A stretch of DNA of 64,000 nucleotides from Actinomycetaceae bacterium (GTDB taxonomy: Bacteria; Actinomycetota; Actinomycetes; Actinomycetales; Actinomycetaceae), in the NCBI GenBank assembly GCA_030524055.1, contig JAUNHH010000004.1:186001-250000 (forward strand), read 5' to 3'. Within the stretch, counting starts at the first letter, position 1. Each line of letters opens with the position of its first letter. Under the pieces are notes generated by a model. The model was given only the letters and a program-made list of their open reading frames with translations, did no database searches and was not told the DNA's origin. Positions 1 through 64,000 of the stretch are shown here, in pieces. Both the position numbers and the translations under genes were made by a program.

Positions 1-558
1 CGCACTGACATTAAAGCGGGTGTCATTAAATGGGCAACTGCCTACGGGAAAATCACCCCATGGGAAGTGAAAACCGGTAAAGCTGTAGCTATTGCCGCAA
101 AAGAAACAGGTGCGCCCATTAATACCCACGTCACCGCTGGCACCTGCGGTCCCGAACAAGCCCAATTCCTTATTGCGGAAGGAGTTGAGCCTTCCCGGAT
201 CGCCATTGGACATATCCAACGCAACTGGGATCCATGGGTTCAAGAGCAAATTTGCAAACTTGGTTGCTATGTCGAACTCGATGGAACCAATCGCATTAAA
301 TATGTCCCCGACCATGCCCGTGTCAACCTGGTCAAAGTTCTCGGCGAAAAAGGATACGGGCAACAGATTCTTCTCGGGACGGACTCAGGCAAAGCGTCGT
401 ACCAGAAGGCCTATGGCTCTGTGACCGGTATTGATTTCGATCCAGCGGTTTTCGCACCGCGACTCATTAACGACGAAGGATTTGAGCGTAGTTATGTCGA
501 TGATCTCTTGATCGGCAATGCCGCCACTTTCTTCGCCTGGGAACCGTTAAAGGGGTAG
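1..558 (+). CDS. Phosphotriesterase-family (PTE-like) lactonase/hydrolase, 5' end cut by window
   Basis: The reading frame is open from the first base, so only the C-terminal 185 residues are visible. The metal site of the PTE amidohydrolase family can be followed. Lys10 in the IKAGVIKW segment matches the carboxylated bridging lysine. His in INTHVTAG, His in IGHIQRN and Asp in LLGTDSG match the other ligands. Related PTE proteins hydrolyse phosphorylated sugar lactones. Next to a KGP-decarboxylase-like gene, a UlaE-like epimerase and a sugar kinase, a lactonase opening a (phospho)sugar lactone is the most likely role; this is inference. The stop lies 7 nt before the next start, so the genes are co-transcribed. 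The true start and N-terminal HxH metal motif lie outside the window. Confidence 0.8.
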   Translation, partial: RTDIKAGVIKWATAYGKITPWEVKTGKAVAIAAKETGAPINTHVTAGTCGPEQAQFLIAEGVEPSRIAIGHIQRNWDPWVQEQICKLGCYVELDGTNRIKYVPDHARVNLVKVLGEKGYGQQILLGTDSGKASYQKAYGSVTGIDFDPAVFAPRLINDEGFERSYVDDLLIGNAATFFAWEPLKG

Positions 559-565
559 GGAAGTC

Positions 566-1225
566 ATGTCCACATTGCCACGCCTTCAAATAGCCCTCGA
601 CACCACTGATATGCCGACTGCGTTGGGCCCCCTCAATAAAGCCATTGACCACATTGACATTATTGAGTGCGGAACAATCCTTATTCTCAGTGAAGGACTC
701 CATGCAGTGCGCGCTATTCGTGCCCTGTACCCGGATACTCCGATTCTGGCCGATGTTCGTATTGCTGAAGCCGGCTCCAAAATCTCCCGTCTCGCATTTG
801 AAGCCGGTGCCACATTAGTGTCCTGCGTGGCCGGGGCATCAATGACGACGATTGAGCAGGTCTGCGCAGTCGCTAAAGAATTCGGCGGCGAAGTACAAGT
901 CGAATTAGCAGACGAATGGTATGACGTTGAACGTGCCCGCGCTTGGCATAACGTTGGCGTTGAGCATGTCATTGTCAAACGCTCCCGCGATAAAGAAGCG
1001 GCAGGGGATTTATCGTGGAATCCCGATGATATTGCCCGGGTTGCTGAATTGGCAGATATTGGCTTTACAGTCACAATTACCGGCGGAGTTTCCCCTAAAG
1101 ATCTCCCCGTTTTTGCTGGCAGCCCAGTCGGTATTGTCATTGCTGGACGCTCGATTGTTGCCGCAGAAAACCCCGCCGAAGCAGCTGCTGAATTGCGTAC
1201 CGCAATTGCTGAGGTCTGGTCATGA
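566..1225 (+). CDS. 3-keto-L-gulonate-6-phosphate decarboxylase-like protein (OMPDC superfamily)
   Basis: The 219-residue (beta/alpha)8 protein aligns along its whole length with UlaD/SgbH. Shared landmarks are LQIALD near the N-terminus, IIECGTILI (Glu34), GGEVQVEL, and the phosphate-binding ends TITGG and IAGRS. UlaD enzymes decarboxylate 3-keto-L-gulonate 6-phosphate to L-xylulose 5-phosphate. The catalytic positions differ here. The usual D-x-K-x-x-D motif reads D63-V-R65-I-A-E68, and the His of the usual HRSRD is Lys138. The fold and pathway assignment are firm; the exact reaction is not. The stop overlaps the ATG of the next gene by 4 bp, indicating translational coupling to the epimerase. 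Confidence 0.8.
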   Translation: MSTLPRLQIALDTTDMPTALGPLNKAIDHIDIIECGTILILSEGLHAVRAIRALYPDTPILADVRIAEAGSKISRLAFEAGATLVSCVAGASMTTIEQVCAVAKEFGGEVQVELADEWYDVERARAWHNVGVEHVIVKRSRDKEAAGDLSWNPDDIARVAELADIGFTVTITGGVSPKDLPVFAGSPVGIVIAGRSIVAAENPAEAAAELRTAIAEVWS

Positions 1226-2097
1226 CTGCCCTCGTCGATGGAATTAGCCTTGGCATATACGAAAAGGCTCTCATCGGGGACCCAGATGAAGAAAAACGTG
1301 ACTGGAATGCCTGGTTTGCTCAGGTTCCTCAGGCAGGTTTTTCCTTTGTGGACCTTTCCATTGATGAATCGGAGCAACGGGAAGCCCGTTTGCAATGGAC
1401 TCCACGTCAATGTGTGGCTATTCGCCACGCAGCTGACAATGCGGGCACCACTATTGGTGGAATATGCCTGTCAATCCATCGTAAAGTCGGCCCGGGCAGC
1501 GCCGATCCTGCGGTGCGGCAAAAAGCCCGCGACATTATGGCTCGTGGCCTGCAGGTCTGCCATGATCTGGGTGTGGGCGTCATCCAGATTGCTGGCTACT
1601 ACTGCTACTACGAAGATCCCCACCCGGACGCAGAACGGTGGTATGCGCAGATGCTTGCCGATGCTGTGCCAATGGCAGCGCGCCTTGGAGTGATTATGGG
1701 GATTGAGAATGTTGATGGGCACGATGTCACCTCGATTGCGAAAGCAATGGAGTTTGTTCATCAGGTGAATTCTCCCTGGCTTCAGGTTTATCCAGACTTG
1801 GGCAATATTGTCGAACAGGGTAAGGATCCGTTAGCTGACTTAGAAGCAGGCCGCAATCATATGGTGGCAATGCACGCCAAAGATGTGCGCCAAGGGGAGC
1901 CTCGACGCGTTGATATGGGAACCGGTATTGTCGATTGGGACTTGAGTTTCCAGGTCCTTAAAGCCCAAGGTTGGGCTGGCCGTCTCATGATCGAGATGTG
2001 GAATGACGATGCCCCGGATTCAACGCAGCGTTCAATGCGAGCACGCGATTTTATTGCTGCTAAAGCGCGGGGCGCGGGTATTCCTATTGTGGCTTAA
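1222..2097 (+). CDS. L-xylulose-5-phosphate 3-epimerase (UlaE/SgbU-like)
   Basis: This is a 291-residue xylose-isomerase-like TIM barrel of usual UlaE length. The expected metal/catalytic residues are visible: Glu162 in GIENVDG, Asp192 in VYPDLGNI, His218 in AMHAKDV and Glu258 in MIEMW. UlaE-type enzymes convert L-xylulose 5-phosphate to L-ribulose 5-phosphate, one step before the pentose phosphate pathway. The gene starts inside the stop of the decarboxylase-like gene (ATGA overlap), so the two consecutive steps are translated together. No L-ribulose-5-phosphate 4-epimerase (UlaF/AraD) gene follows in this window. Confidence 0.87.
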   Translation: MTALVDGISLGIYEKALIGDPDEEKRDWNAWFAQVPQAGFSFVDLSIDESEQREARLQWTPRQCVAIRHAADNAGTTIGGICLSIHRKVGPGSADPAVRQKARDIMARGLQVCHDLGVGVIQIAGYYCYYEDPHPDAERWYAQMLADAVPMAARLGVIMGIENVDGHDVTSIAKAMEFVHQVNSPWLQVYPDLGNIVEQGKDPLADLEAGRNHMVAMHAKDVRQGEPRRVDMGTGIVDWDLSFQVLKAQGWAGRLMIEMWNDDAPDSTQRSMRARDFIAAKARGAGIPIVA

Positions 2098-2184
2098 AGG
2101 CCATTTTCTTACCGAAAACACTACTATTCACCACCGATATACACACTGCCGTGGAATCTCTATTGCATTGATGGGAGTGCAATC

Positions 2185-3135
2185 ATGACCTATGATATTT
2201 CAACAATTGGCGAGGGGCAAATCCGTCTTACTTGCTTTAAAGGGGAGCGTCTTTCTAATGCCAATCAACTTCGAATGAGTGCTGCCTGTTCCGAAGCCAA
2301 TGTGTCAGGCTTATTGTCGCAACTTGGGCGTCGCGCATTATGGACATCAAAAATCCCGAAAGGGGAGTTAGCGACACGCATTATTCATGAGTACCGTTCC
2401 GTTGGAGTCGATGTCTCTAATGTCATCCTTTCCGAGGGCGGGCGTGCGGCTTTATATTTCATGGAGCCCGGAGAATATCCAATGCCTGCAAAGGTTAGCT
2501 ATGACCGAGAATATACGCCTTTCCGCGATATGCAGATCGAGGATTTTGACTGGGAGAAAATGCTTGACACGCGCCTTGTTTTCGTCACGGGAATTACTGC
2601 TGCATTAACCGAACATACGGCAAAAGTGATTACCCATTTCGTGGACCAGGCTCACGAAAGAGGAATTGATATTGCTCTCGACGTGAATTACCGCTCCCTT
2701 TTGTGGACCCCAGAAGAGGCGCGAGAAGTCCTCGAACCTATTGCACGGAAATCCTCCATCGTGTTTTGCTCGCGCCGCGACGGGCAAATCGTTTTCGGAT
2801 TGGACGAGGGCGGGGCGGACGTGTGCCCAGCGCTGCGTGACTTATTTGGAGTAAAAACCGTGGTCTCTACAGACCAGATTGATGGGGTCTACTATTCCGA
2901 CGCTGATGACGGAGAGAAGACCTTTGAGGTGACTCAAGTTCCTGTTCTTGATCGGCCCGGCGCTGGTGATGCCTTTGTTGCTGGTGTTCTCCACGGGTTC
3001 CTTGGTGGCGATGTTGTCCAAGGAATCCAATACGGCCAGCGAACAAGTGCCTTTGCTCTGACTCACTACGGGGATTTGACTCGAATCTCTGCCACCGAAC
3101 TTGATATCCCTACGACCACTGACATTATGCGCTGA
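2185..3135 (+). CDS. PfkB-family sugar kinase (KdgK-like)
   Basis: This is a ribokinase/PfkB-fold protein of 316 residues. The C-terminal signature DRPGAGDAFVAG holds the anion hole GAGD and the catalytic base Asp262. The N-terminal signature is weak: the usual GG-x-x-x-N reads AACSEAN. KdgK-like proteins phosphorylate keto-sugar acids such as 2-keto-3-deoxygluconate. In this operon, which has an MFS transporter and no PTS genes, the kinase is the obvious source of the phosphorylated intermediate. The substrate is unknown. An exact copy of the dispersed 12-mer lies inside the gene at 2804-2815, encoding part of DEGGAD. Confidence 0.83.
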   Translation: MTYDISTIGEGQIRLTCFKGERLSNANQLRMSAACSEANVSGLLSQLGRRALWTSKIPKGELATRIIHEYRSVGVDVSNVILSEGGRAALYFMEPGEYPMPAKVSYDREYTPFRDMQIEDFDWEKMLDTRLVFVTGITAALTEHTAKVITHFVDQAHERGIDIALDVNYRSLLWTPEEAREVLEPIARKSSIVFCSRRDGQIVFGLDEGGADVCPALRDLFGVKTVVSTDQIDGVYYSDADDGEKTFEVTQVPVLDRPGAGDAFVAGVLHGFLGGDVVQGIQYGQRTSAFALTHYGDLTRISATELDIPTTTDIMR

Positions 3136-3168
3136 TGCATATCTCATGCCCTAAGGAAGTGAAAGGTA

Positions 3169-4533
3169 ATGACTTCACAAACACATGGGCGCCAAACCGC
3201 CCTTGAACAAATTGACTCTCGCCCTCTGACAAAGAATCAGAAGAACCTTATTGCCCTGGTTATTATTGGCAATGTCTCCGAGTTCTTCGACATGTTCCTT
3301 ATTGGATTCGTCGTCTCACTCCTTATTAAGCCATGGAACCTGACGGGAACAGAAACGGGAATTATTCTTGCTTGTTCCGGCCTTGGAACCGTTATTGGCG
3401 CCATTATGTGGGGGCGACTAGCCGATAAGATGGGCCGTAAACGCGCATTCTTCTGGTGCGTATTGATCTTTACTGTCTTCACTATTGTTTCCGTATTCAC
3501 CCCTGACCGTGGGTGGATTATGCTCGCTGCCTTGCGTGTCCTCGTCGGTATTGGAGTGGGCGGACTCAATATTGTCTCGATTCCTTATGTCCAGGAATTT
3601 GTCCCCAGTAAACAGCGCGGATTACTGGCCGGACTTGGCTCCGTCTTTATTCCTCTTGGCTTGCTTTTAGGCGCAGTTGCCCAAAAGGCCTTCCATGAGG
3701 ATTGGCGTGTCCTGATTGCACTGGGTGGATTGCCCATCCTGTTGCTTCTGTGGTTGCGTTTGGTCCCAGAATCGCCACGTTTCCTTCTCTCGCAGGGTCG
3801 CACTCAAGAAGCTCGTGAGGCCCTCGCCTGGGCACTGGAGATTCCCGCCAATGACGTGGGCGAATTGCCGAAGGTCGAAGTTGGCCCCTCGGCCTCGTAT
3901 TCCGTGGTATTTTCCCGCTACTGGAAGTCCTTGTTGATCGTCACCCTGGGTTCTTTCAGCTTTATTCTCGGCTCATTCACCATTCAATCCTGGGGGCAAA
4001 CACTTCTCCAGGATGGCTATGGACTCAATCCCGATATGGTCGGCAACCTCTTTATTGGGGTTTCCCTCGCGGATCTCTTTGGACGATTGGGATCGGCTTG
4101 GCTCGCAGACCATTTGGGCCGCCGCTGGACAATGTTTAGTTTCGGTCTGATTGGTGCGGTGGGTTCACTGATTGTCGCTTTCTCCGCCCAATCTGGCCCG
4201 GGTGGATCCTGGATGATCTTCTTCATTGGCATTTTGATCGCCATGGCCTTTGGTGACGGTGCTTTCGGTATTCTCAATGCCTTCGGTGGTGAACAATTCC
4301 CGAATGAAGCACGCGGCACTGGCCTTGGATTGGGATATGGCATTGGTGCCACCGCCAAGATTTTTGGCCCGCTTATTATGGGCTGGATGATTGGCGGTAA
4401 TGCGGTGAAACAGGATGTCACCCTTCAAGCCGTATTCCCGGCCTTTATTTTCTTCGCCGCCCTTCTTGTGCTCGGCGGAATCATCTACCTCTTTGCTCGG
4501 GAAACAAAGGGGGAGTCTTTAGAGAAGATCTAA
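3169..4533 (+). CDS. MFS transporter, sugar/organic acid porter type
   Basis: The product is a 454-residue polytopic membrane protein with about 12 hydrophobic segments and classical MFS loop motifs, such as GRLADKMGRKRAF between helices 2 and 3 and its second-half copy LADHLGRRW. PESPRF after helix 6 is typical of the sugar porter and related families. The start is supported by AAGGAAGTG about 9 nt upstream. As last gene of the operon it probably imports the unphosphorylated sugar acid or lactone processed by the upstream enzymes. A strong hairpin follows at once. Confidence 0.88.
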   Translation: MTSQTHGRQTALEQIDSRPLTKNQKNLIALVIIGNVSEFFDMFLIGFVVSLLIKPWNLTGTETGIILACSGLGTVIGAIMWGRLADKMGRKRAFFWCVLIFTVFTIVSVFTPDRGWIMLAALRVLVGIGVGGLNIVSIPYVQEFVPSKQRGLLAGLGSVFIPLGLLLGAVAQKAFHEDWRVLIALGGLPILLLLWLRLVPESPRFLLSQGRTQEAREALAWALEIPANDVGELPKVEVGPSASYSVVFSRYWKSLLIVTLGSFSFILGSFTIQSWGQTLLQDGYGLNPDMVGNLFIGVSLADLFGRLGSAWLADHLGRRWTMFSFGLIGAVGSLIVAFSAQSGPGGSWMIFFIGILIAMAFGDGAFGILNAFGGEQFPNEARGTGLGLGYGIGATAKIFGPLIMGWMIGGNAVKQDVTLQAVFPAFIFFAALLVLGGIIYLFARETKGESLEKI

Positions 4534-4540
4534 AGGCGCC

Positions 4541-4597
4541 AGATACGGGGTGTGAAGATCGGTGGGGTCCGGGCCCACTACTTCACACCCCGTATCT
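4541..4597 (+). terminator. Terminator-like hairpin after the sugar-acid operon
   Basis: A 15-bp perfect inverted repeat has arms 4542-4556 and 4581-4595, with GATACGGGGTGTGAAG pairing with CTTCACACCCCGTATC. The loop is about 24 nt and the downstream flank reads TTTGCGTTTT. It sits just after the MFS stop codon. Confidence 0.75.
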
Positions 4598-4944
4598 TTG
4601 CGTTTTCGTGGCTTTTACGCAGAAATATGCTTGTGTCTGGATATTTCTGGCTCACCAGTGGCGTGCCGCTATAAGAAGATGTACTGATGCGCGTCTCATT
4701 TGGTGAACCGGGTCCCGAAAGATGCCAGGTATAAAAAATATTCGGCCCCGACCTCGTTAAATGCGAAATGACCTGCATTGACCCAAAATGGAAGCGGTTG
4801 CAATTTGAGTTTCCTGCGGTAGCCTTTCTCACATGGCTGTGGTCCAACGGTGCCCATAACCATGCTCCGGGCGGTGTTCACACCACCCAATAACCCATCC
4901 CACCTCCCTGTGGGTCCTATCCAAATACGACAGGAGAGCACCAC
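4598..4944. other. Intergenic region upstream of the secreted protease
   Basis: About 350 bp hold no convincing gene. Short frames on the minus strand lack a ribosome binding site and family features. The only clear element is the protease ribosome binding site (AGGAGA at about 4931). I could not assign a confident promoter. Confidence 0.4.
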
Positions 4945-6531
4945 ATGGTCTCAAGAGTTCCTATGAGAACAGCAGCTCTTTCGGGAGTCGTTGCCCTGGC
5001 CTGCGCCATGGGCATTGCGGGAACAGCGCATGCTGATCCTGATGTACCTACTACCGTTGTATCCAGTGACTTCCTCCTTGAGGGAACAAACCAAGTGGAG
5101 TCTGGAATTCCCCGTAACTACGCGGTGAATCTTGGCGAAAATGCGTCGCCACGTGACTTCACTCGAATCGTCAGCCGAGCCACGAAACTGGGTGGCGTTG
5201 TCCTCGAACAATACCCCGAGTTCAACTCATTCTTCGTCCAATCTGCTGATGGTGGTTTCGCTGGGAAACTCAACAAAGAAGCAGCTGGCGCTGGCATTGC
5301 GCTCCACTCTATTGGCCCCACTCGAATGGCCGTAGTTAAAGGAGCGGAAATCGTTGTTCCTGACGCCAATCAAAGTGCCATTGCAGAAGAGAGTAAACGT
5401 GAGTCCTCTTTCGCAGTGGACTCCCAACTCGACGATGTGGCATTTAGCCCGGACCCAGACTCCTCTAAAGCATGGGGATTGGAAGCTATTGGCGCCGACA
5501 AGGCACAAAGCGTTGACGTTAAACTCTCCGAAGTGACCGTTGCCGTCCTCGATAGCGGTATTGATGGTGACCACCCAGACCTTGCTTCGCAGATTCGTCG
5601 GGACCTGTCAGTTGGCTGCCAAAAGAATGGCGTCCCCGATACATCCCAGTCTGCCTGGGATGATGAGCACTACCATGGCACTCACGTCGCAGGCACTATT
5701 GCGGCCGCCCATAATGGTATTGGTATTGACGGGGTTGCCCCTAATGCCAAGTTAGCTGCAGTGAAAGTCTCCAACGCCGATGGATTGATTTACCCCGAAT
5801 ATGTCACCTGTGGCTTTGTGTGGGCTGCAGATAAAGGGATTCCGATCACCAATAACTCCTACTACGTAGACCCATGGCTCTACTGGGTTGCTGATGATCC
5901 CACCCAGGCGGCCGGCATGGAAGTCGTTTCCCGTGCTGCCAGCTATTCCCACAGCAAGGGTGTCACCCATATTGCTGCCGCGGGGAACAAAGGCCTGGAT
6001 CTTGACAATCCAACCACCGATTCATCGAGCCCCAACGATCGCGATAAGAATATGATCATTGACCGCGACGTCAGTAAGGGCACGCAAATTCCCACGCAGT
6101 TGGATCCCGTGATTAGGGTGTCTGCAGTTGGCCAAGCAAAGACAGATAAGCCAATGTCTGCCTATGAGGTGCCCCTTGTCCGCGCGGGTTTCTCCAACTA
6201 CGGATACAAGTCCATTGACGTGACTGCCCCTGGTGTCAGTATTTACTCCACTATTCCGATGGATCTGAAGACCCGTCCGGGAGTGGGTTATGCACGCCTC
6301 AATGGCACGTCAATGGCAGCCCCGCACGTGTCTGGCGTGGCCGCGTTGATTAAAGCGGTCCACCCCGAATACGGTCCGCAGGAGGTGCGTCAGCAATTGG
6401 GTGACCAAGCAGCGACTCACTATTCGCGTCTACGAGAGTCCTACTCTGCAGATGGCGAACAAGATTACGAGTATCGCGGATTTGGTCTGGTCAATGCTTA
6501 TGCCGCAGTGACTGAGGACTTGGAGGACTAA
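4945..6531 (+). CDS. Secreted S8-family serine protease (subtilase)
   Basis: The 528-residue precursor has a Sec signal peptide: basic MVSRVPMR, a hydrophobic stretch from about 11 to 28, and a likely cleavage after AHA at about residue 31. A propeptide of roughly 150 residues follows. The catalytic triad is complete: Asp203 in VLDSGIDG, His244 in HGTHVAG and Ser456 in GTSMAAPHVSG, with the oxyanion-hole Asn in AAAGN. There is no LPXTG or C-terminal membrane anchor, so it is probably released. The start is supported by AGGAGA 7 nt upstream. It is monocistronic, with hairpins on both sides. Its substrate is unknown; nutrient acquisition or host-protein degradation would be typical. Confidence 0.93.
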   Translation: MVSRVPMRTAALSGVVALACAMGIAGTAHADPDVPTTVVSSDFLLEGTNQVESGIPRNYAVNLGENASPRDFTRIVSRATKLGGVVLEQYPEFNSFFVQSADGGFAGKLNKEAAGAGIALHSIGPTRMAVVKGAEIVVPDANQSAIAEESKRESSFAVDSQLDDVAFSPDPDSSKAWGLEAIGADKAQSVDVKLSEVTVAVLDSGIDGDHPDLASQIRRDLSVGCQKNGVPDTSQSAWDDEHYHGTHVAGTIAAAHNGIGIDGVAPNAKLAAVKVSNADGLIYPEYVTCGFVWAADKGIPITNNSYYVDPWLYWVADDPTQAAGMEVVSRAASYSHSKGVTHIAAAGNKGLDLDNPTTDSSSPNDRDKNMIIDRDVSKGTQIPTQLDPVIRVSAVGQAKTDKPMSAYEVPLVRAGFSNYGYKSIDVTAPGVSIYSTIPMDLKTRPGVGYARLNGTSMAAPHVSGVAALIKAVHPEYGPQEVRQQLGDQAATHYSRLRESYSADGEQDYEYRGFGLVNAYAAVTEDLED

Positions 6532-6549
6532 GTTCCTTCACACATGCCG

Positions 6550-6581
6550 CAGGGTGGGTTCTGGTGCCAGAACCCACCCTG
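6550..6581 (+). terminator. Perfect 15-bp hairpin after the protease
   Basis: Arms 6550-6564 and 6567-6581 (CAGGGTGGGTTCTGG and its complement) are perfectly complementary around a 2-nt centre. It lies 19 nt after the protease stop and within any longer reading of the next gene, which argues for the later start at 6614. Confidence 0.75.
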
Positions 6582-6613
6582 TTACTGTCTGCAGGGCCAA
6601 TAGAATTCTTTCT

Positions 6614-7009
6614 ATGATTGTGATTCGGGATCGGTATCGTGGGCTGTTACAGGGGAGTGCTGAGATCACATTACGAGGGCGGAGTGTCACCATCCCATTC
6701 ACTCTCGATGATGAAACGGGCTCATTTCCGAATCCAGATGAGGAAACGCGCTTGATCGCCCAATGGGATAACTGCATCAGGACCATCGATTGGGAGGCGG
6801 TGATCTCTGATATACGGCACACATGTGAACCATGTGGGAACTGTGGAGATACGCGGCAGGTGCATGTACACGTGAAATCAATAACCGCATATTGCGAAGA
6901 AATGATTCTCTCCTGTGAATGGCGAACAAGAGGGGAGGGAAGAATGGTTCACGTCGCGTGTAATAGGGATGGGGATATTATCTCCATTAAATCCGAATCA
7001 GAGTTTTAG
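6614..7009 (+). CDS. Small hypothetical protein with Cys cluster
   Basis: I do not recognise this 131-residue protein. The start at 6614 (MIVIRDRY) is chosen because a longer frame from 6554 would run through the terminator hairpin at 6550-6581. A clustered CEPCGNCGD segment (C-x2-C-x2-C) at mid-protein, with histidines nearby in VHVHV, could bind metal. No signal peptide or membrane segment is seen. The ribosome binding site is weak. The coding case rests on an uninterrupted frame and plausible composition only. Confidence 0.5.
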   Translation: MIVIRDRYRGLLQGSAEITLRGRSVTIPFTLDDETGSFPNPDEETRLIAQWDNCIRTIDWEAVISDIRHTCEPCGNCGDTRQVHVHVKSITAYCEEMILSCEWRTRGEGRMVHVACNRDGDIISIKSESEF

Positions 7010-7028
7010 CTACCGTTGATAAGCTCCA

Positions 7029-7081
7029 GCCCCGCCCTCGTGAATGACTGTCAGAAGAACGTTCAGCGCGAGGACGGGGCT
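7029..7081. terminator. Convergent terminator built from an inverted pair of the dispersed 12-mer
   Basis: GCCCCGCCCTCGT at 7029-7041 faces a near-complementary GCGAGGACGGGGC at 7068-7080. The pair sits between the convergent genes ending at 7009 and 7125 and could terminate both. Confidence 0.6.
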
Positions 7082-7124
7082 AGAAGAAACGGTGCCAGCA
7101 CCCAGGTGAGGACTTAAGCCAACC

Positions 7125-8546
7125 TTAGGGCAGCTGATCAAAGAGAAGATTCAGACCCTCACCCATTGTCGGGTGAGCAATCATCTGGGACCGGACCTGC
7201 TGATAGGTCAGCCCACCTGCCATGGCCATATGAATCGCAGTAATCACTTCGCCGGATTCCGCGCCCACCAAAGACGCGCCAAGAATCCGATGCGTCGAAG
7301 CATCAACTACTGCCTTCCACACTCCTTCGGTTGTGCGCATAGTCTTCGCCCGAGGAATGTTGGCCGTTGGCAACTTCGCGATGAGTACTTCGTGGCCAGC
7401 CTCGAGGGCTTCCTTCTCGGACAGACCAATGCGTGCCAACTCTGGAGTAGTAAATACTGTCCACGGAACCAGGCGGCCCGTGGTGGTCAAGGCACCCTCA
7501 TCTGCGGGCGAGCCCTCGAATTGCGAACGAATCACCCGATAGTCGTGCCAAGAAGCATGCGTAAACATTGGGGTTCCGGCGCAGTCGCCAGCCGACCACA
7601 CATCGGCCGCAGACGTCCGCAGGTGATCATCCACCACAATAAAGCCGCGCTCATTGACTTCCACGCCAGCCACGTCCAAGCCCAAAGCATCGGTATTCGG
7701 CACGCGGCCAGCGGCCACTAAGACGCGCTCGGCCTCCACCGTTGAACCATCTGACAGTTCCACGCGAGTCAGTGCTTTCTCGCCACCCTCAACCACCGAC
7801 GCAGCAACAGCGCGCACATTCCCAAGAATCGTGACCCCACTAGCCACTAACCCGTCAGCCACAGCCCCAGCAATGTCAGCATCTTCGCGCGGCAAAATAT
7901 GCTCTCCAGAAGAAATCAGCGTGACACTCACACCAAAAGTCGCCATCATCTGCGCAAATTCAACGCCAATATAGCCGCCACCAATAATCGCCAGCGACGC
8001 AGGCAATTCCTCAAGGCGCAGAATATCCTCACTGGTCCACGCGCCAGATTCCCACAGGCCCGGAATCTCCGGGCGCGCTGGCCGAGACCCGGTATTGATC
8101 AGGACCCGCGCCCCACGCAGGTGCCGCACAGATCCATCCGCTGCTGTCACCGCCACCGTTTTGGGCGCAGTAAACACTGCTTCGCCCCGAAGAAAATCCA
8201 AGCCGGGAGCAGTAAACATTTTCTCGTGCGCACCCACCAAGGTAGAGACAATGCCTTCCTTATGTCCGCGTAAGTCCGCCAGGTCAACCTGAGCAGCCTC
8301 GGTGCCATGCACCCCAAGGAGGCCAGCGCGCCGGGCCTGTTCAATTGCGCGCGCCGACGTCACCAGGGACTTTGTTGGAATACAGGCGACATTAATGCAG
8401 GTGCCACCGACATATTCGCGTTCAATCATGGCCACGGAATCGCCTTTAGCGGCCCGGTGTAGGGCTAGGGATTTGCCGGCCTTGCCTCCGCCAATAATCA
8501 GCAGGTCAACGTCAGTGATTTCTGTGGGCAGTGCTGTCTGGGTCAT
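7125..8546 (-). CDS. FAD-dependent pyridine nucleotide-disulfide oxidoreductase (RclA/MerA-like)
   Basis: The 473-residue flavoprotein has an N-terminal FAD dinucleotide fold (IIGGGKAGKS, residues 17-26) and redox-active Cys50 and Cys55 in GGTCINVACIPTK. It also has a second NAD(P) fold (IIGGGYIGVE), the FAD motif VWSAGDCAG, and a C-terminal dimerisation domain ending in the catalytic pair HPTMGE. The start at 8546 is preferred over an in-frame upstream one because AAAGGA lies just before it. The group includes RclA, mercuric reductases and mycothione reductases. It lacks the N-terminal metal-binding domain of MerA. A role in oxidant or thiol stress is likely but the substrate is not determined. 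Confidence 0.85.
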   Translation of the reverse strand: MTQTALPTEITDVDLLIIGGGKAGKSLALHRAAKGDSVAMIEREYVGGTCINVACIPTKSLVTSARAIEQARRAGLLGVHGTEAAQVDLADLRGHKEGIVSTLVGAHEKMFTAPGLDFLRGEAVFTAPKTVAVTAADGSVRHLRGARVLINTGSRPARPEIPGLWESGAWTSEDILRLEELPASLAIIGGGYIGVEFAQMMATFGVSVTLISSGEHILPREDADIAGAVADGLVASGVTILGNVRAVAASVVEGGEKALTRVELSDGSTVEAERVLVAAGRVPNTDALGLDVAGVEVNERGFIVVDDHLRTSAADVWSAGDCAGTPMFTHASWHDYRVIRSQFEGSPADEGALTTTGRLVPWTVFTTPELARIGLSEKEALEAGHEVLIAKLPTANIPRAKTMRTTEGVWKAVVDASTHRILGASLVGAESGEVITAIHMAMAGGLTYQQVRSQMIAHPTMGEGLNLLFDQLP

Positions 8547-8845
8547 CTGAGTCCTTTCGCTTGAGTGGGCGTGGCGCCTCTGGTGCTTCATTGTCTTAAC
8601 GCCGCCGCGGCTGAAAATCTTCCGTGGCATGAGCCTCACAATTTGCGGGGGAGGTAGCGGGCGTTGGTCGAAGATCATGAACGAGGGCGGGGTGCGAGTG
8701 TGTGATGCCTGCTGTGCTGCACCAAACGGTCAAAGGGCGACATTTTTGCCCGAAAATCGGCTTTTTTGTCGCCCTTTGCACGTTTGGTGTCGTGAGACCC
8801 CCTTTTCCAGACCAGGGCCGGGCAGTGCTAATACTCAACAGACCT
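8547..8845. other. Intergenic region with one 12-mer copy and a long hairpin
   Basis: The spacer between the oxidoreductase start and the end of the ABC operon holds the oxidoreductase ribosome binding site, an isolated exact 12-mer copy at 8681-8692, and the hairpin at 8720-8789. No gene is apparent. Confidence 0.5.
8720..8789 (-). terminator. Long hairpin ending the siderophore operon
   Basis: Two 22-nt arms, 8721-8742 and 8767-8788, are complementary except for two positions. The loop is about 24 nt and rich in T and A runs. It lies 57 nt beyond the last operon stop (8846) and is suited to terminate the minus-strand transcript. Confidence 0.65.
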
Positions 8846-10594
8846 TTAACTGCCGTGGCCCGCCATCCAGGCTTCGGCATAACGGCCACCAGTGGCAAGA
8901 AGTTCGTCATGAGTGCCCTGTTCAATAATCCTTCCCTGGTCCATGACAATAATCCGTTGACAGAGCATCGCCTGACTCAGCCGATGGGCGATCACCAGCG
9001 CTGCCCTTCCCTGAATGACCCGCGCCGCTGTCTCTTCTAGGACCTCGGCCTCGTCACTACCTGCCTCGGCCGTCGCCTCATCTAAAATAACGAGTCGCGG
9101 ATTGGCCACCATTACTCGAGCCAAGGCTAACTGTTGTCCCTGAGCAGGGGAGAGGCTCATGCCACCGCTGCCCAACATTGTGTCGAGCCCATCTGGGGCA
9201 CAAACCAGAACAGTCGCTCCCAGTGTGTCCAGAATTGCCAGTAATTCATCATCGGTAGCATCAGCCGCCAATGTCAGGTTGTCGCGCAGGGACGAAGAAA
9301 ACACGTGTGTTTCCTGCGCAATCGTAAAGATCTCATTATTACGTAGGTGAGTGTGGCGCTTCCCAGTTTGTAGTGGAAAATGCCCGGCCAGCAGATTCGC
9401 CAGGGTGCTTTTCCCTGATCCGCTTACCCCCACTAGTGCCACATGTTCGTTATCGCGAATCAACAGATCCACGCCGCGGACTACCTCGGGGCCAGTAGGG
9501 TAGGAGAAATGTGCATTCCGTAATTCCACAAGGAACGAGGGCGGGGTCAGGTCTTTATCCACCTGCGCGTCGCCTGAGGAACGGTTGGTACCAGGGGCCT
9601 CCAACGCCGCACGTGACGCCTCAGACTTGTCCGCAAGCTCCACAACCCCAACGATTCTGCGAAGTGCCGTAGTTCCCTCTTGAAGCTCATCAGTAATCAT
9701 GAGGAACTCTGAAAGCGGACCCATAAGCGCCATAAAAAGGAGGGCGCCTGACAGGATTGTCCCCACGGACCCGCCGTCAATAGCGACCCATACGCCAATA
9801 GCGAGAACCGCGACCAAGCCAATGTACTCGATCATAATCAGACGGCCCGTGAGGATATTTGTGACAATACGGGTACGCATTGCCCAGCGGACATGCTCCC
9901 AACTGGCGGCACGAATCCGCTCAATCTGCCGTTGCTGAATACCAAAAGCAAGGACGGTATTTTCTGCGCGGAAGGTATCTAATAGGTGTTTTTCTCGCTG
10001 CGATTCGGCATTGCGTTCAGCCGCATAGGTGCGTGGCCCAGTGCGCATATACCAGGCCATAGTCAGGCCAAGAAGAGGAAGGAGGAGAGGAAGTATTAAG
10101 ATATAACGCGGATCCAAGATGCCCAAGCCAGAGGCCACTGTTATTCCCGATAAAGCCATTGAGATAGAACTGGGAAGCACATTGGGTAGCGAATTCCCCA
10201 CCAAATCAACATCATCAGAAAGGCGTGACAATAAATCTCCGTGAGATTCGTCGATGACATCGCGGGGGAGTTTCAAAGCGGCGCGAATAAAACGCGCACG
10301 AATATTCCCTAAAATCCGCTCTGCAATATGGCCGAGTAAGTAGGCCGACGACCAGGCCAAAACACCGTTAATAATAGCGACGATAATCAAGAGGGTAATG
10401 ACCCACCCTGGGGAAAACTCCTCCCTATTGATGAGGCGATCCGCCACCCACCCAACAAGAAGTGGGGCGACCAGAACGGTGAGTGCCTGGGCAATAAAAA
10501 GGCCTAATGCTACGAGCACACGAAGTTTTTGTGCCCGCAATTCTGTGGCAATAATACTGTAGGTGGAATGTGGGGCAGCTAAAGGCAGACTCAT
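8846..10594 (-). CDS. ABC exporter-fold half-transporter, catalytic subunit of a heterodimer
   Basis: This 582-residue protein has an N-terminal membrane domain of about six helices and a C-terminal nucleotide-binding domain. The ATPase has an intact Walker A (GVSGSGKST), Walker B with catalytic Glu (LVILDEAT) and H-loop His (IAHRLS), but its signature is degenerate (LSPAQ in place of LSGGQ). The start overlaps the preceding gene by 4 bp (ATGA). The partner encoded upstream has the opposite defects. In this siderophore operon an IrtAB-like role (siderophore import linked to a SIP reductase) is plausible; export is the alternative. Confidence 0.85.
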   Translation of the reverse strand: MSLPLAAPHSTYSIIATELRAQKLRVLVALGLFIAQALTVLVAPLLVGWVADRLINREEFSPGWVITLLIIVAIINGVLAWSSAYLLGHIAERILGNIRARFIRAALKLPRDVIDESHGDLLSRLSDDVDLVGNSLPNVLPSSISMALSGITVASGLGILDPRYILILPLLLPLLGLTMAWYMRTGPRTYAAERNAESQREKHLLDTFRAENTVLAFGIQQRQIERIRAASWEHVRWAMRTRIVTNILTGRLIMIEYIGLVAVLAIGVWVAIDGGSVGTILSGALLFMALMGPLSEFLMITDELQEGTTALRRIVGVVELADKSEASRAALEAPGTNRSSGDAQVDKDLTPPSFLVELRNAHFSYPTGPEVVRGVDLLIRDNEHVALVGVSGSGKSTLANLLAGHFPLQTGKRHTHLRNNEIFTIAQETHVFSSSLRDNLTLAADATDDELLAILDTLGATVLVCAPDGLDTMLGSGGMSLSPAQGQQLALARVMVANPRLVILDEATAEAGSDEAEVLEETAARVIQGRAALVIAHRLSQAMLCQRIIVMDQGRIIEQGTHDELLATGGRYAEAWMAGHGS

Positions 10595-12207
10595 AAAGAG
10601 ACCACCTGATCCGCAATAGCAATAAAAGCAGCGGAATCTGTTACGATAAGAGTTGTTTTTCCTCGCCGAAAATCGGCAAGGCGTTTGGTAATATCTCGTT
10701 CAGTCACCGCGTCCACAGAAGAGGTCGGCTCAATGAGAACCAAAGTAGGAGCATCAACATATAAAGCCCGGGCCAATGCCACTCGTTGACGCTGACCGCC
10801 TGAAAGACGGGAGCCATTTTCTCCTGTATCGCTGGCATAACCGTCTGGAAGCTCAGTCTCAGATAGGCATGCAATTTCCAGAGCCTGAATAGCCTGGGGT
10901 GAGGCAACACCACTATCCACAGCCACATTATCAATAATGCTTCCGGCCAATAATTGAGTGCTCTGTGGAACAATAAGAACCCCATCTTGGCCAGTTAGGC
11001 CATGGCAAAGAGTGGTGACCATATCCGCATTAGCATGAGCAACAGTCAAAATACCAGTTGGCGGTGAAAAGACATCCCTGTCACTGGTCTGCGCCCCGTC
11101 CTCGTTACTGTGAATAAGGGCCAATAGTCGCTTTGCTGCTCCACGCGACGATACCCACACGCCAACAAAACTATAGGCGACTCCCGATAGTGGATCGGTG
11201 ACACTCATGCTTAGCGCGACAACGCTAACAAATTCGCCTGCTGTTAACTCCCCAGATCCAATAAGGAAAACAGCAAGAGCAATGAGAGTGGTAGCAATGA
11301 GGCCGCTGGCAAAAATTGACGCTCCCTCAAATGCAGCTTCCGCACTGCGACTCGCAATCGCCGCGTCTTGTGCGCGCCTATTGATACGTTGATATCGTCT
11401 GGCCACAGTATTTCCCGCATGCAAGCCATGAATAGTACGCAAACCTAAAAGCGTATCCGAAGCATTTCCTGCTGCTTGGCCAACGACCTCTAATTCATCT
11501 TCAATACGGTCTTGTATAGGAGCGATAAAAGGGTAAATCCCTGCCGCTATTATTGGGATAGAGACGAGTAAAGCAATACCTATAGAGGGGTGTATAATAA
11601 AGAAGATCGCAGCAATAGAAATAATTTGCGCGATATTGCCTGGCGGATATACAAGCACGTAAATCACTTGGCACGCCTGCCGAATATCCACTGTTAATCG
11701 CGAAACGAGTTCGCCAGGGAGGCGGTCAGCATTTCCCCGCTCGAGAGCCCTGCCCGTCAATTGTTGACTGATTTCGTGCTGGGTTCGTTGCATGCCGTAC
11801 CAGCCGATCCGTCCGCCCAGGCGGGTCGCCACAACAATCACCATATACAGTGCACTCAGTCCTGCTAGTGCCCAGGCTAATGCAGGCCAGGTGTCACTAA
11901 TGGACACTCCCAGTACCAGCGGGGTCAATACGGCGTCCACAATATGGCCTAAAAGGACGGGGATAAAAGTGATCCCCAGATTGCTGGTCATCACCAATAG
12001 CATGCCGATCAGGGAATAAGGTGCTGCTGAGCGGAGAATGTCGCGTAGCAGAGCATTCGCCGAAGCGTCTGGATTGAGGATAAAACGGTGGCGCTGCGGT
12101 GGGGAGGGCGCAGGATCAAAAAAGCCAAATTTACGGATCTGCATCGCTTGCTCAGGGCTCCCATAGATCTGGGCGACAGCGCCCTTTGGAGTCGCTGAAG
12201 ACGTCAT
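10591..12207 (-). CDS. ABC exporter-fold half-transporter with degenerate ATPase lacking Walker A
   Basis: This 538-residue partner has an exporter-type membrane domain (about residues 50-330). In its nucleotide-binding domain no Walker A (GxxGxGKS) can be found; only some 30 residues separate the membrane domain region from the Q-loop (IVPQST). Walker B reads LVLIEPTS (Asp lost) and the H-loop His is Asp (IVTDSA). The signature LSGGQRQRVALARAL is perfect. It therefore cannot hydrolyse ATP itself but can complete the site of its partner. The start at 12207 gives a 4-bp ATGA overlap with the upstream stop; an in-frame start at 12237 is less likely. Confidence 0.83.
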   Translation of the reverse strand: MTSSATPKGAVAQIYGSPEQAMQIRKFGFFDPAPSPPQRHRFILNPDASANALLRDILRSAAPYSLIGMLLVMTSNLGITFIPVLLGHIVDAVLTPLVLGVSISDTWPALAWALAGLSALYMVIVVATRLGGRIGWYGMQRTQHEISQQLTGRALERGNADRLPGELVSRLTVDIRQACQVIYVLVYPPGNIAQIISIAAIFFIIHPSIGIALLVSIPIIAAGIYPFIAPIQDRIEDELEVVGQAAGNASDTLLGLRTIHGLHAGNTVARRYQRINRRAQDAAIASRSAEAAFEGASIFASGLIATTLIALAVFLIGSGELTAGEFVSVVALSMSVTDPLSGVAYSFVGVWVSSRGAAKRLLALIHSNEDGAQTSDRDVFSPPTGILTVAHANADMVTTLCHGLTGQDGVLIVPQSTQLLAGSIIDNVAVDSGVASPQAIQALEIACLSETELPDGYASDTGENGSRLSGGQRQRVALARALYVDAPTLVLIEPTSSVDAVTERDITKRLADFRRGKTTLIVTDSAAFIAIADQVVSL

Positions 12208-13991
12208 CGTTCCAATTGGTAGAGCATTGCCCCCCACCCCACATTGCTCCGCTCAATAACGCGTAATCCCGCCTCAGCGAAAAGCGCACGCAATTCGGCG
12301 TCACTACGGTGCCCGCCGCGTCCCATCGCAAAGTCAACTAGTGCTTCACCTGATTCCTCCGCTTCCTCACCTTCTTGGGCGAGGTCTTCAAAGACAAAGA
12401 GGTGCTGCCCGGGTGTTCCACGTAGCGCGTGCAGGGCATCAGTACGCGGCATATCCGCCAGGACACCGTAGAGGAAAGTCGTTTCCCATGGGTATGCACG
12501 AGCCAGAGATTCAAGTGCGACAACACTGCCGGGAAGATAGGTGATCCTTGGATGCACCATGTGCATTTCCTTTAGGAGTTCTATGTCCTCCAGTGAGGCG
12601 ATAATCTGCACATTTACCTGTGTGTGGGTGCGGACAAGGGCTTCTGCAATTGCTCCCGCGCCAACCCCCATCAGCGCAAAGGTGCCTACTTGTGGCATGT
12701 GAGGCAATGAGGCAAGAGAAGATGCGAAATAGCCAGCAAGTTCCTCCCCGTCTTCAATCCTGAACCGGCGTGTTTGTTTATCAATACCAACCTCGACGCT
12801 TTGGCCACTACGGATTGCCTCGCTTAAGCCCAGGAGGGCAGTGAGTTGGGCACGGGCAGCTGCTCCCACTAGTTCGTCTGCGGCATGGTCATCTAATAAT
12901 TCGCGACCCAAAATGGAAAGCGAGTAGGTGCTATCGCCGTTGTGCGTACGAAGGATTCCAATACTGGCCAGGAAAGTGCACAATTTGGCGACACCCACCG
13001 CATCCGCGCCGAGTTTTGTCGCCAGATCGTCGGCATTTTTTGCTTCCTCGCCCAGTGCTTTGGGCAGGCCAAGTTCGACCGCGGTGCGCAAGGCGAATGC
13101 GGGAACTAAGTCTGCTAACTGATCGAGTTCGTCATGCAATGCGCCTTCGTCTTCTTCTGGCACGGCACTATCTGCACTGTGAGGAGTAACTTTGCGGCGA
13201 CGCCAATATCCTGTGACCTCAATGTTTTCACGCCCCAAGCCTTTTTCGCCGCGCAACCACCGGCGAATCTGCGTCAACGCCACGGCCTCGCCTGCAACCC
13301 AGGCAAAAACAGTGCCAGGCCACCACGGTGCTTCTCGCAGTGCAGGCAGCAATGTCTCGCATGGGCCGCCATCCCCGCGCAGCAACCAGGTCACTGACAC
13401 TCCATCGGGGGCGGGTAGCTCCTGCTGGTGCGACTCCTCCTCAACCTCGATAAACACCTGACCTCGGGCGCCTTGCGGCCAGTTTTCCAGCCAACGGCCA
13501 ATGGCAGGAAGTGCAGTTTCGTCGCCAACCACCAGCGTCCAATCTGCATCAGGATGTCCCCCAGAAGACTTTGGGCCCGCAATATGTACTTCCTCGCCAA
13601 CCTGTACACGCTCCGCCCAGGTGGTTGCCATCCCAATCCCGTGGCGGACAAAATCCACATCAATTTCCGCACTCGCAGGGTCCCAGCGCCGCACAGTGTA
13701 GGTCCGCATCACTAATTTCGGGTCCCGTGGCCATATTAGGCGACCATCACCCTGCTCAGGGAGCAGTGCTTCATCTAGGTCCGGGTGCCTGAGGATCAAC
13801 TTGAACTCGTCATCAAAACCATCCGAACGAAAGGCAGCGACGTCACGACCATTAGGTGCTGTATGGGCCTGCAATCCGGGACCGCCAAGGGTGACTCGGC
13901 GCATTCCTGGCGTCACCTCCGCGGTGCGGATGACACGTAATTTGCGGACAGTAATGGGATAAACGTCAATCGGACGTAGAGATAAAGCCAT
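12204..13991 (-). CDS. Siderophore-interacting protein fused to an O-methyltransferase-like domain
   Basis: The 595-residue protein has two parts. Residues 1 to about 268 are a SIP/FAD-dependent ferric-siderophore reductase: flavin motif R96-T-Y-T, GDETALPA at 156-163, WVAGEA at 231-236 and the typical end GYWRRR at 261. Residues of about 290-595 resemble class I O-methyltransferases. They have a winged-helix dimerisation segment (AVELGLPKAL) and a C-terminal SDAELRALFAEAGL, but a poor SAM-binding loop (MGVGAGAIAE). SIP proteins release iron by reducing the imported complex. The second domain's job is unknown: siderophore binding or modification are options. It lies 3 nt after the ATPase gene and overlaps the next by 4 bp. 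Confidence 0.82.
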   Translation of the reverse strand: MALSLRPIDVYPITVRKLRVIRTAEVTPGMRRVTLGGPGLQAHTAPNGRDVAAFRSDGFDDEFKLILRHPDLDEALLPEQGDGRLIWPRDPKLVMRTYTVRRWDPASAEIDVDFVRHGIGMATTWAERVQVGEEVHIAGPKSSGGHPDADWTLVVGDETALPAIGRWLENWPQGARGQVFIEVEEESHQQELPAPDGVSVTWLLRGDGGPCETLLPALREAPWWPGTVFAWVAGEAVALTQIRRWLRGEKGLGRENIEVTGYWRRRKVTPHSADSAVPEEDEGALHDELDQLADLVPAFALRTAVELGLPKALGEEAKNADDLATKLGADAVGVAKLCTFLASIGILRTHNGDSTYSLSILGRELLDDHAADELVGAAARAQLTALLGLSEAIRSGQSVEVGIDKQTRRFRIEDGEELAGYFASSLASLPHMPQVGTFALMGVGAGAIAEALVRTHTQVNVQIIASLEDIELLKEMHMVHPRITYLPGSVVALESLARAYPWETTFLYGVLADMPRTDALHALRGTPGQHLFVFEDLAQEGEEAEESGEALVDFAMGRGGHRSDAELRALFAEAGLRVIERSNVGWGAMLYQLER

Positions 13992-13994
13992 GAT

Positions 13995-14780
13995 TTATTC
14001 CTTTGGGGGTAACGGAAAAACTGCGGGTGAAGCGGTAACAGGGTCGGGCATCACAATGCACCGCAAATGAAAAACGTCTTCGACGAGGTCGGCGGTAATA
14101 ATTGACGACGGATCGCCTTCTGCTACCACTTGTCCTTCTTTCATGACAATGAGGTGGTTGGCATATCGTGCGGCCTGATTGAGGTCATGAAGAACAGTGA
14201 TAATCGTGTGTCCGTCGCGGTGGAAACGACGCAGTAATTCGAGGAGCTCAAATTGGTGGGAAATATCCAGGAATGTGGTGGGCTCATCGAGTAATAAAAT
14301 ATTGGTTTGTTGTGCGAGGAGCATTGCAATCCAGACCCTTTGGCGTTGCCCACCAGATAGCTCATCAACCAGGCGTCCGGATAAATCCGTGATTTGGGTG
14401 GCTTCTAATGCAGCTTTCACAGCTGTGCTGTCATCACTGGTCCATTGGCGGATGATTCCTTGGTAGGGGAAACGCCCGCGGGCAACAAGATCAGCGACGC
14501 GAATCCCGTCAGGAGCAATAGCACTTTGTGGTAAGAGGCCCAGTCTCTTGGCAACCTCTTTTGCAGGGTAGGTAGCCATATCGGCCCCATCGAGAACCAT
14601 TGATCCTGCTAGGGGCTTTAGGACACGTGCATATGCGCGAAGCAAGGTGGATTTTCCGCATGCATTGGGGCCAATAATGGCAGTAAAAGACCCGTCTGGA
14701 ATGGCAATATGAAGATCGGTAGAGACAATATGTCGATCATATCCAAGGGTGACCCCTTGTGCTTCAAGGCGTGATGTCAT
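13995..14780 (-). CDS. Iron-siderophore ABC transporter ATP-binding protein (FecE/FepC type)
   Basis: This is a 261-residue ATPase of the family's usual length. Walker A is GPNACGKST (residues 37-45), the signature LSGGQRQRVWIAMLL, Walker B ILLLDEPTTFLD, and the H-loop VLHDLNQA. It energises import through the two FecCD permeases just upstream in the operon. Its start overlaps the permease stop by 4 bp. Confidence 0.93.
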   Translation of the reverse strand: MTSRLEAQGVTLGYDRHIVSTDLHIAIPDGSFTAIIGPNACGKSTLLRAYARVLKPLAGSMVLDGADMATYPAKEVAKRLGLLPQSAIAPDGIRVADLVARGRFPYQGIIRQWTSDDSTAVKAALEATQITDLSGRLVDELSGGQRQRVWIAMLLAQQTNILLLDEPTTFLDISHQFELLELLRRFHRDGHTIITVLHDLNQAARYANHLIVMKEGQVVAEGDPSSIITADLVEDVFHLRCIVMPDPVTASPAVFPLPPKE

Positions 14781-15814
14781 AATTCCCTCCGAGTCTCTTT
14801 ATAGAGCAGGAAAATAAAGTACATTCCTCCCAGGCAAACGGTGATAATTCCGGCAGGAATAGGTGCCGTTGTAGGGCGTAGAAGGACGGAAACCATGTGG
14901 GAAATTCCTAGAAGTAATGCGCCCATACAGGCTGAGGACATGAGGCTTACTCCAGGGCTTCGGGTAAGTCGCCGTGCTAATTGCGGAGCGACTAAAGCAA
15001 TAAAACTGATGGGCCCGGCGGCAGCTGTCACAACCGCGGTTGTCGAAACCCCAAGAATCATGAGGAGCGCTCGCTCCCTTTTGAGATTAACGCCGTGCGC
15101 TATTGCTGAATCATCCCCAAGTTCCATTTGTTGTAAGGATGGGGCAAGCAATGCGCATCCAATAAATATGACGAGGGCGAGGCACAGTACGGGAATAAGA
15201 TTTCCCCATGTAATTCGATGCAATGATCCAGCTGCCCAGAAGCCTACTGAGATTGCTTGATTTGTGTCAGCGCGGGTAATTAGATAGGTGTTTGTCGCGC
15301 CTAAAAGTGCTCCCAAGGCTATGCCAACAATAATCATCCGAAAGCCCTGTAGGTCACTGGAAATAGCCAGGAGATAAACGGCGAGGGCAACCAGGAGTCC
15401 ACCAAGAATAGATAAAGCTGCCAGTGACCAGTAATCGCGAATGCCGAAAATGAGAATCCCTAAAAGGACTGCCGTATAGGCCCCTGCGTCAAATCCAATA
15501 ATATCGGGGGACCCTAGGGCGTTGTGTGTGAGGGATTGGAAAATGGCGCCACCAATGCCTAGTAATGCACCAAAAAGGAGGGCGGCGCACACAATGGGGA
15601 GTCGCCATTCCACAACCACCAACTGGTTGAACTCATCTCCGCGCCTCAGCAACGCATGAACAACTTCCGTAGCGGACAGGGGGTATTCCCCCAGGCCAAT
15701 AGTGACCGATAGGAACATAAGCGCAGCGCCCATAAGACAGGTGTTGACAACAAGGGCTCGCACGCTCAATCGTTGTCCGAGTGCGGTGAAGGTTCGATAT
15801 CCGAAGTTGATCAC
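14777..15814 (-). CDS. FecCD-family iron-siderophore permease (FepG-like)
   Basis: The 345-residue integral membrane protein has about ten hydrophobic helices typical of BtuC/FecCD permeases. Family landmarks include GALLGIGGAIFQ, the LGSPDIIGFDAGA segment, and the C-terminal GPISFIALVAPQLARRLT loop that contacts the ATPase. It is the second permease of the pair and overlaps both neighbours by 4 bp. Confidence 0.92.
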   Translation of the reverse strand: MINFGYRTFTALGQRLSVRALVVNTCLMGAALMFLSVTIGLGEYPLSATEVVHALLRRGDEFNQLVVVEWRLPIVCAALLFGALLGIGGAIFQSLTHNALGSPDIIGFDAGAYTAVLLGILIFGIRDYWSLAALSILGGLLVALAVYLLAISSDLQGFRMIIVGIALGALLGATNTYLITRADTNQAISVGFWAAGSLHRITWGNLIPVLCLALVIFIGCALLAPSLQQMELGDDSAIAHGVNLKRERALLMILGVSTTAVVTAAAGPISFIALVAPQLARRLTRSPGVSLMSSACMGALLLGISHMVSVLLRPTTAPIPAGIITVCLGGMYFIFLLYKETRREL

Positions 15815-16839
15815 AGGGTGGAGACCTTTCTGCGTCGCACAAGGGCAATGAGAAGAGGAGCACCAAGGGCAGCGGTAATAATGCCAACTTCGATTTCACC
15901 GGGCCAAGCAATCAGACGCCCAATAACATCGGAACTTAAGACAAGGGAGGGCGCTGCTAATGCAGAATAGGCGAGTATCCACCGCTGATCAGGTCCAGTA
16001 AACCAGCGCACAATATGGGGAATCATTAGCCCAACAAAGGAAAGCCCTCCGGTAATTGCGGTTGCACTTCCTGCCAAGATAGTGACAGCAATAATTCCTA
16101 AAATTCGGGTTCGTATCAGGCGTGCCCCTAATGTGATTGCGAGGTCATCGCCCAGGGCAGCAGCATTTAATGAGTGGGCAATGGCAGCAGCAATACCTAA
16201 CGCGACGACAATATAGGGGCCAAGTTGTAGAACGTCGTGATAGTTGACAGTGACAATAGTTCCCAGGCCCCATCGGCGAATCCGCTCAAAGGTATCGGGA
16301 TCAAGTAGCACAAGGGCACTAGACACGCCTCCCAGTAGCGCGCCCAAGGCTACGCCAGCAAGCACCAGCGTGGCCGGTGAGGCGCCAGATTCGCCCATCC
16401 CTCCAATGATGTAAACAGCTCCAGTGGCAAGCAGAGCACCGCCCATTGCCCACAGCATCATTGAGTTATTTCCAGCAACCCCAAAGATCCCCACTCCAAT
16501 AGTGACAGCAAAACCCGCGCCCGCATTCACCCCGAGAATCCCTGTATCAGCCAGGGGGTTACGGGTAATGGCCTGGATGAGAGCTCCAGCAACCCCATAG
16601 GCTACGCCAACAACGATGCCGAGAATAGTGCGCGGCATCCGCAGGCTCCACACAATAACGCTGGTCTCAGAGTTACTTGGGTGGATTATGGCCTCCCACG
16701 TTTGAGCAGGCGAACCCATATTCGAGCCAAAAAAGATACTGAAGGTGAAGGAAAGGACGAGCGCGCCAAGAAGGACCAGCAGGCCCAGCCCCAGGCGCGA
16801 CGTGCGCTTGGGGCTGGTGTGCGAAGAAGATGATCTCAC
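15811..16839 (-). CDS. FecCD-family iron-siderophore permease (FepD-like)
   Basis: This is a 342-residue polytopic permease. Landmarks are LRMPRTILGIVVG, GALIQAITRNPLADTGILG, and the ATPase-coupling region GGLSFVGLMIPHIVRW. With the following gene it forms the heterodimeric channel of the importer. It overlaps the binding-protein gene by 4 bp. Confidence 0.92.
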   Translation of the reverse strand: MRSSSSHTSPKRTSRLGLGLLVLLGALVLSFTFSIFFGSNMGSPAQTWEAIIHPSNSETSVIVWSLRMPRTILGIVVGVAYGVAGALIQAITRNPLADTGILGVNAGAGFAVTIGVGIFGVAGNNSMMLWAMGGALLATGAVYIIGGMGESGASPATLVLAGVALGALLGGVSSALVLLDPDTFERIRRWGLGTIVTVNYHDVLQLGPYIVVALGIAAAIAHSLNAAALGDDLAITLGARLIRTRILGIIAVTILAGSATAITGGLSFVGLMIPHIVRWFTGPDQRWILAYSALAAPSLVLSSDVIGRLIAWPGEIEVGIITAALGAPLLIALVRRRKVSTL

Positions 16840-17927
16840 TTAATGTTCTTCGCCAGGATGGGAGCTAATTGCTCGGCGGCCCATACTTGCCCAAGAGGGC
16901 CGGTGCGTGCCATCGCCCAGGGAAGATTGCCCTGAATTTCCTGTTCGCCAATGACAATAGAGGTATTGCCGTTGGAGAGGAGTACAGCGCGACCATCCTT
17001 GACCACGGGCAAATTCTTGTAAATCGGCAGGTCGGTAATCGCGGTTACCTCGGTGCTCTTCGCGGCCTGATCATAGGTGTTATCCGAGAGCAGTAGAAGA
17101 TCGGCATTAAGTTTGCCAATCTGTTCGTTACTCAGTGGATCCGTGCTGGAAATATCGCGCACGGGGCTTTGAGCAAGACCTAATTGATCGAAGAATTGCT
17201 CTGAGGATTCGCCTGCACCATTTTGCAGAATCAGTCCATATTCACTGCCGTAATAGACAATGTAATTGATGCTCTTTCCCTGCAGTTGTGGAAATTCATT
17301 CTTCACCTTTGCCAGCCGCGCATCGGCATCCTTAATAGCTACCTCGCCGGCGTCACTTAGGTCCAGGGCTGTTGCTACCGCGCGGAAACGTTCGACCCAT
17401 GGGCCAGTAATCTCAGGATCGGACTTTATTGCACCCACTACTGGAGCAATGGTCTTGAGTTTTTCGTAGTTCTCAGCCAAGGGCTGGCTGGTGAGAATAA
17501 TTAAGTCAGGTTTGGCTTTAGCGATTGCCTCAAAAGGAAGCTCATCGGTGAGGATTTCTGTCGTCGTTTCTACTGATTGGGGGAATGCGCCGCTCATCCA
17601 GGGTTCTGACGCGCTATCAGTGATTTCTTTGGGTGCCAATACAGGGGTTACTCCCAACAAAGACAGGTATTCCGCATCGTGCGCGGAGCTGAGTACGGCG
17701 ATACGCTCTGGGCGCTTTTCCAGCGTTGAGGTGCCCCATGGGGTTTCCAGGGTCAGCGGGTAGGTGGTTTTTCCCTCTCCTGGGGGAAGGAGTGCGCCTT
17801 GGGCAATTCTGGATGCTCCAGCAGACTCAGCAGACGTTGGTTGTGACGCTGAGGAACAGCCAACTGCGAGTGCAGCGCATGCAATGAGCGTCAAGACCTT
17901 GGTCATCGTGGAGAAATGAGCAGACAC
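16836..17927 (-). CDS. Iron-siderophore substrate-binding lipoprotein (FepB/FecB type)
   Basis: The 363-residue precursor has a lipoprotein signal: hydrophobic VLTLIACAALAVGC with lipidation at Cys24. A class III periplasmic-binding fold follows, with ERIAVLSSAHDAEYLSLLG and later KPDLIILTSQPL. The GTG start at 17927 is supported by AAGGAGA 5 nt upstream; a downstream ATG at 17906 is possible but would give a shorter signal n-region. First gene of the siderophore operon, preceded by an iron box. Confidence 0.92.
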   Translation of the reverse strand: MSAHFSTMTKVLTLIACAALAVGCSSASQPTSAESAGASRIAQGALLPPGEGKTTYPLTLETPWGTSTLEKRPERIAVLSSAHDAEYLSLLGVTPVLAPKEITDSASEPWMSGAFPQSVETTTEILTDELPFEAIAKAKPDLIILTSQPLAENYEKLKTIAPVVGAIKSDPEITGPWVERFRAVATALDLSDAGEVAIKDADARLAKVKNEFPQLQGKSINYIVYYGSEYGLILQNGAGESSEQFFDQLGLAQSPVRDISSTDPLSNEQIGKLNADLLLLSDNTYDQAAKSTEVTAITDLPIYKNLPVVKDGRAVLLSNGNTSIVIGEQEIQGNLPWAMARTGPLGQVWAAEQLAPILAKNIK

Positions 17928-17968
17928 ACTCTCTCCTTCTTGATCGTGGGGACAAGGGAAACAAGTGG

Positions 17969-17987
17969 TGAGGTTAACCTTGCCTAA
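17969..17987 (-). promoter_or_regulatory. DtxR/IdeR-type iron box
   Basis: TGAGGTTAACCTTGCCTAA matches the DtxR consensus TTAGGTTAGCCTAACCTAA at 15 of 19 positions. It lies between the divergent siderophore operon (start 17927) and AraC gene (start 18028), placed to repress one or both when iron is sufficient. Confidence 0.7.
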
Positions 17988-18027
17988 CTTGATTTTGTTA
18001 TGCTGAATACTACAGGAGGCATGCGTA

Positions 18028-18852
18028 ATGCGACAAAATTTCCGTGGCCGCGAGGGCAGCCTCTCATTGGCCTTGCCTGCATTAGATATTTCGAGACGTG
18101 TCCACCGTGACGCCCATTTAGCTTTGTGGCAAGAGCAGGGCAGCAGCGACCTGATTCTGGATGGACAGCGTTTTCATTTGCCTGCAGGACATGCCTGTTG
18201 GATTCCTCTTGGGGTTGCCCATGAACTGCATGTCAGTGAGGGGGCGATTTTATTGCCGCTGTGGTTTATGCCGACATCAATGAATGCCGATATTCCTGCA
18301 GGTTTCATGATTGTCGTCGATGACGATGTGCGTTCCGCATTTTTGGCACTGATCCAGAATGAAACCACTATTTTGCGGGGGAATATTGATGTTGAAGCAC
18401 AGGTAAGCGCGTTTTTGCGGAGGAAAGTGGGGGACGCTAGTGGCGATAGTGGAACAGTGGGTATGCTGCCTTTGCCGCGCTCTGCCCAGGCTCTCCAGGT
18501 AGCCACACATTTGGGTTTACATCCGGGGGAGACCAAGAGAATAACGGAGTTGGCGCGAATGGTGCATATCTCCGAGCGCACTCTACAAAGGCATTTCCGC
18601 AATGAAACGGGAATGACACTACAGCAATGGAGAACGCGTAATCGGATGGTGAGAGCGTTGCATTTAATGCTCTCTGGACAACTCGTCGATATTGTTGCGG
18701 CCCACGTCGGATATCGCGATGTGAATGCTTTTCGCCGGGCCTTTAAAGAGCATTATGGAGTTCCCCCAAGCAAATGGGCACAGATTGCTAATACGCTGGA
18801 CAGCGCGGATGCGTCTGCCACATTTGTTCCCTCTGGCGTCTGGCCATCGTGA
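18028..18852 (+). CDS. AraC-family transcriptional regulator
   Basis: The 274-residue protein has an N-terminal cupin-like sensor part (HLPAGHACWIPLGVAHELH) and a C-terminal double helix-turn-helix. The latter shows ARMVHISERTLQRHFRN (first HTH) and GYRDVNAFRRAFKEHYGVPPSKW (second). AGGAGG lies 7 nt before the ATG. It is divergent from the siderophore operon and shares the control region with an iron box, so it most likely activates that operon, perhaps on sensing the siderophore. That link is inferred from position only. Confidence 0.88.
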   Translation: MRQNFRGREGSLSLALPALDISRRVHRDAHLALWQEQGSSDLILDGQRFHLPAGHACWIPLGVAHELHVSEGAILLPLWFMPTSMNADIPAGFMIVVDDDVRSAFLALIQNETTILRGNIDVEAQVSAFLRRKVGDASGDSGTVGMLPLPRSAQALQVATHLGLHPGETKRITELARMVHISERTLQRHFRNETGMTLQQWRTRNRMVRALHLMLSGQLVDIVAAHVGYRDVNAFRRAFKEHYGVPPSKWAQIANTLDSADASATFVPSGVWPS

Positions 18853-18880
18853 AATGGTGGGAAGGGCCTTTCAGAGAATT

Positions 18881-18942
18881 CACGAGGGCGGGGCAGCGAT
18901 CACAGCACACCATCGTGTGGATTTCGCGCCCCGCCCTCGTGA
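18881..18942. terminator. Convergent terminator from an inverted 12-mer pair
   Basis: CACGAGGGCGGGGC at 18881-18894 pairs with GCCCCGCCCTCGTG at 18928-18941. It separates the AraC gene from the oppositely oriented epimerase gene; the right arm is followed by GAAGAAAAAG. Confidence 0.65.
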
Positions 18943-18967
18943 AGAAAAAGGACAGTGGAAAGAAGAC

Positions 18968-19858
18968 TTACTCCACGTGACCGTTAATCGTGAAAGTCAA
19001 CGTATGGCTTTGGCCAGGCTCCAACTCAATCAGCCCATCGCCAGAATTAAAGGCATTTGGCGCGCAGGTCATGGGCTCAACAGCAATCGAACGACGGCCT
19101 AGACGCTCGCCTGAATAGACCTGTACCCATGGGGCATCTGAGGACATTTCCACCCAGCTGCCATCTTTCTCTAAACGCACCTGCCACGGGCCCGCGGGAA
19201 GATCAGTAAAGGCATGGTCAATACTCTTGGGCCCCACTAGATCTCCGCTGCGCAAATCAAGATCCACACTGTCAACGGCAACCGTGCGAATAGGAATCAG
19301 GTCCTCATCGACTTCCGCAACAGCGGCGGCAGGAACGCTCAGGCGATAACTATCGACATCCGCTTCCCCAATCGTTAAATACGGGTGGGATGACACCCCG
19401 TAGGGAGCAGTTTCCGAACCAATATTCGTACTCGTAATTGTCACTGACAAGCCCGAGCCATGATGCAAGGCATAGGTGACACATGACCGCAGTGCCCACG
19501 GGTAGCCCGGCTGGCCGGCGACCAAAGCCGCCAGAGTTACTGAATCCTCATCGCTATGGACAATATCCCAGTCCACCCAGCACATTAACCCGTGCAAAGC
19601 AGACCCCGTTTGAGGTTCATTGACTGCTACTTCGCGGGTCACTCCGCGCCAGGTATAGGTACCATTCGCAATTCGATTTGGCCAGGGAATCAGTGTTTTC
19701 CCGAGAAACCCATCAGGAACTTCATCAGCGCTATGGGGGTGGATCAGGTCAACGCCGCGCAGAGTCAGCCCCGCCATGCCGGCGCCAACGGACACAATTC
19801 GTGCCGCCCAGTCGCCAGAAGTCAACGTAATTTCGGTGCCTGAAGTTGTTGGGGCCAT
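18968..19858 (-). CDS. Aldose 1-epimerase family protein
   Basis: This is a 296-residue galactose-mutarotase-like beta-sandwich protein. Conserved positions are visible: Arg in PWPNRIANG, His in SALHGL, the catalytic His in SSHPYLT and the catalytic Glu in AVEPMTCAPNAFN. It probably interconverts anomers of an aldohexose or a glucose-6-phosphate-like sugar. It is monocistronic and not linked to a sugar operon here, so the substrate is open. Confidence 0.88.
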   Translation of the reverse strand: MAPTTSGTEITLTSGDWAARIVSVGAGMAGLTLRGVDLIHPHSADEVPDGFLGKTLIPWPNRIANGTYTWRGVTREVAVNEPQTGSALHGLMCWVDWDIVHSDEDSVTLAALVAGQPGYPWALRSCVTYALHHGSGLSVTITSTNIGSETAPYGVSSHPYLTIGEADVDSYRLSVPAAAVAEVDEDLIPIRTVAVDSVDLDLRSGDLVGPKSIDHAFTDLPAGPWQVRLEKDGSWVEMSSDAPWVQVYSGERLGRRSIAVEPMTCAPNAFNSGDGLIELEPGQSHTLTFTINGHVE

Positions 19859-20398
19859 GGCTTTTCTCCTCTTAGTGGATGCGCGGGCGTCATTGCTTCA
19901 CAGTAGTGTCCCATATTTCAGGGGTTAAACGCAGGTCTAGAGCCCCCAAAAAGAAGGGATTAATCAGGGACGAGGGCGGGGCGTGTGCTGACTGAGGGTG
20001 GCGCTGGTGCCAGTGGCGAGTCCAGGCACGAATACTCAAGGCATAGTTTGTCGCTCAGGGCATACTTTGCGGCTCAAGGCACCGTTAAGTACTGATTTAA
20101 CGCTGCCTTGAGCGTGGAACTATGCCTTGAGGAAAGAACTATGCCTTGAGCACCGAACCCTGCCTTGAAGAAAAAGCGCTGCCTTGAGCCGCCGTTGTTC
20201 GGGCCCAAGAGTCATCAGGGTGAAAGCCACATGCTGGACATACGCCCAGGTGAGTACCTGTACCGTCAGGTGCGCGGTGGTGCCCAGCAATGGAGGCAAC
20301 CGGGCACCTGCGCTTGTGACGCGCTCGCGCCCCGCCCTCGTTACAAAAGATCATCCTGCGGAATGTCGGGCCGCAGCCAGCCGCCCCCTGAGAACCTA
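19859..20398. other. 540-bp intergenic region with unusual repeats
   Basis: This spacer holds two exact 12-mer copies (19970-19981 and, in reverse, 20330-20341) and the 19-bp inverted repeat array at 20030-20193. An in-frame upstream extension of the next gene from 20165 would run through the repeats and has no ribosome binding site, so I treat the whole interval as non-coding. Confidence 0.6.
20030..20193. repeat. Inverted array of 19-bp repeats (3 + 5 units)
   Basis: Core CTCAAGGCA lies at 20035, 20054 (one mismatch) and 20073. Its complement TGCCTTGAG lies at 20104, 20123, 20142, 20161 (last base differs) and 20180. Every step is exactly 19 nt. Consensus of the right-hand unit is AACTATGCCTTGAG plus 5 variable bases. 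The two halves are symmetric around about 20092, so a transcript could fold the three left units onto the first three right units. Confidence 0.85.
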
Positions 20399-21163
20399 AT
20401 GTCCATGGAAAATCACAGGCCAACGCTACTCATCTCTGGAGTTCTGCCCTCTCGCCCGGGAAACTCACGTTATGACGCTTTAGCGATGCGCCTGATGAAC
20501 CACCTCATTTCCCACGCGGCTCCCACATGGAATGTCATCCGTGAATACGCCCAACTCGACGGGCCAGAAGGATCCCCATTGCGGGCCGAGCAGGCCGACG
20601 CCATCGTCATTCTCGGCGGAGAAGATGTCCATCCCGTTACCTATGGCGCCACCCAGGGATACACCAATGAAGGCCGCCACTGGCACCGCGCTGATCGCGC
20701 CCAAATCGCCCTGGTGGACTACGCACTACGCACTGGTACGCCACTGCTCGGGATTTGTCGCGGCATGCAAATCCTCAATGTGGCCTGCGGAGGAGACCTG
20801 GTTCAACACATTGACGGACACCTCATACCAGGAATCCTTGACCACCACCGTTTCCAGCGTCACGACGTGCAGCTCACGCCAGGATCCCAACTGGCAGCGG
20901 CGCTCGGCGGCCAGAGACGAGTCGAGATTTCCTCTGCCCACCACCAGGTGGCCGGGCGAATCGGCCAAGACCTGCGAGTTGCTGCTACCTCTGATGATGG
21001 TCTGATTGAAGCCGTCGAACATGAATGGCTACCCGTGCTCGGAGTGCAATGGCATCCCGAAGACCCCGCTGCTGATGTCAAAGACCTCGTCGCACTGCTG
21101 AACTACCTGCACCTGAGCCGGCGCGACGCCCCAGTGGCACCAAGAACAACACTGGTGGCTTAA
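20399..21163 (+). CDS. Class I glutamine amidotransferase-like protein (peptidase C26, PuuD-like)
   Basis: The protein has 254 residues from the chosen start, close to the usual length for gamma-glutamyl-GABA hydrolases. The nucleophile Cys120 lies in LLGICRGMQILN, and the His/Glu partners in GVQWHPEDP. ILGGEDVHP is the expected early motif. These enzymes cleave gamma-glutamyl amide bonds, for example in putrescine breakdown, but no puu genes are near. The start could also be the ATG at 20405; neither has a strong ribosome binding site. Confidence 0.83.
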   Translation: MSMENHRPTLLISGVLPSRPGNSRYDALAMRLMNHLISHAAPTWNVIREYAQLDGPEGSPLRAEQADAIVILGGEDVHPVTYGATQGYTNEGRHWHRADRAQIALVDYALRTGTPLLGICRGMQILNVACGGDLVQHIDGHLIPGILDHHRFQRHDVQLTPGSQLAAALGGQRRVEISSAHHQVAGRIGQDLRVAATSDDGLIEAVEHEWLPVLGVQWHPEDPAADVKDLVALLNYLHLSRRDAPVAPRTTLVA

Positions 21164-21303
21164 AGGGGATTATCTAAGCAAAGACCTGCACACCATGGCG
21201 ATGAGTAACGGGTGAGGTGAGCCAAGGGGCACTAGGCTGGGGTGATGACAATCTGTGACGCTCCGCAGCGCCCAGTGCTCCCCGAGGAAAAGAGGAACCC
21301 AGC

Positions 21304-21951
21304 GTGACCATCCTGCCTATCCGTATCTGGGGTGACCCCGTCCTACACACTCGCGCCCACGAGGTCACCGAGATAACTGACGAGATCCGCACCCTCGTGG
21401 CGAATATGATCGAGACAATGAAAGAAGCCCCAGGGGTTGGACTAGCAGCACCGCAGGTAGGGGAGGGGTTGCGGATTTTCGTTTGGAATTACGAGGGCGG
21501 ACATCAGTGGGATCGTCGCCTCCCAGTAGAAGAACGTCCCGGACCTAGCCACGGGGTGGTTATTAATCCGGATCTGGAATTATTTGATCTACCCGACCGC
21601 GAGGTAGACCCTGCCACTGAAATGGAAGGATGTTTATCGCTGCCCGGACTGCAATACCCGGTGCTGCGCTACCAAAAAGCCGTGCTGACCGGGACGGATG
21701 TAGAAGGCCAGCCCATTCGTATTGAAGCAGTAGGGTGGCTCGCCCGGATTTTCCAGCATGAATATGACCACCTCAACGGCACACTCTACGTGCAGCGCTT
21801 AACCGGTCAATGGGAAGAGCGGGCCCGCGCCGCCATGGCTGAGGCCGACTTCCAGGGCGGACACTGGGTGCCAGGAGAAGAGGAAGAAGAACCCCGCCCT
21901 CGGATTGTGCGGCGACTACGCGACCGCGCACGCCAACTCAAAAGACGATAG
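21304..21951 (+). CDS. def: Peptide deformylase
   Basis: The enzyme removes the N-formyl group from nascent proteins. All three family motifs are present: GVGLAAPQVG (I, about 44-53), EGCLSLPG with metal ligand Cys110 (II), and QHEYDHLNG with His152, Glu153 and His156 (III). At 215 residues it has the longer C-terminal basic tail seen in actinobacterial deformylases. The GTG start follows a purine-rich GAGGAAAAGAGGA stretch. Confidence 0.94.
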   Translation: MTILPIRIWGDPVLHTRAHEVTEITDEIRTLVANMIETMKEAPGVGLAAPQVGEGLRIFVWNYEGGHQWDRRLPVEERPGPSHGVVINPDLELFDLPDREVDPATEMEGCLSLPGLQYPVLRYQKAVLTGTDVEGQPIRIEAVGWLARIFQHEYDHLNGTLYVQRLTGQWEERARAAMAEADFQGGHWVPGEEEEEPRPRIVRRLRDRARQLKRR

Positions 21952-21985
21952 AGGCACGTCGCGGCCGGGGCAGGTAGTGGCCAGC

Positions 21986-22015
21986 TCCGGCACGCAGGAT
22001 ATTTCGTGTGCCGGG
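21986..22015. terminator. Convergent hairpin between def and pflA
   Basis: CCGGCAC (21987-21993) pairs with GTGCCGG (22008-22014) in the short gap between convergent genes ending at 21951 and 22023. A possible bidirectional terminator. Confidence 0.5.
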
Positions 22016-22022
22016 GGCCGCC

Positions 22023-22898
22023 TTAGGTGACAGTAAAGCCTCGGGCCCGGAAGCGCTCGCGGACAGCTTCGGTTTCTTGTGGCGAGGGCGGCTGCACATC
22101 CTCAAGGTGATACTCCACCCCCAATGACCGCCATTTATCGCGGCCCATTTGATGGAAGGGAAGCACCTCAACGCGACTCACTGTTGACCAGCGGCTGACA
22201 ATATCGGCAACAGCCTCAACATTGTCCGGTGCATCGGTGTATCCGGGGACAAGAACAAAACGCACCCAGATTTCAATGCCACGGTCTGCAATGCGGTCCC
22301 CGAATTCAATTGTGGGGGCAAGCTCGCGCCCAGTGACTTTTTTATAGGTCTCGGGCAGACCGGATTTCACATCAAGAAGGACAAGATCAATGTCCTCCAA
22401 CATCTCATCAGTGGCGGCAGCGCCAAGAAAACCGGAAGTGTCAATAGCGGTGTGGACGCCCATTTCTTTGGCACCCCGCAAAATCCGGGCTGCAAAAGCT
22501 GGCTGCATTAAGACTTCGCCACCAGAGAGCGTAATTCCACCTTTAGTCGCTTTAAAAATACGGCGGTAGCGGCGGATTTTCCCGAGGATTTCTTCTGCTT
22601 CGACGGGGTGTCCATCGCGCATATGGAAAGTATCGGGATTATGACAGTACAGGCAACGCAAGGGGCACCCATTAAGGAAAACCGTCAATCGGGTTCCTGG
22701 CCCGTCAACGGCGGTGACAAGTTCCCAAGAGTGGACGGAGCCAAGGGTCCCTTCACGCATCCGCTGGAGGCGGTCAGTACGTTCAAGGTCGGTCAGTTCA
22801 ATTAAACCTGCTGTGCCTGCACCGGCTAAGCGGGCCGTGGGCGCCTGGAAATCCTGGTCGCCCATGACCCGCTCAGCGGTGGAAGATACTGCGTTCAC
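22023..22898 (-). CDS. pflA: Pyruvate formate-lyase activating enzyme (radical SAM)
   Basis: This 291-residue radical SAM protein has the iron-sulfur motif C-x3-C-x2-C at Cys78, Cys82 and Cys85 ([15 protein letters not shown]). [11 protein letters not shown] follows in the SAM-binding region. It uses SAM and a 4Fe-4S cluster to place the glycyl radical on pyruvate formate-lyase. It is longer at the N-terminus than E. coli PflA. Its start overlaps the stop of the radical-domain gene by 4 bp, so the activase is translationally coupled to its direct target. Confidence 0.93.
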
Positions 22899-23143
22899 GC
22901 GCTGTGGTGGAAGGTCCGGGACAGCACGTCAAGCTGCTGCTCACGGGTGAGCTTCACGAAGTTAACGGCATAACCGGAAACACGAACAGTCAGGTTCGGG
23001 TACTTTTCCGGGTGGTCAATCGCATCCTCAAGGGTGGCGCGGTCCAGCACATTGATATTGGCGTGGTATAGACCAGCAATGCCGCCATGCTCTTCGCGAG
23101 CGGCTTTCATATCAGCAAGACGCTGTTCGTATGTTGCTGCCAT
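22895..23143 (-). CDS. Stand-alone glycyl-radical domain of pyruvate formate-lyase (GrcA-like)
   Basis: The 82-residue protein corresponds to the last about 55-60 residues of E. coli PflB. It shares HPEKYP, the radical loop RVSGYAVNF (radical Gly57), and the end [14 protein letters not shown]. It has its own ribosome binding site (AAGGAAGGA). The preceding core gene lacks this domain altogether, so the two gene products must combine to make an active enzyme. E. coli GrcA (YfiD) is a comparable small protein but serves as a spare part there. Operon order is core, radical domain, activase. Confidence 0.9.
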
Positions 23144-23187
23144 TGGATTTCATCCTTCCTTAGGGGAAATAGTGGGGAGATTATGGG

Positions 23188-25308
23188 TTAGGACAGGGAA
23201 GAAGACACGAATGCGCAGTCATCTTCAGGGACGAATCCTGCGTCAAGAATACCCACAAGATTAGCGACCTGTTCGTCCTTATTGCGCCCTAAACCAGAGG
23301 GAGTAATGGTATTGGTCAGGGAAATACCATCCAGGGCATCGTTGTAGTCGAGTTTGCCCACTGACAGCATGGAGGCCACCATTCCGTGGGTGTCACTGCC
23401 GTTTTCAGGGTTAGCGCCAGGAGCAAAAGGAGTTCCTGCGCGGTGACCTGAAGGGAAGTTTCCTGTGGCCTTTCCGTAGACCACATTGGAGGTAATGGTC
23501 AGAACGGATTGGGTGGGGATCGCATCCCGATACATAGGAATGGCTTTGATCTTTGACATCACCGTATGGACAACGGTGGCGGCAATATCGTCAGCGCGGT
23601 CATCATCATTGCCATAGGTCGGGAAATCACCTTCCGTCACATAATCAACAATGAGGCCAGTCTCGTCACGGACAGGGGTGACCTTTGCGTATTTAATAGC
23701 GGCCAGGGAGTCAGCAACAATAGATAGACCCGCAATGCCGCAGCCCATTGTTCGGATAATTTCCGAATCGTGTAGAGCCATTTCAATGGACTCATAGGCA
23801 TAACGGTCGTGGCAGTAGTGAATGATATTCAGCGCCTCAACATAGGTGCCCACCACCCAGTCGAGCATATCCTCATAGCGCGCCCACACATCGTCGAAAT
23901 CAAGGGGCCCATCACCTTGGATAGGTTCGTAGCCATTAACAATGGTTTTGCCGCTCATTTCATCCCGGCCACCATTAATGGCGTAGAGCAGGGTCTTGGC
24001 AGCGTTGACGCGTGCACCAAAGAACTGCATTTGCTTGCCGACCTTCATGGGGGAGACACAGCAGGCAATAGCCGCATCATCGCCCCAATGTTCGCGGATT
24101 TGCGGGTCGGATTCATATTGAATAGAGGAGGTCTCAATAGAAATCGCCGCGCAGAATTCCTTATATCCGGCAGGAAGATTCTCATCCCAGAAAATCGTAA
24201 TATTTGGCTCTGGCGCGGGCCCAAGGTTACGCAGAGTCTGCAGGAGACGGAAGGATGTCTTTGTCACCAGTGTGCGGCCATCATCGCCAAAACCAGCGTC
24301 AGACCAGGTGGCCCAGTAAGGATCACCAGAGAAGATTTGATCGTAATCAATGGTGCGCAAGAAGCGAGTAATACGCAGTTTAATAACCAGCGCATCAATG
24401 ATTTCCTGGGCGTCACTTTCGGTAATGACTCCAGCGGCCAGATCCCGCTCGAAGTAGATATCGAAGAATCCGGAGAGGCGGCCAATAGACATGGCAGCAC
24501 CATCTTGGGACTTCACTGAAGCGAGGTAACCAAAGTAGGTCCACTGGACAGCTTCTTTGGCGGTGCGTGCTGGCCCAGAAATATCAAAGCCATAAGACTC
24601 GGCCATTACCTTGAGCTTTTTCAGCGCCTTAATCTGTTCGGAATGCTCTTCACGATAACGCGCCCAATGCTCAGAAAAGCCAGCATCCGCATAGCGATCT
24701 TTATCGGCTTGCTTCCAGGCAATTAACTGGTCAACACCATACAGAGCAACGCGACGATAATCGCCAATAATCCGGCCTCGTCCATAGGCATCCGGAAGGC
24801 CAGTAATAATGTGAGAGGAACGGGCCGCGCGAATACGTGGGGTGTAAATATCGAAAACCGCATCATTGTGGGTCTTGCGATACTGGGTGAAAATCTTCTT
24901 TACCTCAGGATCAACCTCTTTGCCGGCCTCATGAATAGCGGTTTCCACCATGCGCCACCCGCCATTAGGCATCATCGCGCGCTTTAAAGGCGAATCAGTT
25001 TGAAGGCCGACAATGACATTATCGTCCTCGGAAATAAAACCTGGATCGAAGGCGTCAATATCAGCGGGAGTATGGGTATCTACGTCAAGAATGCGGACTT
25101 TGCGTTCTTCGCGAAGGTATTTCTCTTCGAGAACTTGCCACACTCGTAAAGTTTTGTCGGTGGGGCCAGCTAAAAAGGAGGCATCTCCGTCATAAGGGTG
25201 ATAGTTGCGCTGGATAAAGTCGCGCACATCGACTTCATCGCACCACGGTCCGCGTTCGAATCCATCCCAAGCGTCGGTGGAGGGAGCAGCAACATTGGGC
25301 TCGGTCAT
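23188..25308 (-). CDS. pflB: Pyruvate formate-lyase core subunit lacking the glycyl-radical domain
   Basis: Formate C-acetyltransferase splits pyruvate plus CoA into acetyl-CoA and formate under anaerobic conditions. This 706-residue protein matches PflB up to the segment RNKDEQVANLVGILDAGF, then ends about 20 residues later without RVSGYAV. The adjacent catalytic cysteines Cys416 and Cys417 are in AIACCVSPMKVGKQM. A normal TAA stop and a new ribosome binding site precede the radical-domain gene, so the split is not a simple frameshift. The start has AAAGAGG upstream. Confidence 0.93.
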   Translation of the reverse strand: MTEPNVAAPSTDAWDGFERGPWCDEVDVRDFIQRNYHPYDGDASFLAGPTDKTLRVWQVLEEKYLREERKVRILDVDTHTPADIDAFDPGFISEDDNVIVGLQTDSPLKRAMMPNGGWRMVETAIHEAGKEVDPEVKKIFTQYRKTHNDAVFDIYTPRIRAARSSHIITGLPDAYGRGRIIGDYRRVALYGVDQLIAWKQADKDRYADAGFSEHWARYREEHSEQIKALKKLKVMAESYGFDISGPARTAKEAVQWTYFGYLASVKSQDGAAMSIGRLSGFFDIYFERDLAAGVITESDAQEIIDALVIKLRITRFLRTIDYDQIFSGDPYWATWSDAGFGDDGRTLVTKTSFRLLQTLRNLGPAPEPNITIFWDENLPAGYKEFCAAISIETSSIQYESDPQIREHWGDDAAIACCVSPMKVGKQMQFFGARVNAAKTLLYAINGGRDEMSGKTIVNGYEPIQGDGPLDFDDVWARYEDMLDWVVGTYVEALNIIHYCHDRYAYESIEMALHDSEIIRTMGCGIAGLSIVADSLAAIKYAKVTPVRDETGLIVDYVTEGDFPTYGNDDDRADDIAATVVHTVMSKIKAIPMYRDAIPTQSVLTITSNVVYGKATGNFPSGHRAGTPFAPGANPENGSDTHGMVASMLSVGKLDYNDALDGISLTNTITPSGLGRNKDEQVANLVGILDAGFVPEDDCAFVSSSLS

Positions 25309-25631
25309 CAGTCCTCTTTCCGTCAGTCTGTAGGTCCGTTTGTCGCGGGCCGTGAGGCATCGGTTGTGTGTACCCCCGGTGGGGGGCTGTCACCAGTGTG
25401 GATGAGAGAATGAGGGCGGGGCCAGAGATGAGATAAGGGGACCCTATGCCATATCTCTCAAGGGTGGAAAGGGGAGAATTGTCCTAGGACTTGCGTCCCA
25501 AAAGCTGTGAAAGTGCAAAGAGATGAGCTGCACATAATGCCAGCAACCGTACTGTGAGCGAATAGGTGACCGCAGGCAAACTCACCCCTAGAATCAGGGG
25601 AGAGCCCCGCCCTCGTCCATTAGGAGTCCGT
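25309..25631. promoter_or_regulatory. Divergent promoter region between pflB and hom
   Basis: This 323-bp region must hold promoters for both divergent genes, but I could not assign them with confidence. It includes a near copy of the 12-mer (25407, TGAGGGCGGGG), an exact reverse copy at 25605-25616, and the hom ribosome binding site AGGAG at 25622-25626. Confidence 0.45.
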
Positions 25632-26939
25632 GTGTCCACCTCAGCGCCCACCCTTAACGTTGCCGTTCTCGGAGCGGGAACAGTCGGTAGTCAAGTTATC
25701 CGAATACTTGGTGAACAAGCTGATGACCTTAGTGCTCGCTCTGGCGCACGGATGACTGTGGCGGCTGTGCTGGTGCGCAACCCAGACGCCCCCAGAGATG
25801 TGGAGATCGATCCCAGCATTGTGACCACCGATCCAGCAACCGCCATTGATGGGCGTGATCTCGTGGTGGAATTGATTGGCGGAATTGAGCCAGCACGGAC
25901 CTATGTGCGTCGCGCTCTTGACCAGGGTATTTCCGTGGTTACAGGAAATAAAGCTCTTTTGGCTGCCCATGGCCCGGAACTCTATGAAGCCGCACAGGCC
26001 ACCGGCGCCGATTTGTATTACGAAGCTGCCGTTGCTGGCGCTGTTCCTGTGGTGTACGGCCTGCGTGAATCCCTTGCAGGAGACCGTATTACCCGCGTGA
26101 TGGGCATCGTCAATGGCACCACCAACTTCATCCTGGATGCTATGGCGACAACTGGCGCCTCCTATGACGATGCTTTGGCTGAAGCGCAACGTCTCGGATT
26201 TGCCGAAGCTGACCCCAGCGCCGATGTGGATGGTTATGACGCTGCAGCAAAATGCGCGATCCTTGCCTCGCTGGCTTTCCATACGCGCGTCGGAATTCAC
26301 GATGTCGCTGTTGAAGGAATTACTAGTGTCACAGCCGAAGATATGGCCGAGGCTGCCCTCACAGGACACACCATTAAATTGCTTGCTATTGCTGAGCGCC
26401 GCATGGTTGAAGATGGGTCCGAGGGTATCGCTGTGCGCGTCCATCCTGCTCTGGTGCCCCTCGATAGTCCTTTGGCTTCAGTGTCCGGTGCTTTTAACGC
26501 CGTCGTGGTCGATGGTGAAGCCGCTGGGCGTCTCATGTTCTATGGGCAAGGTGCTGGTGGCGCACCTACAGCTTCTGCTGTTCTTTCCGATCTTGTGGCT
26601 GCGGCCCATCATCGTGTCCACGGGGGAAACGCTCCCCGTGAAAGCGTCTACGCCCACCTGCCGATTCTTGACGCTGGCCTGGCCCGGACCCGCTACCAAA
26701 TGCGCCTGAAAGTAGAAGACCGTCTCGGAGTCCTTTCCGATGTGGCCGGGATTTTTGCGCGCCACGGCGTCTCCATCCAATCAGTCCATCAGCGGTACAA
26801 CATTGATCCTGGCGCGGCCACCATTGTGATCGCCACCCATACTGCTCGCGAAGCCGATTTACGTGCGGTGGCCAATGCGTTGGGTCAGTCCAGTGCTGTG
26901 CGTGAAGTTGCCTCCACCTTACGCATTGAGGGGGAGTGA
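25632..26939 (+). CDS. hom: Homoserine dehydrogenase
   Basis: The 435-residue enzyme reduces aspartate semialdehyde to homoserine in the threonine and methionine pathways. It has the N-terminal NAD(P) fold (VAVLGAGTVGSQV), the central EAAVAGAVPVV and GIVNGTTNFIL segments, and a C-terminal ACT domain for allosteric control. The GTG at 25632 is chosen over an in-frame upstream start because AGGAG sits 5 nt before it. The kinase gene starts within its stop codon. Confidence 0.93.
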   Translation: MSTSAPTLNVAVLGAGTVGSQVIRILGEQADDLSARSGARMTVAAVLVRNPDAPRDVEIDPSIVTTDPATAIDGRDLVVELIGGIEPARTYVRRALDQGISVVTGNKALLAAHGPELYEAAQATGADLYYEAAVAGAVPVVYGLRESLAGDRITRVMGIVNGTTNFILDAMATTGASYDDALAEAQRLGFAEADPSADVDGYDAAAKCAILASLAFHTRVGIHDVAVEGITSVTAEDMAEAALTGHTIKLLAIAERRMVEDGSEGIAVRVHPALVPLDSPLASVSGAFNAVVVDGEAAGRLMFYGQGAGGAPTASAVLSDLVAAAHHRVHGGNAPRESVYAHLPILDAGLARTRYQMRLKVEDRLGVLSDVAGIFARHGVSIQSVHQRYNIDPGAATIVIATHTAREADLRAVANALGQSSAVREVASTLRIEGE

Positions 26940-27907
26940 GCGTGCGTCTGCGCGAGGATGACGTGGCAGTTGCTGTACCTGCCACAACGGCAAATTTAGG
27001 GCCAGGATTTGACTCAATGGGGATGGCTCTAGACCTGTGGGATGAGGTACGTGTACGTGCCACTACCCGCGGTGCCACCGTTGTTGTGGAAGGTCACGGT
27101 GAAGGCAATGTGGCCACAGGTGAAGACAATCTCGTAGTCCAAGCTCTGCGTTTTGCTTTGGACTATGTGGGTGCCCCTCAGGTTGGCCTGACCATGTATT
27201 GCCGCAATCGCATTCCTCATGGGCGCGGATTGGGGTCTTCTGCTGCAGCAATCGTGGCGGGATTGACTTTGGCGCGTGCATTGGTTGGCGATCCCGACAC
27301 TTTGACGGATGTTGAACTTCTTGATTTGGGGACCCAAATGGAAGGTCATCCCGATAATGTGGCGCCCGCAATTATGGGTGGGGCAACGATTGCGTGGGTG
27401 GAAGATGGCGAAGCTGCCGCCATTGGGGTCACCCCTCCAGAACACATTGAACCCGTGATTTTTATTCCTGATTTCGAGCTGCCTACTGAAGAAGCTCGGG
27501 CCGCGTTGCCACCAACAATTGCGCATGCTGATGCTGTTCACAATATTTCTCGGGCGGCGGCACTATCCGCTTTTCTTTCCAGTTCCACCCCGCGTATGTT
27601 GTCTTTTGATACCGAGCGTGTTCTTCATAACACATTGATGGCAGCAACCTCAGATCGTCTACATCAAGAACAACGCCGCCACACGATGGAACCCTCTTTA
27701 GCATTAGTGGATTGGTTGCGTTCAGCTGGTTTTGCTGCGGTTATTTCTGGCGCGGGCCCCACTGTTTTATCCCTGGAATCAGTCAGTACAAAGGTGCGTA
27801 TTGGCGCAAAAAGGGCAGGATGGGAAGTAATGGAGTTAAGTGTTCCGCGTCAGGGGGTTCAAATCCTACGAGGGCGGTTGGCGAAACACTCAACTTCGAC
27901 CATATGA
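26936..27907 (+). CDS. thrB: Homoserine kinase
   Basis: This is a GHMP-family kinase of 323 residues. It has an N-terminal VPATTANLGPGFDS, the ATP loop PHGRGLGSSAAAIVAG and the C-terminal ISGAGPTVL. It phosphorylates homoserine before threonine synthase. The GTG start overlaps the hom stop by 4 bp (GTGA). In many actinobacteria thrC lies between hom and thrB; it is absent here. Confidence 0.93.
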   Translation: MSVRLREDDVAVAVPATTANLGPGFDSMGMALDLWDEVRVRATTRGATVVVEGHGEGNVATGEDNLVVQALRFALDYVGAPQVGLTMYCRNRIPHGRGLGSSAAAIVAGLTLARALVGDPDTLTDVELLDLGTQMEGHPDNVAPAIMGGATIAWVEDGEAAAIGVTPPEHIEPVIFIPDFELPTEEARAALPPTIAHADAVHNISRAAALSAFLSSSTPRMLSFDTERVLHNTLMAATSDRLHQEQRRHTMEPSLALVDWLRSAGFAAVISGAGPTVLSLESVSTKVRIGAKRAGWEVMELSVPRQGVQILRGRLAKHSTSTI

Positions 27908-28202
27908 AAAACAGGCGGGATCATCACCGTCAATATGGCGCAATAGCAGGGGAAATGCTGATAATTCTCCCTAGTGCTGTGCGCTATCACCACAGTGAAT
28001 AGAAAGTGAGGCGCGCCTCTTTAGGTAATAAATGGACAAGTACCCCTATCCACTTGGTAAGATCATTACCCGAAGGCCATTAAAGGCCCCGCCGATTTGT
28101 CGGTATCCCCAGTGACGAGGTTGTATCTGTCACGATGAACTCCCCGTAGTTTAAGGGGAATACACCATATGCCTCCGGGCAAACTCAGTAGAGGATCATT
28201 CG
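27908..28202 (+). promoter_or_regulatory. rho leader region with several hairpins
   Basis: The 295-bp leader holds a 12-nt palindrome GAGGCGCGCCTC (28008-28019). It also holds an imperfect hairpin around 28024-28070 (GGTAAT...ATTACC with CAAG...CTTG inside) and a TCCCC...GGGGA stem around 28141-28160. Rho commonly controls its own synthesis through its leader; whether these structures act that way is not known. The TTG start has AGAGGA upstream. Confidence 0.4.
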
Positions 28203-30290
28203 TTGAGCAACGACACCACAGGCACACTTGACGCAGCAACACTTGGTGACATGAAGCTGGCCGATCTGAAGGCTCTTGCTGCCAGTATGGACCTGAAAGG
28301 CACCTCTGGCCTGCGAAAATCTCAGCTTATCCACGTGATTACGGCCGCTACCGCTACCGATACCCCTCGGCCGCCGCGCAGGCCTCGCCGTAGGGCTACC
28401 GCAGGAAGCCAGGAAGCGACCTCAGCTGCTAGCGTCACCAATGACGATGCGCCAGCACCAACTGAAGAAACCGCACCGCCTCCCGTCAAAAAAACTGCAT
28501 CTATTGCTACCTCCCGTTTAACCGTTTCACGTCATCGTCGCCGTGTCGTTTCCACCATGATTGACGAGGCAGCCCACCCATCAACTGAAGCCGCACCTGC
28601 AGAGGAAACCCCGAAAGCTAAAGCACCAGCACGTACGCGTGGTCGAAAGGCCGTTACTGCTGCCACTGCTGCCGCTCCAGAAACGGAAGAAACCTCTTCA
28701 GCAGTTCAAGAAGTACCTGCGCCGGTGCAAGAATCCGCCGAGCAGGCAGTGGAAACACCCGCTGTTGAAACGCCTGCTACCTCAACAGATCGCGCCGACC
28801 GCCCTCGTAAATCGCGACGCCGCAGGGTAGTCAGCACCGAAGCCGTTGAACCCCCCAGCATTTCCCTGGACTTGCCGCTGCCTGTGAAAGACTCGGAAGA
28901 AGAAGCTCCGGCAGCTCCGCTCCAGACAGAGCCCACTCGTGCTGTTGGCCTAGATGCCATTGAGTTGCCTGATGGGGACGAATACGAGGCGCGGATGCGT
29001 GGACGCCGTGGACGTGACCGTCGCCGCGGACGTGACCGCGACCGTGATCGCAATGGCCGTACCGAAACTCGTGAAAACTATGGTGCCACCACGCGCGATG
29101 CCTTTACCCCCGCCCGTGCGCGAGGCCGTGACTCTGATGCGCCGCTGTACGATGATGACGTTCTTGCACCCATTGCGGGCATCCTTGATATTCAGGATAA
29201 CCACGCATTTGTGCGTACCTCCGGCTACCTGCCCGGTCCCAATGATGTGTATGTGACCTTAGGGAATGTGCGCCGTTGGGGCTTGCGTGGCGGTGACGCT
29301 GTGGTTGGTGCAGTGCGTCAACCCCGTGAAGGAGAGCGGCCGCGTCAAAAGTTCAATGCTCTTGTTCGCGTTGACACCGTGAATGGTATGACCACCGAAG
29401 AAGCCGCTGCACGCCGCGAATTCGGCAAACTCACGCCGGTGTACCCCACCGAGCAGCTGCGTTTGGAGACCTCAGCAAAGGCGTATACGCCTCGCGTTAT
29501 TGACCTGGTTTCCCCCATTGGTAAGGGCCAGCGTGGTCTGATTGTCTCTCCGCCAAAGGCCGGTAAGACCATGGTCATTCAGCAGATCGCCAAGGCGATT
29601 GAGCTGAATAACCCTGAGGTGCACCTAATGGTGGTCCTTGTTGACGAACGCCCCGAAGAAGTCACCGATATGCGTTCGATTGTGAAGGGTGAGGTGATCG
29701 CCTCCACCTTCGATCGCCCCGCATCGGATCACACCATTGTTGCTGAACTGGCTATTGAGCGTGCGAAGCGTTTGGTCGAGTTGGGTCAGGATGTTGTGGT
29801 TCTGCTGGACTCGCTGACGCGTTTGTCACGTGCCTACAACCTGGCGGCACCCGCGTCGGGCCGCATTCTTTCCGGTGGTGTGGATGCCTCCGCACTGTAT
29901 CCGCCAAAGAAGTTCTTTGGTGGGGCGCGTAACCTGAAAGAAGGCGGTTCACTGACGATTATTGCCTCGGCTCTTGTGGAAACCGGTTCAAAGATGGATG
30001 AGGTCATCTTTGAGGAATTCAAGGGGACGGGCAATATGGAATTGCGTCTGTCTCGCCAGCTGGCCGATCGTCGTATTTTCCCTGCCATTGATATCAATGC
30101 CTCCGGTACCCGCCGCGAAGAAATGCTCTTCCGTCCGGAAGAATTACGGATTATGTGGAAGCTGCGCAGGGTGCTGGGTACTTTGGATCAGCAAAGTGCT
30201 TTGGAGTTGGTCCTCGATAAGCTCAAGGAAACCCAGTCAAATGCGGAATTCTTGATGCTGGTGCAAAAGACCACGCCAACAACAGAGTGA
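28203..30290 (+). CDS. rho: Transcription termination factor Rho with large Arg-rich insert
   Basis: Rho is a hexameric RNA helicase that terminates transcription. The 695-residue protein has a Rho_N domain (about 10-45, [10 protein letters not shown]) and a low-complexity acidic/proline and then Arg/Asp-rich insert (about 50-315, with [13 protein letters not shown] near 265). The RNA-binding cold-shock domain follows (from about 322), then the ATPase with PPKAGKT at 450-456 and [13 protein letters not shown]. The long insert is usual in actinobacterial Rho and may widen RNA binding. The start is TTG. Confidence 0.94.
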
Positions 30291-30293
30291 GGT

Positions 30294-30337
30294 AATAACG
30301 AGGGCGGGGCGCGAAAAGCGTCACCGCCCTCGTTATT
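30294..30337 (+). terminator. rho terminator formed by inverted 12-mer copies
   Basis: AATAACGAGGGCGG (30294-30307) pairs perfectly with CCGCCCTCGTTATT (30324-30337), with a short loop and trailing TT. It starts 3 nt after the rho stop. Confidence 0.8.
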
Positions 30338-30486
30338 TTGCGAATGTCGCCGTTCTCACCCGTATCTTTACGTCCCGACGTGGACTGCATCTGTGTCAAA
30401 GTGGCACAATATTCCACTGGTCCCGGTTCACCTCACCGCTTCCGCGATGGGGACCCGGCATCCTCGAATTCCCTAAGGAGAACACC

Positions 30487-30708
30487 ATGAAGCAGGGCAT
30501 CCACCCTGAGTACGTTGACACCACTGTCACGTGCACCTGCGGCAATAGCTTCAGCACCCGTTCCACCATCGCCTCCGGCGAAATGCGTGTCGATGTGTGC
30601 TCGGCCTGCCACCCCTTCTACACCGGCAAGCAGAAGATCCTCGATACCGGTGGCCGCGTGGCTCGCTTCGAAGCTCGCTATGGCAAGCGTCAGCGCCCTG
30701 CCAAGTAG
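30487..30708 (+). CDS. rpmE: 50S ribosomal protein L31, zinc-binding form
   Basis: The 73-residue protein starts MKQGIHPEY and ends in a basic tail. The zinc ligands Cys16, Cys18, Cys38 and Cys41 (TCTCGNSF and [10 protein letters not shown]) mark the zinc-containing type rather than the Cys-less YkgM-like paralogue. CTAAGGAG lies just before the start. The rho-rpmE-prfA order is conserved in actinobacteria. Confidence 0.96.
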
Positions 30709-30851
30709 CTCAACTTTAGGCGCCGGTGGCTGAATGCTACCGGCGCCGCTTTACATTTGCGCTCTGTATTTTTGATGGGCGCCCCGCCCTCGTATATTTC
30801 ATATTCTGCCTTCGGCTTTACGCTGCCCCCGGCCATGACGATAGGAATGTT

Positions 30852-31955
30852 GTGAGTACTACTGATTTGCTCACCTCCCATTTCCCTGCCCTCATCCCTT
30901 TGCTTGAGGAGTATTCTGAGGTTGAGGCAGCTATGTCTGACCCCGAGGTTTTAGGTAGTGCCACAGCAATGCGGAAAGTGGGCAGGCGCTATGCGGAATT
31001 ACAGCGCACCCGAAATGCTGCCGACCGTTTTATTGCGGCAATGGGGGATTTAGAAGCGGCTGAAGAATTGGCTGCGGAAGATGCGGCCTTTGCTGAGGAA
31101 ATTCCTTCTCTGAAAGAAGAAGCAGAAGCTGCGCGCGCCTATTTAGTGAATCTTCTGGCGCCCCGTGATCCTGATGATGCCCTTGATGTGCTGCTCGAAA
31201 TTAAAGCGGGTGAAGGCGGAGAAGAATCTGCCCTCTTTGCTTCCGATTTAGCACGAATGTACAACCGTTATGCGCAGACAATGGGCTGGACTGTTACGGA
31301 AATGTCCTCCACCTATACCGGGCTTGGAGGATTAAAAGAAATCACGCTGGCCATTCGGGCAAAAGGAACGCCCACCCCTGACGAAGGCGTGTGGGCGCAT
31401 CTGAAATACGAGGGCGGGGTCCACCGCGTTCAACGTATTCCTGTGACTGAATCTCAGGGGCGTATTCACACCTCAGCTGCGGGTGTTTTCGTTATCCCCG
31501 AAATTGATGATGACGAAGAGATTGAGATAGACCCTAATGACTTACGGATTGACGTTTTCCGTTCGTCGGGGCCGGGCGGACAAAGTGTGAATACCACCGA
31601 TTCGGCGGTACGTATTACGCATATTCCCACGGGCATTGTGGTCTCAATGCAAAATGAGAAATCCCAGCTACAGAATAAAGAAGCGGCGCTTAAGGTGTTG
31701 GCGTCGCGTTTAGCTGCTGAAGCGAAAGCAAAAAAGGAAGCGGCGAATTCGGCCCAGCGCCTGTCCCAAGTGCGTACGGTGGATAGGTCAGAACGGATCC
31801 GCACCTACAATTTCCCCGAAAATAGGGTGGCTGATCACCGGACAGGCTATAAAGCCCACAATCTTGATCAGGTGTTGGAAGGTGCGTTAGGGCCCGTCGT
31901 GGAATCCGCAATTGCTGCTGATGAGGCAGCGCGGGTAGCCCGAGTAGCACAGTGA
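30852..31955 (+). CDS. prfA: Peptide chain release factor 1
   Basis: RF1 reads UAA and UAG. The 367-residue protein has the codon-recognition region with P-x-T ([10 protein letters not shown]) and the hydrolysis loop [12 protein letters not shown]. The GTG at 30852 is chosen because AGGA sits just upstream and the family N-terminus begins there; a longer frame from 30726 is not supported. An exact 12-mer copy at 31408-31419 encodes part of YEGGVHR. The gene overlaps prmC by 4 bp. Confidence 0.94.
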
Positions 31956-32908
31956 GCGCTGAGCGCTCGATGGTCGCGGGTATTGCTTCCGCGCCCCCGG
32001 CCTCACGTGCCCAGCGCGACCTGCTGACCTGGGCCAGGCAGGCTTTAGCTGGCAGGGAGGGGGCCGACCCTGCGCAAGAAGCACGCATTCTGATGGAATG
32101 GGCGTTGGACTGCGAGAATCTCTGGGTGGCGCCAGCAACGCTAGCCGTGTCGCGCAAGGCGCGTTTTATTGATGCGGTGCAGCGGCGGTGTTGCGGTGAG
32201 CCCTTGCAACACATTATTGGGCGTATGTGGTTTCGTGGCCTGACCTTGCGGTGTTGGCCCGAGGTTTTTGTGGTCCGCCCCGAAACGGAATCCGTTGCTG
32301 GTGTGGCCATTGAGGAGGGGCAGCGTTTGGCTGCTGAGCGCAGGATCTCCGGGGCCGGTGCGGATGATGGAGGAGAGGGCGCGGGTGAAGGCGGCCCCTT
32401 TATTGTCGATTTATGCACAGGGTCTGGGGCGATTGCGGTTGCCGCTGCGGTTGAGGTTCCTGGTGCGCGAGTCATCGGTGTGGAAAAAGACTCTGTGGCC
32501 GTGGAGTTAGCACGTGCCAATGTTCAGGATGTGGCACCTGGGAGGGTAACGATTATCGACGGCGATGCCACCGATCGAAATACCTTGGCCCTGTGCGAAG
32601 GGGCAGTGGATATTGTTGTGGCAAATCCGCCTTATATTCCTGATCGCGAGCCGGTCACGCAGGTCGAGGCGCTGCACGATCCTCTCGCTGCTCTCTATGG
32701 GGGAGGCGAGGACGGGATGGTTGTACCCCGCGGGATTTTAACTATCGCTCGGTATTTGTTAAGGCCCGGCGGATTGGTTGTCGTTGAACATGCGACCTCG
32801 CAAGCGAGGGAAATGCGCCTTGAGGCCGAGGATCGTGGCTTTATTGAGATTGCGACGCGTGCGGATTTGACGGGGCGCGATCGTATGCTGGTGGCCCGCC
32901 AGCCCTAG
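31952..32908 (+). CDS. prmC: Release factor glutamine methyltransferase
   Basis: PrmC methylates the Gln of the GGQ loop in release factors. The 318-residue protein has an N-terminal helical domain, the SAM loop [13 protein letters not shown] and the catalytic VANPPYIP (NPPY). The GTG start overlaps the stop of prfA, its substrate's gene. An insert of about 15 Gly/Glu-rich residues ([11 protein letters not shown]) precedes the SAM motif. Confidence 0.93.
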
Positions 32909-32929
32909 CTGGCCCCGCTGGAAGTTTTG

Positions 32930-33004
32930 TGTAGGCGATTCTGAGTTATGTAGGTGCTATCTGGTGTTTTATCGCTTCCATATGTCAGTTTCGCCTACAT
33001 AACT
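32930..33004 (+). promoter_or_regulatory. Two mutually exclusive hairpins downstream of prmC
   Basis: The right arm TCGCCTACATAACT (32991-33004) can pair either with TGTAGGCGA (32930-32938) or with AGTTATGTAGG (32944-32954). The overlap means only one can form at a time. The layout recalls attenuators, but no clear T-run follows. Confidence 0.45.
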
Positions 33005-33342
33005 TCCTGACCCTTTTGACGGGGGAGCAAAGTTTTCTCCGCAGGAGTTGTCACCTGGGAAAAAGGTGATGTGTCCGAGCTCTATTGCGGGCGACTGTCG
33101 TTCCAACGTCTGGTAGTTGTGCGTCAAGTACGCACAATCTGTCCTCACTCGGCCCGCCCTCGTATTGTCTATTCACGAGGGCGGGGCCGGTCTTTTTCAC
33201 GTGCCTACTTGGGATACTGTCCCGGCATATAATTCTTAATACGGGTCACCTAAGCTATTGACTCTTTAGTTTCGGATGCATTAATTTCCTCTCACTAGCT
33301 TCGCAGCCGCGGCGCTAGCGGATACATCAAAGGAGATGTCCG
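33005..33342. other. Intergenic region with 12-mer hairpin and weak promoter
   Basis: This part of the gap after prmC has no gene. It holds a hairpin from inverted 12-mer copies (33151-33188). A possible -35 TTGACT at 33258-33263 lies 17 nt before a weak -10-like TTAATT, in front of the mini ORF at 33343 and the decayed lipoprotein gene. Confidence 0.4.
33151..33188. terminator. Hairpin from inverted 12-mer copies
   Basis: GGCCCGCCCTCGT (33151-33163) faces ACGAGGGCGGGGCC (33175-33188) with an 11-nt loop. It lies between prmC and the lipoprotein gene and may end upstream transcription. Confidence 0.55.
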
Positions 33343-33399
33343 ATGTTGGCGACTGCGTTACCTCCTCTTTTCTTACCTGTTCTTTTGCTTGCCCTGTAG
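33343..33399 (+). CDS. Possible 18-residue hydrophobic leader or membrane peptide
   Basis: ATG at 33343 is preceded by AAAGGAG at a good distance and opens an 18-codon frame. The product is almost entirely hydrophobic (MLATALPPLFLPVLLLAL). It lies 45 nt before the lipoprotein start. It could be a leader peptide, a small membrane protein or a type I toxin. Only the ribosome binding site and composition support it. Confidence 0.4.
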   Translation: MLATALPPLFLPVLLLAL

Positions 33400-33443
33400 G
33401 CACGTACTAGTGCCTGACAACTGCACGTAGTAGGGGAGGAATC

Positions 33444-34752
33444 ATGCTCAGGAATGCGCGTTTAACGAGTGTATTTCTCTGTGTCCTGATGTTGGTGTCC
33501 TGTGCGCGCACTGCTCCACCTGATATCTCGCGTCAATTAGAGGAGGTTGACCTTCGCGAGGTTATTGGTGTGCTTTCTGTTTCCCCCGAATATCACTATG
33601 ATGAATTTGGGATTCGCCCCTCATATATCGTCTTTATTTACAGGGACGGGAGTACTCGCCCTATTCGTGTTGGTGAGACCGTATTTGCGGATGTGTCGTG
33701 GGTGTCCGGAAGTCTTTTCTTTGCCGATAGGCACAATGACTATTGGGTGATGAGCGGGGGAGAGGTTCGCATTCACCGGGCAGATCATATTAAAGAACAG
33801 AATGGGATTGTCGAACTAGAAACAGATAATAAGCGAGTCATGCTGCTCAATGCGGGCTTCGCCCCCGATGGTGGCTATCGACAGCAGATGGATATCTCTA
33901 CCCCTGAAGGCAGTCAGGTTAGTGAGATTGGTGCTTTTAGCACTATTTTTGCGGCCTGTGAAGATGACGCCTTTATTATCGACACTCAGCCGCCAGATGG
34001 CCCAGAAGATGACAATCGTTCAACGAGTACGCTCTACTAGGTAGTGGAGAATGGGAATCCTGTCTTCCGTCAGTTAATGCAGCAATACTCTCTTTTGGAA
34101 GAAACCGGACACACAGCAGTTGCAGCACATCCCTGCAGGGACGGGCGCATCGTTGCATTGACCGTTCAGAATGACTACGGTGCCAGACCCGGACAAAGCG
34201 AGCTTCCGCCTGCCGTCCCATCACGCAAGGTTGACTTCGATCCGCAATCCTATGTATTCGACGTTATGGGCGGAAAAGAATTCTATGCTCTGGAAATCTG
34301 GGACGTAAACACGCAAACGATGGACACTATTCCGCTAGTGAGTCCTGATGGGTCGGCATTTTCTTATGCGGATCCTGAGAAGCATTTTTTTTACTAGCGC
34401 CACTCAAGATGACACTTGTCTGCGAGAAAATAACTACTATTGGGCTTCTACTGACAATACACTGATGCGGACTAATATTGACAGTGGAATCACCGAGAAA
34501 ATGGCTGACACAACTGAGGGTGCCGCTCATACTTACCTCTATTGCACTGATGAGGTCGTCACTATTTTCGAGTACGGAGATGACCACACCGATAAACCCT
34601 GGGGCAATTTCCATTATTTTGACCCTACTGAAGGAAAAATCACTTCTACTGTCAAGATCACTGGGCTCGAATCACTCAACCTCAAAGACTATTTGCGGAT
34701 CCACGATTTTGAGGCGAACCCTGATTTGGCACTGCCCCGCCCTCGTTCTTAG
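33444..34752 (+). pseudogene. Disrupted lipoprotein gene (in-frame TAG and T8 frameshift)
   Basis: I do not recognise the family. The first part (33444-34040) encodes a 198-residue lipoprotein with a clear lipobox (LMLVSC) and AGGAGG upstream. A TAG at 34038 interrupts it, but the same frame continues directly to 34397. It then breaks at a run of eight T (34385-34392); removing one T would rejoin the frame ending at 34752. The intact product would be about 435 residues. Two separate lesions suggest decay, although T8 slippage could allow phase variation. It overlaps the convergent GNAT gene by 4 bp, and its 3' end carries a reverse 12-mer copy. Confidence 0.7.
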
Positions 34753-35168
34753 TCCCGGAAATTCGCGAGCATATACCGATGCGGATTGGGAAGAACCTCG
34801 AAGCCGTAATGCTCATAAAAGCCGTGCGCAGTATCCGTACATAAAAGGACCTTCTGGATTCTCCACCCTTGGAGAAGATCCATTATTTCCCCCATAATCT
34901 GCGCACCCACCTGTTGACCACGCATTGTCTCATCCACAATCACGTCGGCAATGTAGGCAAAACGTTCCCTATCAGTGACGACCCGCGCATACCCAATAAC
35001 GACCCCCTCATGATCCACAGCCACCCAATTCAATGACCCCGCTGCAATACGCTCCATTTCCTCTTCAGTGCGCTCCTTAGCCCAATAGGACTGGGTAACT
35101 AAAAGGGCTAAAGCTCCTCGGATCTGCTCTTTATTGGGCTGGTCAATAATGCGCACTGAGGTTTCCAT
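34749..35168 (-). CDS. GNAT-family N-acetyltransferase
   Basis: This 139-residue protein has the acetyl-CoA fold of GNAT enzymes: the strand-rich IADVIVDETMRGQQVGAQIM (the R-G-x-x-V-G pantetheine-binding loop) followed by FYEHYGFEVLP near the C-terminus. The substrate is unknown. It is a lone minus-strand gene inside an otherwise plus-strand conserved block, together with the decayed lipoprotein. Confidence 0.85.
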   Translation of the reverse strand: METSVRIIDQPNKEQIRGALALLVTQSYWAKERTEEEMERIAAGSLNWVAVDHEGVVIGYARVVTDRERFAYIADVIVDETMRGQQVGAQIMGEIMDLLQGWRIQKVLLCTDTAHGFYEHYGFEVLPNPHRYMLANFRD

Positions 35169-35231
35169 AACAGCATCCTAAAACTGGGGATCTCTATACG
35201 CCCGGCGAAAAAGACGTGGGAGGATGTCGTT

Positions 35232-35897
35232 ATGACATCGCCCGCCACCCCCTATATTGCCGCCTGCACCACCGGGTGGAAGCAGGAAGATCTTGACCGC
35301 GTGAGCGCAATCGTGCGCGCTGGAGACCTTGTGGTTCTGCCTACCGATACGGTCTATGGGATTGGCGCCCTAGCTGACAACCCAGGGGCAGTCGCCGCAG
35401 TCCTCGCTGCAAAAGGGCGTGGCCGTCAGATGCCGCCCCCCGTCCTCGTTGCAGACCCTGAGGATATTGACCGCCTGTGCGCTGAGATCCCGCCCACTGC
35501 CTACCGTCTTGCCAGTGCCCATTGGCCTGGGGGACTGACCGTCATCCTGAAAGCACGTCCTGACCTTGGGTGGGATTTAGGGGAGACCGGTGGAACCTTG
35601 GCGCTACGTATGCCTGACCATCCCATTGCCTTGGAGCTCCTGGCACGCACCGGCCCACTGGCAGTCACCTCAGCAAATCTCACAGGAGCTGCGCCTGCCA
35701 CTGATATCCACCAAGCGATGGCGGATTTTGGGCCGAAAGTCGCTGCCTATATTGATGGTGGCCCAACTCGTGGCCTCACACCCTCGACAATCCTCGATCT
35801 TTCCCGCGATAGCGTTCGTGCGATCCGCCTGGGCACCATATCCTTAGAAGAGTTGAGCGCAACCTGCGGGCAAGCAATCCCAGACCCCGCGGCCTAG
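35232..35897 (+). CDS. L-threonylcarbamoyladenylate synthase (Sua5/YwlC/TsaC)
   Basis: The 221-residue enzyme makes threonylcarbamoyl-AMP for the t6A37 modification of tRNAs. It has the YrdC-domain motifs LPTDTVYGIGA, KGRGRQMPPP, HWPGGLTVIL, and SANLTGAAPATD. Family length fits the short form without the extra Sua5 C-terminal domain. AGGA precedes the ATG. Confidence 0.92.
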   Translation: MTSPATPYIAACTTGWKQEDLDRVSAIVRAGDLVVLPTDTVYGIGALADNPGAVAAVLAAKGRGRQMPPPVLVADPEDIDRLCAEIPPTAYRLASAHWPGGLTVILKARPDLGWDLGETGGTLALRMPDHPIALELLARTGPLAVTSANLTGAAPATDIHQAMADFGPKVAAYIDGGPTRGLTPSTILDLSRDSVRAIRLGTISLEELSATCGQAIPDPAA

Positions 35898-35955
35898 CTC
35901 ATAGCAGTGCGTATCCCTCGCACCTCGGCACGAATCGGATGGAGTTCATCGCAGC

Positions 35956-37089
35956 ATGAGGGTCTACCTCCTTCTAATGCTGGTGGCGACTGGCCTGACC
36001 ACATTGCTGACGCCACTAGTGCGCTACCTGTGCATTAAATGGGGGATTGTGCCGCGCCTGCGTGCCCGCGACGTTCAGACGATTCCAGTACCGCGCCTGG
36101 GCGGTATTGCATTGACACTGTCATTTTTGCTGACAATGTTAATCGCCTCCCGTATCCCCTTTATGGCGCCCCTTTTTGCCACCTCTGTTCCGTGGGCGTT
36201 AATGGGGGGAGCGGCAGCAATGAGTATTCTCGGCGTCGTTGATGACCTGGTCGATTTAGATTGGCTGACAAAACTTTCCGGGCAGATTCTTATTGCAGGA
36301 TTAATGGGCCTAGGCGGAGTCCAATTAGTGTCACTGCCACTTTTCGGATTAACAATTGGCTCGTCGCGCCTGTCGCTGATCCTCACCATTTTAGTGATTA
36401 CCGCCATTATCAATGCGGTGAATTTTATCGACGGCTTAGATGGGTTGGCTTCCGGAATTGTTGGTATCGGTGCGGGCGCTTTCTTTATTTATTCCTATGT
36501 GCTCACACGAATAATGGGTGCACCCTCCTATGCCACAACTGCTTCCCTCGCTGTGATTACCCTGATGGGCGTATGTGCGGGATTCCTGTGGTTTAACTTC
36601 AACCCATCGTCGATCATGATGGGCGGCGGAGCGGAAACTCTTGGGCTTGTTCTTGCGGGCGCTGGCATTGTGGTCACAGGGCAAATTGACCCGTCCCTTT
36701 TAGGACAACAGCAACTCCTCGTTGGTCTTCTACCGATTCTTTTGCCGATTTCCGTGATTCTTATTCCCTTTGGGGATTTAGTGGTGGCGGCTGCACGGCG
36801 AATGGCCCGCGGGAAAAGCCCATTCCATGCAGATCGCTCGCATTTTCATGATGGCTTATTAGAGCGCGGTCATTCGCACCGTGGAGTGGTGTTGATTTTA
36901 TGGGCATGGACTGTTGTTGCCACGGTGCCCGCTGCCGCCCTACTAGTATTCGACTGGGTTCGTGTCCTCATTTTCTCCCTCCCCGCACTTATCGTGGTGA
37001 TTGGGCTGACAATGTGGGAGTTCCCGAAAGCAGAAACAAAGCCTGCAGCAGGCCATGAAGGAGACCGCGATGAGCAGCAATCCCATTGA
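35956..37089 (+). CDS. wecA: WecA/MraY-family undecaprenyl-phosphate sugar-1-phosphate transferase
   Basis: This is a 377-residue membrane protein with about 11 hydrophobic helices. The family's cytosolic motifs are visible: VDDLVDLDWLTKLSGQ, NFIDGLDGLASG and the His-rich HFHDGLLERGHSH. It transfers a GlcNAc-1-phosphate-like group to polyprenyl phosphate, the first step of a cell-wall glycan. In mycobacteria the equivalent gene (Rv1302) also precedes the ATP synthase operon. GGAG lies about 10 nt upstream of the start. Confidence 0.88.
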   Translation: MRVYLLLMLVATGLTTLLTPLVRYLCIKWGIVPRLRARDVQTIPVPRLGGIALTLSFLLTMLIASRIPFMAPLFATSVPWALMGGAAAMSILGVVDDLVDLDWLTKLSGQILIAGLMGLGGVQLVSLPLFGLTIGSSRLSLILTILVITAIINAVNFIDGLDGLASGIVGIGAGAFFIYSYVLTRIMGAPSYATTASLAVITLMGVCAGFLWFNFNPSSIMMGGGAETLGLVLAGAGIVVTGQIDPSLLGQQQLLVGLLPILLPISVILIPFGDLVVAAARRMARGKSPFHADRSHFHDGLLERGHSHRGVVLILWAWTVVATVPAAALLVFDWVRVLIFSLPALIVVIGLTMWEFPKAETKPAAGHEGDRDEQQSH

Positions 37090-37519
37090 CGAGGGCGGGG
37101 CAGCGCCCTCGTATATGCCAGCCTCATCTGCTTTTGTCCGAGCAACTGCCCGTCTTGCCCAGGTCCTGGTGCTCATTGGTGTCGTTTTAGCCTGTGTTGA
37201 ACTGGTGCTGACGGTGGCAGGCATTGGGCAGTGGAGTGCATTAGCACTGGCCCTGCCGCTCACCTTGGCATTGTGTCTGATCAAAGCGTGGTTTATTCGT
37301 CAGATTGGGCGCTCTCCCCACCTTCTTGTGGCCTGGGTGGGCGGAGGCTACATAGCGGCAGCGGGAATCGTTCTTGGTGGTGTAGTGGCCACTAACCTTT
37401 TGAATCTGCAGCCGCGCTTTGTTGGATTAAGCCTGATTGCCACCATTGTCTGCGTTCTGATTGCCGAACTTGCTGTTTTTATTCGCGCCCGAATCCCCGC
37501 TATTGACCCAGTGGAATAA
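37070..37519 (+). CDS. Small membrane protein before atpB (AtpI-like position)
   Basis: The 149-residue protein has four predicted membrane helices and no strong family motif. It stands where AtpI (Rv1303) is found before atpB. The start at 37070 is chosen because GAAGGAGA lies 5 nt upstream; this overlaps the wecA end by 20 bp. Its N-terminus (IDEGGAAPSY) is encoded by an exact 12-mer copy followed by an inverted partial copy (37089-37112), so the start of its mRNA can form a hairpin. Confidence 0.75.
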   Translation: MSSNPIDEGGAAPSYMPASSAFVRATARLAQVLVLIGVVLACVELVLTVAGIGQWSALALALPLTLALCLIKAWFIRQIGRSPHLLVAWVGGGYIAAAGIVLGGVVATNLLNLQPRFVGLSLIATIVCVLIAELAVFIRARIPAIDPVE

Positions 37520-37670
37520 ATATTTTTCGCCCTACCGAACTCTCCGTGACATTCGTCGCACGCATATTTGCTCTTACGAGCTAAGAAATAGGGGAGTAGT
37601 CCTGTAGGATTGCCGGGTCGCCGCACCGTGCGCGTCCCTCGAAGTTGAACGACGATCCCGGGAGGACATC

Positions 37671-38819
<1,149 letters not shown>

Positions 38820-38820
<1 letters not shown>

Positions 38821-39383
38821 TGACCACGATCTTTGCAGCAGCGGAGGAACAGGTCGGCGGTCTTGACGTCGTCCTGCCCCCGTTCTATGAGATTTTTTGG
38901 GCAGCATTCGCCCTACTTCTGATCGCCCTGGTGGGAGGGCGCGTTCTCCCGAAGATTTTTGCTCTTCTCGACGAACGTTCTCGCCAGATTGAAGAAGGTT
39001 TAGCTGCTGCCGAGAAAGCGCAAGAAGAAGCATCCCAGGCTGAGCGGGAGCGCGCAGAAACATTGCGTGAAGCAAATGTTGAGGCGCAGGCTATCCGTGA
39101 AAAAGCTGCTGAGGATGCACGCGGCATCGTCAATGCGGCCCGCACCGAGGCCCAAGAGGAAGCTGCCCGTATTCTTGAAACTGCTCAGCGTCAGATTTTG
39201 GCTGAAAAACAAGCTGCTGAAATCTCGTTGCGTACTGACGTTGGTCTGCTCGCTACCGAGTTGGCTGAAAAGATCGTTGGGGAACATCTCAAAGACAGGG
39301 AACTTACCTCCCGCGTTGTTGATCGTTTCCTTGACGAATTGGAATCGGAATCAGTGACGAGGGCGGGGGAGACATCCTCATGA
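38820..39383 (+). CDS. atpF: ATP synthase Fo subunit b
   Basis: Subunit b is the peripheral stalk: one N-terminal membrane helix (about 21-40) followed by a long Ala/Glu/Arg-rich coiled coil. Its 187 residues are standard. It starts in the atpE stop and overlaps atpH by 4 bp. An exact 12-mer copy (39357-39368) lies at the very 3' end and encodes its variable tail (TRAGE). Confidence 0.94.
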
Positions 39384-40204
39384 CCGCACTGCTAGATTCG
39401 ATCCCCACCGCTGCGCGCAACGCATTAGAAGACGCTCTCACCAGCGGTGATGGTGTCAATGCCATGCGCGTTGGTGAGGACCTGTTTGGCATTGCCGATC
39501 TTATTGACACAGGGGATCCCCGTCTTCGCCGCTCGTTGACTGACCCGGCTCGACCAGACAGTGACAAAGCAGATTTGGTTGAGGCAGCCTTCGGCTCAGA
39601 GGTGACCCCCACAACGGTGAGGGTTCTTCAGGCGCTGACTGGAGCACATTGGAGCAGGCCAGACGAACTTGGCGGAGCAGTCGAAGTTCTTGGCGCTCAT
39701 GCCGTTTTGCTTGACGCAAAGCGCTCCGGCAGCCTGTCAACTGTTGAAGAGGAACTTTTCCAGGTCCAGGAACTTCTGGCAGATCATCGGGAACTGCGGG
39801 TCCGCCTATCTGACTTAGGTGACACCACCGCGCATGACAGAGCAAATTTTGCTCAGAGTCTCCTTGCTGAGCATTTGTCGCCATGGACAATCCGCTTGGT
39901 TCGTCGAGCTGTTGGACGGAGTTCTCACGGTCGCCTCTTAGCGCGTCTGCGAAGCTTCGCTGAAGCCGCCGCCCTTGTGGAAAACCGTGTTTTAGTGACA
40001 GTAGAAACAGCTGCGCCATTTACGGATACGCAACTATCCCGCCTCCGCCAGATCCTCACCCGGCGCCTGGGAACAGATGTGACTCTTGCTGTTTCTACCG
40101 ACCCCGCCCTCGTTGGTGGATTCCGCCTCCGTGCGGACGAAGAATCTATGGACGCTTCGGTAGCCACCCGCTTTAACGAAGTACGCCGAACATTGGTGGG
40201 TTAA
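39380..40204 (+). CDS. atpH: ATP synthase F1 subunit delta
   Basis: At 274 residues this delta is much longer than the about 180 of E. coli, which is usual for many actinobacteria outside mycobacteria. The C-terminal half holds the conserved VTVETAAPFTDTQLSRL and LRRIL-like segments (LRQILTRRLG). It connects F1 to the b stalk. A reverse 12-mer copy at 40102-40113 encodes TDPALVG. Confidence 0.92.
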   Translation: MTALLDSIPTAARNALEDALTSGDGVNAMRVGEDLFGIADLIDTGDPRLRRSLTDPARPDSDKADLVEAAFGSEVTPTTVRVLQALTGAHWSRPDELGGAVEVLGAHAVLLDAKRSGSLSTVEEELFQVQELLADHRELRVRLSDLGDTTAHDRANFAQSLLAEHLSPWTIRLVRRAVGRSSHGRLLARLRSFAEAAALVENRVLVTVETAAPFTDTQLSRLRQILTRRLGTDVTLAVSTDPALVGGFRLRADEESMDASVATRFNEVRRTLVG

Positions 40205-40249
40205 ACCCACCCGATACGACACTCCCACTCACTACATAAGGAAAGCTCA

Positions 40250-41887
40250 ATGGCTGATCTGTCCATCAGTCCCGCCCAGATCAGGGCCGCGCTGGACTCC
40301 TTCGTTGACTCCTACCGTCCCTCGGAAGTTGCCACCGAGGAAGTCGGTCACGTCACAGAGACTGCTGATGGTATTGCCCGCGTTGAGGGCCTGCCCGGCA
40401 CGATGGCCAATGAGCTTCTTCGCTTTGAAGATGGCACTCTTGGCCTGGCAATGAACCTTGACCAACGAGAAATCGGTGCCGTTATTCTTGGCGACTTCTC
40501 GTCCATTGAAGAAGGACAGCGCGTCTACCGCACAGGTGAAGTGCTCTCCGTTCCTGTGGGTGATGGGTACCTGGGACGCACTGTTGACCCCCTTGGCCGC
40601 CCCATTGATGGCCTCGGCGATATTACTGATCTTTCTGGCCGGCGCGCCCTGGAATTGCAGGCTCCCGGCGTCATGATGCGTAAATCCGTGCATGAGCCCC
40701 TGCAAACTGGCCTCAAAGCCATTGACTCAATGATTCCCATTGGTCGCGGCCAGCGGCAGCTCATTATTGGCGACCGCCAAACCGGTAAAACCGCTATTGC
40801 CATTGACACCATTTTGAATCAGCGGGAAAACTGGCTCAGCGGCGACCCGAAGAAACAAGTTCGCTGTATTTATGTGGCTGTCGGACAAAAAGGCTCGACC
40901 ATTGCCTCGGTGCGTTCCACCCTGGAAGAAGCGGGCGCATTGGAATACACCACCATCGTGGCCTCCCCAGCATCTGATCCTGCCGGTTACAAATACATGG
41001 CTCCCTACACCGGTTCAGCCATTGGCCAGCACTGGATGTACGAAGGCAAGCACGTCCTTATTATTTTCGACGACCTGTCCAAGCAGGCCGAAGCCTACCG
41101 CGCTGTGTCCCTGCTGCTTCGCCGTCCGCCGGGCCGTGAAGCCTACCCCGGTGACGTTTTCTACTTGCACTCCCGCCTGCTAGAGCGTTGCGCCAAACTT
41201 TCCGATGAGCTCGGTGGCGGCTCTATGACTGGTCTGCCTGTCATTGAAACTAAAGCCAATGACGTGTCAGCCTATATTCCGACCAACGTCATCTCCATTA
41301 CCGATGGGCAGATCTTCCTCCAATCTGACCTCTTCAACGCTAATCAGCGTCCTGCTGTTGACGTCGGTATTTCGGTGTCTCGTGTCGGTGGCGCCGCTCA
41401 GATTAAAGCCATGAAGAAGGTGGCGGGTACCCTCAAGTTGACCTTGGCTCAGTACCGCTCAATGGCTGCTTTCGCCATGTTCGCTTCCGATCTGGACGCG
41501 GTGACCCGCCGCCAGCTCACCCGTGGCGAACGCCTTATGGAACTCCTCAAGCAGCCCCAGAACTCGCCATATCAGGTGGAAGATCAGGTGGCCTCCATCT
41601 GGGCAGGAACCAATGGCTTCCTTGATGACCTCGAAGTGGAAGACGTTCTACCTTTCGAACGCGCCCTTCTTGACCACCTGCGCGCGAATACGTCGATTCT
41701 GACGGCCATTAAAGACTCCGGCCAGCTCAGCGATGAAACGGAAGAGGAACTCCGCAGCGCGATTTCGACCTTCCATGACCAGTGGGTCAGCGATGGACGA
41801 GGTGTCTCCGCTGAGGACGCTAACGAGAATCAAGCGGAGTTTACCCGCGAAGAAATCACCCGTACCCGCCCCGCTGAGAAGGCCTGA
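40250..41887 (+). CDS. atpA: ATP synthase F1 subunit alpha
   Basis: This 545-residue non-catalytic nucleotide-binding subunit has the P-loop GDRQTGKT at residues 174-181 and the family signature [22 protein letters not shown] lies before the ATG. The C-terminal tail is a Glu/Arg-rich extension, common in high-GC Gram-positives. It is part of the a-c-b-delta-alpha-gamma-beta-epsilon operon. Confidence 0.97.
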
Positions 41888-41890
41888 CAT

Positions 41891-42820
41891 ATGGGTGGCA
41901 AGCAGAGGATCTACAAGCAGCGGATTGCGGCTACCCGCACGCTGGGCAAGGTCTTCCGCGCGATGGAAATGATTGCGGCATCACGTATTGGTGCCGCCCG
42001 ACGTGCGGCAACGGAACTTGGACCCTATGAAAAGGCCCTATCTCAAGCGGTCGCTGCCGTCGCTATCCACACTGACCTTGACCATCCGCTGACCGACGAG
42101 CGTTTTGATACGCCCCGCGTTGCAGTACTGGTGATTGCGTCAGATCGCGGCATGGCTGGCGCCTACTCCGCGACCATTTTGCGTGAGACCGAAAGGCTTC
42201 TCCATCGCCTGCGTGACGAAGGAAAAGTTCCTGTTCTCTATACCTGTGGCCGACGGGCCCACTCGTATTTCCGTTTCCGCCAGGTAGAGATTGAACGATC
42301 CTGGGAAGGTGAATCCGACTCGCCCCGCCTCGAGACAACGCGCGAAATCGCCGCCGAACTCCTGGGGAAGTTTATGGATGAGAATATCCACTCTGGAGTT
42401 TCCGAGGTCCACCTGGTCTATACCCACTTCCACACCATGGTGTCCCAAAGCCCGCAGGTACGTCAGATGCTGCCTTTATCTGTAGTTGACGCCCCGGCCT
42501 CGGACGAAACACGTGAGGCAGAACTGGGTTATAAAGACCACCCGGAAGCGGCCTTCCCTGAATATGAATTCATTCCGTCAGCCGAAGCAGTACTCAACAC
42601 CCTGCTTCCCATGTACGTCGAAAATAGGATTCACAACGTTCTTCTTCAATCCGCAGCATCGGAGTTGGCCGCTCGGCAACGCGCCATGCATACCGCCACC
42701 GAAAATGCTGAAGAATTGATTACGAAGTACACGCGCCTGGCCAACTCGGCCCGCCAGGCAGAGATCACCCAAGAGATCACCGAGATTGTCGGCGGGGCCG
42801 ACGCATTGGTTCAGGGCTAA
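41891..42820 (+). CDS. atpG: ATP synthase F1 subunit gamma
   Basis: The 309-residue central shaft has the N-terminal QRIYKQRIAATRTLGKV helix and the matching C-terminal helix TKYTRLANSARQAEITQEITEIVGGADAL. It lies 3 nt after atpA. Confidence 0.96.
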   Translation: MGGKQRIYKQRIAATRTLGKVFRAMEMIAASRIGAARRAATELGPYEKALSQAVAAVAIHTDLDHPLTDERFDTPRVAVLVIASDRGMAGAYSATILRETERLLHRLRDEGKVPVLYTCGRRAHSYFRFRQVEIERSWEGESDSPRLETTREIAAELLGKFMDENIHSGVSEVHLVYTHFHTMVSQSPQVRQMLPLSVVDAPASDETREAELGYKDHPEAAFPEYEFIPSAEAVLNTLLPMYVENRIHNVLLQSAASELAARQRAMHTATENAEELITKYTRLANSARQAEITQEITEIVGGADALVQG

Positions 42821-42842
42821 GGCCCGCGCACACGCAAGGTAG

Positions 42843-44293
<1,451 letters not shown>

Positions 44294-44294
<1 letters not shown>

Positions 44295-44563
44295 TGGCCC
44301 GCAGCGAATTCGGATTACAGACAGACATTGTCGCCCCCGATGGGCGGCAGTGGCATGGACGCTGCTCTCAGGTACAAATCCCTGCCATTGATGGGTCTTT
44401 AGGGATTTTGCCTGGGCGTCAGCCCATCCTTGTCATGTTGGGTGAAGGCGACGTCATTGTGGATGCAGAAGATGGCCGGCACACATTCGCTATGAATGGT
44501 GGTTTTGCCTCCGTCGATTCTGATTATGTGACGGTGGTCGCTCAACGCGATATTGTGTCCTAA
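44294..44563 (+). CDS. atpC: ATP synthase F1 subunit epsilon, short form
   Basis: At 89 residues it covers only the N-terminal beta-sandwich (IVAPDGRQWHG, GSLGILPGRQPILVMLGEGDV). The C-terminal two-helix domain that can inhibit ATP hydrolysis in other bacteria is missing. The stop is followed within 7 nt by a strong terminator, so this is the real end rather than a frameshift. Confidence 0.93.
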
Positions 44564-44569
44564 GCACAG

Positions 44570-44600
44570 ACAAACGGGGTCCTTGCGGGCCCCGTTTGTT
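44570..44600 (+). terminator. ATP synthase operon terminator
   Basis: A 13-bp stem (ACAAACGGGGTCC with its complement, one G-T pair) closes over a TTGC loop and is followed by TTAC. It begins 7 nt after the atpC stop. Confidence 0.85.
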
Positions 44601-44653
44601 ACACCATCCCATGCGTCACTGATCCCACACGGCCCGGGAGAGGAGAAGAGCCA

Positions 44654-45064
44654 ATGGTGGATTTCCTTGACATCGTTGTAGGTGTGCTTTTCGTGGCACT
44701 GGTCATTACTGCGATTGTGTGGTTATGGCTCAATATCCGTGCGCGGCGCCTGTCTAACGCCTTTGGCTCTTTCCGATGTTGGTCTCGCCCTGATACGAAT
44801 TCAGGATGGACCTCAGGGGTTGGACTGTATGGCACTGAGGAATTGCGCTGGTTTCGCCTAATTTCTTTTTCGAACCGTCCCGTCTATTCCTTTCCTCGGC
44901 GTGGTCTTGAGGTTTCTCCTCCCTTGCAGCGCTCCACCGACGGAAAAGTCATTGAAGTGCGTCTAGCCAGCGGCGATCAACGGCTGGAAATTGCTATTGA
45001 TGCCCAGACCTATAACGGTTTGGTGTCATGGGTGGAGTCAGGGCCACCAGTCGGGCGCGGTTAA
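44654..45064 (+). CDS. DUF2550-family membrane-anchored protein
   Basis: The 136-residue protein has one N-terminal membrane helix (about 8-28) and a beta-rich C-terminal part ([25 protein letters not shown]). It matches in size and position the DUF2550 protein after atpC in mycobacteria (Rv1312). The function is unknown. Confidence 0.82.
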
Positions 45065-45087
45065 AGGGACGAGGAGCGTTTCAATAG

Positions 45088-45099
45088 ACGAGGGCGGGG
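45088..45099 (+). repeat. Isolated exact copy of the dispersed 12-mer
   Basis: ACGAGGGCGGGG lies in the gap between the DUF2550 gene and nucS, with no complementary partner close by. Confidence 0.8.
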
Positions 45100-45224
45100 C
45101 CACTTTTCCACAAGCGCAGGCCGCACCACGCAACCACGGTGCCTTCATGACCTGCCGCCCAGTGTTGGTCCCACGCCTGTCAATCTTCTGCGAGGCGTAC
45201 TACCCCTCATGTAGGCTCGCCCCC

Positions 45225-45920
45225 GTGCGTCTTCTTATTGCCACCTGTACCGTCGATTATTCGGGTCGTCTCAGCGCTCACCTGGAACCTGCCAAGCGCG
45301 TAATTATGGTGAAAGGAGATGGCTCCGTCCTCGTTCATTCTGATGGCGGATCGTATAAGCCACTGAATTGGATGACCGCGCCATGCACCCTGACTATTAC
45401 TGAGCCCACCGAAGATGATGGCGCTGATGTCACCCAAATCTGGACCGTCCAGGCGAAAAAATCTGATGACCAGTTGATTATTCGGATTCACGAGGTCCTC
45501 CACGACGTGAATGAAGACCTCGGGATTGACCCGGGCCTGATTAAAGATGGTGTCGAGCTGCATCTCCAAGAACTTCTGGCCGAACAAGTACCGCAGATTC
45601 TCGGCAAAGGGTGGGAATTGGTACGCCGTGAACATCCCACACCGATTGGCCCGGTAGACCTTATGGTGCGCGATCCTGAGGGAAAGCATGTCGCCATTGA
45701 AGTCAAACGCCGCGGAGGCATTGATGGCGTCGAACAACTGACTCGCTACCTGCACCTTTTATCGAGGGATACGCTACTTCCCGATATCCGGGGGATTTTT
45801 GCCGCGCAGGAGATTACACGGCAGGCCCGCACCCTGGCGGAGGACAGGGGGATTGAATGCCTCGTCCTCGACTATGACGCTATGCGCGGTGTCGATGACC
45901 CCTCCTCTCGTCTTTTTTAA
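45225..45920 (+). CDS. nucS: Endonuclease NucS (non-canonical mismatch repair)
   Basis: NucS replaces MutS/MutL in many actinobacteria and cuts DNA at mismatches. From the GTG at 45225 the 231-residue protein begins [16 protein letters not shown], as in the family. Catalytic residues are Asp145 (GPVDLM), Glu159 and Lys161 (IEVKRR). The C-terminal SRLF resembles the RLF sliding-clamp contact. An upstream in-frame extension to 44991 would run through the DUF2550 gene and a 12-mer copy and is rejected. Confidence 0.93.
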
Positions 45921-45972
45921 CGAGGACGGGGCGTAGGCCCCATCGTCGCCAGTTCCGATTTTGGAGGCCATT

Positions 45973-47199
45973 GTGGTTCCCCTTCCCACTGATATTTCCC
46001 TGATGCGCATTATTGCTCAGGGCCTGATTCCCGCCACTGCCGCCGAATCAATGGAAGCGGTGGCGCGCTATAGTCTGGCCCTTCAAGGTCAGCAGGTCAG
46101 CGCTATTCCCCACGCTTTTCTTGCCCGCCAACCGGGGGCGCGTTTGGCTGATGTCCACGCGGCTTTTAATGAGGGAATGCTGGTCCGTTCGTGGCCAATG
46201 CGTGGGACAGTACATGTGACCTCGGCCCACGACCACCATTGGCTGCGGGTGGCTACCGTGCACCGTTACGACCGTTGGTGGGCAGATGCGCGAGAAAAAC
46301 ATGGGGTGACTGATGCGCTGCTTCAGCGGGCTGCTGATATCGCGTTGGCTGAGATTGCTGCATCTGGTCCCGTGCGCCGCGAGCGCCTTATTGACCTGTG
46401 GGTGGCTGAGGGCCTGCTGCAACTGGGCACACCGGTAAAAAAGGGCGCCACCATGGATGAAGCCTGGGTGCAGACAAGTAGGCGGCGCAGGCTCATTCTT
46501 TTACTTCATTTAGCGGGGCTTGTGGTGCAGGGGCCGGTGGGAACCAATGAGCACCTGATTGTTGATGCGCGCACGTTGCCTGATGAACGGAGCGGACCTG
46601 GTGGTGGGGAGGGTGTTGCTTATGGTGAGTCGGGCCATCAGGCGGCGATGACTGAGATTGCTAGGCGCTATGCGACCAGTCATGGGCCGATTTGTGTGGC
46701 GGATTTGGCGCGGTGGTTGGCTTTCCCTGTGGGCCAGTCAGCGGCCGCCTTGGAGGCAGCGGTGGAGGATTCGGCTGGCTCATCGGTGCCGCTGGTGCGG
46801 ATGCGTGTCGATGAGGGCGGGAAGTTGGTGGAGTATGTTGCGCCATTGAGTGCCCGTGAGCGCACTGCTCATGCTCTGTATATGCGGGCTGACCTGTGTG
46901 ATCTTCTGGAGGCTCATCGGGATGAGGCGATGGGGACCTTCTATTTAGGGATGTTTGATGAGCTCCATGTGGGGTATAAGGATCGTAGTTGTATGGCTGA
47001 TGAGGTGGCGGAGCAGCTGATCTGTCCGGGGAAGAATGGGATGTTCCAGCCTTTTGTCTGTGATCGGGGCCGTGTGGTGGCGGTAACTCGCGCCCAGAGT
47101 GGTATTCATTGGGTTGGTGGAGCTGCGCCCTCGAAACGAGTAGAAAAAGCGGCAGGACAGGTGATTGACCAGATTCGTCACCGTCTTAGTGGGCGCTGA
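45973..47199 (+). CDS. Winged-helix DNA-binding domain protein (AlkZ/HTH_42-like)
   Basis: The 408-residue protein resembles the AlkZ-like winged-helix family, some of whose members are DNA glycosylases acting on bulky or crosslinked bases. It shows an N-terminal ALQGQQVSAIP where the family has LQAQ-type catalytic motifs, then SWPMRGTVHVTSAHD, and a C-terminal GMFDELHVGYKDRS. The GTG at 45973 follows TTGGAGG. The last motif residue is Gln rather than the common Asp. Position next to nucS suggests a DNA repair role, which is inference. Confidence 0.72.
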   Translation: MVPLPTDISLMRIIAQGLIPATAAESMEAVARYSLALQGQQVSAIPHAFLARQPGARLADVHAAFNEGMLVRSWPMRGTVHVTSAHDHHWLRVATVHRYDRWWADAREKHGVTDALLQRAADIALAEIAASGPVRRERLIDLWVAEGLLQLGTPVKKGATMDEAWVQTSRRRRLILLLHLAGLVVQGPVGTNEHLIVDARTLPDERSGPGGGEGVAYGESGHQAAMTEIARRYATSHGPICVADLARWLAFPVGQSAAALEAAVEDSAGSSVPLVRMRVDEGGKLVEYVAPLSARERTAHALYMRADLCDLLEAHRDEAMGTFYLGMFDELHVGYKDRSCMADEVAEQLICPGKNGMFQPFVCDRGRVVAVTRAQSGIHWVGGAAPSKRVEKAAGQVIDQIRHRLSGR

Positions 47200-47243
47200 A
47201 CTCAAGCTGTACGCCAAGGGCTGCCAGGTGCACAATTGGGGGT

Positions 47244-48467
47244 ATGAATCCCACCATTATTCGCGGTCGTCTTCTTCATAATGATGTTATTGACGAGGAC
47301 GGGGTGATCCTCGTTGAGAACAGCGTTATTCGTGACCTTGGGGACAGCGCTGATGTTGTGCGTCGCCATGAGGAGTTGGCGGAGTCGATTGCTGCAGCGG
47401 AGGTCCTGGATGCCACCTTGGTTCCGGGGTTGGTGGATGTGCATTGCCATGGTGGGGGAGGGGAGTCTTTCCCTAATGCGGAAACTGTGGAGCAGGCAAT
47501 GGTGGCGATTATGGAACATCGCCGTTATGGGACGACCTCGTTGGTGGCGTCCTGTGTGACAGCTGACCCTGAGGTGTTGCGTCAGCGTGGCCGTCTTTTA
47601 GGCGCCTTGGCCTCTGACGGGGAATTGGTGGGCGTCCATTTTGAAGGGCCTTTTGTGTCCCATGAGCGAAAAGGCGCACAGGATGGGGCGTACATTATTC
47701 CTCCTGACCCGCAGTTGACGCGGGAATTGATGGAGGCTACCGCTGGGATGACGGTGTCAATGACGGTCGCGCCGGAAAAAGAGGGAGCCTATGGGTCTGG
47801 TTCTGTCGCTGAAGTGTTGATCGAGGGCGGTGCTTTGCCGTCGTGGGGGCATACCGATGCGGATCCTTTGGCGGCGCGTGAGGCCCTGGAGTTTTCACGC
47901 CAGTGTTTAGAGGAGACTGGTGAAGAACGCCGGCGCAGTGGGCATGTGACGGTGACGCATCTTTTTAACGGGATGCGGCCGCTACATCATCGTGATCCGG
48001 GGCCGATTATGGAGTTTTTAGCTGATGCGGCTAATGGTGGGGCCATTGTCGAGTTGATTTGCGATGGGATTCATGTCGATCCGGCTTTAGTGCGCAGTGT
48101 GGTTGATGCGTTGGGGCGTGATGGGTGCGTGCTCATTACTGATGCGATGGCGGCGGCTGGTATGCCCGATGGGGAGTATCAATTGGGCCCGCAGGCGGTG
48201 ACTGTGGCTGGTGGAGTCGCACGTCTGAGCGGTCAGGAGGCTATTGCTGGTGGTACGGCGCATCTTGTGGATTGTGTGCGTATTGCTGTGACGGCCGCGG
48301 GGATCCCGTTGGCTGATGCGGTGTATATGGCGTCGGCCCAGGGAGCGAAGATTGTGGGCCGGGAGGATATCGGGGTATTAAAGGAAGGCGCTCGGGCCGA
48401 TATTCTTGCCCTAGATAGGGACCTTCGTCCCATTTCGGTGTGGCGAGCGGGAAAGTTAGTGAAGTAA
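47244..48467 (+). CDS. nagA: N-acetylglucosamine-6-phosphate deacetylase
   Basis: The 407-residue amidohydrolase removes acetate from GlcNAc-6-phosphate for amino-sugar use or wall recycling. It has VDVHCHGGGGESF (metal HxH), HFEGPFVS, HLFNGMRPLHHR, DGIHVDP and the catalytic Asp in LITDAMAAAG. nagB is not in the window. The stop overlaps the next start (TAATG). Confidence 0.92.
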   Translation: MNPTIIRGRLLHNDVIDEDGVILVENSVIRDLGDSADVVRRHEELAESIAAAEVLDATLVPGLVDVHCHGGGGESFPNAETVEQAMVAIMEHRRYGTTSLVASCVTADPEVLRQRGRLLGALASDGELVGVHFEGPFVSHERKGAQDGAYIIPPDPQLTRELMEATAGMTVSMTVAPEKEGAYGSGSVAEVLIEGGALPSWGHTDADPLAAREALEFSRQCLEETGEERRRSGHVTVTHLFNGMRPLHHRDPGPIMEFLADAANGGAIVELICDGIHVDPALVRSVVDALGRDGCVLITDAMAAAGMPDGEYQLGPQAVTVAGGVARLSGQEAIAGGTAHLVDCVRIAVTAAGIPLADAVYMASAQGAKIVGREDIGVLKEGARADILALDRDLRPISVWRAGKLVK

Positions 48468-48763
48468 TGGGTCGTCGTTCCTCTAAACGTCCGTGGTCCA
48501 ATCCGCATCGGGAACTGGACCCCAGCACTATTGGTTCTATTCGCCATTCACAGGTGGGCCCCGATGGATTGACCTATCAAGTAACTCACCTGCGATCTGC
48601 GGCGAAGGACTATGTGTGCCCGGGTTGTTTAGCACCGATTCGGAAGGGAAGTGCCCATATTGTTGCCTGGCCGGAGGATGCTCCCTGGGGTCGTGATGCC
48701 GGCCCCGACGCACGGCGACACTGGCATCAGGAGTGTTGGAAACGGGGCCGTCGTCCCAGGTGA
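48467..48763 (+). CDS. Small zinc-binding-type actinobacterial protein
   Basis: The 98-residue protein is basic at the N-terminus (MGRRSSKRPW) and has a likely zinc site: CPGC around the middle, then HIVAW and RRHWHQECW. Similar small proteins occur widely in actinobacteria under vague names; the function is unknown. The ATG overlaps the nagA stop (TAATG), so expression is coupled to nagA. Confidence 0.78.
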   Translation: MGRRSSKRPWSNPHRELDPSTIGSIRHSQVGPDGLTYQVTHLRSAAKDYVCPGCLAPIRKGSAHIVAWPEDAPWGRDAGPDARRHWHQECWKRGRRPR

Positions 48764-48772
48764 GGGTGTGAA

Positions 48773-48800
48773 GACCACCACGAGGACACGCTTTTGGCCG
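48773..48800 (+). repeat. Possible single copy of the 53-kb repeat unit core
   Basis: GACCACCACGAGGACACGC followed by TTTTGGCCG resembles the conserved first half of the 60-nt unit found three times at 52983-53290. It lies in the gap between two genes. The second half is not clearly conserved. Confidence 0.45.
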
Positions 48801-48878
48801 TCTATAGAAGGGTGTTTCGGCAGCTTTCCCGTATGGTTGTGAGGATAGAGTCCTGTCCTTGACATCAGGAGAGTGTCC

Positions 48879-50861
48879 GTGGAGCGCGTAAAGAACTATC
48901 TCGCGGCAATCATTGCGTTAGTGCTAGCGGGTGTGTGCGTCCTAGTGGGTATCCTCGCTTTTACGGTGTGGCGACCTGCTCAACAGGTGCACGCTAGCGT
49001 TGTGCCTTCGCAGCCAATTGTGATGACCCGCGATGGAGTGATCAACCTTATTGACGCGGAGGTGACCGTTACCGCCACCACGACGGATGGGTCACCTGTT
49101 CAGCTCGCTTTAGGAGCAACAACTGACGTTGTCGGGTGGATTGGATCCGACCCCTACACCGAAGTGATTGGTGTGGCCGCTGACCGACAGAACCTCAAAT
49201 TCGAGGATCATCCTGGTGACGCTAGTCAATCGGGTGGTGCAGGTGGCGCTGATGGCGCGCAATCCGGTGGGCCAGTTCTCGCCAGTGACCTATGGGCTGA
49301 TCATGCCTCTGGAGATGGCAAGGCAGAGTTGACCATTGCTGACCCGCAACAGGGCCGCTCTATTATTGCCGTTTCTGATGGTCAGAGCGCCAATATCAAT
49401 CTGACGATTGCCTGGAATTCCAATCAGCCGAATCTCCTGGCCATTATTGCCTTTGTTCTTGGCGCTCTTCTTGCCATTGTCGGCATCGTCCTGATCGTCC
49501 TAAAGAACCGTCAACTCAATGACTCTCGCCGTGCTGACCAAGCTCAGCGCCTGCAGGCACGCAAGAGCGCTGATGTCACCGAAACTGCCCACATTGATCC
49601 CACTGAGGTGGCGGCCATGGGTGCGGGTGCCGCTGGAGCGGTGGGCGCTGGCGCCCTTGGTGGTGCACTAGCAGGTGGACTCGACTCTTCGGATGAACCA
49701 GAGGTGAGCGAAGCCCCCGTTCCTGTTCGCAATAGCGCCCTGCACCACACAGGACTGCCACATCTGTCATCTGATTCTCTTTACACCATCGAAGAAGACA
49801 CCGTTGAGGATGAGTCGCCGGTTGATGACTTCGGCCCCGCCAGCGATTCCGTAGACGGGTTGGATGACCCCACTGGTTATGGGCAGGCCCCAGCACCGGT
49901 GGAATCGTCCTTTATTGCTGAACCTGGCGATTGGCCCACTCGAATTGCTCCGTCACGTCAACGTGCCTGGGATGATCCGTTGGTCTCTGCTGGACTTGAT
50001 GAAGAACCTGCCGAGCAGGCTCTAGGCGCTTCCTTTGAGGATGACTCCTTTGAGGATGATGGCGATGCCACTGCCGTGTGGAGCCCGGACTTTGCCGCGT
50101 CAGTCAACAGCGCGGTGGGCGATGGTGAGAATGACGTTCTTGAGGAGGAGGACCCCGCCCTCGTTGAGGAAGACACTTTTGAGTCTTTCGCAGATGAGGA
50201 CGATAATTCTGCCTTTGACGAAACCGATAACGTCGAAACCGAGGCTGATTCCTCCTACGGACACTTCGAGGCTTCAGCTTTCGCTCCGGCTGCGACCGAT
50301 GAGGCCGAAGAAGAGGATCTCATTGACGAGGACGAGGCAGCCGATGAGGATGACCTCTCTCTTGGCTCTGCCCAACGCAGTGGTTTGACTGTGCCACCAA
50401 TTGCTGGCCCCTCCTCGTGGACTATCACTCCGCAGCCTGATGCTGAAGAGGCACCCGTGGCTGAAGACGCCTGGAATGCCGATGACCTTGAGGACGACGA
50501 ACCCGCTGAAATCACCTCCGAGACCTTCGGAATCGGTACGGCCCGCCTTGGCCGCCACGCCGCGGAATCCTCTTCCGATCAGGACCCGCCCGAGCGTGTC
50601 CCCATGGATACCGGGGTGATTGATCTCTCGGCAATCCGTCCAGGTGCTGCTCTCCCGACTCGTCGCGCCCTACGCGAAGCACGCGAACGCGGAGAAGGCC
50701 GATTTGTGATTGATGGCCACGAGTTCAATACTGGCCTCATCCCGGTGATTCCACCTCCGGCGACAACTGAAGCGCGCACACGCAGCGAAGCTTCTGACAA
50801 GGGGTCCTGGGGATCGATTCTGTCCCTGTGGAAGCGTAAGGATGAAGGAGACCATCGATGA
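48879..50861 (+). CDS. Two-helix membrane protein with long acidic region
   Basis: I do not recognise this 660-residue protein. It has a first membrane helix at about 8-28, an external domain of about 150 residues, and a second helix at about 185-210 (AIIAFVLGALLAIVGIVLIV). A long cytoplasmic Asp/Glu-rich, probably disordered region follows. A short conserved-looking end (LPTRRALREARERGEGRF, then NTGLIPVIPP) resembles tails seen in other actinobacterial membrane proteins. The GTG at 48879 has AGGAGA 6 nt upstream, better than the GTG at 48873. It overlaps the lipoprotein gene by 4 bp. Confidence 0.78.
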   Translation: MERVKNYLAAIIALVLAGVCVLVGILAFTVWRPAQQVHASVVPSQPIVMTRDGVINLIDAEVTVTATTTDGSPVQLALGATTDVVGWIGSDPYTEVIGVAADRQNLKFEDHPGDASQSGGAGGADGAQSGGPVLASDLWADHASGDGKAELTIADPQQGRSIIAVSDGQSANINLTIAWNSNQPNLLAIIAFVLGALLAIVGIVLIVLKNRQLNDSRRADQAQRLQARKSADVTETAHIDPTEVAAMGAGAAGAVGAGALGGALAGGLDSSDEPEVSEAPVPVRNSALHHTGLPHLSSDSLYTIEEDTVEDESPVDDFGPASDSVDGLDDPTGYGQAPAPVESSFIAEPGDWPTRIAPSRQRAWDDPLVSAGLDEEPAEQALGASFEDDSFEDDGDATAVWSPDFAASVNSAVGDGENDVLEEEDPALVEEDTFESFADEDDNSAFDETDNVETEADSSYGHFEASAFAPAATDEAEEEDLIDEDEAADEDDLSLGSAQRSGLTVPPIAGPSSWTITPQPDAEEAPVAEDAWNADDLEDDEPAEITSETFGIGTARLGRHAAESSSDQDPPERVPMDTGVIDLSAIRPGAALPTRRALREARERGEGRFVIDGHEFNTGLIPVIPPPATTEARTRSEASDKGSWGSILSLWKRKDEGDHR

Positions 50862-51964
50862 GCCTGTCACGATTCCGGCTTTTCAGCGTTATTGCTGCAG
50901 CCGCACTCGCATTGTCAGCCTGCTCTGGCAGTGATCTTGTTGCCCAATCGTCATCAGGCGAAGTTGCTCAATCGGGACCAACAATTGATGAGAATCAAGC
51001 ACGCGCCCTTATTGACGATATTCAAAGCAAGGCCACCCAAGCGGATCTGGCGAAAGACCCCGCCCTGTTAGAAGGGGCTTTCTCTGGCGCCGCAATCCGA
51101 ATGCGCACCGGTCAATACGCCTTGGCAACAAAGAAGGGCTCGGTTTTGCCCGTCCTTGATCTTCGCCCTGAAGATATGGCGCTGACCAACTCCACTACGT
51201 GGCCACGGACCATTTTGTCCTTCTCTAAACCCGCCTCTGATGGATACCGCGCGGTGTATGTCCTCACCCAAAAGGATGCACGCTCCAGCTACCAAGTGGA
51301 GTCCTGGGGGCGGATGTTGGGCTCGACAAGTCTGACCATCCCCTCAGTGAAGGTTGGCTCGGCGAGCCTGCCAGCTGACGCTCAGGGCTTTGTGAAGACC
51401 CCCACGGAAACCATTAGTGGCTATGTGGAGATGCTCAATAGCGGCAGCGCTGGAAACGACCTCTACGCATCGGAAGAGTTCGCGGGTTCCTACATCGATA
51501 ATGCGAAGGTCCTGTCCGAAGAGGCAAAAGAAGCTGGCACAGTGACCTCAAAAGCCACCCTGTCGGAAGACCTGCCGATTTCGACTGTGGTTTTGGAAGA
51601 CGGATCCCTTTTAGTTGCGGGCTCCTTCGAGTACACCACCACCTACCAGCGCACCATTGAAGGCTCCACCCTGCGTTTGGGCGGCAATGTGGCAGCCATG
51701 TCTGAAGGTGACGATGACACTGTTGGTGGAACTGCGACCGCTACCTACGTGGCGTCAGTGATTTTCCAAGTACCCACTGCTGAACAGGGCGGGAAAATCA
51801 CGCTGATTGCTGGCGAGCGTGTCCTCGAATCCGTCAAGAAAGACAATGCGCAGAACCCGGATAATCCGCAATCTGGCGGACAACAATCTGGAGAACAGCA
51901 GTCTGGTGCCAACGCTCAATCCGGCGGTCAACAGTCTGGCGCTGCGCCCCAGAGTGGAAACTAA
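50858..51964 (+). CDS. Lipoprotein with Gln-Ser-Gly repeat tail
   Basis: The 368-residue precursor has a lipoprotein signal peptide ending ALALSAC (lipobox). The central domain is unrecognised. The last about 35 residues repeat QSGGQQSG-type units, a flexible low-complexity tail. The start lies in the stop of the preceding membrane-protein gene (ATGA), so the two probably act together at the cell surface. Confidence 0.82.
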   Translation: MSLSRFRLFSVIAAAALALSACSGSDLVAQSSSGEVAQSGPTIDENQARALIDDIQSKATQADLAKDPALLEGAFSGAAIRMRTGQYALATKKGSVLPVLDLRPEDMALTNSTTWPRTILSFSKPASDGYRAVYVLTQKDARSSYQVESWGRMLGSTSLTIPSVKVGSASLPADAQGFVKTPTETISGYVEMLNSGSAGNDLYASEEFAGSYIDNAKVLSEEAKEAGTVTSKATLSEDLPISTVVLEDGSLLVAGSFEYTTTYQRTIEGSTLRLGGNVAAMSEGDDDTVGGTATATYVASVIFQVPTAEQGGKITLIAGERVLESVKKDNAQNPDNPQSGGQQSGEQQSGANAQSGGQQSGAAPQSGN

Positions 51965-51982
51965 TCCCAGGAGGAAAACACT

Positions 51983-52837
51983 GTGACTCTGCCCGAGTCA
52001 GTGGCGGGCCTGCCCGCAAATGCTGCCCCCACATCCGCCCCGCAAGAATCTGAACCTGAGGTGACCCTCAATGTTCCTCTTGTCACAGACGCGACGGAAG
52101 CCACCTTTAATGATGTGGTTTCAACGTCTCGGGCAGTGCCAGTGGTCATCCTTTTATGGAGTTCACGCACCCTAGAATCGCGGGAAGCAATCACCACTTT
52201 GGAAGACCTGGCCAGGGAAATGTCTGGCCGTTTCCAACTGGTCAAGATTGATGCGGATACCTCTCCTGATATTGTCCGTGCCTTCCAGGTTCAGGCTCTG
52301 CCCACAGTGGTGGCGCTGGTAGGTGGGCGTCCCATCCCCCTCTTCCAAGGAGTGGCTGCCAAGGAACAGATCCGCCCCGTTTTTGAGGAGCTCCTGCAGG
52401 CTGCCGCACAGATGGGTGTGACAGCGCGTGTGGCTGTGGCTGAAGAAGATATTGCCGAGCCTATTCCCGACGAGCATCTCCCTGCTATGGCATTGGAGGA
52501 AGAAGGAGACCTTGAGGGGGCACGAGCCGCCTGGGAAAAGGTCGTCAATCTGAATCCTCGCGACGAGAAAGCCAAAACCGAATTGGCGCGCATTAGCCTG
52601 CTGCTACGTAGCGCCGAAGCGGACTCATCTGATCCTCATGGGCAAGCTGATGCGCTTTTCGCCAGTGGAGATCACGCGGCAGCTTTCGATTTGCTGCTGG
52701 GTGCCATGGCGCAGACCACCGATTCTGACGAGCGTGACGCTTTGCGGACCCGTCTGTTGGACCTGTTCCGTATTGCGGGGTCCACCGATGAGGTCAAGGT
52801 GGCGCGGAAACGCTTAACGACGTTGCTCATGATTTAA
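51983..52837 (+). CDS. Thioredoxin-fold/TPR protein (CnoX/YbbN-like)
   Basis: The 284-residue protein has an N-terminal thioredoxin fold (VILLWSSRTLES, VKIDADTSPDIVRAFQVQALPTVV) and C-terminal helical repeats (GDLEGARAAWEKVVNLNPRDEKAKTEL). Where thioredoxins have CxxC it reads SSRTLES, so it cannot act as a disulfide reductase. CnoX-type proteins act as chaperedoxins. Mycobacteria have a thioredoxin-like gene near glgB (Rv1324), in agreement with the position. AGGAGGA precedes the GTG start. Confidence 0.83.
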   Translation: MTLPESVAGLPANAAPTSAPQESEPEVTLNVPLVTDATEATFNDVVSTSRAVPVVILLWSSRTLESREAITTLEDLAREMSGRFQLVKIDADTSPDIVRAFQVQALPTVVALVGGRPIPLFQGVAAKEQIRPVFEELLQAAAQMGVTARVAVAEEDIAEPIPDEHLPAMALEEEGDLEGARAAWEKVVNLNPRDEKAKTELARISLLLRSAEADSSDPHGQADALFASGDHAAAFDLLLGAMAQTTDSDERDALRTRLLDLFRIAGSTDEVKVARKRLTTLLMI

Positions 52838-52902
52838 CGAGGGCGGGGCGCCGGCGTATGGTGGCCGCGCTATTTTTGCGGGGTTCTCGCTGAATAACTG
52901 CC

Positions 52903-52940
52903 CAGGTGGGGTGATGACCGAAAGGTCATCACCCCACCTG
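52903..52940 (+). terminator. 17-bp perfect hairpin with GAAA tetraloop
   Basis: Arms 52903-52919 and 52924-52940 (CAGGTGGGGTGATGACC and its complement) are perfectly complementary and closed by GAAA. No T-run follows, so it may be an RNA 3'-end stabiliser rather than a classic terminator. Confidence 0.6.
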
Positions 52941-52982
52941 CGTATGCGCCTTGGAGGCAGAAAGGGATACCCCAGCAGAGCT

Positions 52983-53390
52983 GACAAAGCGCCGCGAGGA
53001 CGCGCTTTTGGCGGTGAGTTCTCGTTGTGGCGGCGGGTTGTCTATTGGAAACACTCATTCGGCTCTAGTGGCCTGTGCACATGCGCGTGTTGTAGCCGGC
53101 AAAGGTGACAAACCGCTGCGAGGACGCGCTTTATAAAGGCGGACCCCATCTTGGTGGCGGGTTGTCCGTGAGGAGTTCTGGTCTGGAATTTCTGACCTGC
53201 GCAGATACGGCCACAGAAACTATCTAGGCTGACAAAGCGCCGCGAGGACGCATTTCCGAGCAGCAATTGTTGTTGTGGACGCGGTTTGTCAATTGGGGCT
53301 ATTGGCCTGGAAATGGCAACCTGCATCAATAGGTGGCCCCGCCCTCGTCCATCAATACACACCGCCGCGAGGGCGTGCTTTTGGCGGCGG
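52983..53390. repeat. Tandem array of 60-nt palindromic units with 124-nt period
   Basis: Units at 52983-53042, 53107-53166 and 53231-53290 are each exactly 60 nt and start exactly 124 nt apart. Each begins GACAAA and ends TTGTC, with GCCGCGAGGACGC-like sequence after the start and GCGGGTTGTC-like sequence at the end, so the ends pair. A fourth, partial copy starts near 53356. The 64-nt spacers are only weakly alike. The period is not a multiple of three, so a coding repeat is unlikely. Confidence 0.85.
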
Positions 53391-53414
53391 ACCTAGGCAC
53401 CAGTGCCACGCACA

Positions 53415-53449
53415 AAGGGGCCCGGCACCACTACGGCGCCGGGCCCCTT
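53415..53449 (-). terminator. glgB terminator
   Basis: AAGGGGCCCGGC (53415-53426) and GCCGGGCCCCTT (53438-53449) form a perfect 12-bp stem 13 nt beyond the glgB stop. On the minus strand it is followed by TTGTGCG. Confidence 0.75.
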
Positions 53450-53461
53450 ATCAACCACAGA

Positions 53462-55648
53462 TCACTGAGTCTTTGGTGTCAGCCACACGGCTCCCAGCGG
53501 CGGAATACGCAATTGCGCTGAGGCCGGACGACCATTCCATGGGGTGTCTTCAGCGACTACGACACCCGCATTGGACACTCCGGACCCACCAAAATCAGTG
53601 TCATCCGTATTGAGCACTTCCAGCCATTCGCCAGCAAAAGGCAGACCAACGCGGTAGCCCTCATGTGGATTGCCCGCAAAATTCGACACGCACACCATAA
53701 GCTGGTGTTTGCCATTCTCATCGACGCCTTTACGCAGATAAGAAATGACATTGTGATCGCCGTCAGAGGCGTCAATCCACTCAAAACCGGTGTAGTCGTC
53801 ATCCCACATGGCTGGCGAGGAGACATACACCTCATTGAGGCGAGCCACGAGGCGCTGCAACCCTGCGTGGTCATCTTGATCGGTCAGCCACCAATCCAAG
53901 GAATAGGCTTCCACCCATTCTTGTTCCTGCCCGATTTCTTGGCCCATAAAGAGCAATTGCTTGCCCGGGTGAGACCACTGGTAGGCCAGCAGAGAACGGA
54001 CCCCTGCCATGCGCTGCCATTTATCTCCTGGCATCTTCGAAATCAGCGACCCCTTCCCATGGACAACTTCGTCATGGGACAGCGGCAAAACGTAATTCTC
54101 GGAGAAGGCGTAGACCAAGGAGAAGGTCAGTTCCCCATGGTGCCAGCGGCGGTTGACAGGATCTTCCTTCATATAGCGCAAGGAGTCATTCATCCACCCC
54201 ATATTCCACTTCATACCAAAGCCCAAGCCCCCAGAAGAAGTGGGAGCAGTGACCCCGGGCCACGCAGTGGATTCTTCAGCAATCATGACAATGCCAGGGT
54301 GGCGGCGATAGGCCGTGGCATTGGCTTCTTGAATGAACTCGATGGCTTCGAGGTTTTCACGCCCACCAAATTGGTTGGGCCGCCACTGGCCATCCTTGCG
54401 CGAATAATCCAGGTACAGCATGGAAGCCACCGCATCGACACGCAGCCCATCAATGTGGAATTCTTCCAGCCAATACAGGGCATTAGCGACAAGAAAGTTG
54501 CGCACTTCGCGTCGCCCGAAGTTAAAGACGTAGGTGCCCCAATCTGGGTGTTCGCCGCGGAGGGGGTCGGGGTCTTCATACAGGGCGGTCCCATCGAAAC
54601 GGGCCAGGGCCCAGTCATCTTTGGGGAAGTGAGCAGGGACCCAGTCCAAAATGACGCCAATACCTTCCTGGTGGAGGCGATCCACAAGGAAACGGAAATC
54701 GTCGGGAGTGCCATATCGCGATGACGGCGCAAAGTAAGAGGTGACCTGGTAGCCCCAGGAACCGCCGAAGGGGTGCTCGGCCACAGGCATAAACTCGACG
54801 TGAGTAAAGCCCATTTCCTTCAGGTAGGGGACCAACTCGTCAGCTAAGCCGCGGTAGCCTAAACCTTGCTTCCACGAGCCCACATGGACCTCGTAAATAG
54901 ACATCGGCCCGGCATGGGGATTACGAGCAGGACGTGCTTTCATCCACTCGTCATCGCCCCATTCGTGGTGCAGGTCAGTCACCACTGACGCCGTTGCTGG
55001 GGGGATTTCCGTGGCCCGCGCCATGGGGTCAGCCTTTTGGAACCAGTTGCCCCCAGGGCCCTGGATTTCAAACTTGTAGCGGGCACCAATGCCCACGCCA
55101 GGAACAAAGATTTCCCACACGCCAGAGGCGCCGAGGGAACGCATCGCGGTAGCGGTGCCATCCCAGTAGTTGAAGTCACCAACGACGCGGACAGCGCGCG
55201 CGTTCGGCGCCCACACGGCAAAGGCGACGCCATCAACGTCACCCATATCGCCGGTGTAATGCTTGCGGTGGGCGCCAAGGACTTTCCAGAGTTCTTCGTG
55301 GCGTCCCTCAGAGATCAGATAGGTATCCATTTCCCCTAAGGTGGGCAGGAAACGGTAGGGGTCATCTTTGACAATGATCTGATCGCCGTAGGTGACGCGC
55401 ACTCGGTAATCCGGGATTTCAGTGAGAGGCAGGACTGCCACCCAGATCCCATTGCGTTCGTGGGTAGCGGGGTAGGCAGCATCGGCAGTCACAATATCCA
55501 CCGCGTCAGCGAGGTGGTGGACAGAGCGGACCGTGACGGAACCATCACCAAGGTGGGCTCCAAGGACAGAATGTGGCATGTAGTGGGTGCCATTGGCTAC
55601 GGCATCGAGAAGATCCGTATCCACGGGGAGGGCGCTGTGGTTGCTCAT
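53462..55648 (-). CDS. glgB: 1,4-alpha-glucan branching enzyme
   Basis: This 728-residue GH13 enzyme makes alpha-1,6 branches in glycogen. It has the N-terminal CBM48-type domain ([23 protein letters not shown]). The catalytic Asp is in [19 protein letters not shown], and the acid/base Glu in [14 protein letters not shown]. It is the last gene of the minus-strand glgE pathway cluster and accepts the linear chains made by GlgE. Confidence 0.95.
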
Positions 55649-55691
55649 ACGCCCATCTTCCCACGTTGGGCGACTCTATGTGAGCCGGTTG

Positions 55692-57026
55692 TCATGGTGA
55701 GAGGCAAAGTCGTGTCAAAGCGTCCAGTGGAATATCGATCCAATCGGGACGCATCCGCTGCTCATAGCGTATTTCGTAGCAGGTTTTCTCGATAAGAAGT
55801 GCCCGCAAAATTCTCGATTCATTCTCGGCGAGGCCACCTGGGCCCGCCCATCCGTGAAGAAAAGGGAGCGCAGTGTGCTCATGCCACCACTGCGGCGCCG
55901 CTATTTCAGGGATCTTCCCCTCAGGGGACTTTAGGCCCGCTGTGCGTTGGGCATAGCCATAGGCGTAGTCAAAGGAACGGAGCATCCCAGCGACGTCTTT
56001 CACAGCGAAATCAGGCGAGCGTCGCTGCGCTAAAGGCCGTAAAGGTTCGCCCTCAAAATCGACAATATGCCAGGTGGAAGCCCCATCAGTGAGAAGGGTT
56101 TGCCCCAGATGGTAATCCCCATGGATACGGATTGGCCGAGGCAGGTCGTCAAGGTGGCCAACGTCAGCAACGAGTGCATGCGCATTATCAACGAGGGCGG
56201 GGTCAAGAGGAATATCTCGCGCCACCATGGTGATCTGCTCATGAATGCGGGCCGCGAAACGCTGCGCATTCAGAGCCGGAGCCCCGCCCTCGTCAATGGA
56301 TGACAGAGGGAAAGAATCCCCCAGGATCGTATGCATGTCTCGGGTGACGCGGCCAAGCTCAAAAGACAGGGCAGAAAGGTCACTACCTGTTAGCGCCGCG
56401 TCGCAGTAATAGGCCCACCCATCGCGGGCGCCATCAAGATAATCCCATGCGCATGTGGCCAGCGCTGGGCCATCGGGCAGATCCACCTCGGTGCTGACCC
56501 GAAGCGCCGGAGTATGCGGCCACCGCGCTCGGGTCAATGCGCCGCAAAGCTCGACTTCGGGATGCGTCCCCGCCGTGAGCGTCCGATACACCTTAAGGAA
56601 AAGGGGCGTCGGCTGGGTGGGGATCAGCAGGGAAGTATTGGATTGTTCGCCACCCACCAGTGTCGCGGCTTCACATGCTGCCACGAGATCACCACTGCCA
56701 CCCAAGGAAGGCTCAACCTGGAGGGCACGCGCGGCCCACTCGGCTCGCCACAGAGGGTGGGAAGGGCCGTCATACAGAAAATCCTGCCCACAGCGGCCAA
56801 TCGGGGCAGGGGAGGTGAGGGCATTCGGGGAAAGAAGAAGAGGAATATGAACGAGGGCGGAGCCGGCTGCCACCACAAGGGTGACACTTTGATGTCCCCC
56901 CACCTGCCTCCACTGGTGCCACACACATGACAGCGAAGTGGAGGCGGTGGCAGGACACCACCGCTGCGAGCGCAACCACGGATCAATAGCCTCAAGGAGG
57001 GCAGTGGCCGTCGGCGAACTCATCAC
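55692..57026 (-). CDS. mak: Maltokinase
   Basis: The 444-residue kinase of the aminoglycoside-phosphotransferase fold makes maltose 1-phosphate, the GlgE substrate. Visible motifs are the catalytic loop IRIHGDYHLGQTL and the metal-binding DFEGEPLRPLAQRRSPDFAVKD. The order glgE-mak-glgB is typical for actinobacteria. The start is GTG at 57026 or ATG at 57023. Two 12-mer copies in opposite orientation (56191, 56282) lie inside the gene. Confidence 0.9.
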   Translation of the reverse strand: MMSSPTATALLEAIDPWLRSQRWCPATASTSLSCVWHQWRQVGGHQSVTLVVAAGSALVHIPLLLSPNALTSPAPIGRCGQDFLYDGPSHPLWRAEWAARALQVEPSLGGSGDLVAACEAATLVGGEQSNTSLLIPTQPTPLFLKVYRTLTAGTHPEVELCGALTRARWPHTPALRVSTEVDLPDGPALATCAWDYLDGARDGWAYYCDAALTGSDLSALSFELGRVTRDMHTILGDSFPLSSIDEGGAPALNAQRFAARIHEQITMVARDIPLDPALVDNAHALVADVGHLDDLPRPIRIHGDYHLGQTLLTDGASTWHIVDFEGEPLRPLAQRRSPDFAVKDVAGMLRSFDYAYGYAQRTAGLKSPEGKIPEIAAPQWWHEHTALPFLHGWAGPGGLAENESRILRALLIEKTCYEIRYEQRMRPDWIDIPLDALTRLCLSP

Positions 57027-57050
57027 AGCGCAAACCCGTCCTCACGTGGC

Positions 57051-59090
57051 CTACAGGCTTAGCGACATATGTGGCGCAGGCTCAACAGCAAGAACATGGC
57101 CCACCCGTGTCCATGGCGACAAGCTCACCCAATTCGTTGATGACCACGTGTATTGCTGGCCATCAAGTTCATCAATGACACGGAATGTGCCCGCCGAGGT
57201 CTCGATCCCCAATTCACCTAAATCAAGGTAAACCTCGCCTTCCACCGTGTCATGCGGATTTAGCGACACGACAATAATGACCGTATCGGCCTGACCATTG
57301 GGTGAAAAACGCGCGGGAATCTTCTTCGAGAAGCAGACAATCTCCGGATGAGACGTGCGATGAATTTGAAGATCATGCAGCTGCCGCAAAGCCGGATGCT
57401 TAGCGCGAGCAGCATTGAGCAAACCTAAAAGACGAGGAATACCGGTGGCTTCAGCATCAGGCCAATTCCTGGGCCGATATTCGTATTTCTCATTGTCATT
57501 CTGCTCTTCAAATCCAGGGCGATTGATATTTTCGACGAATTCATAGCCCGAATAAATACCCCACGTTGGCGCACCCGTTGCTGCCAAAATCGCGCGAATA
57601 GCGAAAATCGCAATACCGCCCGTCCACATTTGTGGAGTGAGAATATCGTGAGTTGTTGGCCAAAATGCCGGGCGCATGAGGTGCGCAGTAGTATGGGAAA
57701 CCTCGTGGAGGTATTCCTCTAATTCTTCCTTTGTACGCCGCCACGTAAAATAGGTATAGGACTGGTCAAAGCCCACAGCACCCAGGGTGCGCATCATGGC
57801 AGGACGAGTAAAAGCCTCGGCCAAGAAAATCACTTCAGGATGATCCTTGTGGATATCCGCAATCAGCTCCTGCCAGAAAGGAATAGGCTTCGTATGGGGA
57901 TTATCCACACGGAATAAGGTCACCCCATGATTAATCCATACCAGGAACATATCGCGAATAGCGTTGTAAATGCCGCGCGGATCATTATCAAAGTTCAGCG
58001 GGTAAATATCCTGGTATTTCTTTGGCGGATTTTCCGCATAGGCAATAGACCCATCCGCACGGGTAGTAAACCACTCGGGATGGTCTTTCACCCACGGATG
58101 ATCAGGGGAACATTGCAAAGCAATATCCAGTGCCACTTCCATCCCCATTTTTTTGGCTGCCTCAACCAGGGCATCAAAATCGTCGAAAGTCCCTAAATCT
58201 GGGTGAATCGCGTCGTGTCCGCCCTCGGCGGAACCAATACCATAAGGAGAACCCGGATCACCTGGCTCCGCCACCAACGTATTGTTCTTGCCCTTACGGA
58301 AAGTAGTGCCAATAGGGTGGATTGGCGTGAGGTAGAGGACGTCAAAACCCATGGCGGCAATCCGCGGCAGGTCATCAATAACCCCACGGAAAGTACCGGA
58401 CACCCACGTGCCATCAGGGTTCTGGTAGGCACCAGCTGAACGCGGGAAAACCTCGTACCACGAGCCGGTCAGGGCGCGCTCGCGGGCAACGCTGAGCGGA
58501 TAGGCCTCGGTGGAATCCAGCAGATCCCGCAGCGGATGGGAACGGAACGTTGCGCGCACACGGGAGGAAATGCCCGCAGAAAGGCGCGCTTGAGGGGAAG
58601 CGGAGGTGTCACGGAGACGCTGGGCAGCATCACGAAGAATCTCAATGCCTGCTTCCGAGGGGGCTTCCTGGCGTGGATTATTGTGGGCGCGGCCCTCAAT
58701 AGCGCGCTCCATGAGGCGCGCCCCTTCCTCCAACATGAGTTCAATATCAACGCCAGCGTCGATTTTTACAGAGGCATCATGGCGCCACGTCGCAAAAGGA
58801 TCCGACCAGGTATCCACACGGAAAGACCAGGCACCGGTGGTATCGGCCATCACCCAGGCTTCGTGAATATCCAGGCCAGGAGCAATATCAACCATGACGC
58901 TTCGGCTATGGTCTGACCCATCCGGGCGGATGAGGACTGCTTCAGCGCAAAGGGCGTCATGTCCTTCACGGAAGACAGTGGCGCGAATCGGGAAGGGCTC
59001 ACCCACTGTCGCTTTGGCGGCAAGACGCCCGCCTTCAATGACAGGGAAAAGCTCAATGGCAGGAATACGGGGCAGCAAGTTCTCGGTCAC
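57051..59090 (-). CDS. glgE: Alpha-1,4-glucan:maltose-1-phosphate maltosyltransferase
   Basis: This 679-residue GH13 enzyme transfers maltosyl units from maltose 1-phosphate to alpha-glucan. It has an N-terminal beta domain, DVLYLTPIHPIG, the nucleophile Asp in GVTLFRVDNPHTKP and the Glu in VIFLAEAFTRP. The length and the NPHTKP signature fit GlgE rather than other amylases. Its stop is 24 nt before maltokinase. Confidence 0.95.
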   Translation of the reverse strand: MTENLLPRIPAIELFPVIEGGRLAAKATVGEPFPIRATVFREGHDALCAEAVLIRPDGSDHSRSVMVDIAPGLDIHEAWVMADTTGAWSFRVDTWSDPFATWRHDASVKIDAGVDIELMLEEGARLMERAIEGRAHNNPRQEAPSEAGIEILRDAAQRLRDTSASPQARLSAGISSRVRATFRSHPLRDLLDSTEAYPLSVARERALTGSWYEVFPRSAGAYQNPDGTWVSGTFRGVIDDLPRIAAMGFDVLYLTPIHPIGTTFRKGKNNTLVAEPGDPGSPYGIGSAEGGHDAIHPDLGTFDDFDALVEAAKKMGMEVALDIALQCSPDHPWVKDHPEWFTTRADGSIAYAENPPKKYQDIYPLNFDNDPRGIYNAIRDMFLVWINHGVTLFRVDNPHTKPIPFWQELIADIHKDHPEVIFLAEAFTRPAMMRTLGAVGFDQSYTYFTWRRTKEELEEYLHEVSHTTAHLMRPAFWPTTHDILTPQMWTGGIAIFAIRAILAATGAPTWGIYSGYEFVENINRPGFEEQNDNEKYEYRPRNWPDAEATGIPRLLGLLNAARAKHPALRQLHDLQIHRTSHPEIVCFSKKIPARFSPNGQADTVIIVVSLNPHDTVEGEVYLDLGELGIETSAGTFRVIDELDGQQYTWSSTNWVSLSPWTRVGHVLAVEPAPHMSLSL

Positions 59091-59137
59091 AAGGCCAGCC
59101 TAATGGTCGCGGCGCGGTGATGTGGCCAGATGATTTT

Positions 59138-59908
59138 TTAGACAGCAATCCCAAAGACATGGCCAATACCGTAGGTTAAGGCCATTGCTGCTGCTCCACC
59201 CACAATGAGGCGCGCCGTTGCGCGAAGTTTCGGTGCGCCCCCTAGGGCAGCACTAATCCAGCCTGTCAGGCCTAAGGCAATAATCACCGAAATAAAGGTT
59301 GCCGGAATACGCAGTGGTGGCGGCAGGAGCAGCATTGTCAGGAGCGGCAGAAGCGCACCTAAAAGGAAAGCGCAGAAAGAAGAAAAGGCAGCTGCCCACG
59401 GATTCGTTAAATCGTCAGGGTCGATTTGGTGTTCGACACTGAGGTGGGCTTCTAAGGCATTATTTTCGCTGAGTTCTGTGGCGACGCGAGCGGCGGTTTC
59501 TTCACTGAGTCCTTTATTTTGCCAAAGGTGCGCGAGGCGATGGAGTTCCCCCGTGGGATTAGTTGCTAACGCTTCTTCTTGGCGGTGCAGAAGAACTTTT
59601 TCTGTATCGCGTTGGGTTGAGACAGAAACATATTCGCCCACTGACATCGACAGGGCAGCTGAGGCAATACCTGCTGCGCCAGCAATCGCAATAGCCGCTG
59701 TATTTTCTGGTGCGGCAGCGGCCACACCAATAAGGAGTCCAGAAATAGAGACAATACCGTCATTTGCCCCTAAAACTCCGGCACGCAGCCAATTTAGGCG
59801 TGACGATAAGGAAATATCGCGGGAATCGCTAGAGCGTGGAGGAGCGATTCTCGTGAGGGATTGACCGGCGTGAAATAACGCTGAATAGCCAGAAGAAATA
59901 CTGCTCAT
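59138..59908 (-). CDS. VIT/CCC1-family iron or manganese transporter
   Basis: The 256-residue membrane protein has the VIT1 signature LRAGVLGANDGIVSISGLLIGVA in its first helix, about five helices in all, and a hydrophilic Glu-rich loop after helix 2. Bacterial homologues export or store Fe2+ or Mn2+. It is close to the glycogen genes but functionally separate. Confidence 0.88.
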   Translation of the reverse strand: MSSISSGYSALFHAGQSLTRIAPPRSSDSRDISLSSRLNWLRAGVLGANDGIVSISGLLIGVAAAAPENTAAIAIAGAAGIASAALSMSVGEYVSVSTQRDTEKVLLHRQEEALATNPTGELHRLAHLWQNKGLSEETAARVATELSENNALEAHLSVEHQIDPDDLTNPWAAAFSSFCAFLLGALLPLLTMLLLPPPLRIPATFISVIIALGLTGWISAALGGAPKLRATARLIVGGAAAMALTYGIGHVFGIAV

Positions 59909-60029
59909 GTCAGGGACAATACGCCCATAATTCAGTGATTTCCACGAAGGGCAGCCACCCCTTTAAGGGGACAGGGCAGGCTTGTCGGTGGTGAATTAGG
60001 GGTGGCTTAGTGTCAGGGAATAAAGAGCA

Positions 60030-60069
60030 GCCCCGCCCTCGTGAATAATAAAAAGAACGAGGGCGGGGC
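60030..60069 (-). terminator. trpS terminator from an inverted 12-mer pair
   Basis: GCCCCGCCCTCGT (60030-60042) and ACGAGGGCGGGGC (60057-60069) are perfect 13-nt complements around a 14-nt A-rich loop, 39 nt beyond the trpS stop. Confidence 0.75.
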
Positions 60070-60107
60070 GCACTATGTCCAACGTGGGAAAATACCGCGC
60101 AGCGGGC

Positions 60108-61208
60108 CTAATACAGCATATGCATTGCTTCGCGAACCTCAGCTAAGGTCGCATTTGCTTGCTCATTGGCCTTGTCATTCCCCTGGGCGAGAATAGACAG
60201 AAGATAGGATTCTTCCCCTTCAAGTTCTGCTCGGCGCGCACGCATAGGCGCAAGGAAAGCATTCAGCGCATCAATGACATGCATTTTTAATGCGCCTGCG
60301 CCCTTATCGCCAATAGACTCTGCAATAGATTCCGGCTTTTCTCCCGTCGCTAACGACGCCAAAAGAAGAAGATTTGCCACTTCTGGACGGCCCACAGGAT
60401 CCCAGGTAATCACGCGATCCGCATCCGTTTTTGCCTTCCGCAAGACCTTTGCTGTTTCATCAGCAGTCATTGCTAACTCAACGGTATTTCCCCGCGACTT
60501 TGACATTTTCGTGCCATCAGTTCCCAGGAGGAGAGGAGCCTGAGACAGCAGCGCATCAGGGCGCGGAAAAACTGGGCGGTCGGGGTTAACCCGCCCATAA
60601 CGCTTATCGAAACGCTGGGCGATTAGACGGGTCTGCTCAATATGGGGGAGCTGATCTTGCCCAACGGGAACCAGATTAGCTTTACAGAACAGAATGTCAG
60701 CAGCCTGGTGCACCGGATAGGTCAATAAGAGGCCACTCATTGCGCGCCCATCAGTGGCCTCTAATTCGGCTTTCACCGTGGGATTGCGATGCAATTCGGA
60801 TTCAGTAACCAGCGATAAGAAAGGCAGCATTAACTGGTTCAACGCAGGAACCGCAGAATGGTTGTAAATCGTTGAACGCTCCGGGTCAATACCTGCCGCT
60901 AAATAGTCAGCGACCAGTGAAAGAACGCGTTCCCGGATAGGTCCAACCCCATCGCGATCAGTAATGACCTGGTAGTCAGCAATCAACACCCACGTATCGA
61001 CCCCACGATCTTGAAGGACAACCCGATTACGTAAGGTCCCAAAATAGTGCCCCAAATGGAGGCGGCCAGTGGGACGGTCCCCCGTCATAATCCGGAAACG
61101 CGAGGGATCAACATCAATTGCCTGCTCAATTTCAGCAGATCGCGCGCGGGAACGCGCAAGGGAAGCGTCATTAGTGGACTCAGCCAGGATCTCTTCACTC
61201 GTGCTCAC
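60108..61208 (-). CDS. trpS: Tryptophan--tRNA ligase
   Basis: This class I aminoacyl-tRNA synthetase of 366 residues has the HIGH-type motif (GRLHLGHYFG) and the KMSKS loop (GTDGTKMSKSRGNT). RPTGRLHLGHYFGTL is typical of TrpRS. It has an N-terminal extension of about 40 residues rich in Ser, Glu and Ala. Confidence 0.95.
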   Translation of the reverse strand: MSTSEEILAESTNDASLARSRARSAEIEQAIDVDPSRFRIMTGDRPTGRLHLGHYFGTLRNRVVLQDRGVDTWVLIADYQVITDRDGVGPIRERVLSLVADYLAAGIDPERSTIYNHSAVPALNQLMLPFLSLVTESELHRNPTVKAELEATDGRAMSGLLLTYPVHQAADILFCKANLVPVGQDQLPHIEQTRLIAQRFDKRYGRVNPDRPVFPRPDALLSQAPLLLGTDGTKMSKSRGNTVELAMTADETAKVLRKAKTDADRVITWDPVGRPEVANLLLLASLATGEKPESIAESIGDKGAGALKMHVIDALNAFLAPMRARRAELEGEESYLLSILAQGNDKANEQANATLAEVREAMHMLY

Positions 61209-61302
61209 CTGGCAAATCTTAACGCCCGCGGGCCCCGCCCGGCGCCGGCGCCCATGACGTGGGCCAGGGCGCCAAGCGGAAAACTCCTATGTGCGCCGCC
61301 TT

Positions 61303-63597
61303 TTACGCGCCGGGTTCGACCTTAATATCTGAGAGCAATACCATCATTGAGAGGGGCTCAACCATCAGGGTTTCACCACTACCGAGGCGCTCTAAACTCA
61401 GCGGCAATGAGTCGAGTTGAGTATTGACGTCAATGCCACCATCAGCAGGGGACGTCCAGTCAGTATCCATAACCACTAGCCAATCCACGCCGTGCCCCGG
61501 TGGCAATGTCACTTCCCGGTCATCCAAGGAACCGTTAATGACCACGAGAAGATCACGGTCATCTAAAGGCACCCCTGAACGCAACATTTGGAAGGTGCGG
61601 TGACCCGCATCGCCCCACGCCCCGTCATACATGGGTTCGCCAGAAGCGGTAAACCACGCGAGGTCAGCAATAGTGTCACCCGGGCGGATCTGGCCGGAGG
61701 CAAAATCCGTGGGACGGAAAACAGGGTGATTACGGCGCAGGGACAATAGCCAACGGGTTGTGGCCACCTGGTCTAATTGCGGCTGAGACAGTGTCCAATC
61801 AATCCACGAAATTGGGCCGTCTTGGCAATAGGCATTGTTATTACCAAATTGGGTGCGTTGGAATTCATCCCCTGCGGTAATCATGGGGGTACCGGCAGAG
61901 ACCAAAATAGTGGTGAGCAAATTCCGTTGAGACCTGCGCCGCGCAGGGAAAAGATCTTCGACATATCCGGACGCGTCAACGGTGTCGCCTAAACCTTCAG
62001 CAGGGGGAGTGGCCACTGCTCCCTCAAGGCCGTGATTCCAAGAACGATTATCGTCGGTGCCGTCGCGATTTCCCTCAAGATTGGCCAGATTATGTTTATG
62101 GTCATAGGCCGTTAAATCTGCCAAAGTAAAACCATCGTGGGCGGTCACAAAATTCACTGATGCCGCAGGTCCACGTAAATAGCCGGCTCCATGGCTAAAG
62201 ACATCTTGAGACCCTGCCATTCGGGTCGCTAAAGCATTCGGGCCGGAGGCATGGTGGCCGCGAGATAAAGCAGAAGCGTCACCCAACCAGAAAGAACGGA
62301 CCGCACCACGGAATTGGTCATTCCATTCAGCAAAAGGATCGGGGAAATTCCCTGTTTGCCAGCCACCCGGGCCAATATCCCAGGGTTCTGCAATCATTTT
62401 ATCGCGGGAGAGACGATCATCGGTGGCAATAGCGAGAAGAAGAGGGTGCAGGGGAGTGTAACCCCACGCGAAACGTCCCAGTGTTGCTGCTAAATCAAAT
62501 CGGAATCCATCGACACCCATTTCCTCGGACCAATAGCGCAGTGAATCCAAAATCATCGCCATGGTTTGGGCGTGGTCGATATTGATCGTATTTCCGCACC
62601 CCGTCGTGTCAATTTGTTGACGAGGGCGGTGCGGTGTTTGACGGTAATACATTCCCTGATCGAGGCCGCGCCACGACAGGGTTGGCCCCGCGGAACCACC
62701 TTCACAGGTGTGGTTATAAACCACGTCAAGGACCACTTCGATTCCGGCCTGATGCAAAATTGACACCATTCCGCGGAACTCGTCAATAACGCCTTGAGCC
62801 CCCCGACTTTGTGCTGCCTCGGATGCATATGACGGTTCTGGCGCAAAATAAGACAGCGTGGAATAGCCCCAATAATTGGTTAGGCCACGCTCCGTTAAAA
62901 AGGTTTCGTCGCATTTGGCGTGAATAGGGAGAAGCTCAATAGTGGTCACCCCTAAAGAGCGTAAATACTCCACACATGCTGGGTGGGCTAAACCTGCATA
63001 GGTGCCTCGAAGCTCAGGGGGAACCCCCGGCATATTCTTCGTAAAGCCCTTCACATGCAGCTCATAAAGGACCGTCATATTCCACGGGATACGTGGCTTT
63101 GCGGCAATATCAAAATTGTGGCCCACTACCACTGAATGCGGCATTGAGGACAGTGAATCCAGCGAAGAAATCTCTAAAGGGTATGAGGTGGGGTACAACT
63201 CGTCGTCAACGCGATGGGCATAGACCCCCGGCGTATTATCAACTTCGCCAATGAGGCCACGCCCATAGGGATCAAGAAGAAACTTCCGGGGATTATGGAA
63301 CATTCCCGCATCGGGATCCCACGGGCCATCAACGCGGAACCCATAATGAGTGCCCTCGCCCAGGCCCTCAATATGACCATGCCAAATACCCACTTGTGGG
63401 CCTAATAAATCCCAGCGGCGTTCATTGGAGCCATCGGGATCAACAACACAAAATTGCACACGCGTAGCGTGGCGAGCAATTACAGCAATATCGAGGCCGT
63501 CTCCGCGCACCCACACACCTATACGCCGAGGCTCAGGATTAGGGGAATCAACTGCGCGTGTAACGACCTGCCCGGCAACCATTTCGTGCCGCCTCAT
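61303..63597 (-). CDS. glgX: Glycogen debranching enzyme
   Basis: This 764-residue GH13 isoamylase-type enzyme removes alpha-1,6 branches from phosphorylase-limited glycogen. It has an N-terminal CBM48, the nucleophile Asp in GVDGFRFDLAATLGR, the acid Glu in IAEPWDIGPGGWQTGNFP, and the substrate-binding FVTAHDGFTLADL. Length fits GlgX. It completes a glycogen turnover set with glgB, maltokinase and glgE in the same orientation. Confidence 0.95.
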   Translation of the reverse strand: MRRHEMVAGQVVTRAVDSPNPEPRRIGVWVRGDGLDIAVIARHATRVQFCVVDPDGSNERRWDLLGPQVGIWHGHIEGLGEGTHYGFRVDGPWDPDAGMFHNPRKFLLDPYGRGLIGEVDNTPGVYAHRVDDELYPTSYPLEISSLDSLSSMPHSVVVGHNFDIAAKPRIPWNMTVLYELHVKGFTKNMPGVPPELRGTYAGLAHPACVEYLRSLGVTTIELLPIHAKCDETFLTERGLTNYWGYSTLSYFAPEPSYASEAAQSRGAQGVIDEFRGMVSILHQAGIEVVLDVVYNHTCEGGSAGPTLSWRGLDQGMYYRQTPHRPRQQIDTTGCGNTINIDHAQTMAMILDSLRYWSEEMGVDGFRFDLAATLGRFAWGYTPLHPLLLAIATDDRLSRDKMIAEPWDIGPGGWQTGNFPDPFAEWNDQFRGAVRSFWLGDASALSRGHHASGPNALATRMAGSQDVFSHGAGYLRGPAASVNFVTAHDGFTLADLTAYDHKHNLANLEGNRDGTDDNRSWNHGLEGAVATPPAEGLGDTVDASGYVEDLFPARRRSQRNLLTTILVSAGTPMITAGDEFQRTQFGNNNAYCQDGPISWIDWTLSQPQLDQVATTRWLLSLRRNHPVFRPTDFASGQIRPGDTIADLAWFTASGEPMYDGAWGDAGHRTFQMLRSGVPLDDRDLLVVINGSLDDREVTLPPGHGVDWLVVMDTDWTSPADGGIDVNTQLDSLPLSLERLGSGETLMVEPLSMMVLLSDIKVEPGA

Positions 63598-63712
63598 GAC
63601 TCGTGCCTCCGTTCGGTCCGGGTAGGAACGTCGCAGTGATCATACCCGATGGGTGCCACCTCACCCTCGTCACGCATAGGACAACGCGATGCAATGTGGC
63701 ACTCTTGGACCC

Positions 63713-64000
63713 ATGAGAATAGTGGTGTGTGTGAAGCACGTCCCAGACCTGCAGTCTGATCGACGTTTTGAAGAGGGAACGATTGTCCGCGGCGAGGATG
63801 ATGTCCTCAATGAACTCGACGAGAACGCTATTGAAGCAGCGGTCACGCTCAAAGAAGATCTCGGCGGGGAGGTGATTGCCCTCACAATGGGTCCTGCTGA
63901 TGCTGAAGACGCCCTAATGCGGGCCCTCCAAATGGGTGCTGACCGGGCACTGCTTGTCAGCGACGATCGTATTGCCGGCGCAGATGGCTTAGGCACCGCT
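63713..64000 (+). CDS. etfB: Electron transfer flavoprotein beta subunit, 3' end cut by window
   Basis: The frame is open from ATG 63713 to the window end (96 codons). It begins MRIVVCVKHVPD and continues with NELDENAIEAAVTLKE and VIALTMGPADAEDALMRALQMGADRALLVSD, the N-terminal nucleotide-binding half of EtfB/FixA proteins. It takes electrons from flavin dehydrogenases; the alpha subunit gene usually follows. Confidence 0.9.
   Translation, partial: MRIVVCVKHVPDLQSDRRFEEGTIVRGEDDVLNELDENAIEAAVTLKEDLGGEVIALTMGPADAEDALMRALQMGADRALLVSDDRIAGADGLGTA

Follow-up and report, generated by a model that had tools for sequence, protein, structure and literature searches.

A dispersed 12-mer in an Actinomycetaceae genome is distributed like a DNA uptake sequence

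Results

Copies of the 12-mer in the window

The window is a stretch of 64,000 nucleotides (64 kb) from the draft genome of an Actinomycetaceae bacterium of the same genus as Schaalia odontolytica. The 12-mer ACGAGGGCGGGG was counted on both strands of the window. A first-pass annotation had claimed at least 25 exact copies; 25 were found, at the positions it had given, and 100 dinucleotide shuffles of the window contained none. With a simple gene caller, 10 of the 25 copies are genic (one of them by overlap with only the last base of the gene) and 15 are intergenic, in agreement with the earlier claim that both gaps and core genes carry the motif. With earlier starts, a few of the 15 fall in longer open reading frames (ORFs).

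Genic copies are located in a PfkB-family kinase gene (2185-3135; copy at 2804..2815, + strand), an ABC transporter gene on the minus strand (8846-10594; 9535..9546, +), prfA (30726-31955; 31408..31419, +), atpF (38820-39383; 39357..39368, +), atpH (39380-40204; 40102..40113, -) and the gene at 48945-50861 (50153..50164, -). A phosphotransferase-family gene on the minus strand holds two copies in opposite orientations, at 56191..56202 (+) and 56282..56293 (-). The host genes named in the first-pass annotation were thus correctly identified: prfA has the PCRF and RF-1 domains, the atpF, atpH and PfkB-family assignments hold, and the phosphotransferase-family gene is compatible with a maltokinase. 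The copy at 37089..37100 (+) lies at the junction of genes 35977-37089 and 37055-37519 and has an inverted partner core, of shorter length, no more than 22 bases away. The copy at 52837..52848 (+) overlaps the 3' end of the gene at 51983-52837 by the final base of that gene.

The copies at 7030..7041 (-), 8681..8692 (+) and 19970..19981 (+) are intergenic by the caller. Those at 20330..20341 (-), 25605..25616 (-) and 45088..45099 (+) are likewise intergenic by the caller and lie within the longest ORFs 20165-21163, 25566-26939 and 44991-45920, respectively, the last directly past a gene end at 45064. The copy at 34735..34746 (-), also intergenic by the caller, falls within the uncalled ORF 34348-34752. 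That at 30782..30793 (-) lies shortly before the prfA start called at 30852, or in prfA if the start is 30726. The remaining copies have inverted partners. Two pairs consist of full 12-mers, 18882..18893 (+) with 18929..18940 (-) and 60031..60042 (-) with 60057..60068 (+), with hairpins of -48.6 and -32.2 kcal/mol, respectively. The copy at 30298..30309 (+), directly past the gene end at 30290, has a partner core at about 30325 (-35.3 kcal/mol), and the intergenic copy at 33175..33186 (+) has one at about 33155 (-28.9 kcal/mol). For the intergenic copy at 53337..53348 (-), the partner core lies within 40 bases.

Copy number, consensus and spacing across the genome

The first-pass annotation had named a genome-wide count near chance as contrary to its proposal. 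The 3.03-Mb genome (3,034,260 bases) contains 1001 copies of ACGAGGGCGGGG, far above chance, with 500 on the forward and 501 on the reverse strand; the reversed pattern, used as a control, occurs once. Strong over-representation on both strands is what is seen with the DNA uptake sequences DUS and USS. In a 432-kb sample (three contigs, 14% of the draft genome), a 13-mer was observed 89 times against 0.04 expected. The word CGAGGGCG occurs 198 times in genes against 31 in a synonymous-codon shuffle, and 89 times between genes against a Markov expectation of 3.5. The synonymous shuffles and the intergenic counts rule out an artefact of codon usage in this genome.

The fuller motif is ATNNACGAGGGCGGGGC, which is non-palindromic by direct inspection. 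Its CGAGG part is nearly intolerant of change: in the 432-kb sample, single changes inside CGAGG were almost absent (0-1 per variant), and the common changes were at positions 7, 11 and 13 of the 13-mer. An invariant core with tolerant positions is shared with DUS and USS. A 9-mer form was found 121 times in 250 kb, 62 times in 120 kb and 31 times in 62 kb of the three sampled contigs, with strand counts of 63/58, 31/31 and 18/13. The fraction on the G-rich strand was 0.486 in this sample of a draft genome whose origin was not located. The sampled contigs thus showed no orientation bias to replication, a point on which the first-pass annotation had suggested a check and on which the motif again resembles DUS and USS. 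A polar motif such as Chi or KOPS was rejected, since the sampled contigs have no strand skew.

The even spread noted in the first-pass annotation was borne out: gaps between 9-mers in the sample are more regular than under random placement (coefficient of variation 0.73 versus 0.96, z -3.2). One notable motif desert lies over an RHS gene. The 12-mer is about seven times denser between genes (0.98/kb) than within them (0.14/kb). Genic 12-mers are found on both gene strands (32 sense, 20 antisense), and 136 of the 214 9-mers lie wholly within genes, in both orientations.

Dialects in related genomes

The motif is present in sister species, where the first-pass annotation had proposed to look for it, in dialect form. 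The form CGAGG-C-CG was found in ten sister genomes with 119 to 426 exact 12-mers each; further sister species have CGAGG-A-CG or a shorter form. These CGAGG[G/C/A]CG dialects have flanks in common. The C-dialect word is ACGAGGCCGGGG, the dialect of S. odontolytica, and a G-dialect counterpart exists. When the C and G forms were placed on a tree of Atp proteins (23 labelled of 30 rows, one locus), 2 changes were required against 7.8 after shuffling. On this one-locus tree, the two forms follow phylogeny as DUS and USS dialects do. Outside the genus, no genome of those searched in the family and order had more than 30 copies.

Motif specificity is weaker in GC-rich relatives. For CGAGGNCG, G028 has 285 copies of the A form, 262 of the G form and 250 of the T form, against 149-156 in a codon shuffle, and the intergenic DNA of G004 is enriched in the A, C and G forms alike. 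In G009, 42 of 43 9-mer copies are genic, and samples of G018 and G030 showed little excess. In GC-rich relatives, G009 among them, a large share of the excess may be due to codon usage.

The spacing and the dialects bear on two further explanations. The copies, spread over the whole chromosome, could be intracellular sites to which a sequence-specific protein of the nucleoid, or one that organises the chromosome, binds. The even spacing, the similar 9-mer density in the three sampled contigs and the intergenic preference would also fit a chromosome-packing site. Against this, many copies are genic on either strand, the motif is non-palindromic with clade dialects, and the sampled contigs show no strand polarity of the KOPS or Chi kind. 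We know of no such protein in this group, and consider this explanation unlikely. The motif could also resemble HIP1 of cyanobacteria, as a word that is repeated very many times and has a role linked to methylation or an unknown one. HIP1 is comparably over-represented genome-wide, in genes and gaps; however, it is palindromic, whereas the present motif is no palindrome, combines an invariant core with variable positions and differs in dialect between lineages. A HIP1-like role seems rather improbable.

Inverted pairs

The first-pass annotation had stated that the motif often forms inverted pairs used as terminators. Hairpin-forming pairs do exist, but "often" is too strong: at most 40 of the 287 sites of an 8-base core in the 432-kb sample belong to the 20 pairs of inverted neighbours no more than 80 bases apart. 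Half of the intergenic pairs (8 of 16 in the sample) lie between convergent genes. Terminator-like hairpins at inverted pairs are thus real, though a minority, and these pairs may act in termination.

It could be supposed that the motif as a whole is half of a transcription terminator, or an RNA element, and that selection for hairpins caused it to spread. Among pairs of 9-mer neighbours no more than 120 bases apart, 20 are inverted and 1 has both members on the same strand, the hairpins at pairs are strong, and the merged density is 2.1/kb in convergent gaps against 1.0/kb in tandem and divergent gaps. The small share of paired core sites and the 9-mers lying wholly within genes in either orientation, however, already make this explanation disfavoured, and we regard it as very improbable.

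Flanks and origin of the sites

The flanks of the copies are unrelated beyond AT and C. Homology beyond the motif, as in MITE or REP elements, was not found, and the copies do not sit within longer homologous mobile elements, an outcome that the first-pass annotation had named as contrary to a short genome-wide signal. In comparison with a sister genome, the motif itself contains no gap at 77 of the 84 genic sites that could be aligned, and 18 of these 77 have the same peptide in places at which the sister has no motif. The sites thus arise by substitution. When two flanking residues were added on each side, a gap was present in 10 of 84 sites against 65 of 2020 random places; the sites thus favour variable loops.

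These facts, together with the excess that survives synonymous shuffles and holds in intergenic DNA, already refute for the window genome the least probable of the explanations, namely a MITE or small mobile palindrome (the latter raised in the first-pass annotation), or else an artefact of composition or codon usage. In GC-rich relatives the core is mostly in one reading frame and all CGAGGNCG forms are raised, so that part of the excess there is coding, and the artefact reading is possible for G009 and some other such relatives. Uptake sequences should be scarce in foreign DNA; a prophage search with the tyrosine recombinase family PF00589 gave only 2 matches, both Xer-like, and no prophage.

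Competence and pilus genes

The competence genes whose presence was in question after the first-pass annotation were found: the genome has comEA, comEC and dprA together with two tad/Flp clusters. ComEA and ComEC pass the Pfam cut-offs for their main domains. Their scores fall short of the NCBIfam cut-offs: ComEA reaches 69 of the 152 bits set for comE and ComEC 71 of the 190 for ComEC/Rec2. The second TadA is likewise below its NCBIfam cut-off (267 of 373). In the genus, ComEC was found in 33 of 35 genomes and TadA in 34 of 35. Their presence is non-discriminating, because all 32 good genomes have both whatever the strength of the motif. The second tad cluster is absent in five genomes, of which the three sampled (G010, G016 and G022) keep a C-type core. 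Many bacteria have com and tad genes, including some with no known motif, and a ComEC match was obtained in Corynebacterium glutamicum of the control set. A search of the window genome for the type IVa pilin domain N_methyl (PF07963) gave no match, and a ComP-type receptor is therefore not expected. The filament genes seen are of the tad/Flp type, unlike the type IVa minor pilin ComP that is the receptor of Neisseriaceae DUS.

Discussion

The analysis supports the proposal of the first-pass annotation that the motif is distributed as in Neisseria and Pasteurellaceae: dialects and com and tad genes are present, strand bias is absent from the sampled contigs, and the outcomes contrary to the proposal did not appear. 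The strongest new evidence is the dialects. Judged from these sequence patterns, the motif probably marks an uptake-sequence system in Actinomycetaceae that is of the same kind as DUS and USS, with competence, sequence-specific uptake and a receptor as its presumed parts.

Such a system might work as follows. Fragments carrying ATNNACGAGGGCGGGGC or the dialect of the clade would be preferred by a DNA-binding component of the transformation machinery, for which a tad/Flp pilin or minor pilin and ComEA are the likeliest candidates. The preferred fragments would enter via ComEC and then recombine. Uptake bias combined with homologous recombination would slowly enrich the motif and even out its spacing, and this drive may be the cause of the distribution observed. 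CGAGG, which hardly varies, would serve as the contact core, the dialect positions would co-vary with the receptor, and some inverted pairs may have been reused as terminator hairpins.

Some Gram-negative bacteria recognise the DNA of their own kind by 'self' tags in natural transformation. To our knowledge, genomically enriched uptake sequences are limited to two diderm families, Neisseriaceae and Pasteurellaceae, and a system of this kind would be the first known in Gram-positive bacteria. No actinobacterial report of such a motif was found in the open-licence literature searched. It seems reasonably likely that the motif represents a third, independently evolved DNA-uptake-sequence system, genus-wide with clade dialects around CGAGG[N]CG and reaching other Actinomycetaceae, and that its reader is a tad/Flp pilus or ComEA, in place of the minor pilin of type IVa.

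If this is true, the motif would form a barrier, based on mate recognition, between species of Schaalia and Actinomyces, and a dialect-bearing monoderm counterpart would mean that DNA self-tagging had a further origin, with another kind of filament. Competence would be predicted, and dialect-tagged DNA could provide a genetic route into Actinomycetaceae. Dialect and pilin sequence would form paired data for finding the receptor.

Comparison with known systems

The USS of Pasteurellaceae consist of a core and a weaker AT-rich flank. They are genome-wide repeats with the consensus AAGTGCGGT, according to PMC13020248. The present motif has a similar layout, is likewise repeated across the genome and, on that consensus, is unrelated in sequence. 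The USS receptor is given as a minor pilin, by prediction only, in PMC12616744.

According to PMC3630211 and PMC13020248, the DUS of Neisseriaceae are motifs of 10-12 bases in hundreds to thousands of copies, with a short invariant core CTG and clade dialects, one of which has a one-base insertion; AT-DUS is named for its two-base 5' extension (both PMC3630211). Motif length, copy scale, invariant core, clade dialects and the two-base 5' extension are thus similar to what was found here. Unlike the DUS, the present motif has an unrelated sequence, a monoderm actinobacterial host, a genome with no PF07963 pilin match and a putative uptake role, and its copies are fewer (1001 12-mers against about 1900 10-mers in N. 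meningitidis). PMC13020248 places the uptake motifs of both families, DUS and USS, also in terminators.

HIP1 is similar in that one short word is extremely over-represented. According to PMC1939737, it is palindromic, and its extended form includes one site for a methyltransferase and one for a nuclease; it differs in this from the non-palindromic motif described here.

The text of PMC4322843 on Micrococcus luteus makes no mention of 'uptake sequence' or 'uptake signal'. It describes this actinobacterium as naturally transformable in a tad/Flp-dependent manner, with comEA, comEC, dprA and two tad clusters, the same set of genes as in the genome analysed here.

Abundance, placement and spacing

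The first-pass annotation described the 12-mer ACGAGGGCGGGG as highly over-represented, and the counts bore this out. The window holds 25 copies, against none in 100 dinucleotide shuffles, and the genome (3,034,260 bases in 47 contigs) holds 1001, of which 500 are forward and 501 reverse. The same word read backwards, taken as a control, occurs once. Finer analysis was done on a 432,227-base sample (14%) of this genome, made up of C4 in full, C46:60001-180000 and C3:1-250000, which includes the window. An order-3 Markov model predicted 0.12 copies of the 12-mer and 6.4 of the 9-mer ACGAGGGCG in the sample, where 115 and 214 were seen. With genes taken from our own simple caller, 61 of the sampled 12-mers are intergenic (0.98/kb), 52 genic (0.14/kb; 32 sense, 20 antisense) and two at boundaries.

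We consider it fairly probable that the motif is a DNA uptake sequence of the kind known from Neisseriaceae (DUS) and Pasteurellaceae (USS). The obvious rival is a binding site that acts inside the cell. When strand bias was checked, the 9-mer showed no preference for the G-rich strand (fraction 0.486), and its strand counts in the three sampled contigs were 63/58, 31/31 and 18/13. In the part consulted of a 2007 analysis, the lack of orientation bias in known uptake motifs was held against intracellular roles (PMC1939737), and such bias is absent here too. The same part describes the spacing of the known motifs as less even than compaction sites need (PMC1939737). Here, however, gaps between 9-mers are evener than random (CV 0.73 versus 0.96, sd 0.07; z -3.2), and the intracellular site therefore keeps more room. 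In this test copies less than 120 bases apart were merged and random placement preserved the genic and intergenic numbers; the comparison is approximate, with 190 gaps observed after merging and 179 simulated on average.

The longest stretch of the sample free of the 8-base core CGAGGGCG spans 9.3 kb (L100:1430-10750, equal to C46:121430-130750). Most of a 1878-aa RHS-repeat gene falls within it, as do two clp protease genes and some small genes that gave no Pfam match.

Genic core sites number 197, and for 113 of them the sister samples gave no relative that spans the site at 50% identity. A mobile element was rejected, since 77 of the 84 alignable sites are gap-free within the motif and seven are gapped; at 18 of the 77 a sister without the motif has the same peptide. 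With two residues added on each side, gaps were found at 10 of 84 sites versus 65 of 2020 random places, and loops tolerant of insertion are therefore somewhat preferred. Codon usage was likewise rejected as the cause in this genome, as the sampled genes hold 198 copies of the core where synonymous-codon shuffles leave 31 (sd 6), and the intergenic DNA holds 89 where 3.5 are expected.

Anatomy of the motif

The 214 sampled copies were aligned on ACGAGGGCG. Upstream, A stands at -4 in 56% and T at -3 in 52%; downstream, G fills the next three positions in 86, 64 and 78%, followed by C in 59%, and the flanks farther out carry little information. Intergenic copies show a sharper consensus, AT(T)N-ACGAGGGCGGGGC. 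The 13-mer ACGAGGGCGGGGC has 89 exact copies in the 432,227-base sample. Its variants with one change within CGAGG are each present 0 or 1 times, and single changes are common at positions 7 (25 in total), 11 (21), 13 (26) and 1 (12), with fewer than 0.1 expected for each variant. Such a sharp core, surrounded by variants that are tolerated, is the trace that would be expected from a sequence-reading protein.

Spread and dialects

By its closest relatives in AtpG, the window belongs to the genus of Schaalia odontolytica (G006), which also includes, among others, genomes matched to Actinomyces culturomici (G004), A. provencensis (G015) and S. vaccimaxillae (G034). Across the 35 genomes of the genus, exact 12-mer counts were 1001 in the own genome, then 190, 157, 135, 108, 93, 41, 39, 29, 23, 21, 20 and 17; the other 22 have at most 11 each, with zero in six. 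Among 213 genomes of the family, none outside the genus exceeds 19 copies. In a set of 396 genomes taken from the order, ACGAGGNCGGGGC occurs 964 times in the own genome, 245 to 323 times in five members of the Schaalia odontolytica clade, 31 times in G007, and at most 30 times in any genome outside the genus. A further look at words in family members comprised 27 small samples, most of 20 kb and only some with a codon control; a CGAGG[A/G]CG word is within the five top 8-mers in 7 of 27 outside the genus. In small samples, G186 has 20 copies of CGAGGACG versus 1.5 expected and 16 of CGAGGGCG versus 1.4, and two Gleimia loci have 5 and 6 copies of such a word versus 0.3. Four loci from MAGs (L022, L024, L025, L032) also have one among their five top 8-mers.

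Sister species carry the motif in altered dialect forms. Words in excess were sought in stretches of 20 to 400 kb from 24 of the other 34 genus genomes, and at 15 more loci of 20 kb from named relatives, and CGAGG[A/C/G/T]CG was compared with synonymous shuffles in genes and with intergenic expectation. Besides the own genome (89/3.5, intergenic observed/expected), the G form is raised in A. provencensis (G015, 37/3.1), G028 (28/6.7), G011 (10/2.4) and S. vaccimaxillae (G034, 7/0.8). The C form is raised in S. odontolytica (G006, 24/1.3), G027 (20/0.9), G013 (16/1.5), G010 (14/0.8) and G005 (12/1.0), and is mostly genic in G016 (39/4) and G022 (44/8). G025 has the A form (7/0.4 intergenic, 37/6 in genes), and G033 a form shorter by one base, ACGAGGCG (19/2.4 genic, 3 intergenic). 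The pattern is not clean throughout: the G018 and G030 samples showed little excess of dialect words, and 42 of the 43 9-mers of G009 are genic. G028 is GC-rich, and its genes hold 285 copies of the A form, 262 of the G form and 250 of the T form versus 149-156 in the codon shuffle; between genes of A. culturomici (G004) there is an excess of the A form (25/6.3), the C form (31/10.4) and the G form (31/9.9) alike. For these two genomes longer words are decisive.

The C-form 12-mer ACGAGGCCGGGG occurs 119 to 426 times in ten genomes (G001, G005, G006, G013, G018, G020, G021, G023, G024, G027), which have 0 to 2 copies of its reversed control and 3 to 10 of the G-form 12-mer. A. culturomici has both (190 G form, 185 C form), and the own genome has 167 copies of the C form. 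In G006, G027 and G005, A stands at -4 in 42-50% of intergenic copies, as in the own genome, and well-sampled C genomes have GG or GGGC downstream, resembling the own-genome flanks; the downstream flank of A. provencensis differs, favouring GACC.

A tree of AtpH, AtpA and AtpG, from one locus, covered 30 of the 35 genomes, labelled 13 C and 10 G, the other 7 having no label or a different type; labels came from 12-mer counts for G001, G018, G020, G023, G024 and G031, and from a weak excess for G002. The C and G labels require 2 changes versus 7.8 in shuffles, none of 500 being as low. The C form falls in two clades, having arisen there or been kept. The partner of the own genome is G028 (bootstrap 93), followed by G029 and G033. 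Such clade-wise change of dialect would fit mate recognition more readily than an intracellular housekeeping site.

Other repeats were met in these relatives. In A. culturomici (L127-L136), CCGCCAAAC forms intergenic clusters, its copies often spaced by 19 bases (e.g. 80053, 111517, 130267 and 170423 of the joined stretch), and AGTGTGCGAT recurs every 94 bases; both are unrelated to the motif. A. provencensis (L137-L141) has AACAGAGCGGAC arrays of 23-base spacing (e.g. 25774-25912 and 49277-49346 of the joined stretch), with 22 of 22 copies intergenic. Intergenic iteron-like arrays of GGATAGGTTA, often 19 bases apart, lie in the S. odontolytica clade (L163 and L164 of G013, L187 of G027). In another array, at about 13.3-14.0 kb of L201 (G002:C13), CCATAAGG is repeated ten times at intervals of about 74 bases.

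Inverted pairs

Inverted pairs had been said to serve often as terminators. In the own-genome sample, 9-mer neighbours at most 120 bases apart form 20 inverted pairs and one same-strand pair; A. provencensis differs (9 inverted, 8 same-strand). The core forms 20 inverted neighbour pairs at most 80 bases apart, 4 genic and 16 not, and 8 of the latter separate convergent genes. With near copies merged, the core reaches 2.14/kb where the flanking genes converge, as against 0.99/kb in both tandem and divergent gaps. Four inverted pairs of the window fold at -28.9 to -48.6 kcal/mol (z -4.6 to -8.5). Because of these pair counts, densities and hairpin energies, a putative terminator role is plausible for a minority of copies; the hairpins held up, and "often" was too strong.

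Competence and pilus genes

ComEA and ComEC, which had been proposed for checking, were found in the own genome, together with DprA (C41:35334) and two tad clusters. ComEA carries SLBB and helix-hairpin-helix domains and is directly followed by ComEC (L101:2466-4064; 532 aa, Competence domain). Both are above Pfam cut-offs and below those of NCBIfam (comE 69/152 bits, ComEC/Rec2 71/190). The Pfam scan showed no C-terminal metallo-beta-lactamase domain in this ComEC. One tad cluster (L151, on C19) has TadA and a DUF4244 pilin; the other (L152, on C44) has TadA (267 of the 373 bits of the NCBIfam cut-off), TadE and TadG-like genes. No N_methyl pilin was found in the own genome. ComEC is present in 33 of the 35 genus genomes, the two without it being 70% and 88% complete, and TadA in 34. 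The second tad copy is absent from the small genomes G010, G016, G019, G022 and G029, although each of them has a completeness of 96% or more.

According to the portion consulted of a study of Micrococcus luteus, ComEC is needed for transformation, as are genes from each of the two tad clusters, and ComEA, ComEC and DprA were the sole competence candidates found by similarity; "uptake sequence" and "uptake signal" have no match in that paper (PMC4322843).

Comparison with known uptake sequences

We found no actinobacterial motif of this kind described in the open-licence papers searched. The likeness to uptake sequences drawn in the first-pass annotation agrees with the distribution, as judged by copy number, dialects and core. 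In close parallel to DUS, the motif has a high copy number, an invariant core and clade dialects, and a minority of copies form pairs at putative terminators. The last trait would be shared with both known families, which in some species lie in up to 22% and 37% of terminators, according to part of one paper (PMC13020248). As described in part of another, the DUS of Neisseriaceae has dialects by clade, one of them an indel dialect (PMC3630211), and the one-base-shorter form of G033 is its parallel here.
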